DNA from: a virus
IMG/VR virus record: IMGVR_UViG_3300020470_000023
Span: 1 to 47,698 of that record
Reading direction: 5' to 3' (one strand)
DNA: 47,698 bases
The notes under the pieces are model-generated. The model was not told the DNA's origin. It worked only from the letters and a program-made list of their open reading frames with translations, and made no database searches. This document shows positions 1-47,698 of this stretch, piece by piece (position 1 is the stretch's first letter; the number at the start of each line of letters is the position of its first letter). The position numbers and the translations under genes are program-made.

Positions 1-153
1 GTATATTATTCAGTAACAGTTGGTGCAGAAAATAAGACTGAAGCAAGAAGAATTGCATCTAATTTTGAACATTGCCAGCATTATGAAGATGTTGAAAGAT
101 GTGATGGATTTGAATATAAGGTCGGTAAACTATTAGATTGGACGGAGGATTAA
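1..153 (+). CDS. Hypothetical protein, 3' end only
   Basis: An open frame enters from the left edge and runs 50 codons to a TAA at 151-153; its start is outside the window. The visible part (VYYSVTVGAENKTEARRIA near the edge, then FEYKVGKLLDW near the end) looks like the end of a small soluble alpha/beta protein. The GGAGG at 144-148, which serves the next gene, lies inside its last codons, and the next ATG follows the stop by one base, so the two are probably co-transcribed and translationally coupled. Function is unknown. Confidence 0.6.
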   Translation, partial: VYYSVTVGAENKTEARRIASNFEHCQHYEDVERCDGFEYKVGKLLDWTED

Positions 154-154
154 C

Positions 155-337
155 ATGGCAACTTATCAACAATGGTCACAAAGTTACTTCACTGATTTAA
201 CACCAGACCAGCACAATATGAATAATAGATGGTTTCAATCTATTAGAGACAAACTAACAGATAGTGGTGTATTATATGTTCCTATTCTTAACAAATCATT
301 CAACAAACTAGGGGAGGAAACTAACAATGACATTTGA
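155..337 (+). CDS. Small conserved phage protein (60 aa), unknown function
   Basis: ATG at 155 follows GGAGG at 144-148 with good spacing. The product is hydrophilic and begins MATYQQWSQSYF, with a central segment NMNNRWFQSIRDKL and then GVLYVP. I associate this pattern with a short protein of T4-like cyanophages, but no function is known to me. No signal peptide, membrane segment or metal site is visible. Its last 11 bases overlap the next gene, which points to coupled expression. Confidence 0.65.
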   Translation: MATYQQWSQSYFTDLTPDQHNMNNRWFQSIRDKLTDSGVLYVPILNKSFNKLGEETNNDI

Positions 338-662
338 AGATTCACTTCACAAAGTAACATTATCTGGTAGTGAAATCTCCTCTATATTGTATGCACTTGA
401 AGGATGGATTCAAGCAAATGATGAATACGATGAAGGAGGAGATTTATCACTAGATATTGATAATGTTTTCACCGCATTAGAGGAAGTTGCTGATAGTTGG
501 GAAGGTGAATATGCAGATCCTAAAGTAATAAAATGCGAATCAAATAACAAGAACAATGCAACATATAATGAGGTAGATTATGTTGAGCAATGTATAACCG
601 AGGGATATGATTATCGTGACTGTGTAGATACATTAGTAGATAAAATGCGTACTAATGTATAA
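327..662 (+). CDS. Hypothetical acidic protein (111 aa)
   Basis: ATG at 327 lies inside the end of the previous gene, with a strong GGGGAGGA at 311-318. The product is strongly acidic (runs such as NDEYDEGGDLSLDID). It has a C-terminal part with two cysteines (VEQCITEGYDYRDCVD) that looks helical. No recognised domain. The acidic character resembles small early phage proteins that bind host proteins, but that is inference only. It ends the first gene cluster; about 140 bases of promoter-like DNA follow. Confidence 0.6.
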   Translation: MTFEDSLHKVTLSGSEISSILYALEGWIQANDEYDEGGDLSLDIDNVFTALEEVADSWEGEYADPKVIKCESNNKNNATYNEVDYVEQCITEGYDYRDCVDTLVDKMRTNV

Positions 663-728
663 TATAATGAAAAACAGTTATTATTATATAAGGTGTGCCA
701 GTTCACAAAGTGTCCACTATTTCACCCA

Positions 729-756
729 TTGCCCCTGATCTTTGCTATTATATAAA
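729..756 (+). promoter_or_regulatory. Putative sigma70-type promoter in a conserved-looking leader
   Basis: TTGCCC (729-734), then 16 bases, then TATAAA (751-756). A TGCTATTAT extended -10 version overlaps at 743-751. It sits in the gap 663-804 together with a GTGTGCCAGTT...GTGTCCACT sequence (about 694-717) that I associate with cyanophage intergenic regions. It would drive the gene at 805. The exact hexamers are uncertain. Confidence 0.45.
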
Positions 757-804
757 GGTGGGAGGGAAACTAACCACATTTTCACTTTATTTCTTTTTAC
801 TTTC

Positions 805-1143
805 ATGCGTAAGATTGAACAACAAATGAATAACGCAATCTCAAATAAAGTAGATTGGAATTCATCAAATACTCGTGTTGAGTATAACTCAAACACAAAT
901 TGTTCAACCGTTGTATTACATAGAACTGCGATTGCGGTCTATGATCATAATACTCAAGCACTCAAATTAAACACTGGAGGATGGCATTCTGTCACTACAA
1001 AAAGCAGATTAAATGCTATACTTAGTGAGTTAAAATGTGGGTTTAGAGTATTTCAAAAAAACTTCGATTGGTATCTTTCAACTAACAATCAGACCGTTGA
1101 TTTTTGGGATGGAATGATACTATCAGGAGGTCAAATCCTCTAG
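805..1143 (+). CDS. Conserved hypothetical phage protein (112 aa)
   Basis: I start it at ATG 805 (MRKIEQQMNNAI). The frame is open back to a TTG at 742, but the extra residues have no good ribosome site and look like the translated promoter leader. The protein is soluble, with a central GGWHSVTTKSRLNAIL segment followed by FRVFQKNFDWYL. That combination resembles a widespread small protein of T4-like cyanophages of unknown role. It stands alone between a promoter-like leader and a perfect intrinsic terminator that begins in its stop codon, so it is probably a single-gene transcription unit. Confidence 0.75.
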   Translation: MRKIEQQMNNAISNKVDWNSSNTRVEYNSNTNCSTVVLHRTAIAVYDHNTQALKLNTGGWHSVTTKSRLNAILSELKCGFRVFQKNFDWYLSTNNQTVDFWDGMILSGGQIL

Positions 1144-1171
1144 AGATAGTATAAACAACTATCTCTTTTTT
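1142..1171 (+). terminator. Rho-independent terminator
   Basis: A perfect 9-bp stem, AGAGATAGT (1142-1150) against ACTATCTCT (1158-1166), encloses a 7-base loop and is followed by a T run to 1171. The left arm overlaps the TAG of the gene ending at 1143. Confidence 0.9.
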
Positions 1172-1194
1172 CTGTCCTTAATTATCATTCTAAC

Positions 1195-1311
1195 ATGGAA
1201 TCTCTTGACCCTAAAGTATATGAAATCCTTGAGAATCCATCTCCTACGATTTCATATTATTTTCTAATTGCACCACGCAAATTAACAACAACTCGTAAGG
1301 AGGTTAACTAA
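1195..1311 (+). CDS. Possible small protein (38 aa)
   Basis: ATG at 1195 opens a 38-codon frame (MESLDPKVYEILENPSPTI at the start). It ends in TAA at 1309-1311, sharing its last base with the ATG of the next gene (TAATG). That tight join argues for a real, coupled gene. There is no convincing ribosome site upstream and no known domain, so it could also be untranslated leader. Confidence 0.42.
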   Translation: MESLDPKVYEILENPSPTISYYFLIAPRKLTTTRKEVN

Positions 1312-1589
1312 TGCAAATTACAGCAAAAGGTGGCACAATAGTATTAGATTATTATCCTATTAAGAACTGGGATAATGTTATTGACCCTGATAATGTTTTA
1401 AGAATATTATCATTTAAGGGTGATACTATCGTAAAAAGAATAATAACTAAGGATACAATGGGAAATGAAATATTAGATAGGGTGGACAATTACAATTATA
1501 TTATAACAGATAACAGTAAAGGTTTACCACAGTTTGCATCACATAGTGTCGAACAAGAACTTAATAAATTAGAACTATCGGAGGTGTAA
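1311..1589 (+). CDS. Hypothetical protein (92 aa)
   Basis: ATG at 1311 has an excellent AAGGAGG at 1297-1303. The product looks like a small beta-rich protein (MQITAKGGTIVLDYYP; later LRILSFKGDTIVKRIITKD). Its C-terminal part is charged. No motif that I can assign to a family. It begins a run of tightly packed small genes (1311-1944) with overlapping starts and stops, so it is likely one operon. Confidence 0.65.
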   Translation: MQITAKGGTIVLDYYPIKNWDNVIDPDNVLRILSFKGDTIVKRIITKDTMGNEILDRVDNYNYIITDNSKGLPQFASHSVEQELNKLELSEV

Positions 1590-1593
1590 CATA

Positions 1594-1728
1594 ATGTCAA
1601 AATTACAGTGGACAATGTTAATACTTTCAGGTATAATATTTGTACTAAGTGTTAATGTATGGGCAGCAAAGAGGGATCATAAACTATTACAAATCTACAC
1701 CCAATCCTATCCCACTAATTTACAATGA
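1594..1728 (+). CDS. Single-span membrane peptide (44 aa)
   Basis: ATG at 1594 lies 4 bases after the previous stop, with GGAGGTG at about 1580-1586 as ribosome site. The product has one clear hydrophobic stretch (roughly residues 8-24, MLILSGIIFVLSVNVW) followed by a basic segment AAKRDHK. This suggests one membrane span with the C-terminus inside the cell. The stop overlaps the next start (ATGA at 1725-1728). Small phage membrane peptides like this can act in lysis timing or superinfection exclusion, but nothing here decides the role. Confidence 0.52.
   Translation: MSKLQWTMLILSGIIFVLSVNVWAAKRDHKLLQIYTQSYPTNLQ
1609..1637 (+). promoter_or_regulatory. Possible internal sigma70-type promoter
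   Basis: TGGACA (1609-1614), a 17-base spacer, then TATAAT (1632-1637). It lies inside the membrane-peptide gene and could serve the genes at 1725 and 1861. A match this good can arise by chance in AT-rich DNA. Confidence 0.35.
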
Positions 1729-1856
1729 ACAAAGACAAAGTTTATCCCCAAGTTGATAACATTCCAGACAAAGTTTATCAGGAATGGTTATACATGAAAA
1801 CACAAGATGATTACAAAAAATGTTATAAACCGTATCGCACATTAAATAATTATTAG
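1725..1856 (+). CDS. Small hypothetical protein (43 aa)
   Basis: ATG at 1725 overlaps the upstream TGA (ATGA), the classic arrangement for translational coupling. The product is hydrophilic and rich in Lys and Tyr (MNKDKVYPQVDNIPDKVYQE at the start). It carries an internal near-repeat (DKVYPQVDNIP / DKVYQEWL). No recognised domain. Support comes mainly from the coupled start. Confidence 0.5.
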   Translation: MNKDKVYPQVDNIPDKVYQEWLYMKTQDDYKKCYKPYRTLNNY

Positions 1857-1860
1857 TACC

Positions 1861-1944
1861 ATGATTAACATTCTAACTATACTCTTAATAGTTGTAATAT
1901 CATCCTCTTTAATTATACTAAGGGTTTACAATCCTCACAGATAG
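1861..1944 (+). CDS. Possible 27-aa membrane peptide
   Basis: ATG at 1861 lies 4 bases after the previous stop. The product is almost entirely one hydrophobic helix (INILTILLIVVISSSLIIL) with a short basic tail (RVYNPHR). If translated it would be a bare membrane span. No clear ribosome site is present. It is the last member of the 1311-1944 cluster. Confidence 0.38.
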   Translation: MINILTILLIVVISSSLIILRVYNPHR

Positions 1945-2017
1945 AGAGGTTGAAGCAAATTTTTTTACAACACATAAGTAACACAAACTCTGTACAAATC
2001 ACTCTTATTATGTTACA

Positions 2018-2155
2018 ATGAACTCACTACAATCTGCACACATTTCTATTACTCCCCCTGACCTATTTGACATTCCAGAGTTAACAGAACTTCAAGAATT
2101 ACCTGAAGAAAAGTTTAATCTGGATGAGTATATTTCAGGCAATTATGATTACTAA
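2018..2155 (+). CDS. Small acidic protein (45 aa)
   Basis: ATG at 2018 opens a 45-codon frame. The product has a Pro-rich front (ITPPDLFDIPEL) and an acidic back (ELTELQELPEEKF) ending in aromatic residues. There is no obvious ribosome site, as for several neighbours. The coherent amphipathic composition favours a real gene. Function is unknown. Confidence 0.48.
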   Translation: MNSLQSAHISITPPDLFDIPELTELQELPEEKFNLDEYISGNYDY

Positions 2156-2204
2156 TTCGTCTGTAATCTTGCACACTATTTGTTAACAACACTACTGCAA
2201 AAAA

Positions 2205-2441
2205 ATGACACTAACTGCTACACAACTTGCTGATTTACGTGATAAGTTTGCTAGTCTAATCGTGTCTGATATGAGTATTGAGACACTGGAAGATATGGCA
2301 AATGAATGTATATTAGAGGAACTAAATGACCTGAATGAGAAACAATTAGTAGACAAAGTTGAGGAGTATTATGATGAAGATTTACTGGAAGATTTGATCA
2401 GGTCAGTAACAACAACCTCTACAGATAACAGTCTATTTTAG
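2205..2441 (+). CDS. Hypothetical acidic helical protein (78 aa)
   Basis: ATG at 2205 follows an A-rich stretch rather than a Shine-Dalgarno site. The protein is predicted to be almost all helix and strongly acidic (TATQLADLRDKFASLIV; later EELNDLNEKQLVDKVEEYY). Heptad-like spacing of Leu, Ile and Val suggests a helical hairpin or dimer. I recognise the general type from cyanophage genomes but know no function. A gene-poor stretch with phased TGTGGAAA boxes follows. Confidence 0.68.
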   Translation: MTLTATQLADLRDKFASLIVSDMSIETLEDMANECILEELNDLNEKQLVDKVEEYYDEDLLEDLIRSVTTTSTDNSLF

Positions 2442-2447
2442 TTACAA

Positions 2448-2603
2448 ATGATACCAAATTACGTGCAAAAACTATTTAAAATGTATTTAAAAATGTATAT
2501 GCGTTGTTTATACATTTATCAACAAGTCTGTGGAAAAGGTATCAATTACTGTGGAAATATGCTAATTAAGTGTGGAAAACCTAGTGTAATATGCGTCACT
2601 TAA
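2448..2603 (+). CDS. Doubtful ORF (51 aa) across the TGTGGAAA repeats
   Basis: ATG at 2448 opens 51 codons. The middle carries three Cys-Gly-(Lys/Asn) triplets seven residues apart (CGKGINYCGNMLIKCGK), which is simply the in-frame reading of the 21-bp DNA repeat at 2529-2579. No ribosome site is seen and the front is low-complexity (KMYLKMYM). It may be a small Cys-rich protein or only a by-product of a regulatory DNA repeat; I lean slightly to the latter. Confidence 0.28.
   Translation: MIPNYVQKLFKMYLKMYMRCLYIYQQVCGKGINYCGNMLIKCGKPSVICVT
2516..2579. repeat. Three 21-bp-phased TGTGGAAA boxes plus TTATCAACA
   Basis: TGTGGAAAA occurs at 2529-2537 and 2571-2579, and TGTGGAAAT at 2550-2558. The start-to-start spacing is exactly 21 bp each time, about two helical turns, so all three face the same side of the helix. 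TTATCAACA at 2516-2524 is one base from the Escherichia coli DnaA box TTATCCACA, in opposite orientation. TGTGGAAAA is the complement of TTTTCCACA, the reported cyanobacterial DnaA box. The DnaA reading is inference. Confidence 0.6.
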
Positions 2604-2743
2604 ATGTCACTTTTCCTTGTGATCTTTGCGAGCATTCTAACAAGAACTCGCAGAAATGTCAATACCCCCCATTTACATTTTGTGGGGATATTACAATTTT
2701 TCAATATAACTTTATAAATACATTCGTACCACTTGACATATAG
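2591..2743 (+). CDS. Possible small Cys-rich zinc-binding protein (50 aa)
   Basis: ATG at 2591 opens 50 codons. The front half carries a C-x2-C pair (PCDLCEH, Cys10 and Cys13), followed by Cys23 and Cys31 (KCQYPPFTFCGD). That is the arrangement of a short treble-clef or zinc-ribbon fold. The back half is hydrophobic and aromatic. There is no clear ribosome site. The stop lies inside the promoter of the next gene. Four well-spaced cysteines in so short a frame favour a real product, but no function can be given. Confidence 0.45.
   Translation: MRHLNVTFPCDLCEHSNKNSQKCQYPPFTFCGDITIFQYNFINTFVPLDI
2713..2720 (+). promoter_or_regulatory. T4-type late promoter motif in the early region
   Basis: TATAAATA at 2713-2720 is the full T4 late consensus, lying 12 bp upstream of a strong sigma70-type promoter. 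It could give the next gene both early and late expression. A chance match in AT-rich DNA is possible. Confidence 0.35.
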
Positions 2744-2761
2744 TGGAGAATCGTATATAAT
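2733..2761 (+). promoter_or_regulatory. Consensus sigma70-type promoter
   Basis: TTGACA (2733-2738), a 17-base spacer, then TATAAT (2756-2761): both hexamers perfect. It should drive the gene at 2796, with transcription starting near 2768. Confidence 0.85.
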
Positions 2762-2795
2762 AAGGTTAACTTACACAAACTACCTCCCAAGTTTC

Positions 2796-2963
2796 ATGTC
2801 AGTTCTTTACACTCAAGCAACTAAAAAGCACGTAAGAGTAACACTAACTCTTGACGTACTAAATGACTTCGAAGCACGGAATATTGACTGGAGAAAAGTA
2901 TTACAATTAGAACCAGATGAGACCGTACAAAGTTACATCGAAGACAGTGAAATTGATCGGTAG
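2796..2963 (+). CDS. Small conserved phage protein (55 aa)
   Basis: I choose ATG 2796 (MSVLYTQATKKHVRVTL). The frame is open upstream to a TTG at 2733, but that TTG is the -35 element itself and the extra residues would be promoter DNA. The protein is basic at the front and acidic at the back (QLEPDETVQSYIEDSEID), with a central LDVLNDFEARNIDW. I associate it with a family of short cyanophage proteins of unknown role. A second consensus-like promoter follows its stop immediately, so it appears to be transcribed alone. Confidence 0.7.
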   Translation: MSVLYTQATKKHVRVTLTLDVLNDFEARNIDWRKVLQLEPDETVQSYIEDSEIDR

Positions 2964-2966
2964 TTC

Positions 2967-2996
2967 TTGACAGTCAGACCTTGATAAGTCTATAAA
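2967..2996 (+). promoter_or_regulatory. Sigma70-type promoter with flanking dyad
   Basis: TTGACA (2967-2972), 18 bases, then TATAAA (2991-2996). GACAGT (2969-2974) in the -35 region and ACTGTC (2996-3001) after the -10 are inverted copies, so an operator overlapping the promoter is possible. It drives the gene at 3039. Confidence 0.75.
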
Positions 2997-3038
2997 CTGT
3001 CAGTGTTAACCAAACCCTTGTAATTTACTCTCTTAATT

Positions 3039-3167
3039 ATGACTAACTCAGCAACACAGTTTGTATCATCTAACTTCGCAGAGTTTCTTCTAGAAAATGC
3101 AAACAATGGCAATGAAATCTTGGCAGTCCTCGATGACATTGTAGAGGTACAAAATACAGCACTATAA
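3039..3167 (+). CDS. Small hypothetical protein (42 aa)
   Basis: ATG at 3039 lies about 40 bases after a strong promoter and 14 bases before a perfect terminator, so it is the only candidate product of that transcript. The product (MTNSATQFVSSNFAEFLLEN at the start, then ILAVLDDIVEVQ) looks like a short amphipathic helical protein. No known domain. The dedicated promoter and terminator are the main reason to believe in it. Confidence 0.62.
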   Translation: MTNSATQFVSSNFAEFLLENANNGNEILAVLDDIVEVQNTAL

Positions 3168-3180
3168 GTATTAACAACTG

Positions 3181-3220
3181 TAGAGGCACTAAGTATTAAA
3201 CAGTGCCTCTATTCTTTTTA
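3181..3220 (+). terminator. Rho-independent terminator
   Basis: A perfect 10-bp stem, TAGAGGCACT (3181-3190) against AGTGCCTCTA (3202-3211), has an 11-base loop and is followed by TTCTTTTTATT. It closes the small-gene region. The gap to 3382 holds AT-rich DNA with a short GC-rich island (about 3270-3290, CCCGTCCGCGTTGCCG) in which I see no gene. Confidence 0.93.
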
Positions 3221-3382
3221 TTAGTTGTATATTCGTATAGCACAGTTTATGCGGTTATGTTATATTATATCCCGTCCGCGTTGCCGTTTAAAAAAAAGAA
3301 AGAGACCCTAACCTACAGAGGTGACAGATCGAGTTGTATATAAAAAAACTCCCAGAAAATTTTTTGACCTATTACTTTTTTT

Positions 3383-3928
3383 ATGGAACCTTCATCTTAT
3401 GCATTTGGTGTGCCTATATGGATAATTCCTGCTTCAAGTAATTATCATGAAAAAGAATACCCCAAGTTAATAAAAGAAGCATATAGAATAGAAAAGAATA
3501 AACCCAATAAAAATAAAGATGATGGGTGGTCTACCAATGGATATAACAGTGGTATTCTTTGCCCTAGTGAAATGATAAGAATATTTAAATACGTTTCCTC
3601 AAAAATAAATACACTTAATTTTGGATTTGACTTCTCATTAGCAGATGGGTGGTTAAATATTAATAGAAGAGGACATCACATTTTACCTCACGATCATTCT
3701 ATGTTAGGATTATCGGTAGTATTCTTTTTAACAGCAGATGATAGTAAGTTTACTTTAATCAATCCTAATCATATGCCATATACAATAGGTAAGTATTGCT
3801 TCTTTGATTATACACCAAATTGTAACGCAGGAGATGTATTAATCTTTCCTAGTAACTATACTCATTATGTTAAACCAAATGATACTGATGAGGATAGGAT
3901 TACTTCAGCATTTAATATTATAACGTAA
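3383..3928 (+). CDS. Putative 2-oxoglutarate/Fe(II)-dependent oxygenase
   Basis: A 181-residue protein of the double-stranded beta-helix oxygenase type (resembling Pfam 2OG-FeII_Oxy_5). Such enzymes use Fe(II), O2 and 2-oxoglutarate to hydroxylate a substrate. Likely iron ligands are His103 or His105 in LPHDHSMLGLSVVFF and His161 in IFPSNYTHYVKPN; Arg172 in EDRITSAFNI fits the 2-oxoglutarate anchor. The aromatic strand GWLNINRRGHH (89-99) before the first ligand is typical of the family. The exact first ligand pair is uncertain. The start lacks a Shine-Dalgarno site and follows a T-rich run. The stop shares a base with the SET-domain gene start (TAATG), so the two are coupled. The substrate is unknown: protein, nucleic acid base or sugar are all possible. 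Confidence 0.75.
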   Translation: MEPSSYAFGVPIWIIPASSNYHEKEYPKLIKEAYRIEKNKPNKNKDDGWSTNGYNSGILCPSEMIRIFKYVSSKINTLNFGFDFSLADGWLNINRRGHHILPHDHSMLGLSVVFFLTADDSKFTLINPNHMPYTIGKYCFFDYTPNCNAGDVLIFPSNYTHYVKPNDTDEDRITSAFNIIT

Positions 3929-4212
3929 TGTACCAAGCACTTCCTTCAGTATTACATATTAAAGATAGTCCTATAGCAGGTCAAGGTCTATTTGCCAAAG
4001 TTGATATATCTTCTGGTACGTCTCTTGGCATGAGTCATATTATAATAGATGAGATTATATACAGAACTCCTCTCGGTGGTTTTACTAATCACAGTGACGA
4101 TCCAAATTGTATTAAGGTAATGAATGGAAATAAATATTATATGATGACATGTAAAGATATTAAAGCAGGTGAAGAGTTATTCTTAAAGTACACCTTCTAT
4201 ACAATATCATGA
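3928..4212 (+). CDS. Minimal SET-domain protein (putative lysine methyltransferase)
   Basis: In 94 residues it carries the core marks of a SET domain, the S-adenosylmethionine-dependent protein-lysine methyltransferase fold. These are GQGLFAK (18-24, the GxGxFA entry loop), GGFTNHSDDPNC (50-61, the NHS..PN knot motif) and DIKAGEELFLKY (77-88, the GEEL..Y motif with catalytic Tyr88). Pre-SET and post-SET domains are absent and the insert is minimal, so it is near the smallest size for the fold. The start overlaps the oxygenase stop and its own stop overlaps the next start. A phage SET protein could modify a host or virion protein; the target is unknown and activity is unproven. Confidence 0.85.
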   Translation: MYQALPSVLHIKDSPIAGQGLFAKVDISSGTSLGMSHIIIDEIIYRTPLGGFTNHSDDPNCIKVMNGNKYYMMTCKDIKAGEELFLKYTFYTIS

Positions 4213-4451
4213 GGTATACGAATCTTATGCATACTACTTACCATATATACGCAAAAGATAAGGTATTATATTGCAATTTAGATGAAGAAGATTTTGAAGA
4301 GAAATGGGAACTACTTAATGTAATGGTAGGTTTATTAAAAACGGATTATAGTCAGGAAGATCTATCATATATTAAACTAGCACCGAAAGTAGGTATGGGA
4401 GGTCCAGGTAAGGTTATCTACACTGATAGTTGGGAAGAAGATTCATATTGA
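4209..4451 (+). CDS. Small conserved phage protein (80 aa)
   Basis: ATG at 4209 overlaps the SET gene stop (ATGA). A second ATG at 4227 (MHTTYHIYAKDKVLYCNL) is where similar cyanophage proteins, as I recall them, begin, so the true length may be 74. The protein is small and acidic, with a central NVMVGLLKTDYSQEDLSYIKL and a glycine-rich loop GMGGPG before IYTDSWEEDSY. Function is unknown. Its TGA lies within the -35 box of the next promoter. Confidence 0.72.
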   Translation: MRYTNLMHTTYHIYAKDKVLYCNLDEEDFEEKWELLNVMVGLLKTDYSQEDLSYIKLAPKVGMGGPGKVIYTDSWEEDSY

Positions 4452-4476
4452 CAACTATATACTAAACTGTTATAAT
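4448..4476 (+). promoter_or_regulatory. Perfect sigma70 consensus promoter
   Basis: TTGACA (4448-4453), a 17-base spacer, then TATAAT (4471-4476). It overlaps the stop of the upstream gene. Transcription should begin near 4483, just ahead of AAGGAG (4484-4489), leaving a leader of under 20 bases for the gene at 4500. This suggests strong host-polymerase (early) expression of the next gene. Confidence 0.88.
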
Positions 4477-4499
4477 TGAATTGAAGGAGATTTAAATTT

Positions 4500-5270
4500 A
4501 TGGCAAAAAAAGGATTTACTGTTAAAGCATCCTCTCCCAAAGTACAAGCACCAACGTGGGATTATGATGCAATCAAAGAAAGAATGAAAGGTAAGACAAT
4601 TGTATTTTGTTTACCTGGTCGTGGTTGCTCATATATCTTTCTAAAGAATTTTGTGCAATTGTGTTTTGACATGGTGCAGAATGGTATGTCTATTCAGATA
4701 AGTCAAGACTATTCTTCTATGGTTAACTTTGCACGATGTAAAGTATTAGGTGCAAATGTATTACGTGGACCTAATCAGATACCTTGGGATGGTAAACTTC
4801 AGTATGATTATCAACTATGGATCGACTCGGATATTGTCTTTAACACAGAAAAGTTCTGGCAATTAGCAGATCTTGCAGTTCCTGCTGAAGGTGATGAAAA
4901 GGCAATTACCGCAGGTTGGTATTGCACAGAAGATGGCAAAACTACCTCAGTTGCTCACTGGCTCGAAGAAGATGATTTCCGCAAGAACGGTGGAGTTATG
5001 AATCACGAGACCTTAGAAACTATGGATAGAAGGAAGAAACCTTTTACAGTAGATTATACAGGTTTTGGTTGGGTGCTTATTAAGAAGGGTGTTTTCGAGA
5101 ATCTTGAATATCCTTGGTTTGCTCCTAAGATGCAGGTCTTTGAATCAGGTAGTGTTCAAGATATGTGTGGTGAGGATGTATCTTTCTGTTTAGATGCTAT
5201 TGAGAAAGACTATAAGATCTGGTGTGACCCTCGTATACGTGTAGGTCATGAAAAAACACGAGTAATTTAG
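4500..5270 (+). CDS. Glycosyltransferase-like protein (GT-A type)
   Basis: The 256-residue product has marks of a metal-dependent GT-A glycosyltransferase. These are an N-terminal strand TIVFCLPGRGCS (33-44), WIDSDIVF (107-114) with the DxD-type Asp109/Asp111 for metal and nucleotide-sugar, GEDVSFC (224-230) in the place of the catalytic ED motif, and a late His250 in RVGHEK. Such an enzyme would move a sugar from a nucleotide-sugar to an acceptor. In phages this may be modified DNA, a virion protein or host surface glycan; the acceptor cannot be told. Ribosome site GAAGGAGA at 4483-4490. It has its own perfect promoter while the downstream structural genes use late motifs, so it is probably expressed early. 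Confidence 0.7.
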   Translation: MAKKGFTVKASSPKVQAPTWDYDAIKERMKGKTIVFCLPGRGCSYIFLKNFVQLCFDMVQNGMSIQISQDYSSMVNFARCKVLGANVLRGPNQIPWDGKLQYDYQLWIDSDIVFNTEKFWQLADLAVPAEGDEKAITAGWYCTEDGKTTSVAHWLEEDDFRKNGGVMNHETLETMDRRKKPFTVDYTGFGWVLIKKGVFENLEYPWFAPKMQVFESGSVQDMCGEDVSFCLDAIEKDYKIWCDPRIRVGHEKTRVI

Positions 5271-5282
5271 TAATTTATTATT

Positions 5283-5426
5283 ATGGCAATTAAAAAATCA
5301 TTGGGAGGGGCAGAATTTATCGAATCTCTCCCCAAAAAGAGTCGTCAAGGGTATGGAAAACATACCAAATACTCAGCAACGAGTCGAAATAAGGCAAAAA
5401 AGAGGTATCGAGGACAAGGAAAATAG
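5283..5426 (+). CDS. Small basic conserved phage protein (47 aa)
   Basis: ATG at 5283 opens a 47-codon gene. The product is very basic, with a C-terminal half of Lys, Arg, Ser and Tyr (KKSRQGYGKHTKYSATSRN and on to RYRGQGK). Such composition suggests binding to RNA or DNA. I recall a similar basic peptide ahead of gene 25 in T4-like cyanophages, with no known role. It is 12 bases after the glycosyltransferase-like gene and is followed by a terminator, so the two are probably co-transcribed. Confidence 0.75.
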   Translation: MAIKKSLGGAEFIESLPKKSRQGYGKHTKYSATSRNKAKKRYRGQGK

Positions 5427-5436
5427 AATATTTACA

Positions 5437-5462
5437 AAAGCATCTACCAAGGTGCTTTTTTT
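5437..5462 (+). terminator. Rho-independent terminator before the late genes
   Basis: AAAGCATC (5437-5444) pairs with GGTGCTTT (5451-5458), 8 bp with one G-U pair and a 6-base loop, followed by a T run to 5462. It separates the enzyme cassette from the baseplate operon. Confidence 0.88.
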
Positions 5463-5466
5463 ATTG

Positions 5467-5500
5467 CTAAATAGTCAAAATTATATTAATAAATAAGTAA
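5467..5500 (+). promoter_or_regulatory. Late promoter motifs for gene 25
   Basis: CTAAATA (5467-5473) and ATAAATA (5489-5495) resemble the T4 late -10 element TATAAATA. The second lies 20 bp before the gp25 ATG, inside a 16-bp word (ATTAATAAATAAGTAA, 5485-5500) repeated exactly ahead of gp8. Confidence 0.7.
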
Positions 5501-5514
5501 GTTAAGGTACTTTT

Positions 5515-5916
5515 ATGCCTGTAGAAAGGATTAGTAAAGGGTTTAAGGACTTAAGTTTATCATTTAAGATCAATCCAATCAATTTAGACCTTATTGCTAT
5601 TAAAAATGAAAATGCTATAGCACGTTCTATCAGGAATTTAGTACTTACTTATCCTGGAGAAAGGTTTTTTAACCCTTATCTAGGTTCTAAGGTGTCAAAA
5701 TCCCTTTTTGAAAACCTAGATCAAGGTACTGCATCAATAATTAGGGAAGAAATTCAACTTACTATTGAAAATTACGAACCACGAGTTGAACTTATTAGAG
5801 TTGAAGTAAATCCTGACTATGATAATAGCACTTATGACGTAATTGTTACTTATAATATCATAGGAGTTGAACTTGATCCTCAACAATTATCATTTGCCTT
5901 ACAGCCGACCCGATAA
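5515..5916 (+). CDS. gp25: Baseplate wedge protein gp25 (lysozyme-like fold)
   Basis: The 133-residue product matches T4 gp25 in size (132) and in the conserved core: NENAIARSIRNLVLTYPGER (with the central Arg and the YPGERFF turn) and FNPYLGSKVSKSLFE. gp25 binds the inner wedge next to gp6 and starts sheath assembly. Despite the fold, the family is structural, not a working lysozyme. Its TAA shares a base with the gp6 ATG (TAATG), so translation is coupled. Confidence 0.95.
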   Translation: MPVERISKGFKDLSLSFKINPINLDLIAIKNENAIARSIRNLVLTYPGERFFNPYLGSKVSKSLFENLDQGTASIIREEIQLTIENYEPRVELIRVEVNPDYDNSTYDVIVTYNIIGVELDPQQLSFALQPTR

Positions 5917-7931
5917 TGCCACTAGTAAACTTTACAAATTTAGATTTTGATCAGATAAAGGTCTCAATTAAGGACTATCTGAGGGCAAATTCTAATTTTA
6001 CCGACTATGATTTTGAAGGATCCAATCTTTCAGCAGTAATTGACGTACTTGCTTATAATACTTACATATCCTCATACAATGCTAACATGATTAGTAATGA
6101 GGTTTTCATCGATAGTGCAACTTTAAGAGAAAATGTTGTTGCATTAGCAAGAAATATTGGATATTTACCGACTTCAAAGAAGTGTTCTACCGCAAAAATC
6201 TCTTTTTTGGTAAATACGAATAATTTTACCACAAATCCCGTCTCTTTAACGATAAAAAAAGGATTATTTGCTAATTCTTCTTCAACTTTTGGCAGTGAAA
6301 GTTACTCTTTTACGATTCCTGACGATATTACGGTTCCTGTAGTCAATGGAATTGCAGTTTTTAACAATATTGACATATATGAAGGTTCATTTTTAACAAA
6401 TAATTTCACTTTTAACGAAAATGACGAAAAACAGAGATTTATTCTTCCAAATTCCGATATAGATACGTCAACAATTAGTGTTTCAGTCCGAGATACGCAA
6501 TCTAGCACATCTGCAGTAAAATATAATGTTAATGATAGTCTAATAGACGTTACTTCTGACTCTAAAGTCTTCTTTATTCAAGAAATTGAGGATCAAAGGT
6601 ATGAATTAATTTTTGGTGATGGGGTATTTGGTCAAAAACTCAAAGATTTGAATTTTATTGAAGTTTCGTATACAAAAACAAATGGAACTGATGGTAATGG
6701 AGTATCCTCCTTTACATATGCAGGTAGAATCGTTGATAATAACAATAATTTAATAAGTACAGGAATATCATTACTTACCTCAAATATAAGTTCTCAGGGT
6801 GGTAAGGATATTGAATCGGTTGACTCAATTAAAAATTATGCACCTAGAATCTATGCTTCTCAAAATAGAGCAGTAACTGCTGCTGATTATGAAGCACTTA
6901 TACCTAAAATTTACCCAGAAACCCAATCTGTTTCCGTTTTTGGAGGTGAAGAACTAAATCCACCTCAATATGGTAAGGTTTTTATCACTATAAAACCCTT
7001 TTACGGTCCTTATGTGCCAACATCTATCAAACAGAACCTAAAAAACATACTTAGAAAGTATTCTGTTGCTGGAATTGTACCACATATTCAAGATCTTAAG
7101 TATATTTACGTCGAATTACATACTACAGCATATTATAATCCAAATTTAGCTAATAGTGGAAATGCTGTAAAGGCAATTATATCGGAAAATGTGAATACTT
7201 ATGCTAATTCATCACAATTAAACAAATATGGTGCTAAATTTAAGTTTAGTAAATTCCAAAATATAGTAGATTCTAGTCATGATGCAGTAACTTCCAATAT
7301 TACTACCGTTAATATTAGAAGGGATTTGAGGGCAAGGTTAAATCAAACTGTTGAATATGAATTATGTTTTGGAAATCCATTTTATGTTAAGAACAATTAT
7401 GGATATAATATTAAATCATCTGGTTTTATGGTAAGTGGAATAGCAGAAACTCTTTATTTTGCGGATCTTCCAGGTAATATAATGTATGGAACATCCTCTA
7501 GATATGGAAGATTGATTCTATTTAAGTTAGATGATAATAATCAAGCAGCAATAGTTCGAGATTATGCAGGTAGTGTTGATTATATAAAAGGTGAAATTAT
7601 GGTTAATCCTTTAAATATAATCAGTACTGATATATCTGTCCAAGGAGAACCTATTATTGAGGTTTCTGCTTGCCCAATATCAAATGATGTGATTGGTTTA
7701 CAAGATTTATACCTACAACTAGACATAAGTAATAGTAGGTTAACTATGATGGAAGATAATATTGCATCTGGAGCTAACCCTTCAGGAACGTTATATACAG
7801 CAACTTCTAGTTACAGTGGTGGAAGTATTGTTAGAAGAAATGACCCCTCCTTAAACTTGAATAGATATATCTTAGGGAGTCCAAATATCACTCAATCAGG
7901 AACAGTTTCCTCTACATCATCCAGTTACTAA
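5916..7931 (+). CDS. gp6: Baseplate wedge protein gp6
   Basis: At 671 residues it is close to T4 gp6 (660). The N-terminus has the family pattern (FTNLDFDQIKVSIKDYL; then YDFEGSNLSAVIDVLAYNTY and ANMISNEVFIDSATLREN). The middle contains the gpJ/gp6-like core (NRAVTAADYEALIPKIYPE). gp6 dimers join neighbouring wedges into the inner ring of the baseplate. The C-terminus has a Ser/Gly-rich tail (GGSIVRRNDPS, then TQSGTVSSTSSSY) that looks disordered. It directly overlaps gp25 and lies 16 bases before the giant gp7-position gene. Confidence 0.95.
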   Translation: MPLVNFTNLDFDQIKVSIKDYLRANSNFTDYDFEGSNLSAVIDVLAYNTYISSYNANMISNEVFIDSATLRENVVALARNIGYLPTSKKCSTAKISFLVNTNNFTTNPVSLTIKKGLFANSSSTFGSESYSFTIPDDITVPVVNGIAVFNNIDIYEGSFLTNNFTFNENDEKQRFILPNSDIDTSTISVSVRDTQSSTSAVKYNVNDSLIDVTSDSKVFFIQEIEDQRYELIFGDGVFGQKLKDLNFIEVSYTKTNGTDGNGVSSFTYAGRIVDNNNNLISTGISLLTSNISSQGGKDIESVDSIKNYAPRIYASQNRAVTAADYEALIPKIYPETQSVSVFGGEELNPPQYGKVFITIKPFYGPYVPTSIKQNLKNILRKYSVAGIVPHIQDLKYIYVELHTTAYYNPNLANSGNAVKAIISENVNTYANSSQLNKYGAKFKFSKFQNIVDSSHDAVTSNITTVNIRRDLRARLNQTVEYELCFGNPFYVKNNYGYNIKSSGFMVSGIAETLYFADLPGNIMYGTSSRYGRLILFKLDDNNQAAIVRDYAGSVDYIKGEIMVNPLNIISTDISVQGEPIIEVSACPISNDVIGLQDLYLQLDISNSRLTMMEDNIASGANPSGTLYTATSSYSGGSIVRRNDPSLNLNRYILGSPNITQSGTVSSTSSSY

Positions 7932-7947
7932 GTCCTAAAAATATAAA

Positions 7948-10900
7948 ATGTCAGTAGAATCCAGAGTAAAAATCAGCTCTTTAGTAGATAATCAACTTCC
8001 TAGTTTTGTTAGGAGTGATTTTCCTTTAGTTGGTGAATTTTTATCACAATATTACCTTTCTTTAGAGGGGCAAGGATCGACTTTAGATATTGTTAAAAAT
8101 ATTGATCAATATATTAAAGTTGATAATCTAACAAACCTTACTGATTCTACTAATCTTTCAGAGAATGTAAAAGTTTCTGATAGTACGATTAATGTTGATA
8201 CTACACTCGGTTTTCCTAAAAGTTATGGTTTAATTCAGATTGATTCTGAAATTATTACATATACGGGAATAACTACTAATTCTTTTACTGGATGTGTAAG
8301 AGGATTTAGTGGAATCACCTCGTTTAGGTCTAATGACAATCCAGATGAGCTTGTCTTCTCTACTAGTGGAATTTCAACTCATTCTTCAGGAGAAGTAGTT
8401 AATAATTTAAGTGTTTTATTTTTAAAAGAATTTTTTAATAAACTTAAAAAGCAAGTAACTCCTGGATTTGAAAATAGGGAATTAAGTTCTAAAATTAATA
8501 AGAATCTTTTTATAAAACAAGCAAAAGATTTCTATTCATCTAAAGGAACAGATGATTCTTATGAAATATTGTTCAGAGCTCTTTATGGTAAAGATGTTGA
8601 AGTAATTAAACCAAGAGATTATCTATTTACTCCATCAGATGCACAATATCAAGTATCTAAGCAATTAGTTGTAAGGTCTATTGAGGGAAATCCTGAAGAT
8701 CTTATTAATCAGACTATATTTCAAGATTTCACTTCTACTGCTAATGGTGCAAGGGGATCTGTAAATAATGTTGAAAAAATTATTAGAGGAACTGAAACTT
8801 ATTATAGATTAAGTTTAGATTATGATTTTGATACTAATAATATTACTGGATTTGGAAAATTTTCTATTCATCCCTCAACAAAACTTATAACAGAAGCTTC
8901 TATTGGAGATACTGTTCTTGATGTAGATTCTACAGTTGGATTTGCTCAATCTGGAAGTTTGTCTGTAGATAATGATAACGGAACAACTTTTAATATTGAT
9001 TATACGTCTAAATCGTTAAATCAATTCTTCGGATGTTCTGGAGTTAGTCAAAATATTAAATCTAAGCAAAATATAAGAATTAATGATCATGCTTATGGTT
9101 ATGTTGGTGTAGGAACAGTTAAAATTAAATTTCAAGTAACAGGTGTTCTACAAGATCTTAAATATTCATCACCAGTTACTTATAGTGATGTTGGTGATAC
9201 TATTAGAGTAAAAACTCTTGGAAGTAATGTAAAAGGACAGTTTGGAAATAATTGGATTTTTAATATTACACCTACTTACAATATAAACGAAGTAGAAACT
9301 ATAAACAACTCAAGTTTTGTTTATTCTATCACTACTGTTGATAATAATATTTTTAATAGAGGTGATAATGGATTAATTATATTAAATGATAGTAGTGAAA
9401 TAAAAGGTGTTATTATATCAGTATTAAACTCAAAAACATTTTATATTCAAGCAGAAACTGTAGTTGATGTTGCAAAAATTTTTAAAGTAAGAAAAACTTT
9501 AGCTAAAGTAGAGGCTGAGAAATATCCAGAATTAAATGACCAAAATGCAAATGTTCAGAACGTATATGTAGATCAACAATCATATTATGTTACATCCCCA
9601 TCTCTTCCAAATTATCTTGACGAACCTATAACAACGACTGATAGGTCTGTTACATTCTCAGGAACGTTTACAGATAGTTTTAATATTGAAATTCCCAATC
9701 ATGGATTATTTTCAGGTGATTCTGTAACTTATGTTGCTGGTTCAGATACCAATAAACTTAATATTGATGAAAAAATATATTATATTAAAAAAGTTGATCA
9801 GAATAATATTAAACTTTGTAAAAGTAGATCTGATGTTGCAGGTAATTTATTCGTCTCTTTAAATGGTGTAGTTGAAGATAATAAATTAGAATTATCTATA
9901 TTTGCAGGTAAAAAATTAGCTTCTCAAAATTTAGTTAGACAAATAAAACCACCAACTAAATCTTTTAAAAAGGTTGAAACTCCTACAGGAGGAAAAACTG
10001 GTATTTTGGTTAATGGTGTAGAAATTAGTAATTATAAATCTGAAGATTATATTTTTAGTGGACCAATTCAAAGTATTGATGTAATTGGTCAAGGTGAAGA
10101 TTTTGATGTAATAAATCCTCCACTTTTAGATATACAGGACCAAGTTGGTTCTGGAGTTTCTGTATTTACTAAAGTTAGTGGAAACTTTAAAAGAATAGAA
10201 CTTGTAAGTACGGGATTTGGTTATGTAGATACTCCTACAGTAAGAATTACTGGGGGTAATGGTACTGGTGCAAAAGCTTTTGCTAAGATGAAGGAAATTA
10301 TTTGGGAAAGAGATTTCATATCAGATAAATTGGATGGTGTTAGATTATCTGAAAATCTTATCATCTTCAAGAGCCCTCATTTATTTGATAATGGAGAACA
10401 TGTAATTTATACTCCAGAAAATCAAAGAGGTATAGTAGGATTAACAACTGATGCAAAATATTTCGCAAGAACTATAGATGCTTTTGCAATATCTCTCCAT
10501 TCATCTAAGATAGATGCTATTGATAATGTTAATCCAATTTCTATATCTGATTATGGTGTAGGTGTTCAAAAATTTAGAACCGCAAACAAGAAAAAAATAG
10601 TAAGTTCTATTGAAGTTGTAAATCCTGGTATTGGATACTGTAATAATAAAACTCTAGTTAAATCTAGTGGAATTACTACTAGTTCTAATATACTTACTAT
10701 CCCTAATCACGGATATTCTACAGGAGAAAAGGTTGTTTATCAACCAACAGGAGTTCCTATAGGTGGTCTTTCTTCAGGAACTTATTATGTTAAAGCATTA
10801 TCAGCATCTACGATTAAATTAGCTGAAGTTGGTGTAGGAGATACTTTATCTAAATTTTATTTGGATAATGAACAATATGTTGGATTCAATTCCACTGGAT

Positions 10901-13900
10901 CTGGGGAGCATATATTTAATTATCCTCCGATACAAGTTTCTATAGATGGAACCATAGGTGTTACAACTTATGCTGGTCAAGATCTTAAAGCTGTTGCTCA
11001 ACCAATTGTTCGTGGAGGTATAACAAGAGTTTTTGTTAAAGATGGTGGAGTTGGTTATGGATCTTCTGATATAATTAATTATAATAGACAACCAGTTTTT
11101 CAAACTGTTACTGGAAAGGAAGCACAATTAGATATAGTTACTAATGGTGGAAGAATTGTTAAAGTTAATATTTTAAATCCAGGTTTGCAATATAATTCAC
11201 CTCCAACATTAAATATCTCTGGAGTTGGTACGGGTGCAATATTAGTTCCTATAATGTCTAATGGAACAATTAGTGCTGTTTCAGTTGCTTCTCCTGGATT
11301 GAGTTATCAGCAAGGAGAATCTGTTGTTAATGTAACCCCATCAGGTAAAGGTGCTGAGTTTAGGAGCAATCCACTATCTTGGAATATTAATAATGTTGAA
11401 AGACTAATACAAACTAAAAAAATTGAAAAAGATGATGGTGTTTTTATTAATGGAATAAATTCCAAGTATGGTATTCAATATACACATGCATTTGCTCCAA
11501 GAGATCTTAGACAAACAGTTTATGGAGTAAAACAGGTAGATGGTAAAGATGTTTTTGTTAATGATCTGTCTCTCAATAATGGAGTAGAGGTAACTGCTAC
11601 TAATCATTCTCCAATAATAGGATGGTCGTATGACGGATATCCAATATATGGACCTTATGGTTATGCAACTCCTGAAGGTGGGTTCGTTAGAATAATGAGA
11701 TCTAGTTATAAAGATCCTAACGATAATATAGAACATAGACCTAATGCATCTCTTTATCCTGCAGGATTCTTTACTCAAGATTATGAGTATAGCCGTGGTC
11801 TTGGAGATTTAGATGAGCATAATGGTAGGTTTGGAATAACTCCAGAATATCCAAATGGAACTTATGCGTATTTTACAACTATTAATCCAAATACAATAGA
11901 ATCAGTTCCACCATTTAAGTATTTTAGAAGACCAATATTCCCTTATATTTTAGGTAGCACTTATTATGGAAATCCTAATGGATATAATTTTGATTCGCAA
12001 TCAAATCAAGAAGATGTTGATTTTAACAATCCTAATAAATTCGATACTTCAGTCCAACCTTTAAGAGTTACTACTCCTTATAATTTAATATCTAATAATA
12101 CCTCTTACGATTTTATTGTAGAATCAGATAAGATTCAACCTCAACTTACAAAAGTAGATGCTATAGGTAAAGGTAAATTAGAGGGTGTTGGAATTATTAC
12201 TGGAGGTCATAGTTATCAATACGGAGATCCAGTTGTTTTTGATAATTTTGATACTGGTGGTACAGGAGCATCTGCATCAGTTAATGCTATTATAGGAAAA
12301 GAAGTACATACTGTAAGTGTTGCTAACAGTTCTTTTTCAAATGTAGAGTTTGTTTCATATGATGTAACTGGTGGGGTAATTGGATATACTACTATTCCTC
12401 ATGGATATAAACATAAAGATATAATAGAAATTGTAGGGTTAAGCACCTCAAGTCAAACAAATGGAATATTGTATTCTGTAGGAATACAAACTAATTTCTT
12501 TACGTTAACATCAGCAGTAGGAAGTACAGTTGCAACTGGTATCGTTACTTATTTTGATGTTGAAGGACATCTTGAACTTCCTTTTATTAGGGAAAATGAT
12601 GTTTTAGGTATAGGTACTGAAAAAGTAAAAGTTCTGGGATCAGATCCAGAATTATCTAGAATTAAAGTTTTAAGAAGTTACGATTCTACTGTAGGAAGTG
12701 CTCATACTGCTTTTTCTTCATTATTACAGAATCCAAGAAATTTTGTCTTTAAAAAGAGAAATAAAACTCCATTAAATTCTAGATTAAATAAACAAATTTA
12801 TTTTAATCCAGTAGATTCTTTATCTGTAGTTTCTTCATCTGGAGTTGGTATTGGCAGCACTTTAATATTCTCTAATCCAGGAACTGGTAGAACTAGTATG
12901 TGGATTCCTTCAAAAAGTGCTTATCTAAAAAATCATAATTTAAATACAGGTGATTCTTTAACATATAATGCTAATTCTGGTACTCCTATTAAAGTTAGAA
13001 TTTCTTCTTCTTCTAGTCCAATTTCATTAACTAACAATCAAGTTTTATATGCTGCTAGGATAACAAAAGATATTATAGGATTATCAACTGTTCAAGTTGG
13101 TCGAGATGCAACTGGATCTTGGGTTGGAGTTTCATCTGAATTTAGAAATTCAAGTCTTTTATATTTTGCTGGAATTGGTACAGGAATGTATCATAGTTTT
13201 GAAACAAATTTTACTAAAAATGTTAGAGGTGAAATTAATAGATTGCAAGCAACTGTTTCTACTGCATCTACTCATGGAATGAAACTTGATGATGGTATTG
13301 CTTTTGTATCACGTCCAGGTATTACTACAACTGTAAGTGTATCATATAATGATTTTAATAGAAGAATTGTTATTAATTCTAGAAATTTTGTTGCTGGTGA
13401 TGTAGATACAACCAATAACACTATTTCTATACAAGAGCATAATTTAAAAACAGGTCAAAAAGTTATTCATACTGCATCCACTTCTTCAGGTGGTTTAGTT
13501 AATAATGGAATTTATTATGTGTATGTTTTTGATTCTAATAAAATTAAACTTGCTAATCATCGACATGAAGTTTCATCTAATAACTTAAAATTTATCAATA
13601 TTAGTAGTGCATCTGCTGGAACAATTTCTCCAGTTAATCCTCCTATCACAATTCGTAAGAATGAAATAATTTATTTTGATCTCTCTGATTCTTCATTATC
13701 TTTCTTAAGAAACTCTATCAACTATCCTGCATTCGAATTTAATTTATATTCAGATTATAGTTTAAGTAGCAAATTCGAATCTACAGGAACTACTGATACA
13801 TTTGAAGTTACTAAATCAGGTAGAATTGGTATTGATACTAATGCTAATTTATCATTAAAACTTAACGATGCGATTCCATCTACATTATATTATACATTAA

Positions 13901-16900
13901 AACCAATAAATTTAGATATTAACCGTGAGGTTAAAAAAGAATTAATTGTTGATAATGAAGTAGAAGATTATAATAGTTTATATCTTCAAAATGATACATT
14001 AACAGGGTCTTATAGAATAAGTGGAATTGGATCTACAACTTTCTCTTTCTCAATTGCAACTTCTCCTAAGAAAGTTGATTTTACTGCTGATGAAGGACAA
14101 TTTAGCTATGTTACAAGTTCACGTACTGCGTTTGGACCTATTGCTAATGTTGTTTTGAATAATGGTGGTAGAAATTATAAAAGATTACCTGGTATTAGTA
14201 CTGTAACTTCAACTCTTGGGGATAAGTCGTTACTAAGTCCTTATAGTTATAGTATTGGAAGAATATCAAAAACAACTATAGAAGATATTGGATTTGATTA
14301 TTCTATTGATAATACTTTAAGGCCACAATTAAAAATTCCTCAACTCTTAAAATTAGAATCATTATTATCTCTCAATCATGTAGGAATTACTTCTGAAGGT
14401 GTAAATTACTTACAAGCACCTACTCTTTTCGTATTTGATGGGATTACTAAAAAAAGAATTACTGATGTTGATTTAAGTTACGAATTAGGTGATAAAAATG
14501 TTACTATAGTGAAAAATACAACAAGCTTGAATAATGTTGTACCTACTATTCTTCCTGTTAATAATTCTAATGGAATATCAATTTCCAATATCTCATTTAA
14601 TAATACGACAAAGGATGTTACTGTTTCTTTAGGTGCAACTTATAGTTCTATTAGTGATTTTCCAGTTACACCTGGAGATAAAATATTAATAGAGAATGTA
14701 AGTGTTGGTGTAGGAAGCACAGGTGTTGGTTACAATTCTAGTGATCATGAGTATTCATTATTTGAGGTTAAAACAACTTCTCCTGATATCGGTGGTGATA
14801 GTCCAACTGTTACTTATAATATTGGTTCTAAACTAAAATCTGGTGAAATTCCTGGTACGTTTAATGTTATTAATCCAGTAGGAACTTTAGTACCAGAAAA
14901 ATATTTTCCAAAATTTGATGTTTCTATACATGATATAAAATTCCTTAAAGGTGAGGAAGTTAATACTGCTAGTTGTAAGGGTCAGGTTGAAAGTTGGAAC
15001 ACAACTACTAATTGTTTAAAAGCTTTTTCAGATAAAGATTTTAGAGTTGGGGAACTTATTATTGGTAAATCCTCTGGTGCTCAAGGAACTATCAAAGAAG
15101 GAAGTTATTATAATGGTTTCTTTGATATAAATTCAAGTTCACTAGTTAGAGAAGGGTGGAAAACATCAAAAGGATTTATCAATGATAATTTGCAAAGATT
15201 GTCAGATAATTTCTACTATCAAAATTTCTCTTATGCAATTAAATCTCAGGTTCAATTAGCAGAATGGGATAATGCTGTTTCTTCTTTAAATCATACTGCA
15301 GGATTTAAAAAGTTTAGTGACCTTGTTATAGAAAATGATACTTTATCAAGTGAATCTGTTCCAAGTGGTATTTCAACATCTCAAAATCAAGGATCCTTTA
15401 GTGGTATAGCTGATTACATTTCTGTAATGGATTTGAATTGCATTTCAGATTTTGATCTAGCATTAGAAAAAACAATCGATGTTGGAAATGATGAATCAAA
15501 AGTTCTTTCTGATAAAATTGTTCTACAATTAAAATCACTTCAAGATTATATCGAATCTATTGGTAACAGGGTATTAGAAATAGATGATATAAGTGGATTA
15601 TTTAATGATAAACCAAGGACTGATGCATTTAATCCAGTAGATTCTTTCTTATTAGAACATGCAAGAGTTAGAAGATATATAGCATTTATTGCTGATAGAA
15701 GATATACTCAAGAAAGACAGATAATGATAGTAACCATATTGCATAATGATTCTGTTGGATATATTAACCAATATGCTTCTGTGGATACTAATGGAGATTT
15801 AGGTCAATTTGATTTTGATGTTGCTGGTACTGAAGGTAGACTTCTTTTCTATCCTACAAAGTATCAATTCAATGATTATAATGTAAGTTCTATGGGTTAT
15901 AATATTGAGGATACTGTTACGGGAATAGGAACTAGAGATCTTGGAGGTTCTGTTCATATTTCTAGTAGTGCTCAAACAATGCCACTTGGATTTAGTACTA
16001 CCACAAATGTAGTAGGAATTGCTTCTACTTATAGAGCAGCAAAAGTTGTTGTTTCTTATGCTGCTAGTGATAAGTCTTATTATGAATGCGATGAAATATC
16101 ATATGTTCATGATGGAAGTCAGGTAGAATTGATGGATTATGGTCAATTATCTACAGATCTCTTATACACCCCTGTAGGGTCTCCAGGACTTGGAACTTAC
16201 AATGCATATCTATCTGGGTCTAATGTCATAATTGACTTCACTCCGACGGTTGCAACTGCCTCTACGATTACTGTAAATACAGTTCATGTTGCTATTGGTG
16301 ATTCTTCTTCTAGTGGAGTAGGAACTGCTCTTTTAAATACTGGAAGATTGGATTCTAGAATTACATCAATATCTGCTAGTGGATCACCTACAACAAATGT
16401 TGTAGCCAAATATCCTAAGAATACCTACAGTTCTGCATATTATATTGTTGCTCTTGAAGATACTACTAATAATGAATATCAAATATCTGAGATAGCACTA
16501 GCAGATGATGGTTCTACTCCATATTTAACTGAATGGGGAGTAATTGATACTGGTGCTGGTATTGGAACATTCTATGCAAATATTGCTGGTGATTATACTC
16601 AACTTACCTTTACCCCTATAGCAAATGCTAATGTTGAAGTTAGAGTATTTCAGAATACTATGGGTAATGTTGATACGAGTATTAATGAGTTGAATAGAAT
16701 TGATTTAGAAAATGCATCTATAGAAACTGGATATGGTGTGTATGAAGGTACAGAAACTGATGTTAAACGTGCATTTGATCTTACTCATAACGAAACTCCA
16801 ATTTTCAAAAGAGGATTTGTTGGAAGTGCTGCAACTATTGTTAATGTAGCAGCAAATACAATAAGAATTCCTGGTCATTTCTATGTTAGTGGAGAAGAAT

Positions 16901-19900
16901 TAACATATACACCAGCAGCATCAGGAACGACTGCAAATATAGGTATTGTAACTGCTACTATTCCAGGTGTTGGTTCTACAGATAAACTTCCAGAAACAGT
17001 ATATGCTGTTAAGGTAAATGATTCTACCATTAAATTAGCAGCAACTGCAGAGGATGCATTAAAGGTAGTTCCAAGTCCTCTTACTCTTTCTGCTGTAGGT
17101 GTGGGAACTACTCATTCATTTACTGCGAAGAATCAAAATGCAAGAGTAATGGTGAGTATTGATAATGTAATACAATCACCATTAGTTTCTAGTGCAGTAA
17201 CTTCTAGTTTAAATGCAGAGGCTTTGCAGGTAGATGATAAAATTGAATTGGTAGGAGTAACATCTTTCTTTGGGGGAGATTTGATTAAGATTAATGATGA
17301 GATAATGAGAGTAGATTCTGTAGGATTTGGAAGTACAAATGTATTCTTAGTAAAACGTCCTTGGATGGGTACAGGAATTGCTACACATGCTGCTGGATCT
17401 TTAATAACTAAAATCAATGGAGGATATAATATTGTTGATAATACGATTAATTTCTATACTGCACCATATGGTTTGACTCCTCTTTCTACTACATCAAATG
17501 AACCCGATAATGTTGATTGGGTGGGAGTATCTACATCATCAACATTTAATGGAAGATCATTTATCAGATCTGGTACACCTGGAACAACACAAGAACCATA
17601 TAGTAAAAATCATATTTTCGATGATATTTCTTCAGGATTTACTGGATTTACTACTACATTTACTTTAACTTCTGATAAATCTAATGTTAGTGGAATATCT
17701 AGTAGTAATGCTATTATTCTTACTAATCAAATTTATCAAGGTCCAAAACGTTCTTCTGTCGTAAACGTAATTGGAAACTATGGATTAATAGAACAATCAG
17801 GTATCACTAGTATTCAATACACTGGATCGGCTTCTTCTGTTGGATCTGATCCTAATACCGCAAGTGTTCCTGTTGGTGGAGTAATTATTTCTGTAGGATC
17901 TACTCATGGAACTGGATACCAACCATTAGTAGCTGCTGGTGGTACTGCTATTGTTTCTGGATTAGGAACTATAAGTTCTATTAGTATAGGTAGTAGTGGA
18001 TCAGGATATAGAGCTGGTATTCAGACAGTTGTAAATGTTGGAGTTCAGACTGCAAGTACAGGATTACCTGCTATTGAATTTATAGGAACTGCTGCTATAA
18101 GTAATGGTAATATTGTAAGTGTTGCAATTACAAATCCAGGAACTGGTTATACTACATCAAATCCACCAGATGTTGTATTTGATAGTCCACTTTCATATTC
18201 AAATGTTCCATTAGTTTATAGTTCAGGATCATCTGGTGTTGGAACTGAAGCAAAAGTAGATATAGTTGTTGGACAAGGATCTAGTGTAATTGACTTTACT
18301 TTAACTAATACAGGTTATGGTTATGGTCAAGGTGATGTGTTGACAGTAGATATTGGAGGAATTTCTGGAATACCTACTTCAGGAACATTCAAACCATTTG
18401 AAATTGATATTCAAGAAACATATACAGATAGTTTCACTGGATGGACTGTTGGTGATTTCCAAGTATTCGATCCATTAGATAATCTATTTGACGGATCTAA
18501 TACATCATTTGCTTTAACAGTCAATAACGTTCAAACTGCAATTAAGTCTAGAGAAGGATCTGATATTAAAGTTGATATTGCTTTATTAGTATTCATTAAC
18601 GATATCTTACAGGTTCCTGGTCAAGGTTATATTTTTGATGGTGGTAGTTACATTACATTTACAGAACCACCTAAAGTAGGAGATACTTCAAAAATAGTTT
18701 TTTATAGAGGAACTGGTGATATTGATACTAGAGAAGTTGATATATTAGAAACGATTAAAGTTGGGGACAATGTAAGATTGCAAGACGATAATCAATTCTA
18801 TGATGAATTGAATAGAAGTGTTACTAAAATAAATTCTACTGATACTATAACAACCAATATTTACCCTGGTCCTGGTATTAATACTGATCAATCTTATAGT
18901 AGAGCATTATACTGGTGTAAACAAACTGAGGATAGATTTATTAACAATAATAGTGTTCCTAAAACAAGAACGGAACTTGAAACCTTAGTTTATCCTAATA
19001 CAAATTTAATACAACCAGTAGGTCTTGGTTCTACAGTAATATTTGTTGAAAATGTAAAAACCTTCTTTGATAGTTCTAAAGAAAATTATAATGCTCAAAA
19101 TAAAGTAAGAATAGCATCTCAGGATACAATTGTAGGAGCAATTGGTACTGCTATTGTTTCATCTGCTGGTACTATTACCTCTATTAGTGTTTCTAATATA
19201 GGACTTGGTTATACAGTAGCACCTGATGTTATTATTGGTACTTATAATTTATTTGATACTCAAGTTGTTGGGTTACAAACTTCCGATGTTTTGACAAGAG
19301 ATTATGGTTTCCGTATTAGAGAACCTGGATCTGGAACTGGTGATAATGGAGGATTTGCTTTTGGTACGAGTTATCTTGCTGGAGATAGTAATTCTAGTGA
19401 TAGATGGGCTACTTTAACACCAGTTGATACTACAGGGGCTAGATCAATAACTATCCGTGCTTGGAGAGGTGATGATACTAATGGAGGTGAAGCACCTGAT
19501 TATGATCATGGAACAGTTCCTGGTGGAGGAGAAGGAGGAGAAAGTTTGGTTTTATTCTATCAAACTCCTACAATGCCTTCTGCCCTAAGAATTGATGTAA
19601 ATCCTACTACATTAGTAGGAACAGGAAATACTGATGATTATATTCTTATTACTGCAGGAAAATCTAATACATCTACAGGAACAAGTCCTGCTCCACTAGA
19701 TTATACTTTACCTTTACCTGAATATGCTAGAGTTGGTATTGTTAGTTTCTCCTTTAGAGCAGTAGCAGATCCTGGTTATCCAAGTATCTATGATCACTAT
19801 GGTATAGAAAAGGTAACATTCTCAACTGGAATAGCTCCTGCTACTGCAACTGCTACTATATCTTCTGGATCTATTGATGCGGTTACAGTTTCTTATGGTG

Positions 19901-20523
19901 GAACTGGATATTTCCAATCTGAACCACCTCCAGTTTTATTCGGACAACCAAAACCTTCTGGATATATAGAAGAAATTTCTGATGTAAGTTACTCTGGAGA
20001 TTTTGGAATTATATCAGGAGTTTCTACTACTTCTGTTGGGGTTGCTTCTACTGGTATTGTATTCGATTTATTAATTCCAGATGATTCATATTTAAGAGAT
20101 GCATCTATTGTAGGAACAGCTATTACTATAAGTGGAATACAAACAGGATACTATTTTGTAGTTTCTAATAGTAACATAGGTAACGGTGTTACTTCTTTAT
20201 ATCAAAATAGTTCTACTGTTAGTGCTGGATCCACTTTCCTAGATAATGTTTATGAAGTTGCTGCAGTTTCTATTGGTCAAACAAATGGAATTGGAGTTGG
20301 AATGACACATCTTGCTCAAGTAACTGTAAGTGTTAAAGATTATAATGGATTGAGTGGACTTGGACATAGTGAATTCTTTGGAGAATATTCTTGGGGTAGA
20401 ATTGCTGCTCCAAGCAGAACAACTCCTAAGAGTTTTGCTACATATAATAATGGTATAATTGGTGTATCTACTTCTCCTACAGTGGAGAGAGTAAATCCAC
20501 TTAGATTCCTAAATTATAATTAA
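7948..20523 (+). CDS. gp7: Giant baseplate wedge protein at the gp7 position (4191 aa)
   Basis: Lying between gp6 and gp8, it occupies the T4 gene 7 slot but is about four times longer than T4 gp7 (1032). The first 250 residues look like the wedge part (SDFPLVGEFLSQYYLSLEGQ; KDFYSSKGTDDSYEILFRAL; GKDVEVIKPRDYLF). The rest is a long beta-rich string: about a dozen Gly-Tyr 'GxGYxxxP' units, six 'HxLxxGDxVxY...YYV...IKL' units, three 'VDSTxGF..I.IDxE.ITY' units and two 'HDGS...YG' units (about 2690-2790 and 2830-2905). A YHYH domain lies at about 1171-1313 (HSPIIGWSYDGYPIYGPYGY; LDEHNGRFGITPEYPNGTY). A possible jelly-roll domain is at about 3784-3962. No internal stop or frameshift is seen. It likely projects from the baseplate and may contact the host surface (inference). 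Confidence 0.82.
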   Translation: MSVESRVKISSLVDNQLPSFVRSDFPLVGEFLSQYYLSLEGQGSTLDIVKNIDQYIKVDNLTNLTDSTNLSENVKVSDSTINVDTTLGFPKSYGLIQIDSEIITYTGITTNSFTGCVRGFSGITSFRSNDNPDELVFSTSGISTHSSGEVVNNLSVLFLKEFFNKLKKQVTPGFENRELSSKINKNLFIKQAKDFYSSKGTDDSYEILFRALYGKDVEVIKPRDYLFTPSDAQYQVSKQLVVRSIEGNPEDLINQTIFQDFTSTANGARGSVNNVEKIIRGTETYYRLSLDYDFDTNNITGFGKFSIHPSTKLITEASIGDTVLDVDSTVGFAQSGSLSVDNDNGTTFNIDYTSKSLNQFFGCSGVSQNIKSKQNIRINDHAYGYVGVGTVKIKFQVTGVLQDLKYSSPVTYSDVGDTIRVKTLGSNVKGQFGNNWIFNITPTYNINEVETINNSSFVYSITTVDNNIFNRGDNGLIILNDSSEIKGVIISVLNSKTFYIQAETVVDVAKIFKVRKTLAKVEAEKYPELNDQNANVQNVYVDQQSYYVTSPSLPNYLDEPITTTDRSVTFSGTFTDSFNIEIPNHGLFSGDSVTYVAGSDTNKLNIDEKIYYIKKVDQNNIKLCKSRSDVAGNLFVSLNGVVEDNKLELSIFAGKKLASQNLVRQIKPPTKSFKKVETPTGGKTGILVNGVEISNYKSEDYIFSGPIQSIDVIGQGEDFDVINPPLLDIQDQVGSGVSVFTKVSGNFKRIELVSTGFGYVDTPTVRITGGNGTGAKAFAKMKEIIWERDFISDKLDGVRLSENLIIFKSPHLFDNGEHVIYTPENQRGIVGLTTDAKYFARTIDAFAISLHSSKIDAIDNVNPISISDYGVGVQKFRTANKKKIVSSIEVVNPGIGYCNNKTLVKSSGITTSSNILTIPNHGYSTGEKVVYQPTGVPIGGLSSGTYYVKALSASTIKLAEVGVGDTLSKFYLDNEQYVGFNSTGSGEHIFNYPPIQVSIDGTIGVTTYAGQDLKAVAQPIVRGGITRVFVKDGGVGYGSSDIINYNRQPVFQTVTGKEAQLDIVTNGGRIVKVNILNPGLQYNSPPTLNISGVGTGAILVPIMSNGTISAVSVASPGLSYQQGESVVNVTPSGKGAEFRSNPLSWNINNVERLIQTKKIEKDDGVFINGINSKYGIQYTHAFAPRDLRQTVYGVKQVDGKDVFVNDLSLNNGVEVTATNHSPIIGWSYDGYPIYGPYGYATPEGGFVRIMRSSYKDPNDNIEHRPNASLYPAGFFTQDYEYSRGLGDLDEHNGRFGITPEYPNGTYAYFTTINPNTIESVPPFKYFRRPIFPYILGSTYYGNPNGYNFDSQSNQEDVDFNNPNKFDTSVQPLRVTTPYNLISNNTSYDFIVESDKIQPQLTKVDAIGKGKLEGVGIITGGHSYQYGDPVVFDNFDTGGTGASASVNAIIGKEVHTVSVANSSFSNVEFVSYDVTGGVIGYTTIPHGYKHKDIIEIVGLSTSSQTNGILYSVGIQTNFFTLTSAVGSTVATGIVTYFDVEGHLELPFIRENDVLGIGTEKVKVLGSDPELSRIKVLRSYDSTVGSAHTAFSSLLQNPRNFVFKKRNKTPLNSRLNKQIYFNPVDSLSVVSSSGVGIGSTLIFSNPGTGRTSMWIPSKSAYLKNHNLNTGDSLTYNANSGTPIKVRISSSSSPISLTNNQVLYAARITKDIIGLSTVQVGRDATGSWVGVSSEFRNSSLLYFAGIGTGMYHSFETNFTKNVRGEINRLQATVSTASTHGMKLDDGIAFVSRPGITTTVSVSYNDFNRRIVINSRNFVAGDVDTTNNTISIQEHNLKTGQKVIHTASTSSGGLVNNGIYYVYVFDSNKIKLANHRHEVSSNNLKFINISSASAGTISPVNPPITIRKNEIIYFDLSDSSLSFLRNSINYPAFEFNLYSDYSLSSKFESTGTTDTFEVTKSGRIGIDTNANLSLKLNDAIPSTLYYTLKPINLDINREVKKELIVDNEVEDYNSLYLQNDTLTGSYRISGIGSTTFSFSIATSPKKVDFTADEGQFSYVTSSRTAFGPIANVVLNNGGRNYKRLPGISTVTSTLGDKSLLSPYSYSIGRISKTTIEDIGFDYSIDNTLRPQLKIPQLLKLESLLSLNHVGITSEGVNYLQAPTLFVFDGITKKRITDVDLSYELGDKNVTIVKNTTSLNNVVPTILPVNNSNGISISNISFNNTTKDVTVSLGATYSSISDFPVTPGDKILIENVSVGVGSTGVGYNSSDHEYSLFEVKTTSPDIGGDSPTVTYNIGSKLKSGEIPGTFNVINPVGTLVPEKYFPKFDVSIHDIKFLKGEEVNTASCKGQVESWNTTTNCLKAFSDKDFRVGELIIGKSSGAQGTIKEGSYYNGFFDINSSSLVREGWKTSKGFINDNLQRLSDNFYYQNFSYAIKSQVQLAEWDNAVSSLNHTAGFKKFSDLVIENDTLSSESVPSGISTSQNQGSFSGIADYISVMDLNCISDFDLALEKTIDVGNDESKVLSDKIVLQLKSLQDYIESIGNRVLEIDDISGLFNDKPRTDAFNPVDSFLLEHARVRRYIAFIADRRYTQERQIMIVTILHNDSVGYINQYASVDTNGDLGQFDFDVAGTEGRLLFYPTKYQFNDYNVSSMGYNIEDTVTGIGTRDLGGSVHISSSAQTMPLGFSTTTNVVGIASTYRAAKVVVSYAASDKSYYECDEISYVHDGSQVELMDYGQLSTDLLYTPVGSPGLGTYNAYLSGSNVIIDFTPTVATASTITVNTVHVAIGDSSSSGVGTALLNTGRLDSRITSISASGSPTTNVVAKYPKNTYSSAYYIVALEDTTNNEYQISEIALADDGSTPYLTEWGVIDTGAGIGTFYANIAGDYTQLTFTPIANANVEVRVFQNTMGNVDTSINELNRIDLENASIETGYGVYEGTETDVKRAFDLTHNETPIFKRGFVGSAATIVNVAANTIRIPGHFYVSGEELTYTPAASGTTANIGIVTATIPGVGSTDKLPETVYAVKVNDSTIKLAATAEDALKVVPSPLTLSAVGVGTTHSFTAKNQNARVMVSIDNVIQSPLVSSAVTSSLNAEALQVDDKIELVGVTSFFGGDLIKINDEIMRVDSVGFGSTNVFLVKRPWMGTGIATHAAGSLITKINGGYNIVDNTINFYTAPYGLTPLSTTSNEPDNVDWVGVSTSSTFNGRSFIRSGTPGTTQEPYSKNHIFDDISSGFTGFTTTFTLTSDKSNVSGISSSNAIILTNQIYQGPKRSSVVNVIGNYGLIEQSGITSIQYTGSASSVGSDPNTASVPVGGVIISVGSTHGTGYQPLVAAGGTAIVSGLGTISSISIGSSGSGYRAGIQTVVNVGVQTASTGLPAIEFIGTAAISNGNIVSVAITNPGTGYTTSNPPDVVFDSPLSYSNVPLVYSSGSSGVGTEAKVDIVVGQGSSVIDFTLTNTGYGYGQGDVLTVDIGGISGIPTSGTFKPFEIDIQETYTDSFTGWTVGDFQVFDPLDNLFDGSNTSFALTVNNVQTAIKSREGSDIKVDIALLVFINDILQVPGQGYIFDGGSYITFTEPPKVGDTSKIVFYRGTGDIDTREVDILETIKVGDNVRLQDDNQFYDELNRSVTKINSTDTITTNIYPGPGINTDQSYSRALYWCKQTEDRFINNNSVPKTRTELETLVYPNTNLIQPVGLGSTVIFVENVKTFFDSSKENYNAQNKVRIASQDTIVGAIGTAIVSSAGTITSISVSNIGLGYTVAPDVIIGTYNLFDTQVVGLQTSDVLTRDYGFRIREPGSGTGDNGGFAFGTSYLAGDSNSSDRWATLTPVDTTGARSITIRAWRGDDTNGGEAPDYDHGTVPGGGEGGESLVLFYQTPTMPSALRIDVNPTTLVGTGNTDDYILITAGKSNTSTGTSPAPLDYTLPLPEYARVGIVSFSFRAVADPGYPSIYDHYGIEKVTFSTGIAPATATATISSGSIDAVTVSYGGTGYFQSEPPPVLFGQPKPSGYIEEISDVSYSGDFGIISGVSTTSVGVASTGIVFDLLIPDDSYLRDASIVGTAITISGIQTGYYFVVSNSNIGNGVTSLYQNSSTVSAGSTFLDNVYEVAAVSIGQTNGIGVGMTHLAQVTVSVKDYNGLSGLGHSEFFGEYSWGRIAAPSRTTPKSFATYNNGIIGVSTSPTVERVNPLRFLNYN

Positions 20524-20534
20524 TAAATAAGTAA
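20519..20534 (+). promoter_or_regulatory. Late promoter motif for gene 8
   Basis: ATTAATAAATAAGTAA (ATAAATA core at 20523-20529) overlaps the stop of the giant gene and is base-for-base the same 16-mer found before gp25. The gp8 ATG lies 20 bp past the core. Confidence 0.7.
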
Positions 20535-20549
20535 AAAAGTCTAATAAAA

Positions 20550-22109
20550 ATGGCGGCCATCATTACTGACCAACTTCGTATATTAAATGCTAAGAACTTT
20601 GTTGCTGGCGTTGGTTCAACTGCAAATTCATATTACTCCTTTGTTGGATTGCCCAATGCTACGAAAGTAGATTCTAATTGGGATATAACTCCTCCTGCAC
20701 CTAAAGATAGTTTTGATCAAGAGGATGATTATTGGGATACTATGATTGGATTGAAGAAAATTTCTGCTTCAGATGTTAGACAAGTTGTTAAAAGAAATAC
20801 TTGGTTGTCGGGTACGACATACGACATGTATAGAGGAGATATTACTCGGACAAATACAGCAAAACCTTCTGGTGCTACTAGTTTATATGGATCTAATTAT
20901 TATGTTGTAAATGAAGATTATAGAGTTTATATTTGTTTGAATAATGGAACTAATCCAGAAAATCCAAATGGAAAATCATCATTAGATCAACCAACTTTTG
21001 TCGATCTAGAACCCAAAGCAGCAGGTGATAGTGGAGATGGATATATTTGGAAATATCTATTTACAATAAAACCAAATGATTTGGTTAAATTTGATTCTAC
21101 TAATTTTATTCCTGTTCCTCAAGATTGGAGTAGTAATACTGAAGTTGCTGCTGTTAGAGATAATGCCGCATCTAGTGGTCAATTGAAGGTTGTTACTGTT
21201 ACTAATCGTGGTGTTGGTTTAGGTACTGCAAATAGAACATATACTGATGTTCCTATTGAAGGTGATGGTTCTGGTGGTAGGGCTACTATTGTTATTAATA
21301 ATGATTCTAAGGTTGATAGTGTTACAATTTCTAAGGGTGGATCTGGATATACCTATGGTACTTTAGATTTGCTTGCAGGAGGTGTACCAACTGGAACTAC
21401 TTCCCCAGTCTTTAATGTAATCATTCCCCCTCAAGGTGGTCATGGTGCAGATATCTATAGAGAACTTGGAGCAAATAATGTTCTAGTTTATTCTAGAATT
21501 GAAAATGATACTGATAATCCTGATTTTACCACAGGAAATCAAATTGCTAGAGTGGGACTTATAGAGAATCCCAAAAAGAATGGAAGTAATGTTTTATTAA
21601 CATCTGATAAAGCTAGTGCTGCTTATGCTTTGAAACTAACTGGTATTGGATACAGTACTGCGGTTTTTGTAGCTGACGATGAAGTAAGACAAACTATTGG
21701 AATAGGATCTACAGCAGTTGGTAAAGTTATTTCTTATGATCAAAGTACAGGGGTATTAAAGTATTGGCAATCTAAAAGTTTAGTTGGATTTAATACTGAT
21801 GGTTCTTTAAAGACTAATCCTAAATATGGATTTAAGTTAAATAGATTTACTGCTTCCCCATCTTCGGGAAGTCTTACCATCGTTAGTGATAACGGTAGTA
21901 ACAATAGTCTTGCTATTCATACCTCATTTACAGGTATATCAACTGCAATAAATAATAGAACATATAACCTTGGACAAAGATTTACTGCTGGTGTTTCTAA
22001 CCCAGAAGTTGAAAAATATTCAGGTAGTATAATTTATGTTGATAATAGACCATCTGTAACGAGGTCTATTAACCAAAAAGAAGATATTAAAGTTATTTTG
22101 CAATTCTAA
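20550..22109 (+). CDS. gp8: Baseplate wedge protein gp8
   Basis: The N-terminal 200 residues have the T4 gp8 pattern: NSYYSFVGLPNATKVDSNWD, MIGLKKISASDVRQVVKRNTW, GTTYDMYRGDI, YYVVNEDYRVYICLNNG, GDGYIWKYLFTI. At 519 residues it is larger than T4 gp8 (334). Much of the difference is a Gly-rich bead region at about 208-285 (VTVTNRGVGLG; VTISKGGSGYTYGTLDLL) of the same kind as in the giant neighbour. gp8 dimers hold gp7 and gp10 in the wedge. It is followed after 6 bases by the DUF4815 gene. Confidence 0.93.
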   Translation: MAAIITDQLRILNAKNFVAGVGSTANSYYSFVGLPNATKVDSNWDITPPAPKDSFDQEDDYWDTMIGLKKISASDVRQVVKRNTWLSGTTYDMYRGDITRTNTAKPSGATSLYGSNYYVVNEDYRVYICLNNGTNPENPNGKSSLDQPTFVDLEPKAAGDSGDGYIWKYLFTIKPNDLVKFDSTNFIPVPQDWSSNTEVAAVRDNAASSGQLKVVTVTNRGVGLGTANRTYTDVPIEGDGSGGRATIVINNDSKVDSVTISKGGSGYTYGTLDLLAGGVPTGTTSPVFNVIIPPQGGHGADIYRELGANNVLVYSRIENDTDNPDFTTGNQIARVGLIENPKKNGSNVLLTSDKASAAYALKLTGIGYSTAVFVADDEVRQTIGIGSTAVGKVISYDQSTGVLKYWQSKSLVGFNTDGSLKTNPKYGFKLNRFTASPSSGSLTIVSDNGSNNSLAIHTSFTGISTAINNRTYNLGQRFTAGVSNPEVEKYSGSIIYVDNRPSVTRSINQKEDIKVILQF

Positions 22110-22115
22110 AGAATC

Positions 22116-25100
22116 ATGCCCCAGGAAACTAATCTTAACGTCAGCCCATATTTTGACGATTTTGATCCTAGAAAGAATTATTATAAAACATTATTTAAAC
22201 CTGGATTTCCCGTTCAGGCTAGAGAGTTAACTGGACTGCAATCAACTCTTCAAAATCAAATTGAAAGATTTGGTGGACACCTTTTTAAAGAAGGAAGTTC
22301 AGTAACTGGTGGTGGTGTAAAATATAATAATGCGTTTCCTACTGTTAGGATTTCTACTTCTTTTTCTGGGGTTTCTGTAAGTAGATATCTTAATCAGATT
22401 TTAGATAAAAATTTAAGGGGAGCAACATCTGGAGTAAGAGCACAAGTAAAAGCATATTTAAATAAGGCATCTTTACCTGGACAACCATATACTTTATTTG
22501 TCAATTATTTGGATGCATCTGCAGGAACAGATGAGGGAGAAACATTTATTCCTGGTGAAGAATTAATATTAGAAGGTCAAATAGCAACTAAAAATGTTAT
22601 AATTCAGAATGGAGAAGGTTGTGCAACAGTTTCAACAATAGATAATGCAATATCTATAGGATCTGGAGCAGTTTTAAGTGGTGGTGTATATTTTGTAAGA
22701 GGATATTTTATAGATGTTCCAGAGCAATCAATTATTTTAGAACCATTTTCAACAAGACCTTCTTATAAAATTGGATTAGAAGTCTTTGAGGAAATTATAA
22801 ATTCTGATATTGATTCTACTTTAGCAGATAATGCTTCTGGATTTAATAACTATAATGCGCCTGGTGCAGATAGATTAAAAATAAGAGTTTATTTAACTAA
22901 AAAATCTATTGATAATGTAGGTGCTATTTCTAACTTCATTGAATTAATGGAGGTTAGGGAAGGAGTTATTGTTTCTTCTGAAAAAGATCTTCAATATAAT
23001 GAATTAGCAAAAGAATTTGCAAGAAGAACTGCTGACGAATCTGGTGATTATTATGTTACTCCATTTACAATAACTCCAAAAAATACCTTAAATGATTTTA
23101 AAGGAAATAAAGGTATTTTTAGTGAAACTCAATTAACATATAATAATCAAACTCCAAGTGATGATTTAGGAACTTATAAATTATCTCCAGGAAAGGCATA
23201 CGTTAAAGGTTATGAGGTAGAAACAGTTACACCTAGTTTCATTGATTTTAAGAAACCAAGGACTACTAAACTTTTGGAAAACCAAAGTTTAAATTATGTA
23301 ACTGGACCTACTTTTGGTTTAAATAGGGTAAGTGGATCTCCCAATTTAGGTATATCTACTACATATACATTAAGTTTAAGAGATCAAAGAATAGGAAGTT
23401 CTGGTATTGCAGCTGCAGGTAAAGAAATTGGAATCGCAAGAGTATATGATTTTGCATTAGAATCTGGATCTTATGATGCAGTAAATCCAAATACAAACCA
23501 ATGGGATATTGCATTATATGATGTTCAATCTTATACAGATATAACAGTCAATACTAATGTAACTCTTACAACTCCTACTCATATTAAAGGTAAGTCTAGT
23601 GGTGCTAAAGGATTTTTAAGATATGATGTATCTGCTGGTACTGCTCTTACTGCATATAATGTGCAGGGAAGATTTATTCCTGGTGAGCAATTTATATTTA
23701 ATGGTATTGAAAGTGGAAATATAGCTAATACTATAACAAATTATTCCTCTAGTGATGCAAAATCTGTTTATGGTATAGTAGGAACTGCTTATACTTTTAA
23801 TGCAGACGTTAAACAATCTGTTCTTTCTAATTTCGGGCAAGTTAGCATTAGTGCTGCTAGTGGAGGAGTAAGTACAGTAACAAGTACAGATCCTGCAAAA
23901 TTCTTTACAGGAATTACAACAGTTGGAAATATAGTATCTTATGGAAATACTGGAATAAATGAAGAAACTTTTAGTAGAATTACTAGTGTATCTCAAAGAT
24001 CTTTAGTTATTACTGGTATGACAACCGTAACTGGTGTATGTGATGGTGCGTTACCAGGTAATCTTATAAATCCGTCAAACTTTAAGATATTAACTTCCAA
24101 TTTCCAATCTTCTTCTAATAATACTTTATATACAGAATTTCCAAAAGAACATGTTTCTAGTGTTGACTTATCTGACTCTCATTTAACAGTCAAAAAACAG
24201 TATGAAGTAAATATATCTTCTAATTCTACTGGAGCTATTTCTTCAGGAGATGCTGATTTAACATTTTTACCTTATGATGAAGAATTATATACTTTAATAA
24301 GAAAAGATGGAACTACGGAAAATTTATCATCTGACAAGTTTTCATATGGTTCGGGTGGTTCTACAATAACTATTGGAGGTTTAGCTTCTGGTAGTGGTCC
24401 TGCAAAATTAATTGCAACTTTAAGGAAAATAAAAGTAGAATCTAAGATTAAAGATATAAAGAAAGTTAATACATTAACAATTTCGAATTCAAAATATTCT
24501 CAATCAGGTATAGGTGCTACTACACTTAATGATGGACTTTCATATTCTGCAATTTATGGAACTAGAGTCCAAGATGAAGATATTTCTTTAAATGTTCCTG
24601 ATGTTACTAAAATACATGGTATTTTTGAATCTAGAAATGCATCTGCCCCATCTCTACCTACAATAACATTAGCAAATCTTAATGGTCCTACTGCAAAAAC
24701 TCAAGACTTATTGCAAGGTGAAGAATTTATTGGCACTAAATCTAATGCCATAGGTGTATATGTTTCTAGAGTTAATGATTCTAAAATTAACTATATTTCA
24801 TTAAATCAAAATGAGTTTGTATCTGGAGAAGTTATTACATTTAGAGATTCTAGAATTTCAGGATTATTTTCTACTAAAACTGTAGGGTCTAATAATATTA
24901 TTAAAAACTTTACTTTCGATAATGGTCAGAAAGATACAATTTATGACTATTCTAAAATAGTAAGAAATTCTGATGTAAAAGAACCTTCTAAACAATTAAC
25001 GATTGTATTTGAATCTGCATATTTTGATTCTTCAGATAATGGAGATATTACTACAATAAATTCTTATGATGCATTTAATTATTGTAGTCTTCCAAAAATC

Positions 25101-28100
25101 AATGAAACTTGTGTTTCTAATATTGTTGATATTAGACCTAGAGTATCTGATTTTTCAGGAACATCATATTCTCCTTTTGAATTTTTAGGTAGAAACTTTA
25201 CTGCAGATGGAAATTCAGCAGCAAATATTTTAGCATCAGATCAATCTATAGTATTAGATTATTCTTTCTATCTGCCAAGAGTTGACAGAATATTCTTATC
25301 GAAGCAAGGTAATTTCCAATTAGTTAATGGAATTCCAGCAGAAACTCCAGAATTGCCCGTCAGAATTGACGATGCACTTGAAGTTGCAAAAGTAGTATTG
25401 CCAGCATATTTGTGTGATATTAATGATGTTAGTATTACTTTGACTGATCATAAGAGATATCAGATGAAAGATATCCATAAATTAGAAACAAGAATTAAAA
25501 ATTTAGAATTTTATACTTCTCTTTCTGTTCTTGAAAGTGATACCGCAAATCTAGAAATTCGTGATGTTGATGGATTGAATAGATTTAAATCTGGTTTCTT
25601 TGTAGATGATTTTTCTAATACTGATACTCAAATTAAAAAGACTATTAATAAAAATAGTATTGATTTTAAAAATGGAGAATTAAGACCTGCTGCTTTTTGC
25701 ACCGAACTTGATTTGCAAGTAGAGAACATAAGTAACGGAATTAGAAAAACAGGTAGAACTTTAACTCTTGACTATGATGAATCGGTTCTAATAAATCAAC
25801 CCTATGCTACTAGAACGGAAAATGTTACTCCATACTTGGTTAATTATTATTCAGGTGCTATTGAACTAAATCCTTGTTCTGATTGTTGGGTTGAACAAAT
25901 TGAATTAGCACCACAAAGAGTAGAAGTAGAAAATTATACATCTACATTAGTACAAACTGCAGATGGTGATTTTCATTGTGGTATGGATAATGTAATTTGG
26001 GATGCATGGAGTACCGTATGGACTGGTCATGATGTAAATGAAACTTACGTAGATGAATGGGTAATTAACACTGAATTGAATAGAAGAGAAAAAAGAAGAA
26101 CAACGACTACAACATCAACAAGAACAGGAACAAGAACTAGACAAGGAGTTTATAATCATATTAGAGAAGTTATTACTGATACAAGCCAAGGTAATGTAGT
26201 ATTGGCAAAGGAAATTATTCCTTACATGAGATCTAGGAATGTTGAATTTAATGCAAAACGATTGAAACCAGGAACTCGTCTTTATGGTTTCTTTGATGGG
26301 GAAGATATGAACAAATATATCATTCCCAAACTTCTTGAAATTACAATGAAGTCTGGTGTATTTGCGGTAGGAGAGACAATTGTAGGTAAAACATTAGATG
26401 GTGTGGAATTGATTAGATTTAGATCAACTGTATCTAATCATAGATCTGGACCTATAGATAATCCAAATACTTTCTATTATAGAAATCCTTATAATAGAGC
26501 TGAGAATATACCATCCAGTTATTCAGCAACTAGTGAAATTTTAAATGTTGACACTGATGGACTTGCGGCTAAAGCTATTGGAGATTTTCATGGTTATGTT
26601 CTACCTGGAATTCAGTTGGTAGGTCAAACCTCTAATGCTCAAGCAGAACTTAATCAAGTAAGATTAGTAACTGATCAAATTGGTAGTGTTATAGGATCTT
26701 TCTATATTCCTACACCCAATGTAGCAGAAAATCCAAAATTTGAAACTGGAATGAAGATGTTTAGGTTGACTAGCAGTAATGTTAATAGTCAACTTCCTGG
26801 TAATATTTTAACTGATGCATCACAGTCTTATGAAACTGCTGGAGTTTTGAGTAAAAATAGAGAAAATATATTATCTTGTAGAAATATAAATCATGAAAGA
26901 CAAGTACAAACTGAGACTGAAGCAATTACTGGACAAAGTACTGTAACTGTAAATACTACGGTATTAGAATCACAGCCACTACCATCACCACAACCACCAC
27001 CAGAACCAGTACCACAACCACAACCAGTACCAAATCCAGTACCAGTACCAAATCCAGTACCAGTACCAGTACCAAATCCAGTACCTGTTTATGCTCCAGT
27101 AATACCTGAACCAGAACCAATTCCAATTCCAATTCCAGTACCAATACCAAATCCAATACCAATTCCAATTCCAGTACCAATACCAGTACCAACAAGTGCT
27201 ACTCAAGTCTATATGACTATCTCACAGCATGATGTTGAAGGTGGAATAGATTACACTGATCAAAATGATGGAACACCATCAACTAAGAATAAGGTAATTG
27301 CATATGTGCAAGGTTTATATAAGAATGAATTGGGTATTATTCCTGATCAACAAGGTGAAAATTGGTGGGTAGACCAAGCTATGGGTGTTATTGATAAGGG
27401 TGGATCGTTGGAAGATGGACTTGCTGATATGGAATGGTCATTTATGAATGATATAAATGTGAAAACTTTTGGTGCAACTGCTAATGATGGTGTAGCAGTA
27501 TTTGCTTCAACTGATGTTAGTGATGTTAATGAGGATGCTGCATATACTGGTGCTGAAGTTGCTGGTGCTAATGCACTTGTTCAAACAGTAGATGGTTCAG
27601 GAACTATAATTACCAATACAGCAACTGATACTAGGTTTGATACTGGAAAGGCTACTGCAGGAGAGTCTACTCAAGATGAAATGTGGGCAGCACAATTAAC
27701 AACTGCTTATAAGGTTTTTGCACCTGCATCTCAGATAGAAGGTGACAAATTAGAGACTCAAGTTCAAGGTTGGATTGATTACTTAAATTCAGGAGATCAT
27801 GGTGGAATTGAAGCTGCTATGGCAACTGTTAAGAATCATACATGGAATACTGATGCTGATAAGGATATGCAAAATGCACCTGCATGTAATGCTGGTGAGA
27901 CAGATCCATTAGCACAATCCTTCTTTGTAAATGAACCTAATGGAATATTTGTTACTAGAATAGAGGTATTCTTTAGTTCTAAAGATGATCATCTTCCTTG
28001 TGTTGTTCAACTTAGACCAATGCAACTTGGTTTACCAACGAATCAAGTTTATCCATACAGTGAAGTAACCTTGGAAGTTGATGATATTGTTACATCAACA

Positions 28101-30371
28101 GATGCTTCTGTTCCAACAACAGTTGTATTTGAAGCACCTGTATACTTGGCTGGTGGACAATATCATTCTGTGGTTCTTCTATCTCAGAGTAATAATTATA
28201 GAGCATGGATTTCAAGAATGGGTGAAACTGATGTTCAAACTGTAAATGCTCCAGTTGATGAACAAATTGTTGTTTCTCAGCAACCTTTACTAGGATCTTT
28301 ATTCAAATCACAGAATGGAGTAACTTGGAATGCAAGTCAATATGAAGACCTTAAATTTAAACTTTATAGAGCTAATTTCAAATCATTTACAGGAACAGTT
28401 AACTTCACTAATCCAGAATTAACAACAGTAAGTGATTTCATTAAACCACTTCCAAAAGATTCTTTAGAAATATCTTCTAATAAAATTAGAGTTGGTTTAA
28501 CCACTGTTTTGAATGATACTGCATTAACTTTAGGTAATACAATTAGACAGCAAGGAACAAATGCTACTGGAAATTATGTTGGTTCTGCAGGAACTGCTAC
28601 TGGAGCATTAACGTTAACTAATGCTGGTATTGGGTATACTCCTTCTAGTGGATCTACTACATTCAGTAACGTTTCTCTAACAACATTAACTGGTAGTGGT
28701 AGAGATGGGAAGGCAAATATAACTATCACTAATGGTGTTGCAGTTGCAGCAACAGTATCTCAAGGTGGATATGGTTATGTTGTTGGAGATGTATTAACAG
28801 CACCTACAGTCGGTGTTACTTCTCTTGGAACTAATTTAAGATTATCTGTAGCATCTCTTTCTGGAACTAACGAATTAATTATTGATAATGTTCAAGGTGT
28901 ATTTGAAACTGGTTCTGGAAAATATCTTAAGTATGATAATAATGTAGGTGTTACTACTACTTTAAATGGAGAATTTAGTGGAAATGTTCTTCTTTCATCT
29001 GCTCCTGTAGAAATTTCTGATGGGTTGCATATTAAAGTGAATCATTTAAATCATGGAATGTATTCTACTCAGAATTCTGTATCTATTGATGGAGTTCAAT
29101 CTGATATTCCTGCTACCATATTAACGACAGAATATGATGCATCTGCTGTTGGATCATTCTCTGTTGAAGATGCAAGTGAATTTACTACTTTTGAAAATGT
29201 TGGAGTAGGAACGACTAATATTGGTTATGCAATGGTTGGTGATGAACTTATCTCTTATACAGGTGTTTCTGGTAATAGTCTTACTGGAATAACAACTAGA
29301 GGTATTGATGGAACTATTCCACAACTTCATCCTATAAATTCATCTGTTAGAAAATATCAATTATCTGGTGTTTCTTTAAGAAGAATTAATAAAAATCATA
29401 ATTTAGCTGATGCTACAGTAACTAATCCAATAGGATTGGATTACTACAATATTAAGATAGATACGTCTGAGAATGGTTTAGATAGATCTTCTGGAGTATC
29501 TACTTATCCTTCACTTCACTTTAATGAAGCAGGTTCTATTGGTGGATCCTTTATCAAGTCTACTGAAAATATACCTTTTGAAATTGTTAGACCTATTGTT
29601 GAAAACATTACTCCTGTTGGAACTAATGTTAATGCTCAAATTAGAACTGTTACTGGAAGTAGTATTGGTGGATCAGAAACTCCATTTGTGGAAAAACCAT
29701 TTGAGACTATTAGTTTGACTAGCAATAATTATCTAAATTCACCTAGAATGATTGCTTCTCGTCTTAATGAAACAACCTCATTACCAAACATTGTAAATAA
29801 TAGATCATTTACAATGAATTTAGAATTATTCACTGGAGAATTGTCACTTTCTCCAATGGTTGATTTGGATAGAGTTGCAGTAATTCTTGCATCTAATAGG
29901 GTTAATAATCCCATTACAAATTATGTAACTGATAATAGAGTTTCTACTCTAATTGATGATCCTAATGCCTTTGTATATGCTTCTGTTCCTGTTTCTTTAG
30001 AGAATCCAGCAACTGCTATTAAAATTTACATGACTGGGCATATTAATCTCTTTAATGATATTAGAGCTTTCTATGCGATTAGTAATGATCCTAATGAAGA
30101 GTTTGTTTACAATCCATTCCCTGGACATACAAATCTCCTTGAAAGTGGACAGGTTATAAATCCAGCAAACAATAATGGTTTACCTGACAAGTTGATTCCT
30201 AAAACAGATAAACTTGCATATATAAGTCGTGAAGTAGAATATAAAGATTATGAATATACTATTGATAATCTTCCTAGTTTCAGATACTTTGGAATCAAAC
30301 TTATAGGAACTTCTACGAATAAAGCTAATCCTCCAAGGGTTAAAGATTTGAGAGTAATCGCACTTGCATAA
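22116..30371 (+). CDS. Giant DUF4815 virion protein (2751 aa), gp9/gp10 region
   Basis: The N-terminus is a clear DUF4815 region (YFDDFDPRKNYYKTLFKPGF, then QARELTGLQSTLQNQIERFG). Conserved later blocks include DLQYNELAKEFARRTADESG, NPCSDCWVEQIELAPQ, EIIPYMRSRNVEFNAKRLKP, TDPLAQSFFVNEPNGIFVTR and a C-terminal end RVKDLRVIALA. This family sits where T4 has genes 9-12 and is a baseplate/tail-fibre structural protein. A proline-rich tract of about 75 residues (about 1619-1694) leads into an insert (about 1697-1918). The insert has a DUF4214-like helix pair (YVQGLYKNELGIIPDQQGEN) and lies directly before the conserved DPLAQSFFV block. Gly-Tyr bead units occur at about 2165-2245. It is probably an outer baseplate or receptor-contacting component. 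Confidence 0.85.
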   Translation: MPQETNLNVSPYFDDFDPRKNYYKTLFKPGFPVQARELTGLQSTLQNQIERFGGHLFKEGSSVTGGGVKYNNAFPTVRISTSFSGVSVSRYLNQILDKNLRGATSGVRAQVKAYLNKASLPGQPYTLFVNYLDASAGTDEGETFIPGEELILEGQIATKNVIIQNGEGCATVSTIDNAISIGSGAVLSGGVYFVRGYFIDVPEQSIILEPFSTRPSYKIGLEVFEEIINSDIDSTLADNASGFNNYNAPGADRLKIRVYLTKKSIDNVGAISNFIELMEVREGVIVSSEKDLQYNELAKEFARRTADESGDYYVTPFTITPKNTLNDFKGNKGIFSETQLTYNNQTPSDDLGTYKLSPGKAYVKGYEVETVTPSFIDFKKPRTTKLLENQSLNYVTGPTFGLNRVSGSPNLGISTTYTLSLRDQRIGSSGIAAAGKEIGIARVYDFALESGSYDAVNPNTNQWDIALYDVQSYTDITVNTNVTLTTPTHIKGKSSGAKGFLRYDVSAGTALTAYNVQGRFIPGEQFIFNGIESGNIANTITNYSSSDAKSVYGIVGTAYTFNADVKQSVLSNFGQVSISAASGGVSTVTSTDPAKFFTGITTVGNIVSYGNTGINEETFSRITSVSQRSLVITGMTTVTGVCDGALPGNLINPSNFKILTSNFQSSSNNTLYTEFPKEHVSSVDLSDSHLTVKKQYEVNISSNSTGAISSGDADLTFLPYDEELYTLIRKDGTTENLSSDKFSYGSGGSTITIGGLASGSGPAKLIATLRKIKVESKIKDIKKVNTLTISNSKYSQSGIGATTLNDGLSYSAIYGTRVQDEDISLNVPDVTKIHGIFESRNASAPSLPTITLANLNGPTAKTQDLLQGEEFIGTKSNAIGVYVSRVNDSKINYISLNQNEFVSGEVITFRDSRISGLFSTKTVGSNNIIKNFTFDNGQKDTIYDYSKIVRNSDVKEPSKQLTIVFESAYFDSSDNGDITTINSYDAFNYCSLPKINETCVSNIVDIRPRVSDFSGTSYSPFEFLGRNFTADGNSAANILASDQSIVLDYSFYLPRVDRIFLSKQGNFQLVNGIPAETPELPVRIDDALEVAKVVLPAYLCDINDVSITLTDHKRYQMKDIHKLETRIKNLEFYTSLSVLESDTANLEIRDVDGLNRFKSGFFVDDFSNTDTQIKKTINKNSIDFKNGELRPAAFCTELDLQVENISNGIRKTGRTLTLDYDESVLINQPYATRTENVTPYLVNYYSGAIELNPCSDCWVEQIELAPQRVEVENYTSTLVQTADGDFHCGMDNVIWDAWSTVWTGHDVNETYVDEWVINTELNRREKRRTTTTTSTRTGTRTRQGVYNHIREVITDTSQGNVVLAKEIIPYMRSRNVEFNAKRLKPGTRLYGFFDGEDMNKYIIPKLLEITMKSGVFAVGETIVGKTLDGVELIRFRSTVSNHRSGPIDNPNTFYYRNPYNRAENIPSSYSATSEILNVDTDGLAAKAIGDFHGYVLPGIQLVGQTSNAQAELNQVRLVTDQIGSVIGSFYIPTPNVAENPKFETGMKMFRLTSSNVNSQLPGNILTDASQSYETAGVLSKNRENILSCRNINHERQVQTETEAITGQSTVTVNTTVLESQPLPSPQPPPEPVPQPQPVPNPVPVPNPVPVPVPNPVPVYAPVIPEPEPIPIPIPVPIPNPIPIPIPVPIPVPTSATQVYMTISQHDVEGGIDYTDQNDGTPSTKNKVIAYVQGLYKNELGIIPDQQGENWWVDQAMGVIDKGGSLEDGLADMEWSFMNDINVKTFGATANDGVAVFASTDVSDVNEDAAYTGAEVAGANALVQTVDGSGTIITNTATDTRFDTGKATAGESTQDEMWAAQLTTAYKVFAPASQIEGDKLETQVQGWIDYLNSGDHGGIEAAMATVKNHTWNTDADKDMQNAPACNAGETDPLAQSFFVNEPNGIFVTRIEVFFSSKDDHLPCVVQLRPMQLGLPTNQVYPYSEVTLEVDDIVTSTDASVPTTVVFEAPVYLAGGQYHSVVLLSQSNNYRAWISRMGETDVQTVNAPVDEQIVVSQQPLLGSLFKSQNGVTWNASQYEDLKFKLYRANFKSFTGTVNFTNPELTTVSDFIKPLPKDSLEISSNKIRVGLTTVLNDTALTLGNTIRQQGTNATGNYVGSAGTATGALTLTNAGIGYTPSSGSTTFSNVSLTTLTGSGRDGKANITITNGVAVAATVSQGGYGYVVGDVLTAPTVGVTSLGTNLRLSVASLSGTNELIIDNVQGVFETGSGKYLKYDNNVGVTTTLNGEFSGNVLLSSAPVEISDGLHIKVNHLNHGMYSTQNSVSIDGVQSDIPATILTTEYDASAVGSFSVEDASEFTTFENVGVGTTNIGYAMVGDELISYTGVSGNSLTGITTRGIDGTIPQLHPINSSVRKYQLSGVSLRRINKNHNLADATVTNPIGLDYYNIKIDTSENGLDRSSGVSTYPSLHFNEAGSIGGSFIKSTENIPFEIVRPIVENITPVGTNVNAQIRTVTGSSIGGSETPFVEKPFETISLTSNNYLNSPRMIASRLNETTSLPNIVNNRSFTMNLELFTGELSLSPMVDLDRVAVILASNRVNNPITNYVTDNRVSTLIDDPNAFVYASVPVSLENPATAIKIYMTGHINLFNDIRAFYAISNDPNEEFVYNPFPGHTNLLESGQVINPANNNGLPDKLIPKTDKLAYISREVEYKDYEYTIDNLPSFRYFGIKLIGTSTNKANPPRVKDLRVIALA

Positions 30372-30372
30372 T

Positions 30373-30594
30373 ATGGGATATATTGATGTAGAGGGTCATG
30401 TTAATTTAGTTCGAGATGAAGAATCTGGAGCTATATTGAATACTGATAATAGTCAATATAATCAGTACATGGCTCTTCGTAGTTCAAAGGCAAGAAAAGA
30501 TAAAAAAATTGATGCTATAGAATCTGACTTAGCACGTTTAAAAGATGATATTAATGAAATTAAAAGTTTACTTGGGAAATTAGTAAATGGCTAA
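30373..30594 (+). CDS. Small coiled-coil structural protein (73 aa)
   Basis: I start at ATG 30373 (MGYIDVEGHVNLVRDEESGA). An upstream TTG at 30364 would overlap the previous gene and adds only HN-type residues. The C-terminal 35 residues (KKIDAIESDLARLKDDINEI and on) form a clear heptad coiled coil, probably for oligomer formation. Similar short proteins occur at this place in T4-like cyanophages. A virion role is likely but not proven. It overlaps the next gene by 8 bases. Confidence 0.8.
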   Translation: MGYIDVEGHVNLVRDEESGAILNTDNSQYNQYMALRSSKARKDKKIDAIESDLARLKDDINEIKSLLGKLVNG

Positions 30595-30973
30595 AAATAC
30601 TATTACTTTTGACCCTAGTTCTGGGGTTGCTTACGGAGTCAATCTTAATATAAATACTGGTGCTGATTTCAATAGTGAATATACTGTTGTCAACACTTCA
30701 GGATCTGCTTTTGATTTTACTAGTTGGACAGGATCTTCTCAATTAGCTAAAAGTGTTTCTATTGGATCATCATCTTATGCAATAGAGACTTTTACGGTTG
30801 GATTTACTAGTGCTGCAGGAGGAGTATTTAAGATTTCTCTAGGTAAAAGTAGAACTAGAACTCTACCAGAAGGAAGATATGTTTATGATGTTAACGTAAG
30901 TTCTGGTTCTACTACATATAGAATAGTATCAGGAGATGTGTTAGTTATACCTGGCATATCATCGGCAGCATAA
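30587..30973 (+). CDS. Small beta-rich virion protein (128 aa)
   Basis: The product has alternating polar/hydrophobic strands and no helix-rich part (TFDPSSGVAYGVNLNINTGA; GRYVYDVNVSSGSTTYRIVS). It resembles small immunoglobulin-like beta-sandwich accessory proteins found in phage structural operons. The start lies within the previous gene, so translation is coupled. It sits between the DUF4815 protein and gp13, a place consistent with a baseplate or neck decoration. The exact role is unknown. Confidence 0.75.
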   Translation: MAKNTITFDPSSGVAYGVNLNINTGADFNSEYTVVNTSGSAFDFTSWTGSSQLAKSVSIGSSSYAIETFTVGFTSAAGGVFKISLGKSRTRTLPEGRYVYDVNVSSGSTTYRIVSGDVLVIPGISSAA

Positions 30974-30976
30974 ATA
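30970..30976 (+). promoter_or_regulatory. Late promoter motif for gene 13
   Basis: ATAAATA overlaps the stop codon of the upstream gene and lies 21 bp before the gp13 ATG. Confidence 0.6.
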
Positions 30977-30997
30977 TCTAAAATAGTAGATGAGTAA

Positions 30998-31852
30998 ATG
31001 GCGCAACCTTCCACTAGATCTGAGTTAATAGAATATACTAAAAGGAAACTTGGCGCTCCTGTATTAGAAATTAATGTCGCAGATGAGCAAATAGAGGATC
31101 TTGTAGATGATGCTGTTCAATATTTCCAAGAACGTCATTTTGATGGTGTTTATCAAGCATACATGAAGTATAAGATAACGCAAGAAGATATTGATAGAGG
31201 AAGAGCAAGAGGGTCGGATCAAGCAGTAACAAGTAATGTAGGAATAACAACTACAACTGTAGATAAAACAGTTGGTATAACCACTCAATTTAGTTTTGAA
31301 GAGAATAGTAATTATCTTCCAGTTCCTCCATCAATTATGGGAGTTACAAAGATATTCCATTTTGATGGAAGTAACACTATAACAAACAATATGTTTAGTG
31401 TTAAATATCAGTTATTTTTAAATGATGTTTACTATTGGGGATCTACAGAACTCCTTTCATATGCAATGGTTAAGACATATCTAGAAGATATTAATTTTTT
31501 ATTGACGACAGAAAAGCAAATTAGATTTAATAAAAGACAAGATAGATTGTATATTGATATTGATTGGTCGGCTGTTAATGCTGGAGATTATTTGATACTT
31601 GATTGTTTTCGTACATTAGATCCTAATGATTATTCACGAGTATGGAATGATTCCTTCTTAAAGAAATATTTGGTTGCTCTTGTTAAAAAGCAATGGGGAC
31701 AAAATTTAATTAAATTCCAAGGAGTAAAACTTCCTGGTGGAGTGGAATTAAACGGTAGAGAAATATATGAAGATGGAGTAAAAGAATTAGAAGATATTGC
31801 TGAGATTATGTCCAATACTTATGAGCTTCCTCCATTAGATATGATAGGTTAA
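30998..31852 (+). CDS. gp13: Neck protein gp13
   Basis: At 284 residues it is near T4 gp13 (309). Diagnostic parts are the N-terminal SRSELI-like helix (TRSELIEYTKRKLGAPVLEI), VADEQIEDLVDDAVQYFQER and HFDGVYQAYMKYKI, and a C-terminal region with FLKKYLVALVKKQWGQNLIK and GREIYEDGVKEL. gp13 forms the head-proximal neck ring after packaging and seals the portal vertex together with gp14. Four bases separate it from gp14, so the pair is co-expressed. Confidence 0.95.
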   Translation: MAQPSTRSELIEYTKRKLGAPVLEINVADEQIEDLVDDAVQYFQERHFDGVYQAYMKYKITQEDIDRGRARGSDQAVTSNVGITTTTVDKTVGITTQFSFEENSNYLPVPPSIMGVTKIFHFDGSNTITNNMFSVKYQLFLNDVYYWGSTELLSYAMVKTYLEDINFLLTTEKQIRFNKRQDRLYIDIDWSAVNAGDYLILDCFRTLDPNDYSRVWNDSFLKKYLVALVKKQWGQNLIKFQGVKLPGGVELNGREIYEDGVKELEDIAEIMSNTYELPPLDMIG

Positions 31853-31856
31853 GATC

Positions 31857-33245
31857 ATGGCACTAAATCCATATTTTTTGCAAGGATCTTCTAACGAACA
31901 ATCGTTAGTTCAAAGTTTAATAAACGAACAACTCAAAATGTATGGAGTTGAAGTTTATTATATTCCTAGAAGATATATTACTAAAAAAACAGTAATAAAG
32001 GAAGTTATTGAATCTAAATTCGATAATGCTCTTCCTATAGAAGCATATGTAGATACCTATGATGGTTATGAAGGTCAAGGAACTCTTCTATCTAAATTTG
32101 GAGTTCAATCTTTAAATGATCTAGGATTAATTATTTCTAGAGAAAGATTTGAAAGTTATATTACCCCATTAATAAAGAATTTACCCAATATAGAACTTGC
32201 TACTAGACCAAAAGAAGGTGATTTGATATATTTCCCATTAGGTGATAGGTTATTTGAAATTAAATTTGTTGAGCATGAAAAACCATTTTACCAATTAAAG
32301 AAAACTTATGTTTATGAATTACGTTGCGAACTCTTCCGTTATGAGGATGAGGTTCTTGATACTGGTATTGATACTGTAGATGATAATGTTCAAGAGTTTG
32401 GTTATATTGAAACTTTAAATTTAGTAGGAACTGCTTCTACAGCAACTGCTACTGTATTGGGAATAGGAACTACAGGAGGTGTACAGCAAATTTACATCTC
32501 TAATAGAGGTCATGATTATACATCATCCCCAGTAGTTGCTATTTCATCTGCACCATCTGGTGGAGTTACTGCTGTTGGATTCTCAACATTAATTTCTTCA
32601 ATCATAGATTGTGATGGAATGAAATCCTCAAAGGTTCAAGGAGTTCAATTAACCAATCCAGGTTATGGGTATACTTCTAGACCATTGATAGTATTCAACG
32701 GTGGTGGAGGGGCAGGAGCAGCAGCTACAGTGGCAATAGCTGATGGGGTTATAGGTATTGTTACCTTAACTAATCAAGGATCTGGATACTCTACTGTACC
32801 AACAGTGACCTTTAGTGGAGCACCTGGTACGGGAGTAACTGCTACAGGTATTGCTCATCTTAATAGTGTTGGTATTGTTACTCAAATTGGAATAACTAAT
32901 GCTGGATTGGGATATACTGTTGCACCAACCGTTACTATATCTTCACCGTATATGGAAAATAGTGGAGATTATGTATTTAATGAAGAAGTGATAGGATCTA
33001 TAAGTGGTGCAAAAGCAAGGGTTAAGTCTTGGAATTCTACTACTAATTCATTAGAAGTTTCTATTGCTACTGGTGAATTTACGAATGGAGAATTAGTTAC
33101 TGGTCAAGAATCAGGAGCAAAACATCAATATAGAAAAGTTTCTGAGGAATTTTCTAAGGATACTTTTGCAGAAAATAATGAAATTGAGACTGCAGCAGAT
33201 GCTATAATTGACTTTTCTCAAAGTAACCCATTCGGAATGCCCTAA
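31857..33245 (+). CDS. gp14: Neck protein gp14 with inserted bead domain
   Basis: The N-terminal 180 residues fit gp14 (NPYFLQGSSNEQSLVQSLIN; GVEVYYIPRRYITKKTVIKE; YDGYEGQGTLLSKFGVQS). At 462 residues it is far longer than T4 gp14 (256). The excess is mainly at about 182-367: four Gly-Tyr units (NRGHDYTSSPVVAI; NPGYGYTSRPLIVF; NQGSGYSTVPTVTF; NAGLGYTVAPTVTI). A C-terminal module about 368-430 (ARVKSWNSTTNSLEV; FTNGELVTGQESGA) also has a relative in the giant gp7-position protein. gp14 forms the tail-proximal neck ring; the beads would face outward from the neck (inference). Confidence 0.92.
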   Translation: MALNPYFLQGSSNEQSLVQSLINEQLKMYGVEVYYIPRRYITKKTVIKEVIESKFDNALPIEAYVDTYDGYEGQGTLLSKFGVQSLNDLGLIISRERFESYITPLIKNLPNIELATRPKEGDLIYFPLGDRLFEIKFVEHEKPFYQLKKTYVYELRCELFRYEDEVLDTGIDTVDDNVQEFGYIETLNLVGTASTATATVLGIGTTGGVQQIYISNRGHDYTSSPVVAISSAPSGGVTAVGFSTLISSIIDCDGMKSSKVQGVQLTNPGYGYTSRPLIVFNGGGGAGAAATVAIADGVIGIVTLTNQGSGYSTVPTVTFSGAPGTGVTATGIAHLNSVGIVTQIGITNAGLGYTVAPTVTISSPYMENSGDYVFNEEVIGSISGAKARVKSWNSTTNSLEVSIATGEFTNGELVTGQESGAKHQYRKVSEEFSKDTFAENNEIETAADAIIDFSQSNPFGMP

Positions 33246-33248
33246 ATA
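33242..33248 (+). promoter_or_regulatory. Late promoter motif for gene 15
   Basis: CTAAATA overlaps the gp14 stop and lies 29 bp before the gp15 ATG. Confidence 0.55.
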
Positions 33249-33277
33249 TTTTATCAGGTAGTGTACCGAGACTTTAA

Positions 33278-34279
33278 ATGTTTGAATATTTTTATCACGA
33301 AATAATGCGAAGAACCATCATTGGGTTTGGTTCTTTATTTAATGACATCACAATTAAGCACACAAATGACTCTGATTCTACAGTAAGTAATCTTAAGGTT
33401 CCTTTAGCTTACGGACCTGTTCAGAAATTTTTAGCAAGATTGGAACAACAACCCAATTTAAGCAAATCAATTCAAATAACATTGCCAAGAATGTCATTTG
33501 AAATGAATGGAATGAATTATGATCCAAGTAGAAAATCTACCACTACTCAAACATTTTTAAGTCCAGTTGCATCAGATAAAAAGAAGATAGCAAAAACATA
33601 TTTACCAGTTCCTTATAATTTAGAATTTGAAGTTAATATTCTTACAAAATTAAATGATGATATGCTTCAAATAGTGGAACAAATAGTTCCATATTTTCAA
33701 CCAGCATACACAATGACAGTAGATTTAGTTTCTACTATTGGGGAAAAAAGAGATATTCCTGTAGTTTTAACTTCCATAACCACTAATGATGATTATGAAG
33801 GTGATTTTTCCACTAGAAGAGCTTTAATCTATACGTTACGTTTTACGGCTAAAACATATATGTTTGGTCCTGTTCAAACGGATACTACGAAGGATATTAT
33901 CAAGAAGGTTACTGTTGGATACGTTGCTGGTGGTAGAACTCCTGCACCATCTAGAGAGATGAGTTATAGTGTAGTTCCAAGAGCAACTAAAGCATATGGT
34001 GATACTATTACTACAAGTTTAGCAGAAGACGTTGATGCTACTGAAACAGAAATTGAAGTAGGAAGTGCTTCTTCAATTGAAGCTAAATCTTACATTTATA
34101 TTGATACTGAAGAAATGTATGTAGAATCTAAAAATGGCAATAAGTTAGTTGTTGTTAGGGGTTCAGACAATACTACAGCAGCTGCTCATGTATTAGGAGC
34201 AGATGTTAAAGTGATAGGTGATAGTGATGATGCAGCTATTGAATTTGGTGATGATTTTGGGTTTGATGGTGTGGTATAA
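33278..34279 (+). CDS. gp15: Tail terminator (sheath stabiliser) gp15 with C-terminal extension
   Basis: The first 225 residues fit T4 gp15 (272 aa): MFEYFYHEIMRRTIIGFGSL, FNDITIKH, PVQKFLARLEQQ, LPRMSFEMNGMNYDPSRK and YLPVPYNLEFEVNI. gp15 caps the finished tail tube and sheath and binds the neck. The C-terminal part (about 241-315) is an added module (TETEIEVGSASSIEAKSYIY; EEMYVESKNGNKLVVVRGSD) matching 'VDSTxGF...IDxExITY...RG' units in the two giant proteins. It ends with an acidic tail. The small terminase gene follows after 2 bases. Confidence 0.93.
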   Translation: MFEYFYHEIMRRTIIGFGSLFNDITIKHTNDSDSTVSNLKVPLAYGPVQKFLARLEQQPNLSKSIQITLPRMSFEMNGMNYDPSRKSTTTQTFLSPVASDKKKIAKTYLPVPYNLEFEVNILTKLNDDMLQIVEQIVPYFQPAYTMTVDLVSTIGEKRDIPVVLTSITTNDDYEGDFSTRRALIYTLRFTAKTYMFGPVQTDTTKDIIKKVTVGYVAGGRTPAPSREMSYSVVPRATKAYGDTITTSLAEDVDATETEIEVGSASSIEAKSYIYIDTEEMYVESKNGNKLVVVRGSDNTTAAAHVLGADVKVIGDSDDAAIEFGDDFGFDGVV

Positions 34280-34281
34280 CT

Positions 34282-34698
34282 ATGACACAAAAATTTGATA
34301 AACTAGATAAAACTTTTAATGTTACTCCAGAAGTGGAAGTAATGAAAGAAGATGCTGTTATTAAAAAAGAAAAACCAGATAGATTAGCTAAAGATGATAT
34401 AACAAGGGATTATGAGTATACTCGTGGCAATCTTTATAGTATAATAGAGAAAGGTCAGGAGGCTATTGATGGTATTCTTGAACTTGCTCAAGATAGTGAA
34501 ATGCCAAGAGCATATGAAGTTGCTGGACAACTTATCAAGAGTGTTTCTGATGCTACAGACAAGTTGATGGATCTTCAGAAAAAACTTAAGGATGTGGAAG
34601 AGGAATCTTCAAAAAGACCAACTAATGTAACCAATGCATTATTTGTTGGTTCTACTGCGGAACTTTCCAAACTTATAAAGAAAAGTGGGGAAAAATGA
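34282..34698 (+). CDS. gp16: Small terminase subunit gp16
   Basis: The 138-residue, mostly helical product is a little shorter than T4 gp16 (164). Family-like segments are DDITRDYEYTRGNLYSIIEK (central helix start), GQEAIDGILELAQDSEMPRA and YEVAGQLIKSVSDATDKLMD, forming the central coiled coil that makes the ring oligomer. gp16 recognises phage DNA and stimulates the gp17 motor. Its TGA overlaps the ATG of the next gene (ATGA at 34695-34698). Unusually, a 4-kb block of virion genes separates it from gp17. Confidence 0.9.
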   Translation: MTQKFDKLDKTFNVTPEVEVMKEDAVIKKEKPDRLAKDDITRDYEYTRGNLYSIIEKGQEAIDGILELAQDSEMPRAYEVAGQLIKSVSDATDKLMDLQKKLKDVEEESSKRPTNVTNALFVGSTAELSKLIKKSGEK

Positions 34699-37646
34699 CC
34701 GAAGATCTAAATGAGTTTTTTTCCTCTATAGGGAAAGCTAAAAAAGAAAAAGAGGATGAACTTAAGTCTATTATAGGAGACGTAAGTATAGATTCTATTT
34801 TTTCTGAAGCTTCAAAGGAAGTAGTAAAAGATAAGAAGAAAAAGGAAGAAAAGGAAATAGAAAAAAAGAAAAAATTAGAAAAGGAAAAAAGACAAACAAA
34901 AGCACTTGAGGAATGGTTATATTCAGATACAAAAACAGAAGAAACAAACTATAAGCAAAGAGATAAAGAGTTAAAGAAAACAAGTGTTGCAAGAAATGAA
35001 AGATATAAAGATCTTCATAAAAAAACAAGTAATACTAATGTAGATGTAAATGAAACAGATGATTATAAGGAGTTAGAAAAGGAAATATCAAGTAAGAAAA
35101 AACCTTCTAAACCAGCAGTAAAAGAAATAAAGGAGGAAGATGATAGTGTAGATAAAGCACTTAAGGCATTAGAGAAAGTTAAAACAAAGGAAGAAGTAAG
35201 AGAGAATATAAATGATCCAGAGATTGTAAAAATTAGAAGTGAATTAGAATATCTTAAAAATCTTGTCAATGCACAAGGTGGTGGGGGTGAAGTAAGGTTT
35301 GAATTTTTAGATGATGTTAATAGAAATTCTGTAAAGACTGATGGATATCTAGTTGCATATGATAGTACAACTGGAAAGTTTATTGGAACTACTACTTCTC
35401 CTGATGCTGAACCATCAGCATGGGTAGTTGGAAGTGCTGGAATTCATACAACCAAAAATGTTGGTATAGGAACCACCGCAAGAGCAGATACAACTTTATA
35501 CATTCAAGGTGATATTTTTACCACAGGTAATATCTCTGCTGCTGGAACTGTAACTTATAATGATGTAGAAAATATAGATTCTCTTGGTATTATTACTGGT
35601 AGGAGTGATCTTTATATTGGAGGTAATGCTAGAGTAGTCGGTGTTATAACTGCTGCTAGTTATGTTGGTGATGGATCAGGATTAACTGGTGTTGGAGGTG
35701 GGAAGTTTGCATCAAATGCTACAGGTATTAATACATCTTCCAATGTTGGAATAGGAACTACAACAGCATCTAGTGCGTTAACTGTTAGTGGGGATGCTTA
35801 TATTTCAGGTAATGCTAGAGTCGTTGGAGTGATGACTGTTGGTTCAGCATCTGTAACGATTGATGGTGATAATAATCAGGTTAGTGTTGGTATTGTTACT
35901 GTTAGTAGTACTCAAATTATAGTTGGTGATAGTGTAAGTATAGGTTCCTCTGCTTCTGGTATTAACTCTGCACCTAATGTTTTATATGTGGCAAAGGATG
36001 GTATAGATACAAATAACGGAACATCTATAGACAATGCAAAGTTAACAATTGCATCTGCTGTTGGGATTGCACAATCAGGAACAACAATTAAAGTTCTTTC
36101 TGGAAATTATGTTGAACAGAACCCAATCGAAGTTCCTGCATTTGTTGCTATTGTTGGAGATGATCAAAGAACTGTAAAAGTTCTTCCAAATACTGCTACC
36201 AAAGATTTATTCCATGTAAGGAAAGGATGTAAGTTGGCAAACATGACATTTAGTGGACATCTTTCGCCTGCTGCTGCAGTTGGTTTTCCTACCACTGAGA
36301 TAGCAGAAAATGTGGGTGGTGGTAAATGGAAAGGACCATATGTTCAGAACTGTACAAGTGATACGACAACGGGAACTGGTATTCGTATAGATGGAGATCA
36401 AGCAAGATCATTGAAAGCAATGAATGTTGATGCATATACTCAATACAATCAAGGTGGTGTTGGTGTTGCTGTAACTAATGGAGGATTTGCTCAGTTAGTT
36501 TCTCTATTTACTATTTGTTGTGATGAAGCAGTTACTTGCGATAAGGGTGGTCAAGCAGATATTGCAAATAGTAATTGTAGTTTTGGTACTTTTGGATTAG
36601 TTGCAAGAGGAACAGGAGATCTACAATTCTCAGGAGTAGTTACTTCTACGGCAGCTGCGTCTCAGGATAATATTACAATTAATATAAGTACACCAACTAT
36701 CAATATATCAGGTTTTGATTATACCCATACAACTGGGATTGCTACTATTACTACAAGTTCAGATCATGGATTTGTTGTTGGTATGGGTGTTACTCTTTCT
36801 AGTATTTTATTAAATTGTACATACGGCAACAAAACATATCCACATAAGAATCCATATATCTTTGAAGTTGATGAAATACCAACTTCTAGAAAGTTTGTTG
36901 TTAATGTTGGAATATCTACTCTTGCTCATACCTATGTTTCTGGTGGGACTGCAAAGGTTGATATTGATAGACCTTATGATGGACAAGCAGTTTATTTTGA
37001 TACGTTATTCAAATCAGTAGAAACTATTACTGTATCGAATGGAGGAAGTGGTTATACATCTACACCTACCATAACTGTGGCAGATCCTGCTGGATCTAAC
37101 GGTGAAACTGCTACAGCATTTGCTACTCTTGATGGTGATAGTATTTCTACTATTACAATGATTAGTAGTGGAAATCAATATACTTCAACTCCAAGTGTAA
37201 CTATTAGTGGAGGAGGTGGATCGGGTGCGTCTGCAGTTGCTAATATGTCTCCGATTTATTACACAATAAATAGTTCAAGCCCAGTAGTATCTGGAATCAC
37301 AACTTTGACATTAGATGAAAATCTAATCAATTCAGTAGGAATTGGATCTACAGCATATTTCTATCAACTTAGTAGAATTGTTGCTAGTTCACATACTTTC
37401 GAGTATGTTGGTTCAGGAAACACTATAACAATAGCAACTCCTAAAAGAGGAGGAGTTACTGTTCAGGCAAATGAAGTTGTAACGCAGAATGGTGGTAAGG
37501 TGGTTTATACCAGTACCGATCAATCTGGTAATTTTAGGATAGGTGATGGATTACAAATTAATCAGAATACTGGTACAATTAGTGGAAGATCTTTCACTAA
37601 GAGTTTATTTTCTGAAATGACACCATTTATTTTAGCACTAAGTTAA
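34695..37646 (+). CDS. Fibre-like virion protein with coiled-coil base and beta-helix (983 aa)
   Basis: Residues 1-200 are highly charged (long Lys/Glu runs such as KKKKEEKEIEKKKKLEKEKR) and should be a long coiled coil. Next come fibre-type repeats (TTKNVGIGTT; NARVVGVITAASYVGDGSGL; a second NARVVGVMTVGS). From about 431 a right-handed beta-helix of the pectate-lyase-like type begins (LYVAKDGIDTNNGTSIDNAK; VLSGNYVEQNPIEVPAF; LFHVRKGCKLANMTF). Two Gly-Tyr bead units lie at about 780-850. A conserved C-terminus (YTSTDQSGNFRIGDGLQINQ, ending SLFSEMTPFILALS) closes it. It is probably a neck or tail fibre/spike that reads host glycans; attachment site and ligand are not known. It is translationally coupled to gp16. 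Confidence 0.75.
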   Translation: MTEDLNEFFSSIGKAKKEKEDELKSIIGDVSIDSIFSEASKEVVKDKKKKEEKEIEKKKKLEKEKRQTKALEEWLYSDTKTEETNYKQRDKELKKTSVARNERYKDLHKKTSNTNVDVNETDDYKELEKEISSKKKPSKPAVKEIKEEDDSVDKALKALEKVKTKEEVRENINDPEIVKIRSELEYLKNLVNAQGGGGEVRFEFLDDVNRNSVKTDGYLVAYDSTTGKFIGTTTSPDAEPSAWVVGSAGIHTTKNVGIGTTARADTTLYIQGDIFTTGNISAAGTVTYNDVENIDSLGIITGRSDLYIGGNARVVGVITAASYVGDGSGLTGVGGGKFASNATGINTSSNVGIGTTTASSALTVSGDAYISGNARVVGVMTVGSASVTIDGDNNQVSVGIVTVSSTQIIVGDSVSIGSSASGINSAPNVLYVAKDGIDTNNGTSIDNAKLTIASAVGIAQSGTTIKVLSGNYVEQNPIEVPAFVAIVGDDQRTVKVLPNTATKDLFHVRKGCKLANMTFSGHLSPAAAVGFPTTEIAENVGGGKWKGPYVQNCTSDTTTGTGIRIDGDQARSLKAMNVDAYTQYNQGGVGVAVTNGGFAQLVSLFTICCDEAVTCDKGGQADIANSNCSFGTFGLVARGTGDLQFSGVVTSTAAASQDNITINISTPTINISGFDYTHTTGIATITTSSDHGFVVGMGVTLSSILLNCTYGNKTYPHKNPYIFEVDEIPTSRKFVVNVGISTLAHTYVSGGTAKVDIDRPYDGQAVYFDTLFKSVETITVSNGGSGYTSTPTITVADPAGSNGETATAFATLDGDSISTITMISSGNQYTSTPSVTISGGGGSGASAVANMSPIYYTINSSSPVVSGITTLTLDENLINSVGIGSTAYFYQLSRIVASSHTFEYVGSGNTITIATPKRGGVTVQANEVVTQNGGKVVYTSTDQSGNFRIGDGLQINQNTGTISGRSFTKSLFSEMTPFILALS

Positions 37647-37647
37647 T

Positions 37648-37980
37648 ATGGCGCAGTTAGCACTCAATAGATTTCAAACAGTAACACTTGAATTAACGAC
37701 AAGTGAGCAGACAGTGTATACTGCGCCAACTGGATATACTGCTATTGTTCTATATGCCCATGTAACAAATGTTGGAGGTGGAGCTGCTACTGTTACTTTG
37801 AAACATATAAGATCTAGTACTGAAACAGAAATTATAAAGAATGGAATTGTTCCAATTGCGGATGCTTTAATTCCTATGAGTGGTAAATTAGTATTAGAAA
37901 CTAGTGATTCTTTAAAGGTCACAGGGAGTGCAAATAATATGCTTAAAATAATTGTTAGTCTCCTAGAAACTGCTAATTAA
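37648..37980 (+). CDS. Small beta-rich virion protein (110 aa)
   Basis: The gene begins one base after the fibre-like gene. The product is a beta-sandwich candidate (TVTLELTTSEQTVYTAPTGY; AIVLYAHVTNVGGGAATVTL; ending KIIVSLLETAN). It resembles small tail or head fibre accessory proteins. Its tight coupling to the fibre-like gene suggests that the two assemble together. No catalytic residues are seen. Confidence 0.7.
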   Translation: MAQLALNRFQTVTLELTTSEQTVYTAPTGYTAIVLYAHVTNVGGGAATVTLKHIRSSTETEIIKNGIVPIADALIPMSGKLVLETSDSLKVTGSANNMLKIIVSLLETAN

Positions 37981-37985
37981 TAACC

Positions 37986-38387
37986 ATGCCATACATCACA
38001 GGATCAGATGTTCAAAATCTTTCAGTAACATCACTAAACACCAATACTTTAGATTTTAGCAATATAGGGAAAACAAGTTCCTCTATTTCTACATCAATTA
38101 GCTTAGATGCTAAAGTTTTGGTGTCATTGTCTACTGATACATATAGATCTGTAAATTATCAAATACAAGCAGAACAAGGTAATAATTTTAATATTACTAA
38201 TATTAATGTAATTCATGATCAAAGTAAGGTATATCTTTCTGAATATGGGACAATCAATGAACCCATTGGAATAGCAACATATAATGCAGATATTAATTCT
38301 GGAAATTTAAGACTTATAGGATATGCTTCTTCCACAGCATCAACTACTTATAGAGTAATATACACGGCAACAGAAGCAAAACGCTAA
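37986..38387 (+). CDS. Small virion protein related to a gp7 domain (133 aa)
   Basis: The second half (YRSVNYQIQAEQGNNFNITN; VIHDQSKVYLSEYGTINEPI; GIATYNADINSGNLRLIGYA) follows the same pattern as two domains inside the giant gp7-position protein (EISYVHDGSQVELMDYGQLS... and IALADDGSTPYLTEWGVIDT...). The N-terminus (MPYITGSDVQNLSVTSLNTN) looks like an anchor peptide. It is probably a beta-sandwich decoration or fibre-tip protein. It belongs to the block between the two terminase genes and precedes a late promoter motif. Confidence 0.7.
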   Translation: MPYITGSDVQNLSVTSLNTNTLDFSNIGKTSSSISTSISLDAKVLVSLSTDTYRSVNYQIQAEQGNNFNITNINVIHDQSKVYLSEYGTINEPIGIATYNADINSGNLRLIGYASSTASTTYRVIYTATEAKR

Positions 38388-38390
38388 ATA
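38384..38390 (+). promoter_or_regulatory. Late promoter motif
   Basis: CTAAATA overlaps the stop of the preceding gene and lies 21 bp before the ATG at 38412, with a GTAGGAGG ribosome site between them (38396-38403). Confidence 0.6.
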
Positions 38391-38411
38391 TAATGGTAGG
38401 AGGTTTTTTTA

Positions 38412-38696
38412 ATGATGATTGATTATAAAAATTTTCGTGCTAAAGGTGAAAATAATTCTTACAAACCTATTAATGAAGCCACAAGAATAGACGCAAGAAC
38501 GGGAAATATTATTTTTGTTTATTTAAGTTGGAGAGGAAAAAATTATGTACGTCAAATGTTTTTCCCCCAAATTAAAAGACCATCACGCAGAGAAGTACAG
38601 GATCAAGTGAGAAAAGTGTATCCTAATGCTAAACTCTGGAATTACCAAGTTTCCAACTATGACCCAGGAGAACCACTCCTCCAGACGGGAGGATGA
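38412..38696 (+). CDS. Conserved hypothetical phage protein (94 aa)
   Basis: Two ATGs (38412, 38415) follow AGGAGG at 38398-38403. The product is basic and compact: NFRAKGENNSYKPINEATRI, FVYLSWRGKNYVRQMFFPQI, then VYPNAKLWNYQVSNYDPGEP. I recall similar proteins next to gene 17 in cyanophages. The Trp/Arg-rich middle could bind nucleic acid, but no function is established. Its 3' end overlaps a second gene in another frame. Confidence 0.75.
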   Translation: MMIDYKNFRAKGENNSYKPINEATRIDARTGNIIFVYLSWRGKNYVRQMFFPQIKRPSRREVQDQVRKVYPNAKLWNYQVSNYDPGEPLLQTGG

Positions 38697-38805
38697 GATT
38701 AATAAAGAATTGAAAAAGAAAGTTGAAAATTTAGAAAGAATATTAGAACTACAACAAAAAACTAGAGATCACGATAGAAGATTTGGACACTATGAAATGA
38801 TGTAG
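38659..38805 (+). CDS. Overlapping small coiled-coil protein (48 aa)
   Basis: ATG at 38659 opens a frame offset by one from the gene ending at 38696, overlapping it by 38 bases, and runs to a TAG at 38803-38805. The product starts MTQENHSSRREDEINKELKK and has a heptad-like centre (VENLERILELQQ) and a charged end (RDHDRRFGHYEMM). The space 38697-38805 would otherwise be empty in a packed genome. The coiled-coil pattern begins well inside this frame, so I judge the gene real. Confidence 0.6.
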   Translation: MTQENHSSRREDEINKELKKKVENLERILELQQKTRDHDRRFGHYEMM

Positions 38806-38814
38806 GAGGTTATT

Positions 38815-40470
38815 ATGGATGACATTTATTTAGGCAATCCGCTTTTAAAAAAGGCAAATGTTGCTCAAGAATTTACAGAAGAGCAAATTCTTGAATTTGT
38901 AAAATGCAAAGAAGATCCTGTTTATTTTGCAAAGAAACATGTAAAGATTGTTTCTCTAGATGAAGGTCTTGTACCTTTTAAACCCTACGATTTTCAAGAA
39001 AGATTAATTAATAATTTTCATAATAATAGATTCAATATATGTAAGATGCCAAGACAGACTGGTAAGTCTACTACGTCTGTATCCTATCTTTTACATTATG
39101 CTGTATTTAATGATAATGTAAATATCGGTATTCTTGCTAACAAAGCAGCAACTGCTAGAGACTTATTGGGTCGTTTGCAAACTGCATATGAAAATTTACC
39201 TAAATGGATGCAGCAAGGTATAATTGCATGGAACAAAGGATCACTGGAGTTGGAAAATGGTAGTAAAATCTTGGCTGCGTCCACTTCTGCTAGTGCTGTT
39301 AGGGGTATGTCTTTCAATATCCTATTCTTGGATGAATTTGCTTTTGTTCCCAATCACATCGCTGACTCTTTCTTTGCTAGTGTTTACCCTACTATTACTT
39401 CTGGTAAAAGCACAAAAGTAATCATGGTTTCAACCCCTCACGGGATGAACCATTTTTATAGGTATTGGCACGATGCTGAAAAAGGGAAGAATGAATATAT
39501 TCCAACTGATGTCCATTGGTCAGAAGTTCCTGGTAGAGATGCTGAATGGAAAAGACAAACTATAGCAAACACATCTGATCAACAATTTAAAATTGAGTTT
39601 GAATGTGAATTTTTGGGATCTGTTGATACTCTCATTGCTCCAAGTAAACTAAGAACTTTAGTTTACGAAAATCCACAAACTAGAAATGCTGGTTTAGATA
39701 TTTACGAAGATGTTAAGAAAGATCATGATTATGTAATTACTGTTGACGTAGCAAGAGGAGTAAATGCAGATTACTCAGCATTTATTGTAGTTGACATTAC
39801 ACAGTTCCCTCATAAGATAGTAGGTAAGTATAGGAATAATGAAATTAAACCTATGTTATTTCCAAATACAATTTGGGAAGTAGCAAAGAATTATAATAAT
39901 GCATTTATAATGTGCGAGGTAAATGATATTGGAGATCAGGTAGCATCTATTCTAAACTTCGATTTTGAATATAGCAATCTATTAATGTGTTCTATGAGAG
40001 GACGTGCTGGACAAATAGTTGGACAAGGATTTAGTGGTAAGAAAACTCAACTTGGAGTTAAGATGTCCAAAACCGTTAAGAAGGTAGGATCTCTTAATTT
40101 AAAAACTCTTATTGAGGCAGATAAAATAATATTTAATGATTATGAAATCATATCTGAATTAACAACCTTTATTCAAAAAAATAATTCTTTTGAAGCAGAA
40201 GAAGGATGTAATGATGACCTTGCTATGTGTCTTGTAATCTATGCATGGTTAGTTCAAACTGATTATTTTAAAGAACTTACTGATCAGGATGTAAGAAAGA
40301 GATTATATGAAGAGCAAAAGAATCAGATAGAACAAGATATGGCTCCATTTGGTTTTATTGTAGATGGAACAGAAGAAGATAATTTTGTAGATGTAGATGG
40401 TGATCGATGGTTTACTGATGAATATGGCGATCAAGGTGGTGGAATGGATTATATGTGGAATACCTATTAG
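38815..40470 (+). CDS. gp17: Large terminase subunit gp17 (packaging ATPase-nuclease)
   Basis: At 551 residues it is shorter than T4 gp17 (610) but has both domains. ATPase: Walker A PRQTGKST (79-86, Lys84), Walker B ILFLDEF (169-175, Asp173 then Glu174), coupling motif STPHG (206-210). Nuclease: VDVARG (Asp311), CEVND (Glu368) and CNDDLA (Asp468), the RNase H-like metal triad. gp17 docks on the portal gp20, pumps DNA into the prohead and cuts it when the head is full. Ribosome site AGGAGG at 38805-38810. The C-terminal tail is acidic with a Gly-rich end. Confidence 0.97.
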   Translation: MDDIYLGNPLLKKANVAQEFTEEQILEFVKCKEDPVYFAKKHVKIVSLDEGLVPFKPYDFQERLINNFHNNRFNICKMPRQTGKSTTSVSYLLHYAVFNDNVNIGILANKAATARDLLGRLQTAYENLPKWMQQGIIAWNKGSLELENGSKILAASTSASAVRGMSFNILFLDEFAFVPNHIADSFFASVYPTITSGKSTKVIMVSTPHGMNHFYRYWHDAEKGKNEYIPTDVHWSEVPGRDAEWKRQTIANTSDQQFKIEFECEFLGSVDTLIAPSKLRTLVYENPQTRNAGLDIYEDVKKDHDYVITVDVARGVNADYSAFIVVDITQFPHKIVGKYRNNEIKPMLFPNTIWEVAKNYNNAFIMCEVNDIGDQVASILNFDFEYSNLLMCSMRGRAGQIVGQGFSGKKTQLGVKMSKTVKKVGSLNLKTLIEADKIIFNDYEIISELTTFIQKNNSFEAEEGCNDDLAMCLVIYAWLVQTDYFKELTDQDVRKRLYEEQKNQIEQDMAPFGFIVDGTEEDNFVDVDGDRWFTDEYGDQGGGMDYMWNTY

Positions 40471-40701
40471 ATGGAATTAGATAGTCAAATAAAATTAGGT
40501 CATTTATTATTATCCGATAGGAAATGTAGAATATGTGGAGAAGAAAAAAATTTAATTGACGGATATTATAGAACTAGAAAGGATCGTGGTCCTGTGGCAT
40601 CATCATATTCTTATGAATGCAAATTATGCACAATTAAAAGAATATTGAAATCTAGGTCTAAAGAAAAATCTATTCCTGAATGGGGATACCCTGATTGGTA
40701 A
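40471..40701 (+). CDS. Zinc-knuckle protein directly after gp17 (76 aa)
   Basis: The ATG abuts the gp17 stop (TAG-ATG), with no ribosome site of its own, so translation probably depends on gp17. The protein has two CxxC pairs: Cys19/Cys22 (RKCRICGEE) and Cys50/Cys53 (YECKLCTIKR), with a basic loop between (YYRTRKDRG). This is the layout of a small zinc-ribbon or of the metal-binding half of an endonuclease VII/HNH-type protein. The His/Asn catalytic part of an HNH enzyme is not visible. A nucleic-acid-binding helper for packaging is possible but unproven. Confidence 0.75.
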   Translation: MELDSQIKLGHLLLSDRKCRICGEEKNLIDGYYRTRKDRGPVASSYSYECKLCTIKRILKSRSKEKSIPEWGYPDW

Positions 40702-40741
40702 ATGTTCACGGCATATTTCCCCATTCAAAAAGTTGTAATTA

Positions 40742-40748
40742 ATAAATA
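40742..40748 (+). promoter_or_regulatory. Late promoter motif for gene 18
   Basis: ATAAATA within ATTAATAAATAA (40738-40749), in the 84-base gap before the tail sheath gene, 37 bp from its ATG. Confidence 0.65.
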
Positions 40749-40785
40749 ATTTCAAGATAAACTGAGAAATTCGGAGAAAAAAAAC

Positions 40786-42945
40786 ATGGCGACTCCTCAA
40801 TTATCTCCAGGTGTATTAACCAGAGAAGTTGATCTTACTGTCGGAAGAGCTGATAATGTTATAGACAATATTGGAGCAATTGCGGGTCCATTTGCAATCG
40901 GTCCAGTTGATGAAGCTATTAACGTAACCACAGAAGACGATCTAATTAATTCATTCGGAAAACCACTTTCTACAGATGCTCAATATGAGTATTGGATGGG
41001 TGCATCATCTTTCCTATCATATGGCGGTGTTCTTAAAGTTGTAAGAACTGATGGATCAACTTTGAATAATGCTAATAGCACAAGAGCTGGAGCAAGTAGT
41101 TCATCATTGAAAATTAAAAACTATGATGACTATCAGAACAATTATTCAGACGACACAGTTACATGGGGTATCGCAGCTAAAACTCCTGGATCTTGGTCAA
41201 ATAGTTTAAAAGTTTGCTTGATTGACGATGCAGCAGACCAAACAGTTACTATCGGATCTACTTCTGGTGTTTCTGTTGGTATGGGACTAACAACTTCACT
41301 TACTAATGAGGTAATTGTTGGTTCTGGAGATACAACTGCTTTCACTGGATACCTTAAGAGTATTATTACAGGAATTGGTACTAATACAATTGATGTAAAA
41401 ATTGTAAGTAGAGTTACTACTGCTGGTGTTTCTACCAACATTACATATGCTCAAAGAGATCAAGCAAGATCTTTCCGTCCAGGAAATGCAGTTCAGGTTA
41501 TAAACAGTTCAGGTGCTGGTATTGCTACTGTCACTTTGGGTGCTGGAGAAGCAATTGTTAAAGATTGGTATGATCAGCAAACATTAGGATTAACTAATTC
41601 TACTGTTTATTGGAAGTCAATCGCACCAAAACCATCTACATCACAATATGCCTTAGATCGTCAAGCTAAGAATGATGGTCTTCATGTTGTAGTTGTTGAT
41701 GATACTGGTACTGTAACAGGAATTCAAGGAAATCTTCTTGAGTCTCTTACCAATCTTTCTAAAGCAAAAGATGCAGTTTCTGCAGAAAATGCTCCAGCAA
41801 GATCATTCTGGAAAGATAATATTGCTGATAGTTCTGCTTACATCTATGCAGGTGATAATCCTTCTGATGGATCTGATAGTATAAAACCATTAGCATCTGG
41901 TTTTAGTTCTGGATTTACTGGAATTACAACTGCTGCTGGTCTATGGAACCAAGATGCACAGGGAGTAACTTACAACGTTATCGGTAATACAACATATACC
42001 CTTACAGGTGGTGTTGATTACTCAGCTACTGGTGGATTTGCAGCAGATTTAGGGGATCTTAAAACCTCTTACAATCTTTTTGCTAACAAAGATGAGATTG
42101 CAGTAGATTATCTAATAGGTGGTCCTGGTCTTACTAAGAAGACACATTCTCAAGCAAAGGCAAATCATTTGATTTCTATTGCTAATAAGAGAAAGGATTG
42201 CATGGCAACAATTTCTCCACATAGAGCAGACGTAGTTAATGTAACTAACACAGATACTCAAACAAATAATGTTGTTGAGTTCTTCTCACCAATTGCATCT
42301 TCATCGTATGCAGTATTTGATAGTGGGTATAAGTATACTTACGATAGATTTAATAATAAATTCCGTTATATAGCAACTAATGGTGATGTTGCTGGATTGA
42401 TGGTAAGAACAAGTGTTACTTCTTATCCTTGGTTCTCTCCTGCTGGACAGCAAAGAGGAATCTTAAATAATGCAATCAAACTTGCATATAATCCTGATAA
42501 GGATCAAAGAGATATTCTTTATCCTTTAAGAGTTAACTCAATCTCTAATCAACCAGGAACAGGTATTCTCTTGTTCGGTGATAAGACAGGACTTGGTTAT
42601 GCATCAGCATTTGATCGCATTAACGTTCGTAGATTGTTCCTTACAATTGAACAATCACTTGAAAGAGCAGCACGAGCACAACTCTTTGAACTTAATGATG
42701 AGGTTACACGAGCAAACTTTGTAAATATTGTTGAACCATACCTTCGTGATATTCAGGCAAAACGTGGTCTTAACGGTTTCCTTGTTATTTGTGACACTAC
42801 AAATAACACACCTGATGTTATTGATAATAATGAATTCAGAGCAGACATCTTCTTGAAGCCTGCCAAGTCGATAAACTATGTTACTCTTACTTTCGTGGCC
42901 ACTAAAACTGGAGTGAGCTTCGAGGAAGTAGCAGGTCGAGTTTAA
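40786..42945 (+). CDS. gp18: Tail sheath protein gp18
   Basis: The 719-residue product has the sheath signature: N-terminus QLSPGVLTREVDLTVGRADN with AIAGPFAIGPVDEAINVTTE and VLKVVRTDG. The C-terminus includes RRLFLTIEQSLERAARAQLF, NIVEPYLRDIQAKRGLNGF and TLTFVATKTGVSFEEVAGRV. It is a little longer than T4 gp18 (659), with an inserted beta-rich part at about 145-240. Many copies form the contractile sheath around the gp19 tube and drive injection on contraction. It has its own late promoter motif, as expected for a high-copy protein. Confidence 0.96.
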   Translation: MATPQLSPGVLTREVDLTVGRADNVIDNIGAIAGPFAIGPVDEAINVTTEDDLINSFGKPLSTDAQYEYWMGASSFLSYGGVLKVVRTDGSTLNNANSTRAGASSSSLKIKNYDDYQNNYSDDTVTWGIAAKTPGSWSNSLKVCLIDDAADQTVTIGSTSGVSVGMGLTTSLTNEVIVGSGDTTAFTGYLKSIITGIGTNTIDVKIVSRVTTAGVSTNITYAQRDQARSFRPGNAVQVINSSGAGIATVTLGAGEAIVKDWYDQQTLGLTNSTVYWKSIAPKPSTSQYALDRQAKNDGLHVVVVDDTGTVTGIQGNLLESLTNLSKAKDAVSAENAPARSFWKDNIADSSAYIYAGDNPSDGSDSIKPLASGFSSGFTGITTAAGLWNQDAQGVTYNVIGNTTYTLTGGVDYSATGGFAADLGDLKTSYNLFANKDEIAVDYLIGGPGLTKKTHSQAKANHLISIANKRKDCMATISPHRADVVNVTNTDTQTNNVVEFFSPIASSSYAVFDSGYKYTYDRFNNKFRYIATNGDVAGLMVRTSVTSYPWFSPAGQQRGILNNAIKLAYNPDKDQRDILYPLRVNSISNQPGTGILLFGDKTGLGYASAFDRINVRRLFLTIEQSLERAARAQLFELNDEVTRANFVNIVEPYLRDIQAKRGLNGFLVICDTTNNTPDVIDNNEFRADIFLKPAKSINYVTLTFVATKTGVSFEEVAGRV

Positions 42946-42954
42946 TTTCATTCA

Positions 42955-42961
42955 ATAAATA
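42955..42961 (+). promoter_or_regulatory. Late promoter motif for gene 19
   Basis: ATAAATA in the short gap after gp18, followed by AAAGGAGG (42965-42972) and the gp19 ATG at 42984. Confidence 0.65.
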
Positions 42962-42983
42962 ACCAAAGGAGGAACTTAAGAAA

Positions 42984-43616
42984 ATGGCCATTAAAACAAG
43001 ATCCATTTCGGATTTTAAATCACAATTAACTGGTGGTGGCGCAAGGCCCAATCTGTTTGAAGTTAGTGTAACTTTACCTTCTTCAATTACAGGTATACCT
43101 GAAGGATTTAAAGATAATCTTCAGAGTATTGATGGCGATACTACAATGGATGATGAAGAATTTAGATTTATGTGCAAAGCTGCATCATTACCTGCGGCTA
43201 ATGTAGCATCGATAGAAATTCCATTTAGAGGACGTTTATTGAAAGTTGCTGGAGATAGGACTATTGATCCTTGGACAGTAACAGTTATTAATGATGAAAA
43301 CTTCCGATTTAGGAAAGTATTTGAAAACTGGGCTCAAAATATGGCTCAATATGCAGATGCTTCAGGATTAAATGATCCTTCAACTTATATGGGTCAAGGA
43401 GATGTTTACCAATTAGGTAGATCTGCACCTAGTACGCAAGATGCAACTGGGAAAGGTCTAAATGATGCTAGGACTTTAGCACATTACAAATTTGTGGATA
43501 TATTCCCAACTGCTGTTTCTGCTATTGATTTATCATATGATACAGAAAATACTATTGAAGAATTTACTGTTGATTTTGCCGTTAACTACTACTATCCAGT
43601 AAAAGTTGGGGAATAG
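42984..43616 (+). CDS. gp19: Tail tube protein gp19
   Basis: At 210 residues it is longer than T4 gp19 (163) but matches the fold and order: RSISDFKSQLTGGGARPNLF, FMCKAASLPAANVASIEIPF, GRLLKVAGDRTIDPWTVTVI, NDENFRFRKVFENWAQNM, and an ending with DLSYDTENTIEEFTVDF. Hexameric rings stack to make the inner tube through which DNA passes. It has its own late motif and a strong ribosome site, consistent with high output. Confidence 0.96.
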   Translation: MAIKTRSISDFKSQLTGGGARPNLFEVSVTLPSSITGIPEGFKDNLQSIDGDTTMDDEEFRFMCKAASLPAANVASIEIPFRGRLLKVAGDRTIDPWTVTVINDENFRFRKVFENWAQNMAQYADASGLNDPSTYMGQGDVYQLGRSAPSTQDATGKGLNDARTLAHYKFVDIFPTAVSAIDLSYDTENTIEEFTVDFAVNYYYPVKVGE

Positions 43617-43624
43617 GAACCAGT

Positions 43625-43631
43625 CTAAATA
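43625..43631 (+). promoter_or_regulatory. Late promoter motif for gene 20
   Basis: CTAAATA in the 34-base gap between gp19 and the portal gene, 19 bp before the gp20 ATG. Confidence 0.6.
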
Positions 43632-43650
43632 GAAGAAAGATACAATAATT

Positions 43651-45312
43651 ATGGCTAAGTTATTTGGGTTCTCGATAGAGGACACAGAACCACTGTCACC
43701 TAGCACGGTCTCTCCCGTACCTCCAAATAAGGAGGACGGGTTTGATCACTATTTGACTAGTGGTTTTTTTGGTTCTTATGTTGACATAGAAGGAATATAT
43801 CGTACAGAATTTGATTTAATTAAGCGTTATCGTGAAATGGCATTACACCCAGAGTGTGATAGTGCTATTGAAGATGTTGTAAATGAAGCAATTGTTTCTG
43901 ATACTAACGATTCTCCTGTTGAGATTGAACTTTCGAACTTAAATGCAAGTGATGGTATTAAGAATAAGATTAGAGATGAGTTTAAAAATATTTTAGATTT
44001 ATTAGATTTTCAAACTAAAGCTCACGAAATTTATAGAAATTGGTATGTAGATGGTAGATTATATTATCATAAAGTAATAGATTTAAAGAAACCAGAAGAG
44101 GGTATTCAAGAATTGCGATACATTGACGCAATGAAAATGCGTTATGTAAGGCAAGCAGTTAAGCAAGATAAGAATAGACTTTCAAATATAAACACTGATA
44201 ATCCTATGGATTATGAGTTTCCTGAAATAGAAGAATACTTTTTATATACTCCAAAAGCAAATTTCCCTACACAAAACCCATCTAGTATGACAGGTGGGCA
44301 AAAAGGAATTAAATTTACTAAAGATTCTATTGCATATTGCACATCTGGATTGGTTGATAGGAACAAAGGATCAACTCTTTCATATTTAAATAAAGCAATT
44401 AAAGCACTTAATCAACTTAGAATGATTGAGGATAGTCTTGTTATTTACAGATTATCTCGTGCTCCCGAAAGAAGAATATTCTATATTGATGTTGGTAATC
44501 TTCCAAAAGTTAAATCTGAGCAATATCTTCGTGATGTTATGATGCGTTATCGTAACAAACTTGTGTATAATGCTGATACTGGTGAGATTAAAGATGATAA
44601 AAAATACATGAGTATGTTGGAAGATTTCTGGTTGCCACGTAGAGAAGGTGGTAGAGGAACAGAAATTACTACACTTCCAGGTGGACAAAACTTAGGAGAA
44701 ATCACAGATATTAAGTATTTCCAAGAGAAACTTTATAAGTCACTTAACGTTCCTCCTACTAGAATAGGTGGAGATGGTGGTTTTAATTTAGGTAGATCAT
44801 CAGAAATTCTAAGAGATGAAGTTAAATTTAGTAAGTTTGTTGGTAGATTAAGGAAGAGATTCTCTAATCTATTCAATGATATTCTTAAGACTCAATTACT
44901 TCTTAAGAATGTAATCACCCCAGAAGATTGGGATATCATGAGTGAGCATATTCAATATGACTTCCTCTATGATAACCATTTTGCAGAATTAAAAGATTCT
45001 GAATTACTTGCTGAAAGACTAACTATGGCAGCATCTGCTGAACCATATGTTGGTAGATACTTCTCACAAGATTATCTAAGACGTAAGATTCTTCGTCAGA
45101 CTGATGAGGAAATTATTGAACAGGATAAGTTGATGAAGAAGGAAATTGAGGATGGAGTAATACCTGATCCAATGATGATGATGGACCCAACAATGATGGG
45201 TGCAGAAGGTGAAGCTTCAATGGGTGGTGAAATGGGACAAGTTCCTATGGAACCAGAAGTAACAGATACAACCAAAACTAAGGTACAAATGCCTAAAGGC
45301 GGTGAAATCTGA
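43651..45312 (+). CDS. gp20: Portal vertex protein gp20
   Basis: At 553 residues it is close to T4 gp20 (524). Diagnostic segments: YRTEFDLIKRYREMALHPEC and DSAIEDVVNEAIVSD near the front; LSYLNKAIKALNQLRMIEDS, VIYRLSRAPERRIFYIDVGN and NLPKVKSEQYLRDVMMRYRN in the core; LYKSLNVPPTRIGG and GRSSEILRDEVKFSKFVGRL later. Twelve copies form the head portal, the base for prohead assembly and the dock for gp17. The C-terminus has a Met-rich tail (PMMMMDPTMMGAEG). This gene is the usual marker used to classify marine T4-like phages. Confidence 0.97.
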   Translation: MAKLFGFSIEDTEPLSPSTVSPVPPNKEDGFDHYLTSGFFGSYVDIEGIYRTEFDLIKRYREMALHPECDSAIEDVVNEAIVSDTNDSPVEIELSNLNASDGIKNKIRDEFKNILDLLDFQTKAHEIYRNWYVDGRLYYHKVIDLKKPEEGIQELRYIDAMKMRYVRQAVKQDKNRLSNINTDNPMDYEFPEIEEYFLYTPKANFPTQNPSSMTGGQKGIKFTKDSIAYCTSGLVDRNKGSTLSYLNKAIKALNQLRMIEDSLVIYRLSRAPERRIFYIDVGNLPKVKSEQYLRDVMMRYRNKLVYNADTGEIKDDKKYMSMLEDFWLPRREGGRGTEITTLPGGQNLGEITDIKYFQEKLYKSLNVPPTRIGGDGGFNLGRSSEILRDEVKFSKFVGRLRKRFSNLFNDILKTQLLLKNVITPEDWDIMSEHIQYDFLYDNHFAELKDSELLAERLTMAASAEPYVGRYFSQDYLRRKILRQTDEEIIEQDKLMKKEIEDGVIPDPMMMMDPTMMGAEGEASMGGEMGQVPMEPEVTDTTKTKVQMPKGGEI

Positions 45313-45318
45313 TAAATA
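45312..45318 (+). promoter_or_regulatory. Late promoter motif for the gp67-like gene
   Basis: ATAAATA overlaps the gp20 TGA and lies 21 bp before the ATG at 45340. Confidence 0.6.
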
Positions 45319-45339
45319 AACTGTAAGGATTTTAAAACA

Positions 45340-45591
45340 ATGGATGAATTGCTCGATATGATTACCAAAGATGAGAGTCCCTCTGGTATCAGTGACGCTA
45401 TTAAAGATGCTCTTTATGCTAAGTCTGCTGAGAAGATAGGTGCTCATAAGGATAGTGTAGCTGCTTCACTTTTTGGATCTCCTGAAGATGAAGAACAACT
45501 ACAACAAGACGTAGAAGATGCTGCTGCTAGAATTGCTGGTACAGATCAAGAAGAACCAGAAGTAGAGTCTGAACCTGAGGGTGAAGAATAA
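45340..45591 (+). CDS. gp67: Prohead core protein, gp67-like (83 aa)
   Basis: In position (between gp20 and gp21), size (T4 gp67 is 80 aa) and composition (front helix, very acidic tail EEPEVESEPEGEE) it matches the gp67 prohead core protein, which helps to shape the scaffold and is cut by gp21. The front (MDELLDMITKDESPSGISDA) and middle (KSAEKIGAHKDSVAASLFGS) are helical. Similarity to T4 is positional and compositional rather than strong in sequence. Confidence 0.75.
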   Translation: MDELLDMITKDESPSGISDAIKDALYAKSAEKIGAHKDSVAASLFGSPEDEEQLQQDVEDAAARIAGTDQEEPEVESEPEGEE

Positions 45592-45592
45592 T

Positions 45593-45600
45593 TATAAATA
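45593..45600 (+). promoter_or_regulatory. Late promoter, full TATAAATA consensus
   Basis: TATAAATA matches the T4 late -10 element exactly and lies 25 bp before the ATG at 45626; a further AATAAA follows. Confidence 0.75.
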
Positions 45601-45625
45601 AATAAAATGATTCTGTATAAAGAGA

Positions 45626-46195
45626 ATGACGCTTAGGACAGTTGGAGCAGGAACTTCAATAACTACTAGTGCAACATCTGCTCAATCAGCACCAATATCT
45701 GGTAAATCTACTGCATTAAGAGTGGTTGCTACTGGACAAAACACACATGTGGCTATTGGAACTGAACCTGCTGCAGCTGTTACTGATTTTGTAGTACCAA
45801 AAGATAGTGCTGCTACTTTAGCAATCAGTAATGCTTCTGCTAGAGTAACTGGTTACACTAAAGGAACTACCACTATAATAGATTTTCCTCAGGGAACATC
45901 TTCACCATTTGGCGTAGGTCAATATGTTAGTTTAAGTTGTTCAACTCAAACAGATTTTGATTTTACTCATAAAAGAGTGAAGACTGTATATAATGCATCT
46001 AGTGCTCCAAATTATGGTGCAGGAGAAAATTGGTTTGGTCAAAGAATCATAGTTGAACATAATAGTGGTTCAGTTAGTGGTACTTTTAATGATCCAGATG
46101 CAACTTTGAGACCATCCTTTAAAGTTGCTGCTAGAACTGATAGTGGTTCTGGTAAGTTATACATTCAACAAGTTCAAATTTCAGGAGAAGCATAA
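45626..46195 (+). CDS. Beta-rich virion protein between gp67 and gp21 (189 aa)
   Basis: The product begins MTLRTVGAGTSITTSATSAQ and is rich in Thr, Ser, Ala and Gly, with repeated beta strands (LRVVATGQNTHVAIGTEPAA; ATLAISNASARVTGYTKGTT; ending SGSGKLYIQQVQISGEA). T4 has gene 68 at this place, but this protein does not look like gp68, which is helical. It resembles small head or decoration proteins in cyanophages. Its stop shares one base with the gp21 ATG (TAATG), which suggests that it is made with the head-assembly proteins. Confidence 0.75.
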   Translation: MTLRTVGAGTSITTSATSAQSAPISGKSTALRVVATGQNTHVAIGTEPAAAVTDFVVPKDSAATLAISNASARVTGYTKGTTTIIDFPQGTSSPFGVGQYVSLSCSTQTDFDFTHKRVKTVYNASSAPNYGAGENWFGQRIIVEHNSGSVSGTFNDPDATLRPSFKVAARTDSGSGKLYIQQVQISGEA

Positions 46196-46845
46196 TGAAA
46201 CTCATTAGAGAAGAAATCGAATCTGTTGAATTTATAGTTGAAAACAGAGGCGGTAAAAAACAACTTTACATTGAAGGTGTTTTCCTTCAAGGAAACATAA
46301 AGAACAGAAATGGTCGTATGTATCCTATGGAGACACTTCGTAGAGAAGTTACTCGTTATAATGAGAATCATGTAGTATCAGGAAGAGCACTTGGAGAACT
46401 GGGACATCCAGAAGGTCCAACTGTTAATCTTGATAGAGTGTCCCACAAGATTGTATCACTTAAAGAAAGTGGTTCTAATTTTGTAGGAAAAGCAAAAATC
46501 CTCTCTACCCCTATGGGTAAAATTGCATCCTCACTTATCAGTGAAGGTGTAAAGTTAGGTGTTTCTTCAAGAGGCATTGGTTCTCTTAAGATGACCAGAG
46601 AAGGTATCAATGTTGTTGGTGAAGACTTTATGTTAGCAACAGCAGCAGACATCGTTGCTGATCCTTCAGCCCCAGATGCATTTGTATCTGGAATTATGGA
46701 AGGGAAGGATTGGGTATGGGATGGTGGTGTACTTCGTGAGAAGTATGCTGAGAAGACTTATAAAACAATCAACACCTTAGTTGATCAGAAGAAATTAGAT
46801 GAGCACAAGTTGGGCTTATTTAATGATTTCTTATCAAAGTTATAA
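46195..46845 (+). CDS. gp21: Prohead core scaffold protease gp21
   Basis: The 216-residue product (T4 gp21: 212) is a Ser-His protease of the herpesvirus-assemblin-like type. The catalytic His is likely His71 in GELGHPEG; the nucleophile is Ser124 or Ser125 in GVSSRGIGS. Other family marks are GNIKNRNGRMYPMETL near the front and DIVADPSAPDAFVSGIMEG near the end. gp21 matures the prohead by cutting scaffold gp22, gp67 and the capsid protein N-terminus. It is translationally coupled to the gene before it. Confidence 0.96.
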   Translation: MKLIREEIESVEFIVENRGGKKQLYIEGVFLQGNIKNRNGRMYPMETLRREVTRYNENHVVSGRALGELGHPEGPTVNLDRVSHKIVSLKESGSNFVGKAKILSTPMGKIASSLISEGVKLGVSSRGIGSLKMTREGINVVGEDFMLATAADIVADPSAPDAFVSGIMEGKDWVWDGGVLREKYAEKTYKTINTLVDQKKLDEHKLGLFNDFLSKL

Positions 46846-46850
46846 GTTAT

Positions 46851-46861
46851 CTAAATAAATA
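46851..46861 (+). promoter_or_regulatory. Late promoter motifs for gene 22
   Basis: CTAAATA (46851-46857) overlaps ATAAATA (46855-46861), just after gp21 and 34 bp before the gp22 ATG. Confidence 0.6.
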
Positions 46862-46895
46862 TAGTTTAAGTACTCGGTAATCAGAGGGTTTACAA

Positions 46896-47698
46896 ATGTC
46901 TCGTGGAGATTTACAAGAAATGGAAGTAGGCACTAAGCAATCCAAGGGTCCAGTTAATGCTAACGCTAAACCTGGAGATCCTATGCCTAAATTAACAACT
47001 GGTGGCACTGCCCCTAGTTATGAAGATCTTGGTGGTCCATCACCAGATAACTACAAGCCAGATAATGACTCTGCGAAGATAAAGGAACCTAAGATTAAAA
47101 CCGTAAAAGATGTAGTTAACAAAGGTGCAAAACCTGCTGAACCTATGAAAGGACTTTCTGCTGGACAAGCTCTCAAATCAGGTGATGAAGTAGAGCTAGA
47201 GGATACACAAGAAGTAGTAGCAGAAGAGCCTGCAACTGAAGAAGTAACTACAGAGGAGACAGTAGAAGTAGAAGAAAAGATTGACATTGAAGCTGATGTC
47301 AATGCTCTACTTGGTGGAGAAGAGTTATCTGAAGAGTTTAAAGAAAAAGCAAAAACAGTCTTTGAGGCTGCTTTAAATTCTAAGGTTGCTGAGCTTAAAG
47401 AGGATTTGCAAGCTAAGTATGATGAGAAGCTTGCAGAAGAGGTAGAGACATCTAAGGCTGCTTTAGCAGAAAGAGTTGATCAATACCTTGAGTACGTTGC
47501 TGAAGAGTGGTTCGTTGAAAATGAACTTGCTATTGAGCACGGACTTAAAACTGAATTGACTGAATCATTCCTTGGTGGAATGAAGAGTCTTTTTGAAGAA
47601 CATTATGTACAAATCCCTGACGATAAATATGATGTGCTAGAAAGCATGGTAGAAAAACTAGATGACATGGAGACCAAGCTCAACGAGCAAATAGAGAA
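46896..47698 (+). CDS. gp22: Prohead scaffold protein gp22, 3' end missing
   Basis: ATG at 46896 (MSRGDLQEMEVGTKQSKGPV) opens a frame that stays open to the window edge (267 codons; T4 gp22 is 269). The front 90 residues are Pro/Gly/Lys-rich and probably flexible. A very acidic stretch follows (QEVVAEEPATEEVTTEETVE), then long amphipathic helices (SEEFKEKAKTVFEAALNSKV; SKAALAERVDQYLEYVAEEW). This is the layout of the T4-type scaffold, which fills the prohead core and is destroyed by gp21. The major capsid gene 23 would be expected beyond the edge. Confidence 0.9.
   Translation, partial: MSRGDLQEMEVGTKQSKGPVNANAKPGDPMPKLTTGGTAPSYEDLGGPSPDNYKPDNDSAKIKEPKIKTVKDVVNKGAKPAEPMKGLSAGQALKSGDEVELEDTQEVVAEEPATEEVTTEETVEVEEKIDIEADVNALLGGEELSEEFKEKAKTVFEAALNSKVAELKEDLQAKYDEKLAEEVETSKAALAERVDQYLEYVAEEWFVENELAIEHGLKTELTESFLGGMKSLFEEHYVQIPDDKYDVLESMVEKLDDMETKLNEQIE

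Follow-up and report, generated by a model that had tools for sequence, protein, structure and literature searches.

A phased host-type DnaA-box array within an origin-like element upstream of gp102 in T4-like cyanophages

The window, i.e. the whole 47.7-kb stretch of DNA analysed here, matches T4-like cyanophages (Kyanoviridae), with a downstream gene order of gp102 (4500–5270), gp25, gp6 and gp7 that is also that of S-SM2, Bellamy and P-SSM2. Upstream of gp102 it carries an array of host-type DnaA boxes within an origin-like element, and for the gp102-bearing branch of these phages we give roughly even weight to this element being a replication origin that recruits host DnaA. Judged from sequence comparison, DnaA probably binds the array, and initiation of replication at the element stands at about an even chance. 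Present in the sequences themselves are the array, its conservation at the DNA level, its helical phase and fixed place, the AT-rich repeats, a promoter with its start sequence, and a likeness to host oriC arrays. The parts follow each other in the order AT-rich TTAAAAA repeats, inverted box, array, leftward promoter and rightward promoters; an earlier, sequence-only reading of this DNA covered neither the AT-rich repeats nor any of the promoters, conserved leftward or divergent rightward. The features are as follows:

2448–2603, + strand: open frame that spans the boxes, not regarded as a gene (codon-position pattern; no PHROG match)
2464–2515, no strand: AT-rich stretch, candidate unwinding element of iterated TTAAAA units, with repeat units TTTAAAATGTAT (2475–2486) and TTAAAAATGTAT (2487–2498)
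2516–2524, + strand: inverted DnaA-like box TTATCAACA (alignment columns 101–109)
2529–2537, − strand: DnaA box 1, TTTTCCACA (alignment and motif search)
2550–2558, − strand: DnaA box 2, ATTTCCACA, 21 bp from box 1
2571–2579, − strand: DnaA box 3, TTTTCCACA, 21 bp from box 2
2613–2633, − strand: region where the leftward transcript would start, GCTCGCAAAGATCACAAGG, kept across 23 aligned sequences
2662–2634, − strand: leftward sigma-70 promoter TTGACA-N17-TAGAAT, its −10 preceded by TG (conserved hexamers)
2713–2720, + strand: TATAAATA, one of three copies in the window of a T4-like motif for late promoters (see PMC2984593)
2733–2761, + strand: perfect rightward sigma-70 promoter TTGACA-N17-TATAAT (promoter scan)
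2796–2963, + strand: small gene, phrog_12516, served by the rightward promoters (PHROG match)

The boxes and cyanobacterial DnaA sites

Copies of TGTGGAAA are located at 2529–2536, 2550–2557 and 2571–2578 on the + strand, exactly 21 bp apart, which confirmed the three boxes of one orientation, as well as the inverted TTATCAACA at 2516, described in the sequence-only reading. The one further copy that it gave, at 29687, was also found, with none elsewhere in the window; four copies in 47.7 kb compare with 2.7 expected, and hence there is no excess of single copies. Three of the aligned relatives have TTTTCCACA in place of TTATCAACA at the 2516–2524 position, and the short non-coding stretch holds several matches to TTTTCCACA or near variants, as a cyanobacterial-type DnaA-box cluster does. 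The complement of the box had been named as the reported cyanobacterial DnaA box, and the literature agrees, as TTTTCCACA is the published box (PMC6323995, PMC4674748), while domain IV of Cyanothece DnaA binds cooperatively to, and gives footprints on, an oriC with TTTTCCACA boxes and another that contains a TTATCAACA box (PMC4674748).

A scan of bacterial genomes for the triplet gave at least 117 loci, and among the matches listed most were cyanobacterial and non-coding. Four cyanobacterial arrays among these listed matches were located at about 300 bp from dnaN; inverted boxes accompany them, and the CTACTACTA trio was in view at three of the four. Apart from those for dnaN and dnaA, the probes came from the loci, and the dnaN matches of 54–69% in the four loci are safe identifications. 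The same 21-bp triplets are thus found in cyanobacterial chromosomes, in at least four cases close to dnaN, which supports the earlier interpretation as a DnaA-box cluster. Also among the matches listed, 21-bp TGTGGAAA triplets were seen beside pth (L190, L244, L249, L250, L283, L290, L293), beside hemJ (L208, L217, L225, L237, L281, L294, L299) and beside an HD-GYP gene (L203, L240, L252, L267). These places recur, the neighbouring gene differing by lineage; cyanobacterial 21-bp arrays are hence not confined to dnaN, and those elsewhere may represent unrecognised oriCs or DnaA regulatory sites.

In probable Prochlorococcus genomes, TTCCACA boxes and a trio immediately precede dnaN; one of these genomes shows two copies of the box at a distance of 9 bp, and no 21-bp array was found in the dnaN region of these genomes. 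The order in these genomes (L330 1–60, L331 1–60 and L335 1345–1380) is TTCCACA boxes, the ACTACTACTACTA DnaA-trio, an AT-rich stretch and dnaN. Plasmid pSOE2 of Candidatus Pantoea edessiphila has exact 21-bp iterons, TGTGGAAAAAACAGCATATCC, in long succession (L198 53–270 and 4154–4329), the same core and period being used there independently. No DnaA C-terminal domain was detected in 15 complete cyanophage genomes (S-SM2 included) and four contigs, and host DnaA would therefore be the binder.

Conservation as DNA and spread among cyanophages

The earlier reading had cautioned that the frame 2448–2603 competes with the boxes. An open frame is indeed present, both in the window and in its closest relative (L006/L041), and the S-SM2 annotation has a 34-codon hypothetical gene over its boxes, but a cysteine-glycine protein repeat encoded by this frame is very improbable. 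Differences from L006/L041 are spread 8/8/8 across the three codon positions, and the codon changes comprise 16 nonsynonymous and 2 synonymous ones, none within the boxes; the frame has no PHROG match, the boxes of other relatives are read in varying frames or across stops, and inverted boxes and spacings of 11 and 32 bp are incompatible with codon repeats. The test proposed with the sequence-only reading, i.e. whether boxes and spacing are kept while the reading frame is not, came out in favour of DNA, and by these comparisons the array is conserved as DNA, not as protein. The hypothetical gene over the S-SM2 boxes, SSM2_086 (S-SM2 57997–58101; L031 2990–3094), is probably a DNA element and not a gene. 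A second small frame (2591–2743), kept in relatives by tblastn, was rejected as a gene, since the conserved leftward promoter together with a fixed spacing accounts for it, and it lacks a PHROG match.

A blind scan of 2.9 million IMG/VR viral contigs with the triplet pattern (24 fixed bases) found 28 contigs with the exact triplet at 21-bp spacing, 15 with it at 22 bp and a single one at 20 bp. The 28 contigs at 21 bp against one at 20 bp bear out the earlier statement that the phased triplet is unlikely to arise by chance. In 18 of the 28, the array was positioned 0.8–5.9 kb upstream of a same-strand gp102, which gp25 and gp6 accompany in most cases, and several of the remaining contigs are near-identical short pieces of these gp102-bearing ones; the triplets of L012 and L016 lie within long open frames and look unrelated. 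Among the newly fetched contigs with 22-bp spacing, five have the array at the same cyanophage locus.

An unbiased sample of 80 loci was fetched by gp102 protein, irrespective of boxes, and contained 20 clusters of at least two boxes upstream of gp102, versus 2 downstream of it, where the DNA covered was almost three times as long; for 150 anagrams of the box used as control words, the mean upstream of gp102 was 0.4 clusters, with a maximum of 6. A cluster was present in 16 of the 48 loci with at least 1.5 kb upstream of gp102, and in none of the other 32. Since IMG/VR contains near-duplicates, the numbers from this sample count sequences and not independent events. Distances between neighbouring boxes peak at 11–12 and 21–22 bp for direct pairs, and at 11, 21–23 and 32 bp for inverted pairs, and these spacings place the boxes on one helical face across different reading frames, in line with what had been proposed for the window (distances are mostly 11–12, 21–22 or 32 bp).

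Bellamy and SynMITS9220M01 have kept the AT-rich repeats and the leftward start motif, and have no TGTGG boxes. Syn9, S-PM2, P-SSM4, S-SM1, S-ShM2, Syn1 and P-HM2 gave no gp102 match in a search that had no positive control, and matches to the start motif at chance level only. At the same locus in S-CAM9 (L141, just left of 45.1 kb), several direct GTCTTGTGTAAAGTGCTC repeats precede the conserved start sequence, with no TGTGGAAA boxes.

The AT-rich stretch and the promoters

The region 2460–2519 is 80% AT and belongs to the top 2% of 60-bp windows, with GTTGTTTATAC (2503–2513) invariant in an alignment of seven sequences. Iterations of TTAAAAA about 11 bp apart, left of the array, are common to most relatives of this branch, and TTAAA reaches a density of 9.7 per kb in the element versus 3.0 in whole relative loci, with a spacing of 10–12 bp. 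Over all 18 arrays, the AT excess upstream was not significant (p 0.06 and 0.17). As expected of an oriC, the DnaA boxes adjoin a candidate AT-rich unwinding element, the AT excess being clear in this branch and weaker at other array loci.

The promoter at 2662–2634 is the only leftward one in the window with TTGACA and 11/12 matches, and the relatives have perfect or near-perfect hexamers at this position, with a perfect TATAAT in several; a conserved start sequence near GCTCGCTAAGATCACAAG is located downstream of it. No leftward gene was found behind this promoter in the window, where the surrounding genes run right, and the predicted leftward transcript would pass through the boxes and then the AT-rich repeats, meeting no gene. 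Across the 48 gp102 loci, promoter and box cluster showed no significant association.

A hairpin or pseudoknot RNA at about 2615–2655 (inverted GTGAT/ATCAC and GCGAG/CTCGC) was considered and rejected, as pair counts were no better than those of shuffles, no consensus structure was predicted, and the region is explained as leftward promoter. Rfam gave no match in the element, and weak sub-threshold hits elsewhere in 2000–3400 were taken as chance. The single-strand DNA fold of 2600–2720 in the window is stable (z −3.8), and there may be local structure in this one phage. Further to the right, the small protein encoded at 3928–4212, between a 2OG-Fe(II) oxygenase and gp102, resembles a short SET-domain protein by eye and has a PHROG match, and a single open frame of 4191 codons (7948–20523) occupies the position of gp7, the baseplate wedge initiator.

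Likeness to known origins and alternative explanations

A T4 origin maps upstream of gene 25. Minimal T4 oriF and oriG (ori(uvsY) and ori(34)) consist of a promoter and a downstream A+T-rich unwinding element (PMC3016281), and the cyanophage element likewise has a promoter firing into an A+T-rich stretch, with an all-phage replisome available and gene 25 downstream. It differs in that its promoter is of the host sigma-70 type with TTGACA and not a MotA-dependent middle promoter, cyanomyoviruses being without motA (PMC2984593), in that a DnaA-box array is placed between promoter and AT-rich stretch, and in that its R-loop is putative. With cyanobacterial oriC the element shares the box, the 21-bp triplet (in some Pseudanabaenaceae-type oriCs among the matches listed), an inverted box facing the array and AT-rich repeats alongside. 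Unlike oriC, it has no dnaA or dnaN as neighbour, its neighbours being small phage genes and gp102, and its promoter fires through the array; the DnaA-trio, present in host oriC, was found in none of the cyanophage elements, and in the oriC of the probable hosts the boxes are closely set (at a distance of 9 bp where two full copies were seen) without the 21-bp array.

Plasmid iteron origins, such as that with the 21-bp iterons of pSOE2, resemble the element in having direct repeats phased at about two helical turns and adjoining AT-rich DNA, but the phage conserves only the 8–9 bp box, which is the host DnaA box, with the rest of the 21 bp varying, and no Rep gene was found beside the phage array. 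Sites for DnaA titration of the datA type are also DnaA-box clusters outside oriC, whereas the phage cluster has a fixed genomic position and comes together with AT-rich repeats and a conserved promoter. In kind, this candidate origin is a variation on known ones and does not represent a new type of system.

As the element combines the make-up of T4 oriF/oriG with that of oriC, we favour a transcription-primed phage origin that is DnaA-recruiting or DnaA-gated. In such an origin, host DnaA would form an oligomer on the helically phased boxes (2516–2579) and strain the adjoining AT-rich repeats (2464–2515), while host RNA polymerase, starting from the leftward sigma-70 promoter (2662–2634), would transcribe through the array into the AT-rich stretch. 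The untranslated leftward RNA could then persist as an R-loop and prime phage DNA synthesis, as at T4 oriF, after which the phage replisome would take over. Counted against an origin are the missing DnaA-trio, the absence of boxes (not of the promoter) in some relatives, and the GC skew, which had been suggested as a check in the sequence-only reading and showed no turn at the element in four complete relatives, being positive nearly throughout and following transcription. The missing clusters in 32 of the 48 gp102 loci, the lack of a significant association between promoter and cluster, the close boxes (and no 21-bp array) beside dnaN in the probable Prochlorococcus genomes and the non-significant AT excess over all 18 arrays weigh against it too. 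Since the boxes are less constant than the promoter and AT-rich repeats (Bellamy, SynMITS9220M01; no association of promoter and cluster), they may be an accessory layer of the element. A hybrid origin, in which a T4-style transcription-primed unwinding element is joined to a host-oriC-style DnaA-box array and phage initiation depends on or competes for host DnaA, is a possibility to which we give somewhat less than even weight; no such use of DnaA by T4-like phages was found in the literature searched.

DnaA is also able to act as a transcription factor, and the boxes immediately follow the leftward promoter and precede the early and late rightward promoters. DnaA bound some 50–100 bp downstream of the leftward start could thus block or time a leftward antisense or regulatory RNA, and perhaps influence the divergent rightward operon, with no replication start involved; the cyanobacterial arrays that neighbour pth, hemJ and HD-GYP genes, and not dnaN, are in keeping with such a switch. 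It would leave the adjoining AT-rich iterations superfluous, however, and neither a leftward gene nor an Rfam RNA was found for it to control, and we regard it as unlikely. The location upstream of promoters, and a box number that differs among relatives as it does for operators, would also suit a phage- or host-encoded regulator other than DnaA that happens to use TGTGGAAA, but DnaA sites in cyanobacterial oriC show the same box, the same TTATCAACA variant and the same 21-bp arrangement, which makes such an operator decidedly improbable. We consider a DnaA sink slightly more doubtful again: here the boxes would titrate host DnaA and stop initiation at the host chromosome, their nearness to promoters being incidental. 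The five or more boxes of several relatives (L011, L017, L027) agree with a sink, and phage DNA, and with it the sites, would multiply during infection; yet three boxes per genome are few against the host's own sites, and a sink needs neither helical phase, nor a fixed place, nor AT-rich and promoter neighbours, all of which are conserved.

Among cyanomyoviruses, Syn9 alone has a predicted single theta origin, and the same source left undecided whether it is common to others (PMC2984593). The element described here represents a precise candidate origin of 300 bp, with a position conserved across a large branch of these phages. Involvement of DnaA would tie phage replication to the initiator of the host cell cycle, and would bear on how infection of abundant ocean phototrophs depends on light and cycle.

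Follow-up and report, generated by a model that had tools for sequence, protein, structure and literature searches.

Our analysis of a 47.7-kb virus record with the structural genes of a marine T4-like phage (the window, by which we mean this whole stretch of DNA) showed that several virion proteins with no other relationship share a short protein repeat. This unit is genuine and somewhat under-described. Its copies are passed on vertically, each at its own site, and they already occupied these sites before the cyanophage genera separated. On balance, we favor the reading that these units form a family of beta repeats kept at fixed sites in virion proteins by vertical inheritance, with a predicted beta module in the neck protein gp14, and that the family probably acts as a surface spacer or decoration.

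The genes of the window run in the order gp6, a gene for a 4,191-residue protein at the gp7 position, gp8, a gene for a DUF4815/VrlC-type protein, gp13, gp14, gp15, gp16, a gene for a fiber-like protein, and gp17 to gp21; P-TIM68 and S-SM2 have the same structural gene order. Because its gp14 shares 59% identity with the gp14 of Prochlorococcus phage P-TIM68 and 58% with that of S-SM2, we place the window phage with the Kyanoviridae. Taken as a whole, the window represents the structural module of a T4-like cyanophage near these two phages. The window genes and units located below lie on the plus strand.

The repeat unit and its host proteins

The repeat, about 35 residues long, is a 34-residue unit with the consensus IQAITITNPGSGYTSAPTVTISGGGGSGATATAI; its hallmark is GxGY followed by P, and each unit is predicted to have about three beta strands. 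We seeded a profile from the visible units and iterated it over 15 reference phages and the window until convergence. Over all reference ORFs, 91 matches reached 10 bits or more, whereas five shuffles produced 0. Applied to the window, this general model recovers five units in the gp7-position protein, four in gp14, and two each in gp8 and the fiber-like protein. As a control for circularity, the model was rebuilt with each gene omitted in turn (leave-one-gene-out), which left 27 to 31 bits for the fiber units, 5.5 to 24 bits for the gp7 units and one half-unit for gp8. A model made from gp14 only still detected four gp7 units, at 11.7 to 26.3 bits, as well as the fiber units, at 28.7 and 29.7 bits, and with it 50 shuffled window proteomes yielded nothing above 9.2 bits.

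A sequence-only reading of this DNA had placed the motif in five virion proteins. A common module in otherwise unrelated proteins is supported, and the coordinates first given for it were correct to within a few to tens of bases; the five hosts are not equally firm. Three of them, gp14, the fiber-like protein and the gp7-position protein, are secure and stand out strongly from the shuffles, gp8 is weaker and a likely host, and the DUF4815 protein is a marginal one.

The fiber-like protein (983 residues; 34695 to 37646; phrog_17885 tail fiber, E = 1.4e-152) holds a pair of units in the stretch that had been claimed for it, strongly confirmed at 37017 to 37121 (37.5 bits; 27.4 bits in leave-one-gene-out) and 37143 to 37241 (38.7 and 30.6 bits). 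The gp7-position protein (an ORF at 7948 to 20523) matches phrog_2885, baseplate wedge subunit, with an E-value of 0, and the genes at the equivalent place in P-TIM68, S-SM2 and P-SSM2 are named gp7 or baseplate wedge subunit. It has at least five units: b at 10192 to 10284 (RIELVSTGFGYVDTPTVRITGGNGTGAKAFA; 37.6 bits, 24.0 bits with gp7 omitted from the model), d at 11155 to 11253 (IVKVNILNPGLQYNSPPTLNISGVGTGAILVPI; 36.4 bits, 14.4 in leave-one-gene-out), e at 11269 to 11364 (ISAVSVASPGLSYQQGESVVNVTPSGKGAEFR; 25.7 bits, no match with gp7 omitted), f at 18112 to 18189 (IVSVAITNPGTGYTTSNPPDVVFDSP; 10.3 and 9.9 bits, in a slot with a total of 56 units) and h at 19174 to 19236 (ITSISVSNIGLGYTVAPDVII; 12.7 and 11.4 bits, slot total 60 units). 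A half-unit lies at 10600 to 10638 (VSSIEVVNPGIGY; 5.5 bits with gp7 omitted), and a weak unit i at 19873 to 19962 (IDAVTVSYGGTGYFQSEPP...) reaches 5.6 bits with the seed model and has 47 units in its slot among relatives. The earlier count of about a dozen gp7 units holds only if partial copies are included, five being above threshold and several half-units being visible. The gp7 units of relatives map to the same positions, that is, to fixed slots. The same protein contains a YHYH domain (PF14240, E = 2.4e-27; residues 1215 to 1318, window positions about 11590 to 11901), which is a predicted metal-dependent hydrolase of phage tails (PMC7824862).

In gp8, a baseplate wedge protein of 519 residues (20550 to 22109; PF09215, E = 3.5e-18; phrog_438, E = 2.4e-160), the general model matches a divergent unit a at 21192 to 21296 (20.7 bits; slot total 80 units) and a unit b at 21312 to 21413 (29.6 bits). 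With gp8 omitted, these two matches shrink to a single half-unit of unit b (VDSVTISKGGSGYT; 9.3 bits). They sit where the cyanophage and pelagiphage proteins exceed T4 gp8 in length; the structure prediction of gp8 was poor (mean pLDDT, 47.9). The weakest host is the DUF4815/VrlC-type protein (2,751 residues; 22116 to 30371; PF16075, E = 2.4e-58; phrog_358). Its divergent and marginal unit pair at 28602 to 28853 scores 23.4 and 23.8 bits only with the pair itself in the seed model; the early seed model included these units, so these scores are not independent. The window pair is lost in leave-one-gene-out, residues 2166 to 2175 reach 5.0 bits under the gp14-only model, and six relatives have DUF4815 units at the same two places with 8.7 to 10.9 bits. 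Elsewhere in this protein, a tandem proline-rich repeat (PVPNPVPVPNP, in 12- and 18-base steps; 26945 to 27204) is likely a linker.

A generic Gly/Tyr/Pro-rich beta-hairpin might have arisen separately in these genes, which would make the units, above all those of gp8 and DUF4815, nonhomologous. The weak scores of these two proteins once they are omitted from the model would fit such convergence, as would the chance matches of G-rich profiles to P-loop proteins. However, the gp14-only model detects the gp7 and fiber units far above the shuffles, and whole-protein PHROG profiles cross-match, gp7 to phrog_460 (E = 3.3e-19) and gp14 to several virion, baseplate and fiber families (down to about 4e-15). 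We consider convergence quite unlikely.

The array in gp14

The neck protein gp14 (head closure Hc2; 462 residues; 31857 to 33245; PF11649, E = 2.2e-31) bears the clearest array, and the four units that had been read in it are strongly confirmed at 32481 to 32582 (41.6 bits), 32634 to 32738 (47.9 bits), 32760 to 32852 (40.8 bits) and 32877 to 32948 (27.6 bits), the last lacking its final strand. Alignment with T4 and relatives divides the protein into a T4-like core (residues 1 to 175), the unit array (about 190 to 370), a second beta module (375 to 428) and a conserved tail to residue 462. The PF11649 core is present in all 39 aligned gp14 sequences, and profile residues 2 to 173 match gp14 in the PDB (E = 1.3e-33); T4 gp14 itself (PDB 9mkb, 9lu4 to 9lu7), homologous to the window protein in its core, has 256 residues and is without the unit array. 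The array is inserted after the T4-like core and before the C-terminal tail, whose motif DxIxDFTExNPFG also occurs in HTVC008M, a phage without the gp14 array.

This insert is dispensable, being present in some orthologues and absent from others. It has four units in the window and seven named relatives and two in S-ShM2 and S-B64, and it is missing in HTVC008M, S-B68 and T4 by alignment and scans. On a partly unresolved tree of gp14 cores, its presence and absence need three changes, which is an upper estimate; S-CAM7 was scored as array-less there despite degenerate units at that place (14.1 bits; 94343 to 94414).

AlphaFold2 predicted residues 190 to 425 of gp14 mostly with pLDDT values of 80 to 93, as an all-beta region with about three strands per unit; the core was poorly modeled. 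A Foldseek search of this model against the PDB matched the core to T4 gp14 and gave no convincing solved fold for the array, and a single-protein sequence search of the PDB with the array gave weak FlgE matches only. Neither Pfam nor NCBIfam has a match within the array of the window gp14 or its aligned relatives, and in the proteins scanned neither has a model covering the unit.

The C-terminal region of T4 gp14 touches gp15 where head and tail join (PMC12270204), and an insert there would therefore lie at the neck. It could be internal to the joint; our favored reading would have it face outward. The 762-residue gp14 of S-SSM7 (L004, 34704 to 36989) has a Laminin_G_3 lectin-like domain at residues 323 to 448, inside the unit array (E = 7.6e-6, slightly under the Pfam cutoff), and we counted this domain in favor of an exposed site.

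We also observed a second shared module, SGAxARVxSWN...GEFxxGExVxGxxSGA, located 3' of the gp14 array (32979 to 33140). With a gp14-only model it is found in the gp7-position protein as well (14977 to 15093; 20.3 bits) and faintly in the DUF4815 protein (26328 to 26390; 9.7 bits), and 50 shuffled window proteomes gave no match of 8 bits or more.

Inheritance and distribution of the units

The shared motif had been taken to mean that units moved or were copied between genes and that they would favor recombination between these genes. We compared the units of the window, of the reference-phage loci and of 160 IMG/VR loci retrieved with gp14 and gp8, assigning each to a gene by BLAST after the units had been masked and to a slot by its position; the IMG/VR loci are those that matched the window's own proteins best, and 34-residue units are too short for deep branches. 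The nearest neighbor was a unit in the same slot of another phage for 792 of the 826 units (9% are expected at random), a unit of the same gene for 809, and a unit of the phage's own genome for none. When neighbors at least 70% identical were removed, these numbers became 702, 745 and 1. Cross-gene identity showed no excess for same-phage over different-phage pairs (-0.0012, with a null standard deviation of 0.0020; 914 pairs), and different slots of one gene showed none within over between phages (0.0000; 1,012 pairs). The named reference phages alone gave cross-gene identities of 0.331 within and 0.330 between phages, with the nearest neighbor in the same phage in 4 of 92 cases (8.2% expected), and a smaller, earlier version of the neighbor analysis agrees. 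In the DNA itself, unit segments of the window share exact runs of at most 13 bases, and across genes the most similar 45-base stretch has 73% identity.

The units cluster by gene and slot, which argues against recent spread. At the sampled depth there is no trace of movement between genes, and the short DNA matches speak against the proposed recombination. Recent or continuing gene-to-gene copying, with a homogenized repetitive coat and recombination hot spots as its outcome, has the shared motif itself in its favor and nothing else; with no nearest neighbor in the same phage, no homogenization and no long DNA match, it is refuted at this depth, and we rate it as highly improbable overall. 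Because the neighbors are same-slot units, identity has no within-phage excess and the longest DNA match is so short, we conclude that the units were inherited in place. Gene-to-gene copying, if it ever happened, predates the genera sampled, and the unit is an old shared building block, not a spreading module.

How the unit first came to reside in several genes is a separate question, on which its wider distribution bears. Of the 15 records covered by whole-genome scans, 14 contain units, with 6 to 22 matches in each cyanophage and none in T4; HTVC008M has two matches, one of them strong (E = 1.8e-5). In P-SSM2 and S-SKS1, units also occur in tail-fiber genes outside the structural block, and in S-T4 they occur in a putative major tail protein gene. 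When one array served as a tblastn query, 349 out of 50,697 phage records matched, and 338 of these are named Synechococcus, Prochlorococcus or Cyanophage; phages of Stenotrophomonas, Pseudomonas and Xanthomonas matched as well, and the predicted-structure matches include proteins of uncultured Caudovirales and Sylvanvirus. An earlier genome scan found a single Pedosphaera MAG, in which an RCC1-repeat protein (L177, 1897 to 4863) has four units of up to 39.5 bits; therefore, the unit also occurs outside phages.

A further likeness, which we treat as a lead, is to the tailspike Dpo31 of a marine podovirus (PDB 28lx, 28mg, 8ck1; PMC13317679). In its D3* domain, region 425 to 513 aligns with gp14 units 2 to 4 (E = 5e-4) and has two xITIxxxGxGY motifs at a spacing of about 40 residues; with the unit model a Dpo31 fragment scores above all 2,000 shuffles. 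However, D3* is one domain in a left-handed beta-helix tailspike, and its similarity to the gp14 units is weak: a single-unit profile searched against the PDB did not recover Dpo31 and gave chance matches only, mostly P-loop proteins.

Two histories could precede inheritance in place, and each is possible, if on the doubtful side. An ancestral unit may have been duplicated from gene to gene in an ancestral phage and then diverged in place. The presence of the unit in neighboring structural genes and its scarcity outside cyanophages, as judged from the records matched by one array query, would suit such an ancient spread. However, no copying trace is left, related units do occur outside cyanophages, and cross-gene identity is about one third, equal within and between phages; the spread event, if real, therefore predates the genera examined. 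We give similar weight to separate capture, in which the virion genes independently acquired a common environmental repeat that is also found in other phages and bacterial proteins. The Pedosphaera RCC1 protein, the matches in Stenotrophomonas, Pseudomonas and Xanthomonas phages, those in uncultured Caudovirales and Sylvanvirus proteins, and the podovirus tailspike that may hold two units all point this way, but no donor can be named, and the short units carry too little deep-branching signal.

Proposed role and meaning

Phage Ig-like domains are beta-rich modules that are inserted within, or appended to, virion proteins of differing function and are present or absent between relatives; they are thought to be located on the surface and to bind carbohydrates weakly. 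The unit arrays resemble these decoration domains in being beta-rich modules (in the gp14 model) that are present or absent among orthologues. Unlike Ig-like domains, the unit is a 34-residue tandem repeat at conserved slots of core neck and baseplate proteins, and the phage Ig-like domain models of Pfam and NCBIfam gave no match to the array.

Returning to the reading we favor, the units, often in tandem pairs or fours, appear to occupy fixed sites in the neck, baseplate wedge and fiber proteins of marine T4-like phages. Tandem units are predicted, from gp14 only, to fold into a compact beta module that would extend the host protein beyond its conserved core. Most likely, such a module is a structural spacer or decoration outside the neck and baseplate, similar to phage Ig-like domains, and it may weakly contact sugars of the host surface. 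Its surface position and function are drawn from this likeness and the gp14 model, and a common virion surface coat made of the units, as the sequence-only reading had suggested, is plausible. A bolder version holds that most marine T4-like cyanophages have, over their neck, baseplate and fibers, a common outer layer that binds sugars and is made by an undescribed repeat family from separately fixed, structurally equivalent modules; this we regard as unlikely.

The unit matters for annotation too. Several PHROG families of cyanophage neck, baseplate and fiber profiles (460, 701, 708, 2885, 5342, 17885, 19630 and others) cross-match via the unit, but these families represent whole proteins, and the unit is not described there as a domain; our search of the open-access literature found no published account of the repeat in cyanophages. 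The gp7-position protein of pelagiphage HTVC008M (I899_gp055; L091, 33435 to 36485) is labeled "head closure Hc2," and the real gp14 of this phage is a separate gene (I899_gp074; L096, 10846 to 11718). The shared unit within whole-protein families is the likely cause of this label, and hence the unit appears to mislead annotation.

In summary, the negative result on copying is a caution that shared motifs in one genome do not show recent recombination. Abundant ocean viruses commonly carry the unit, which has been without a domain model; such a model would tidy the naming of their neck, baseplate and fiber genes.
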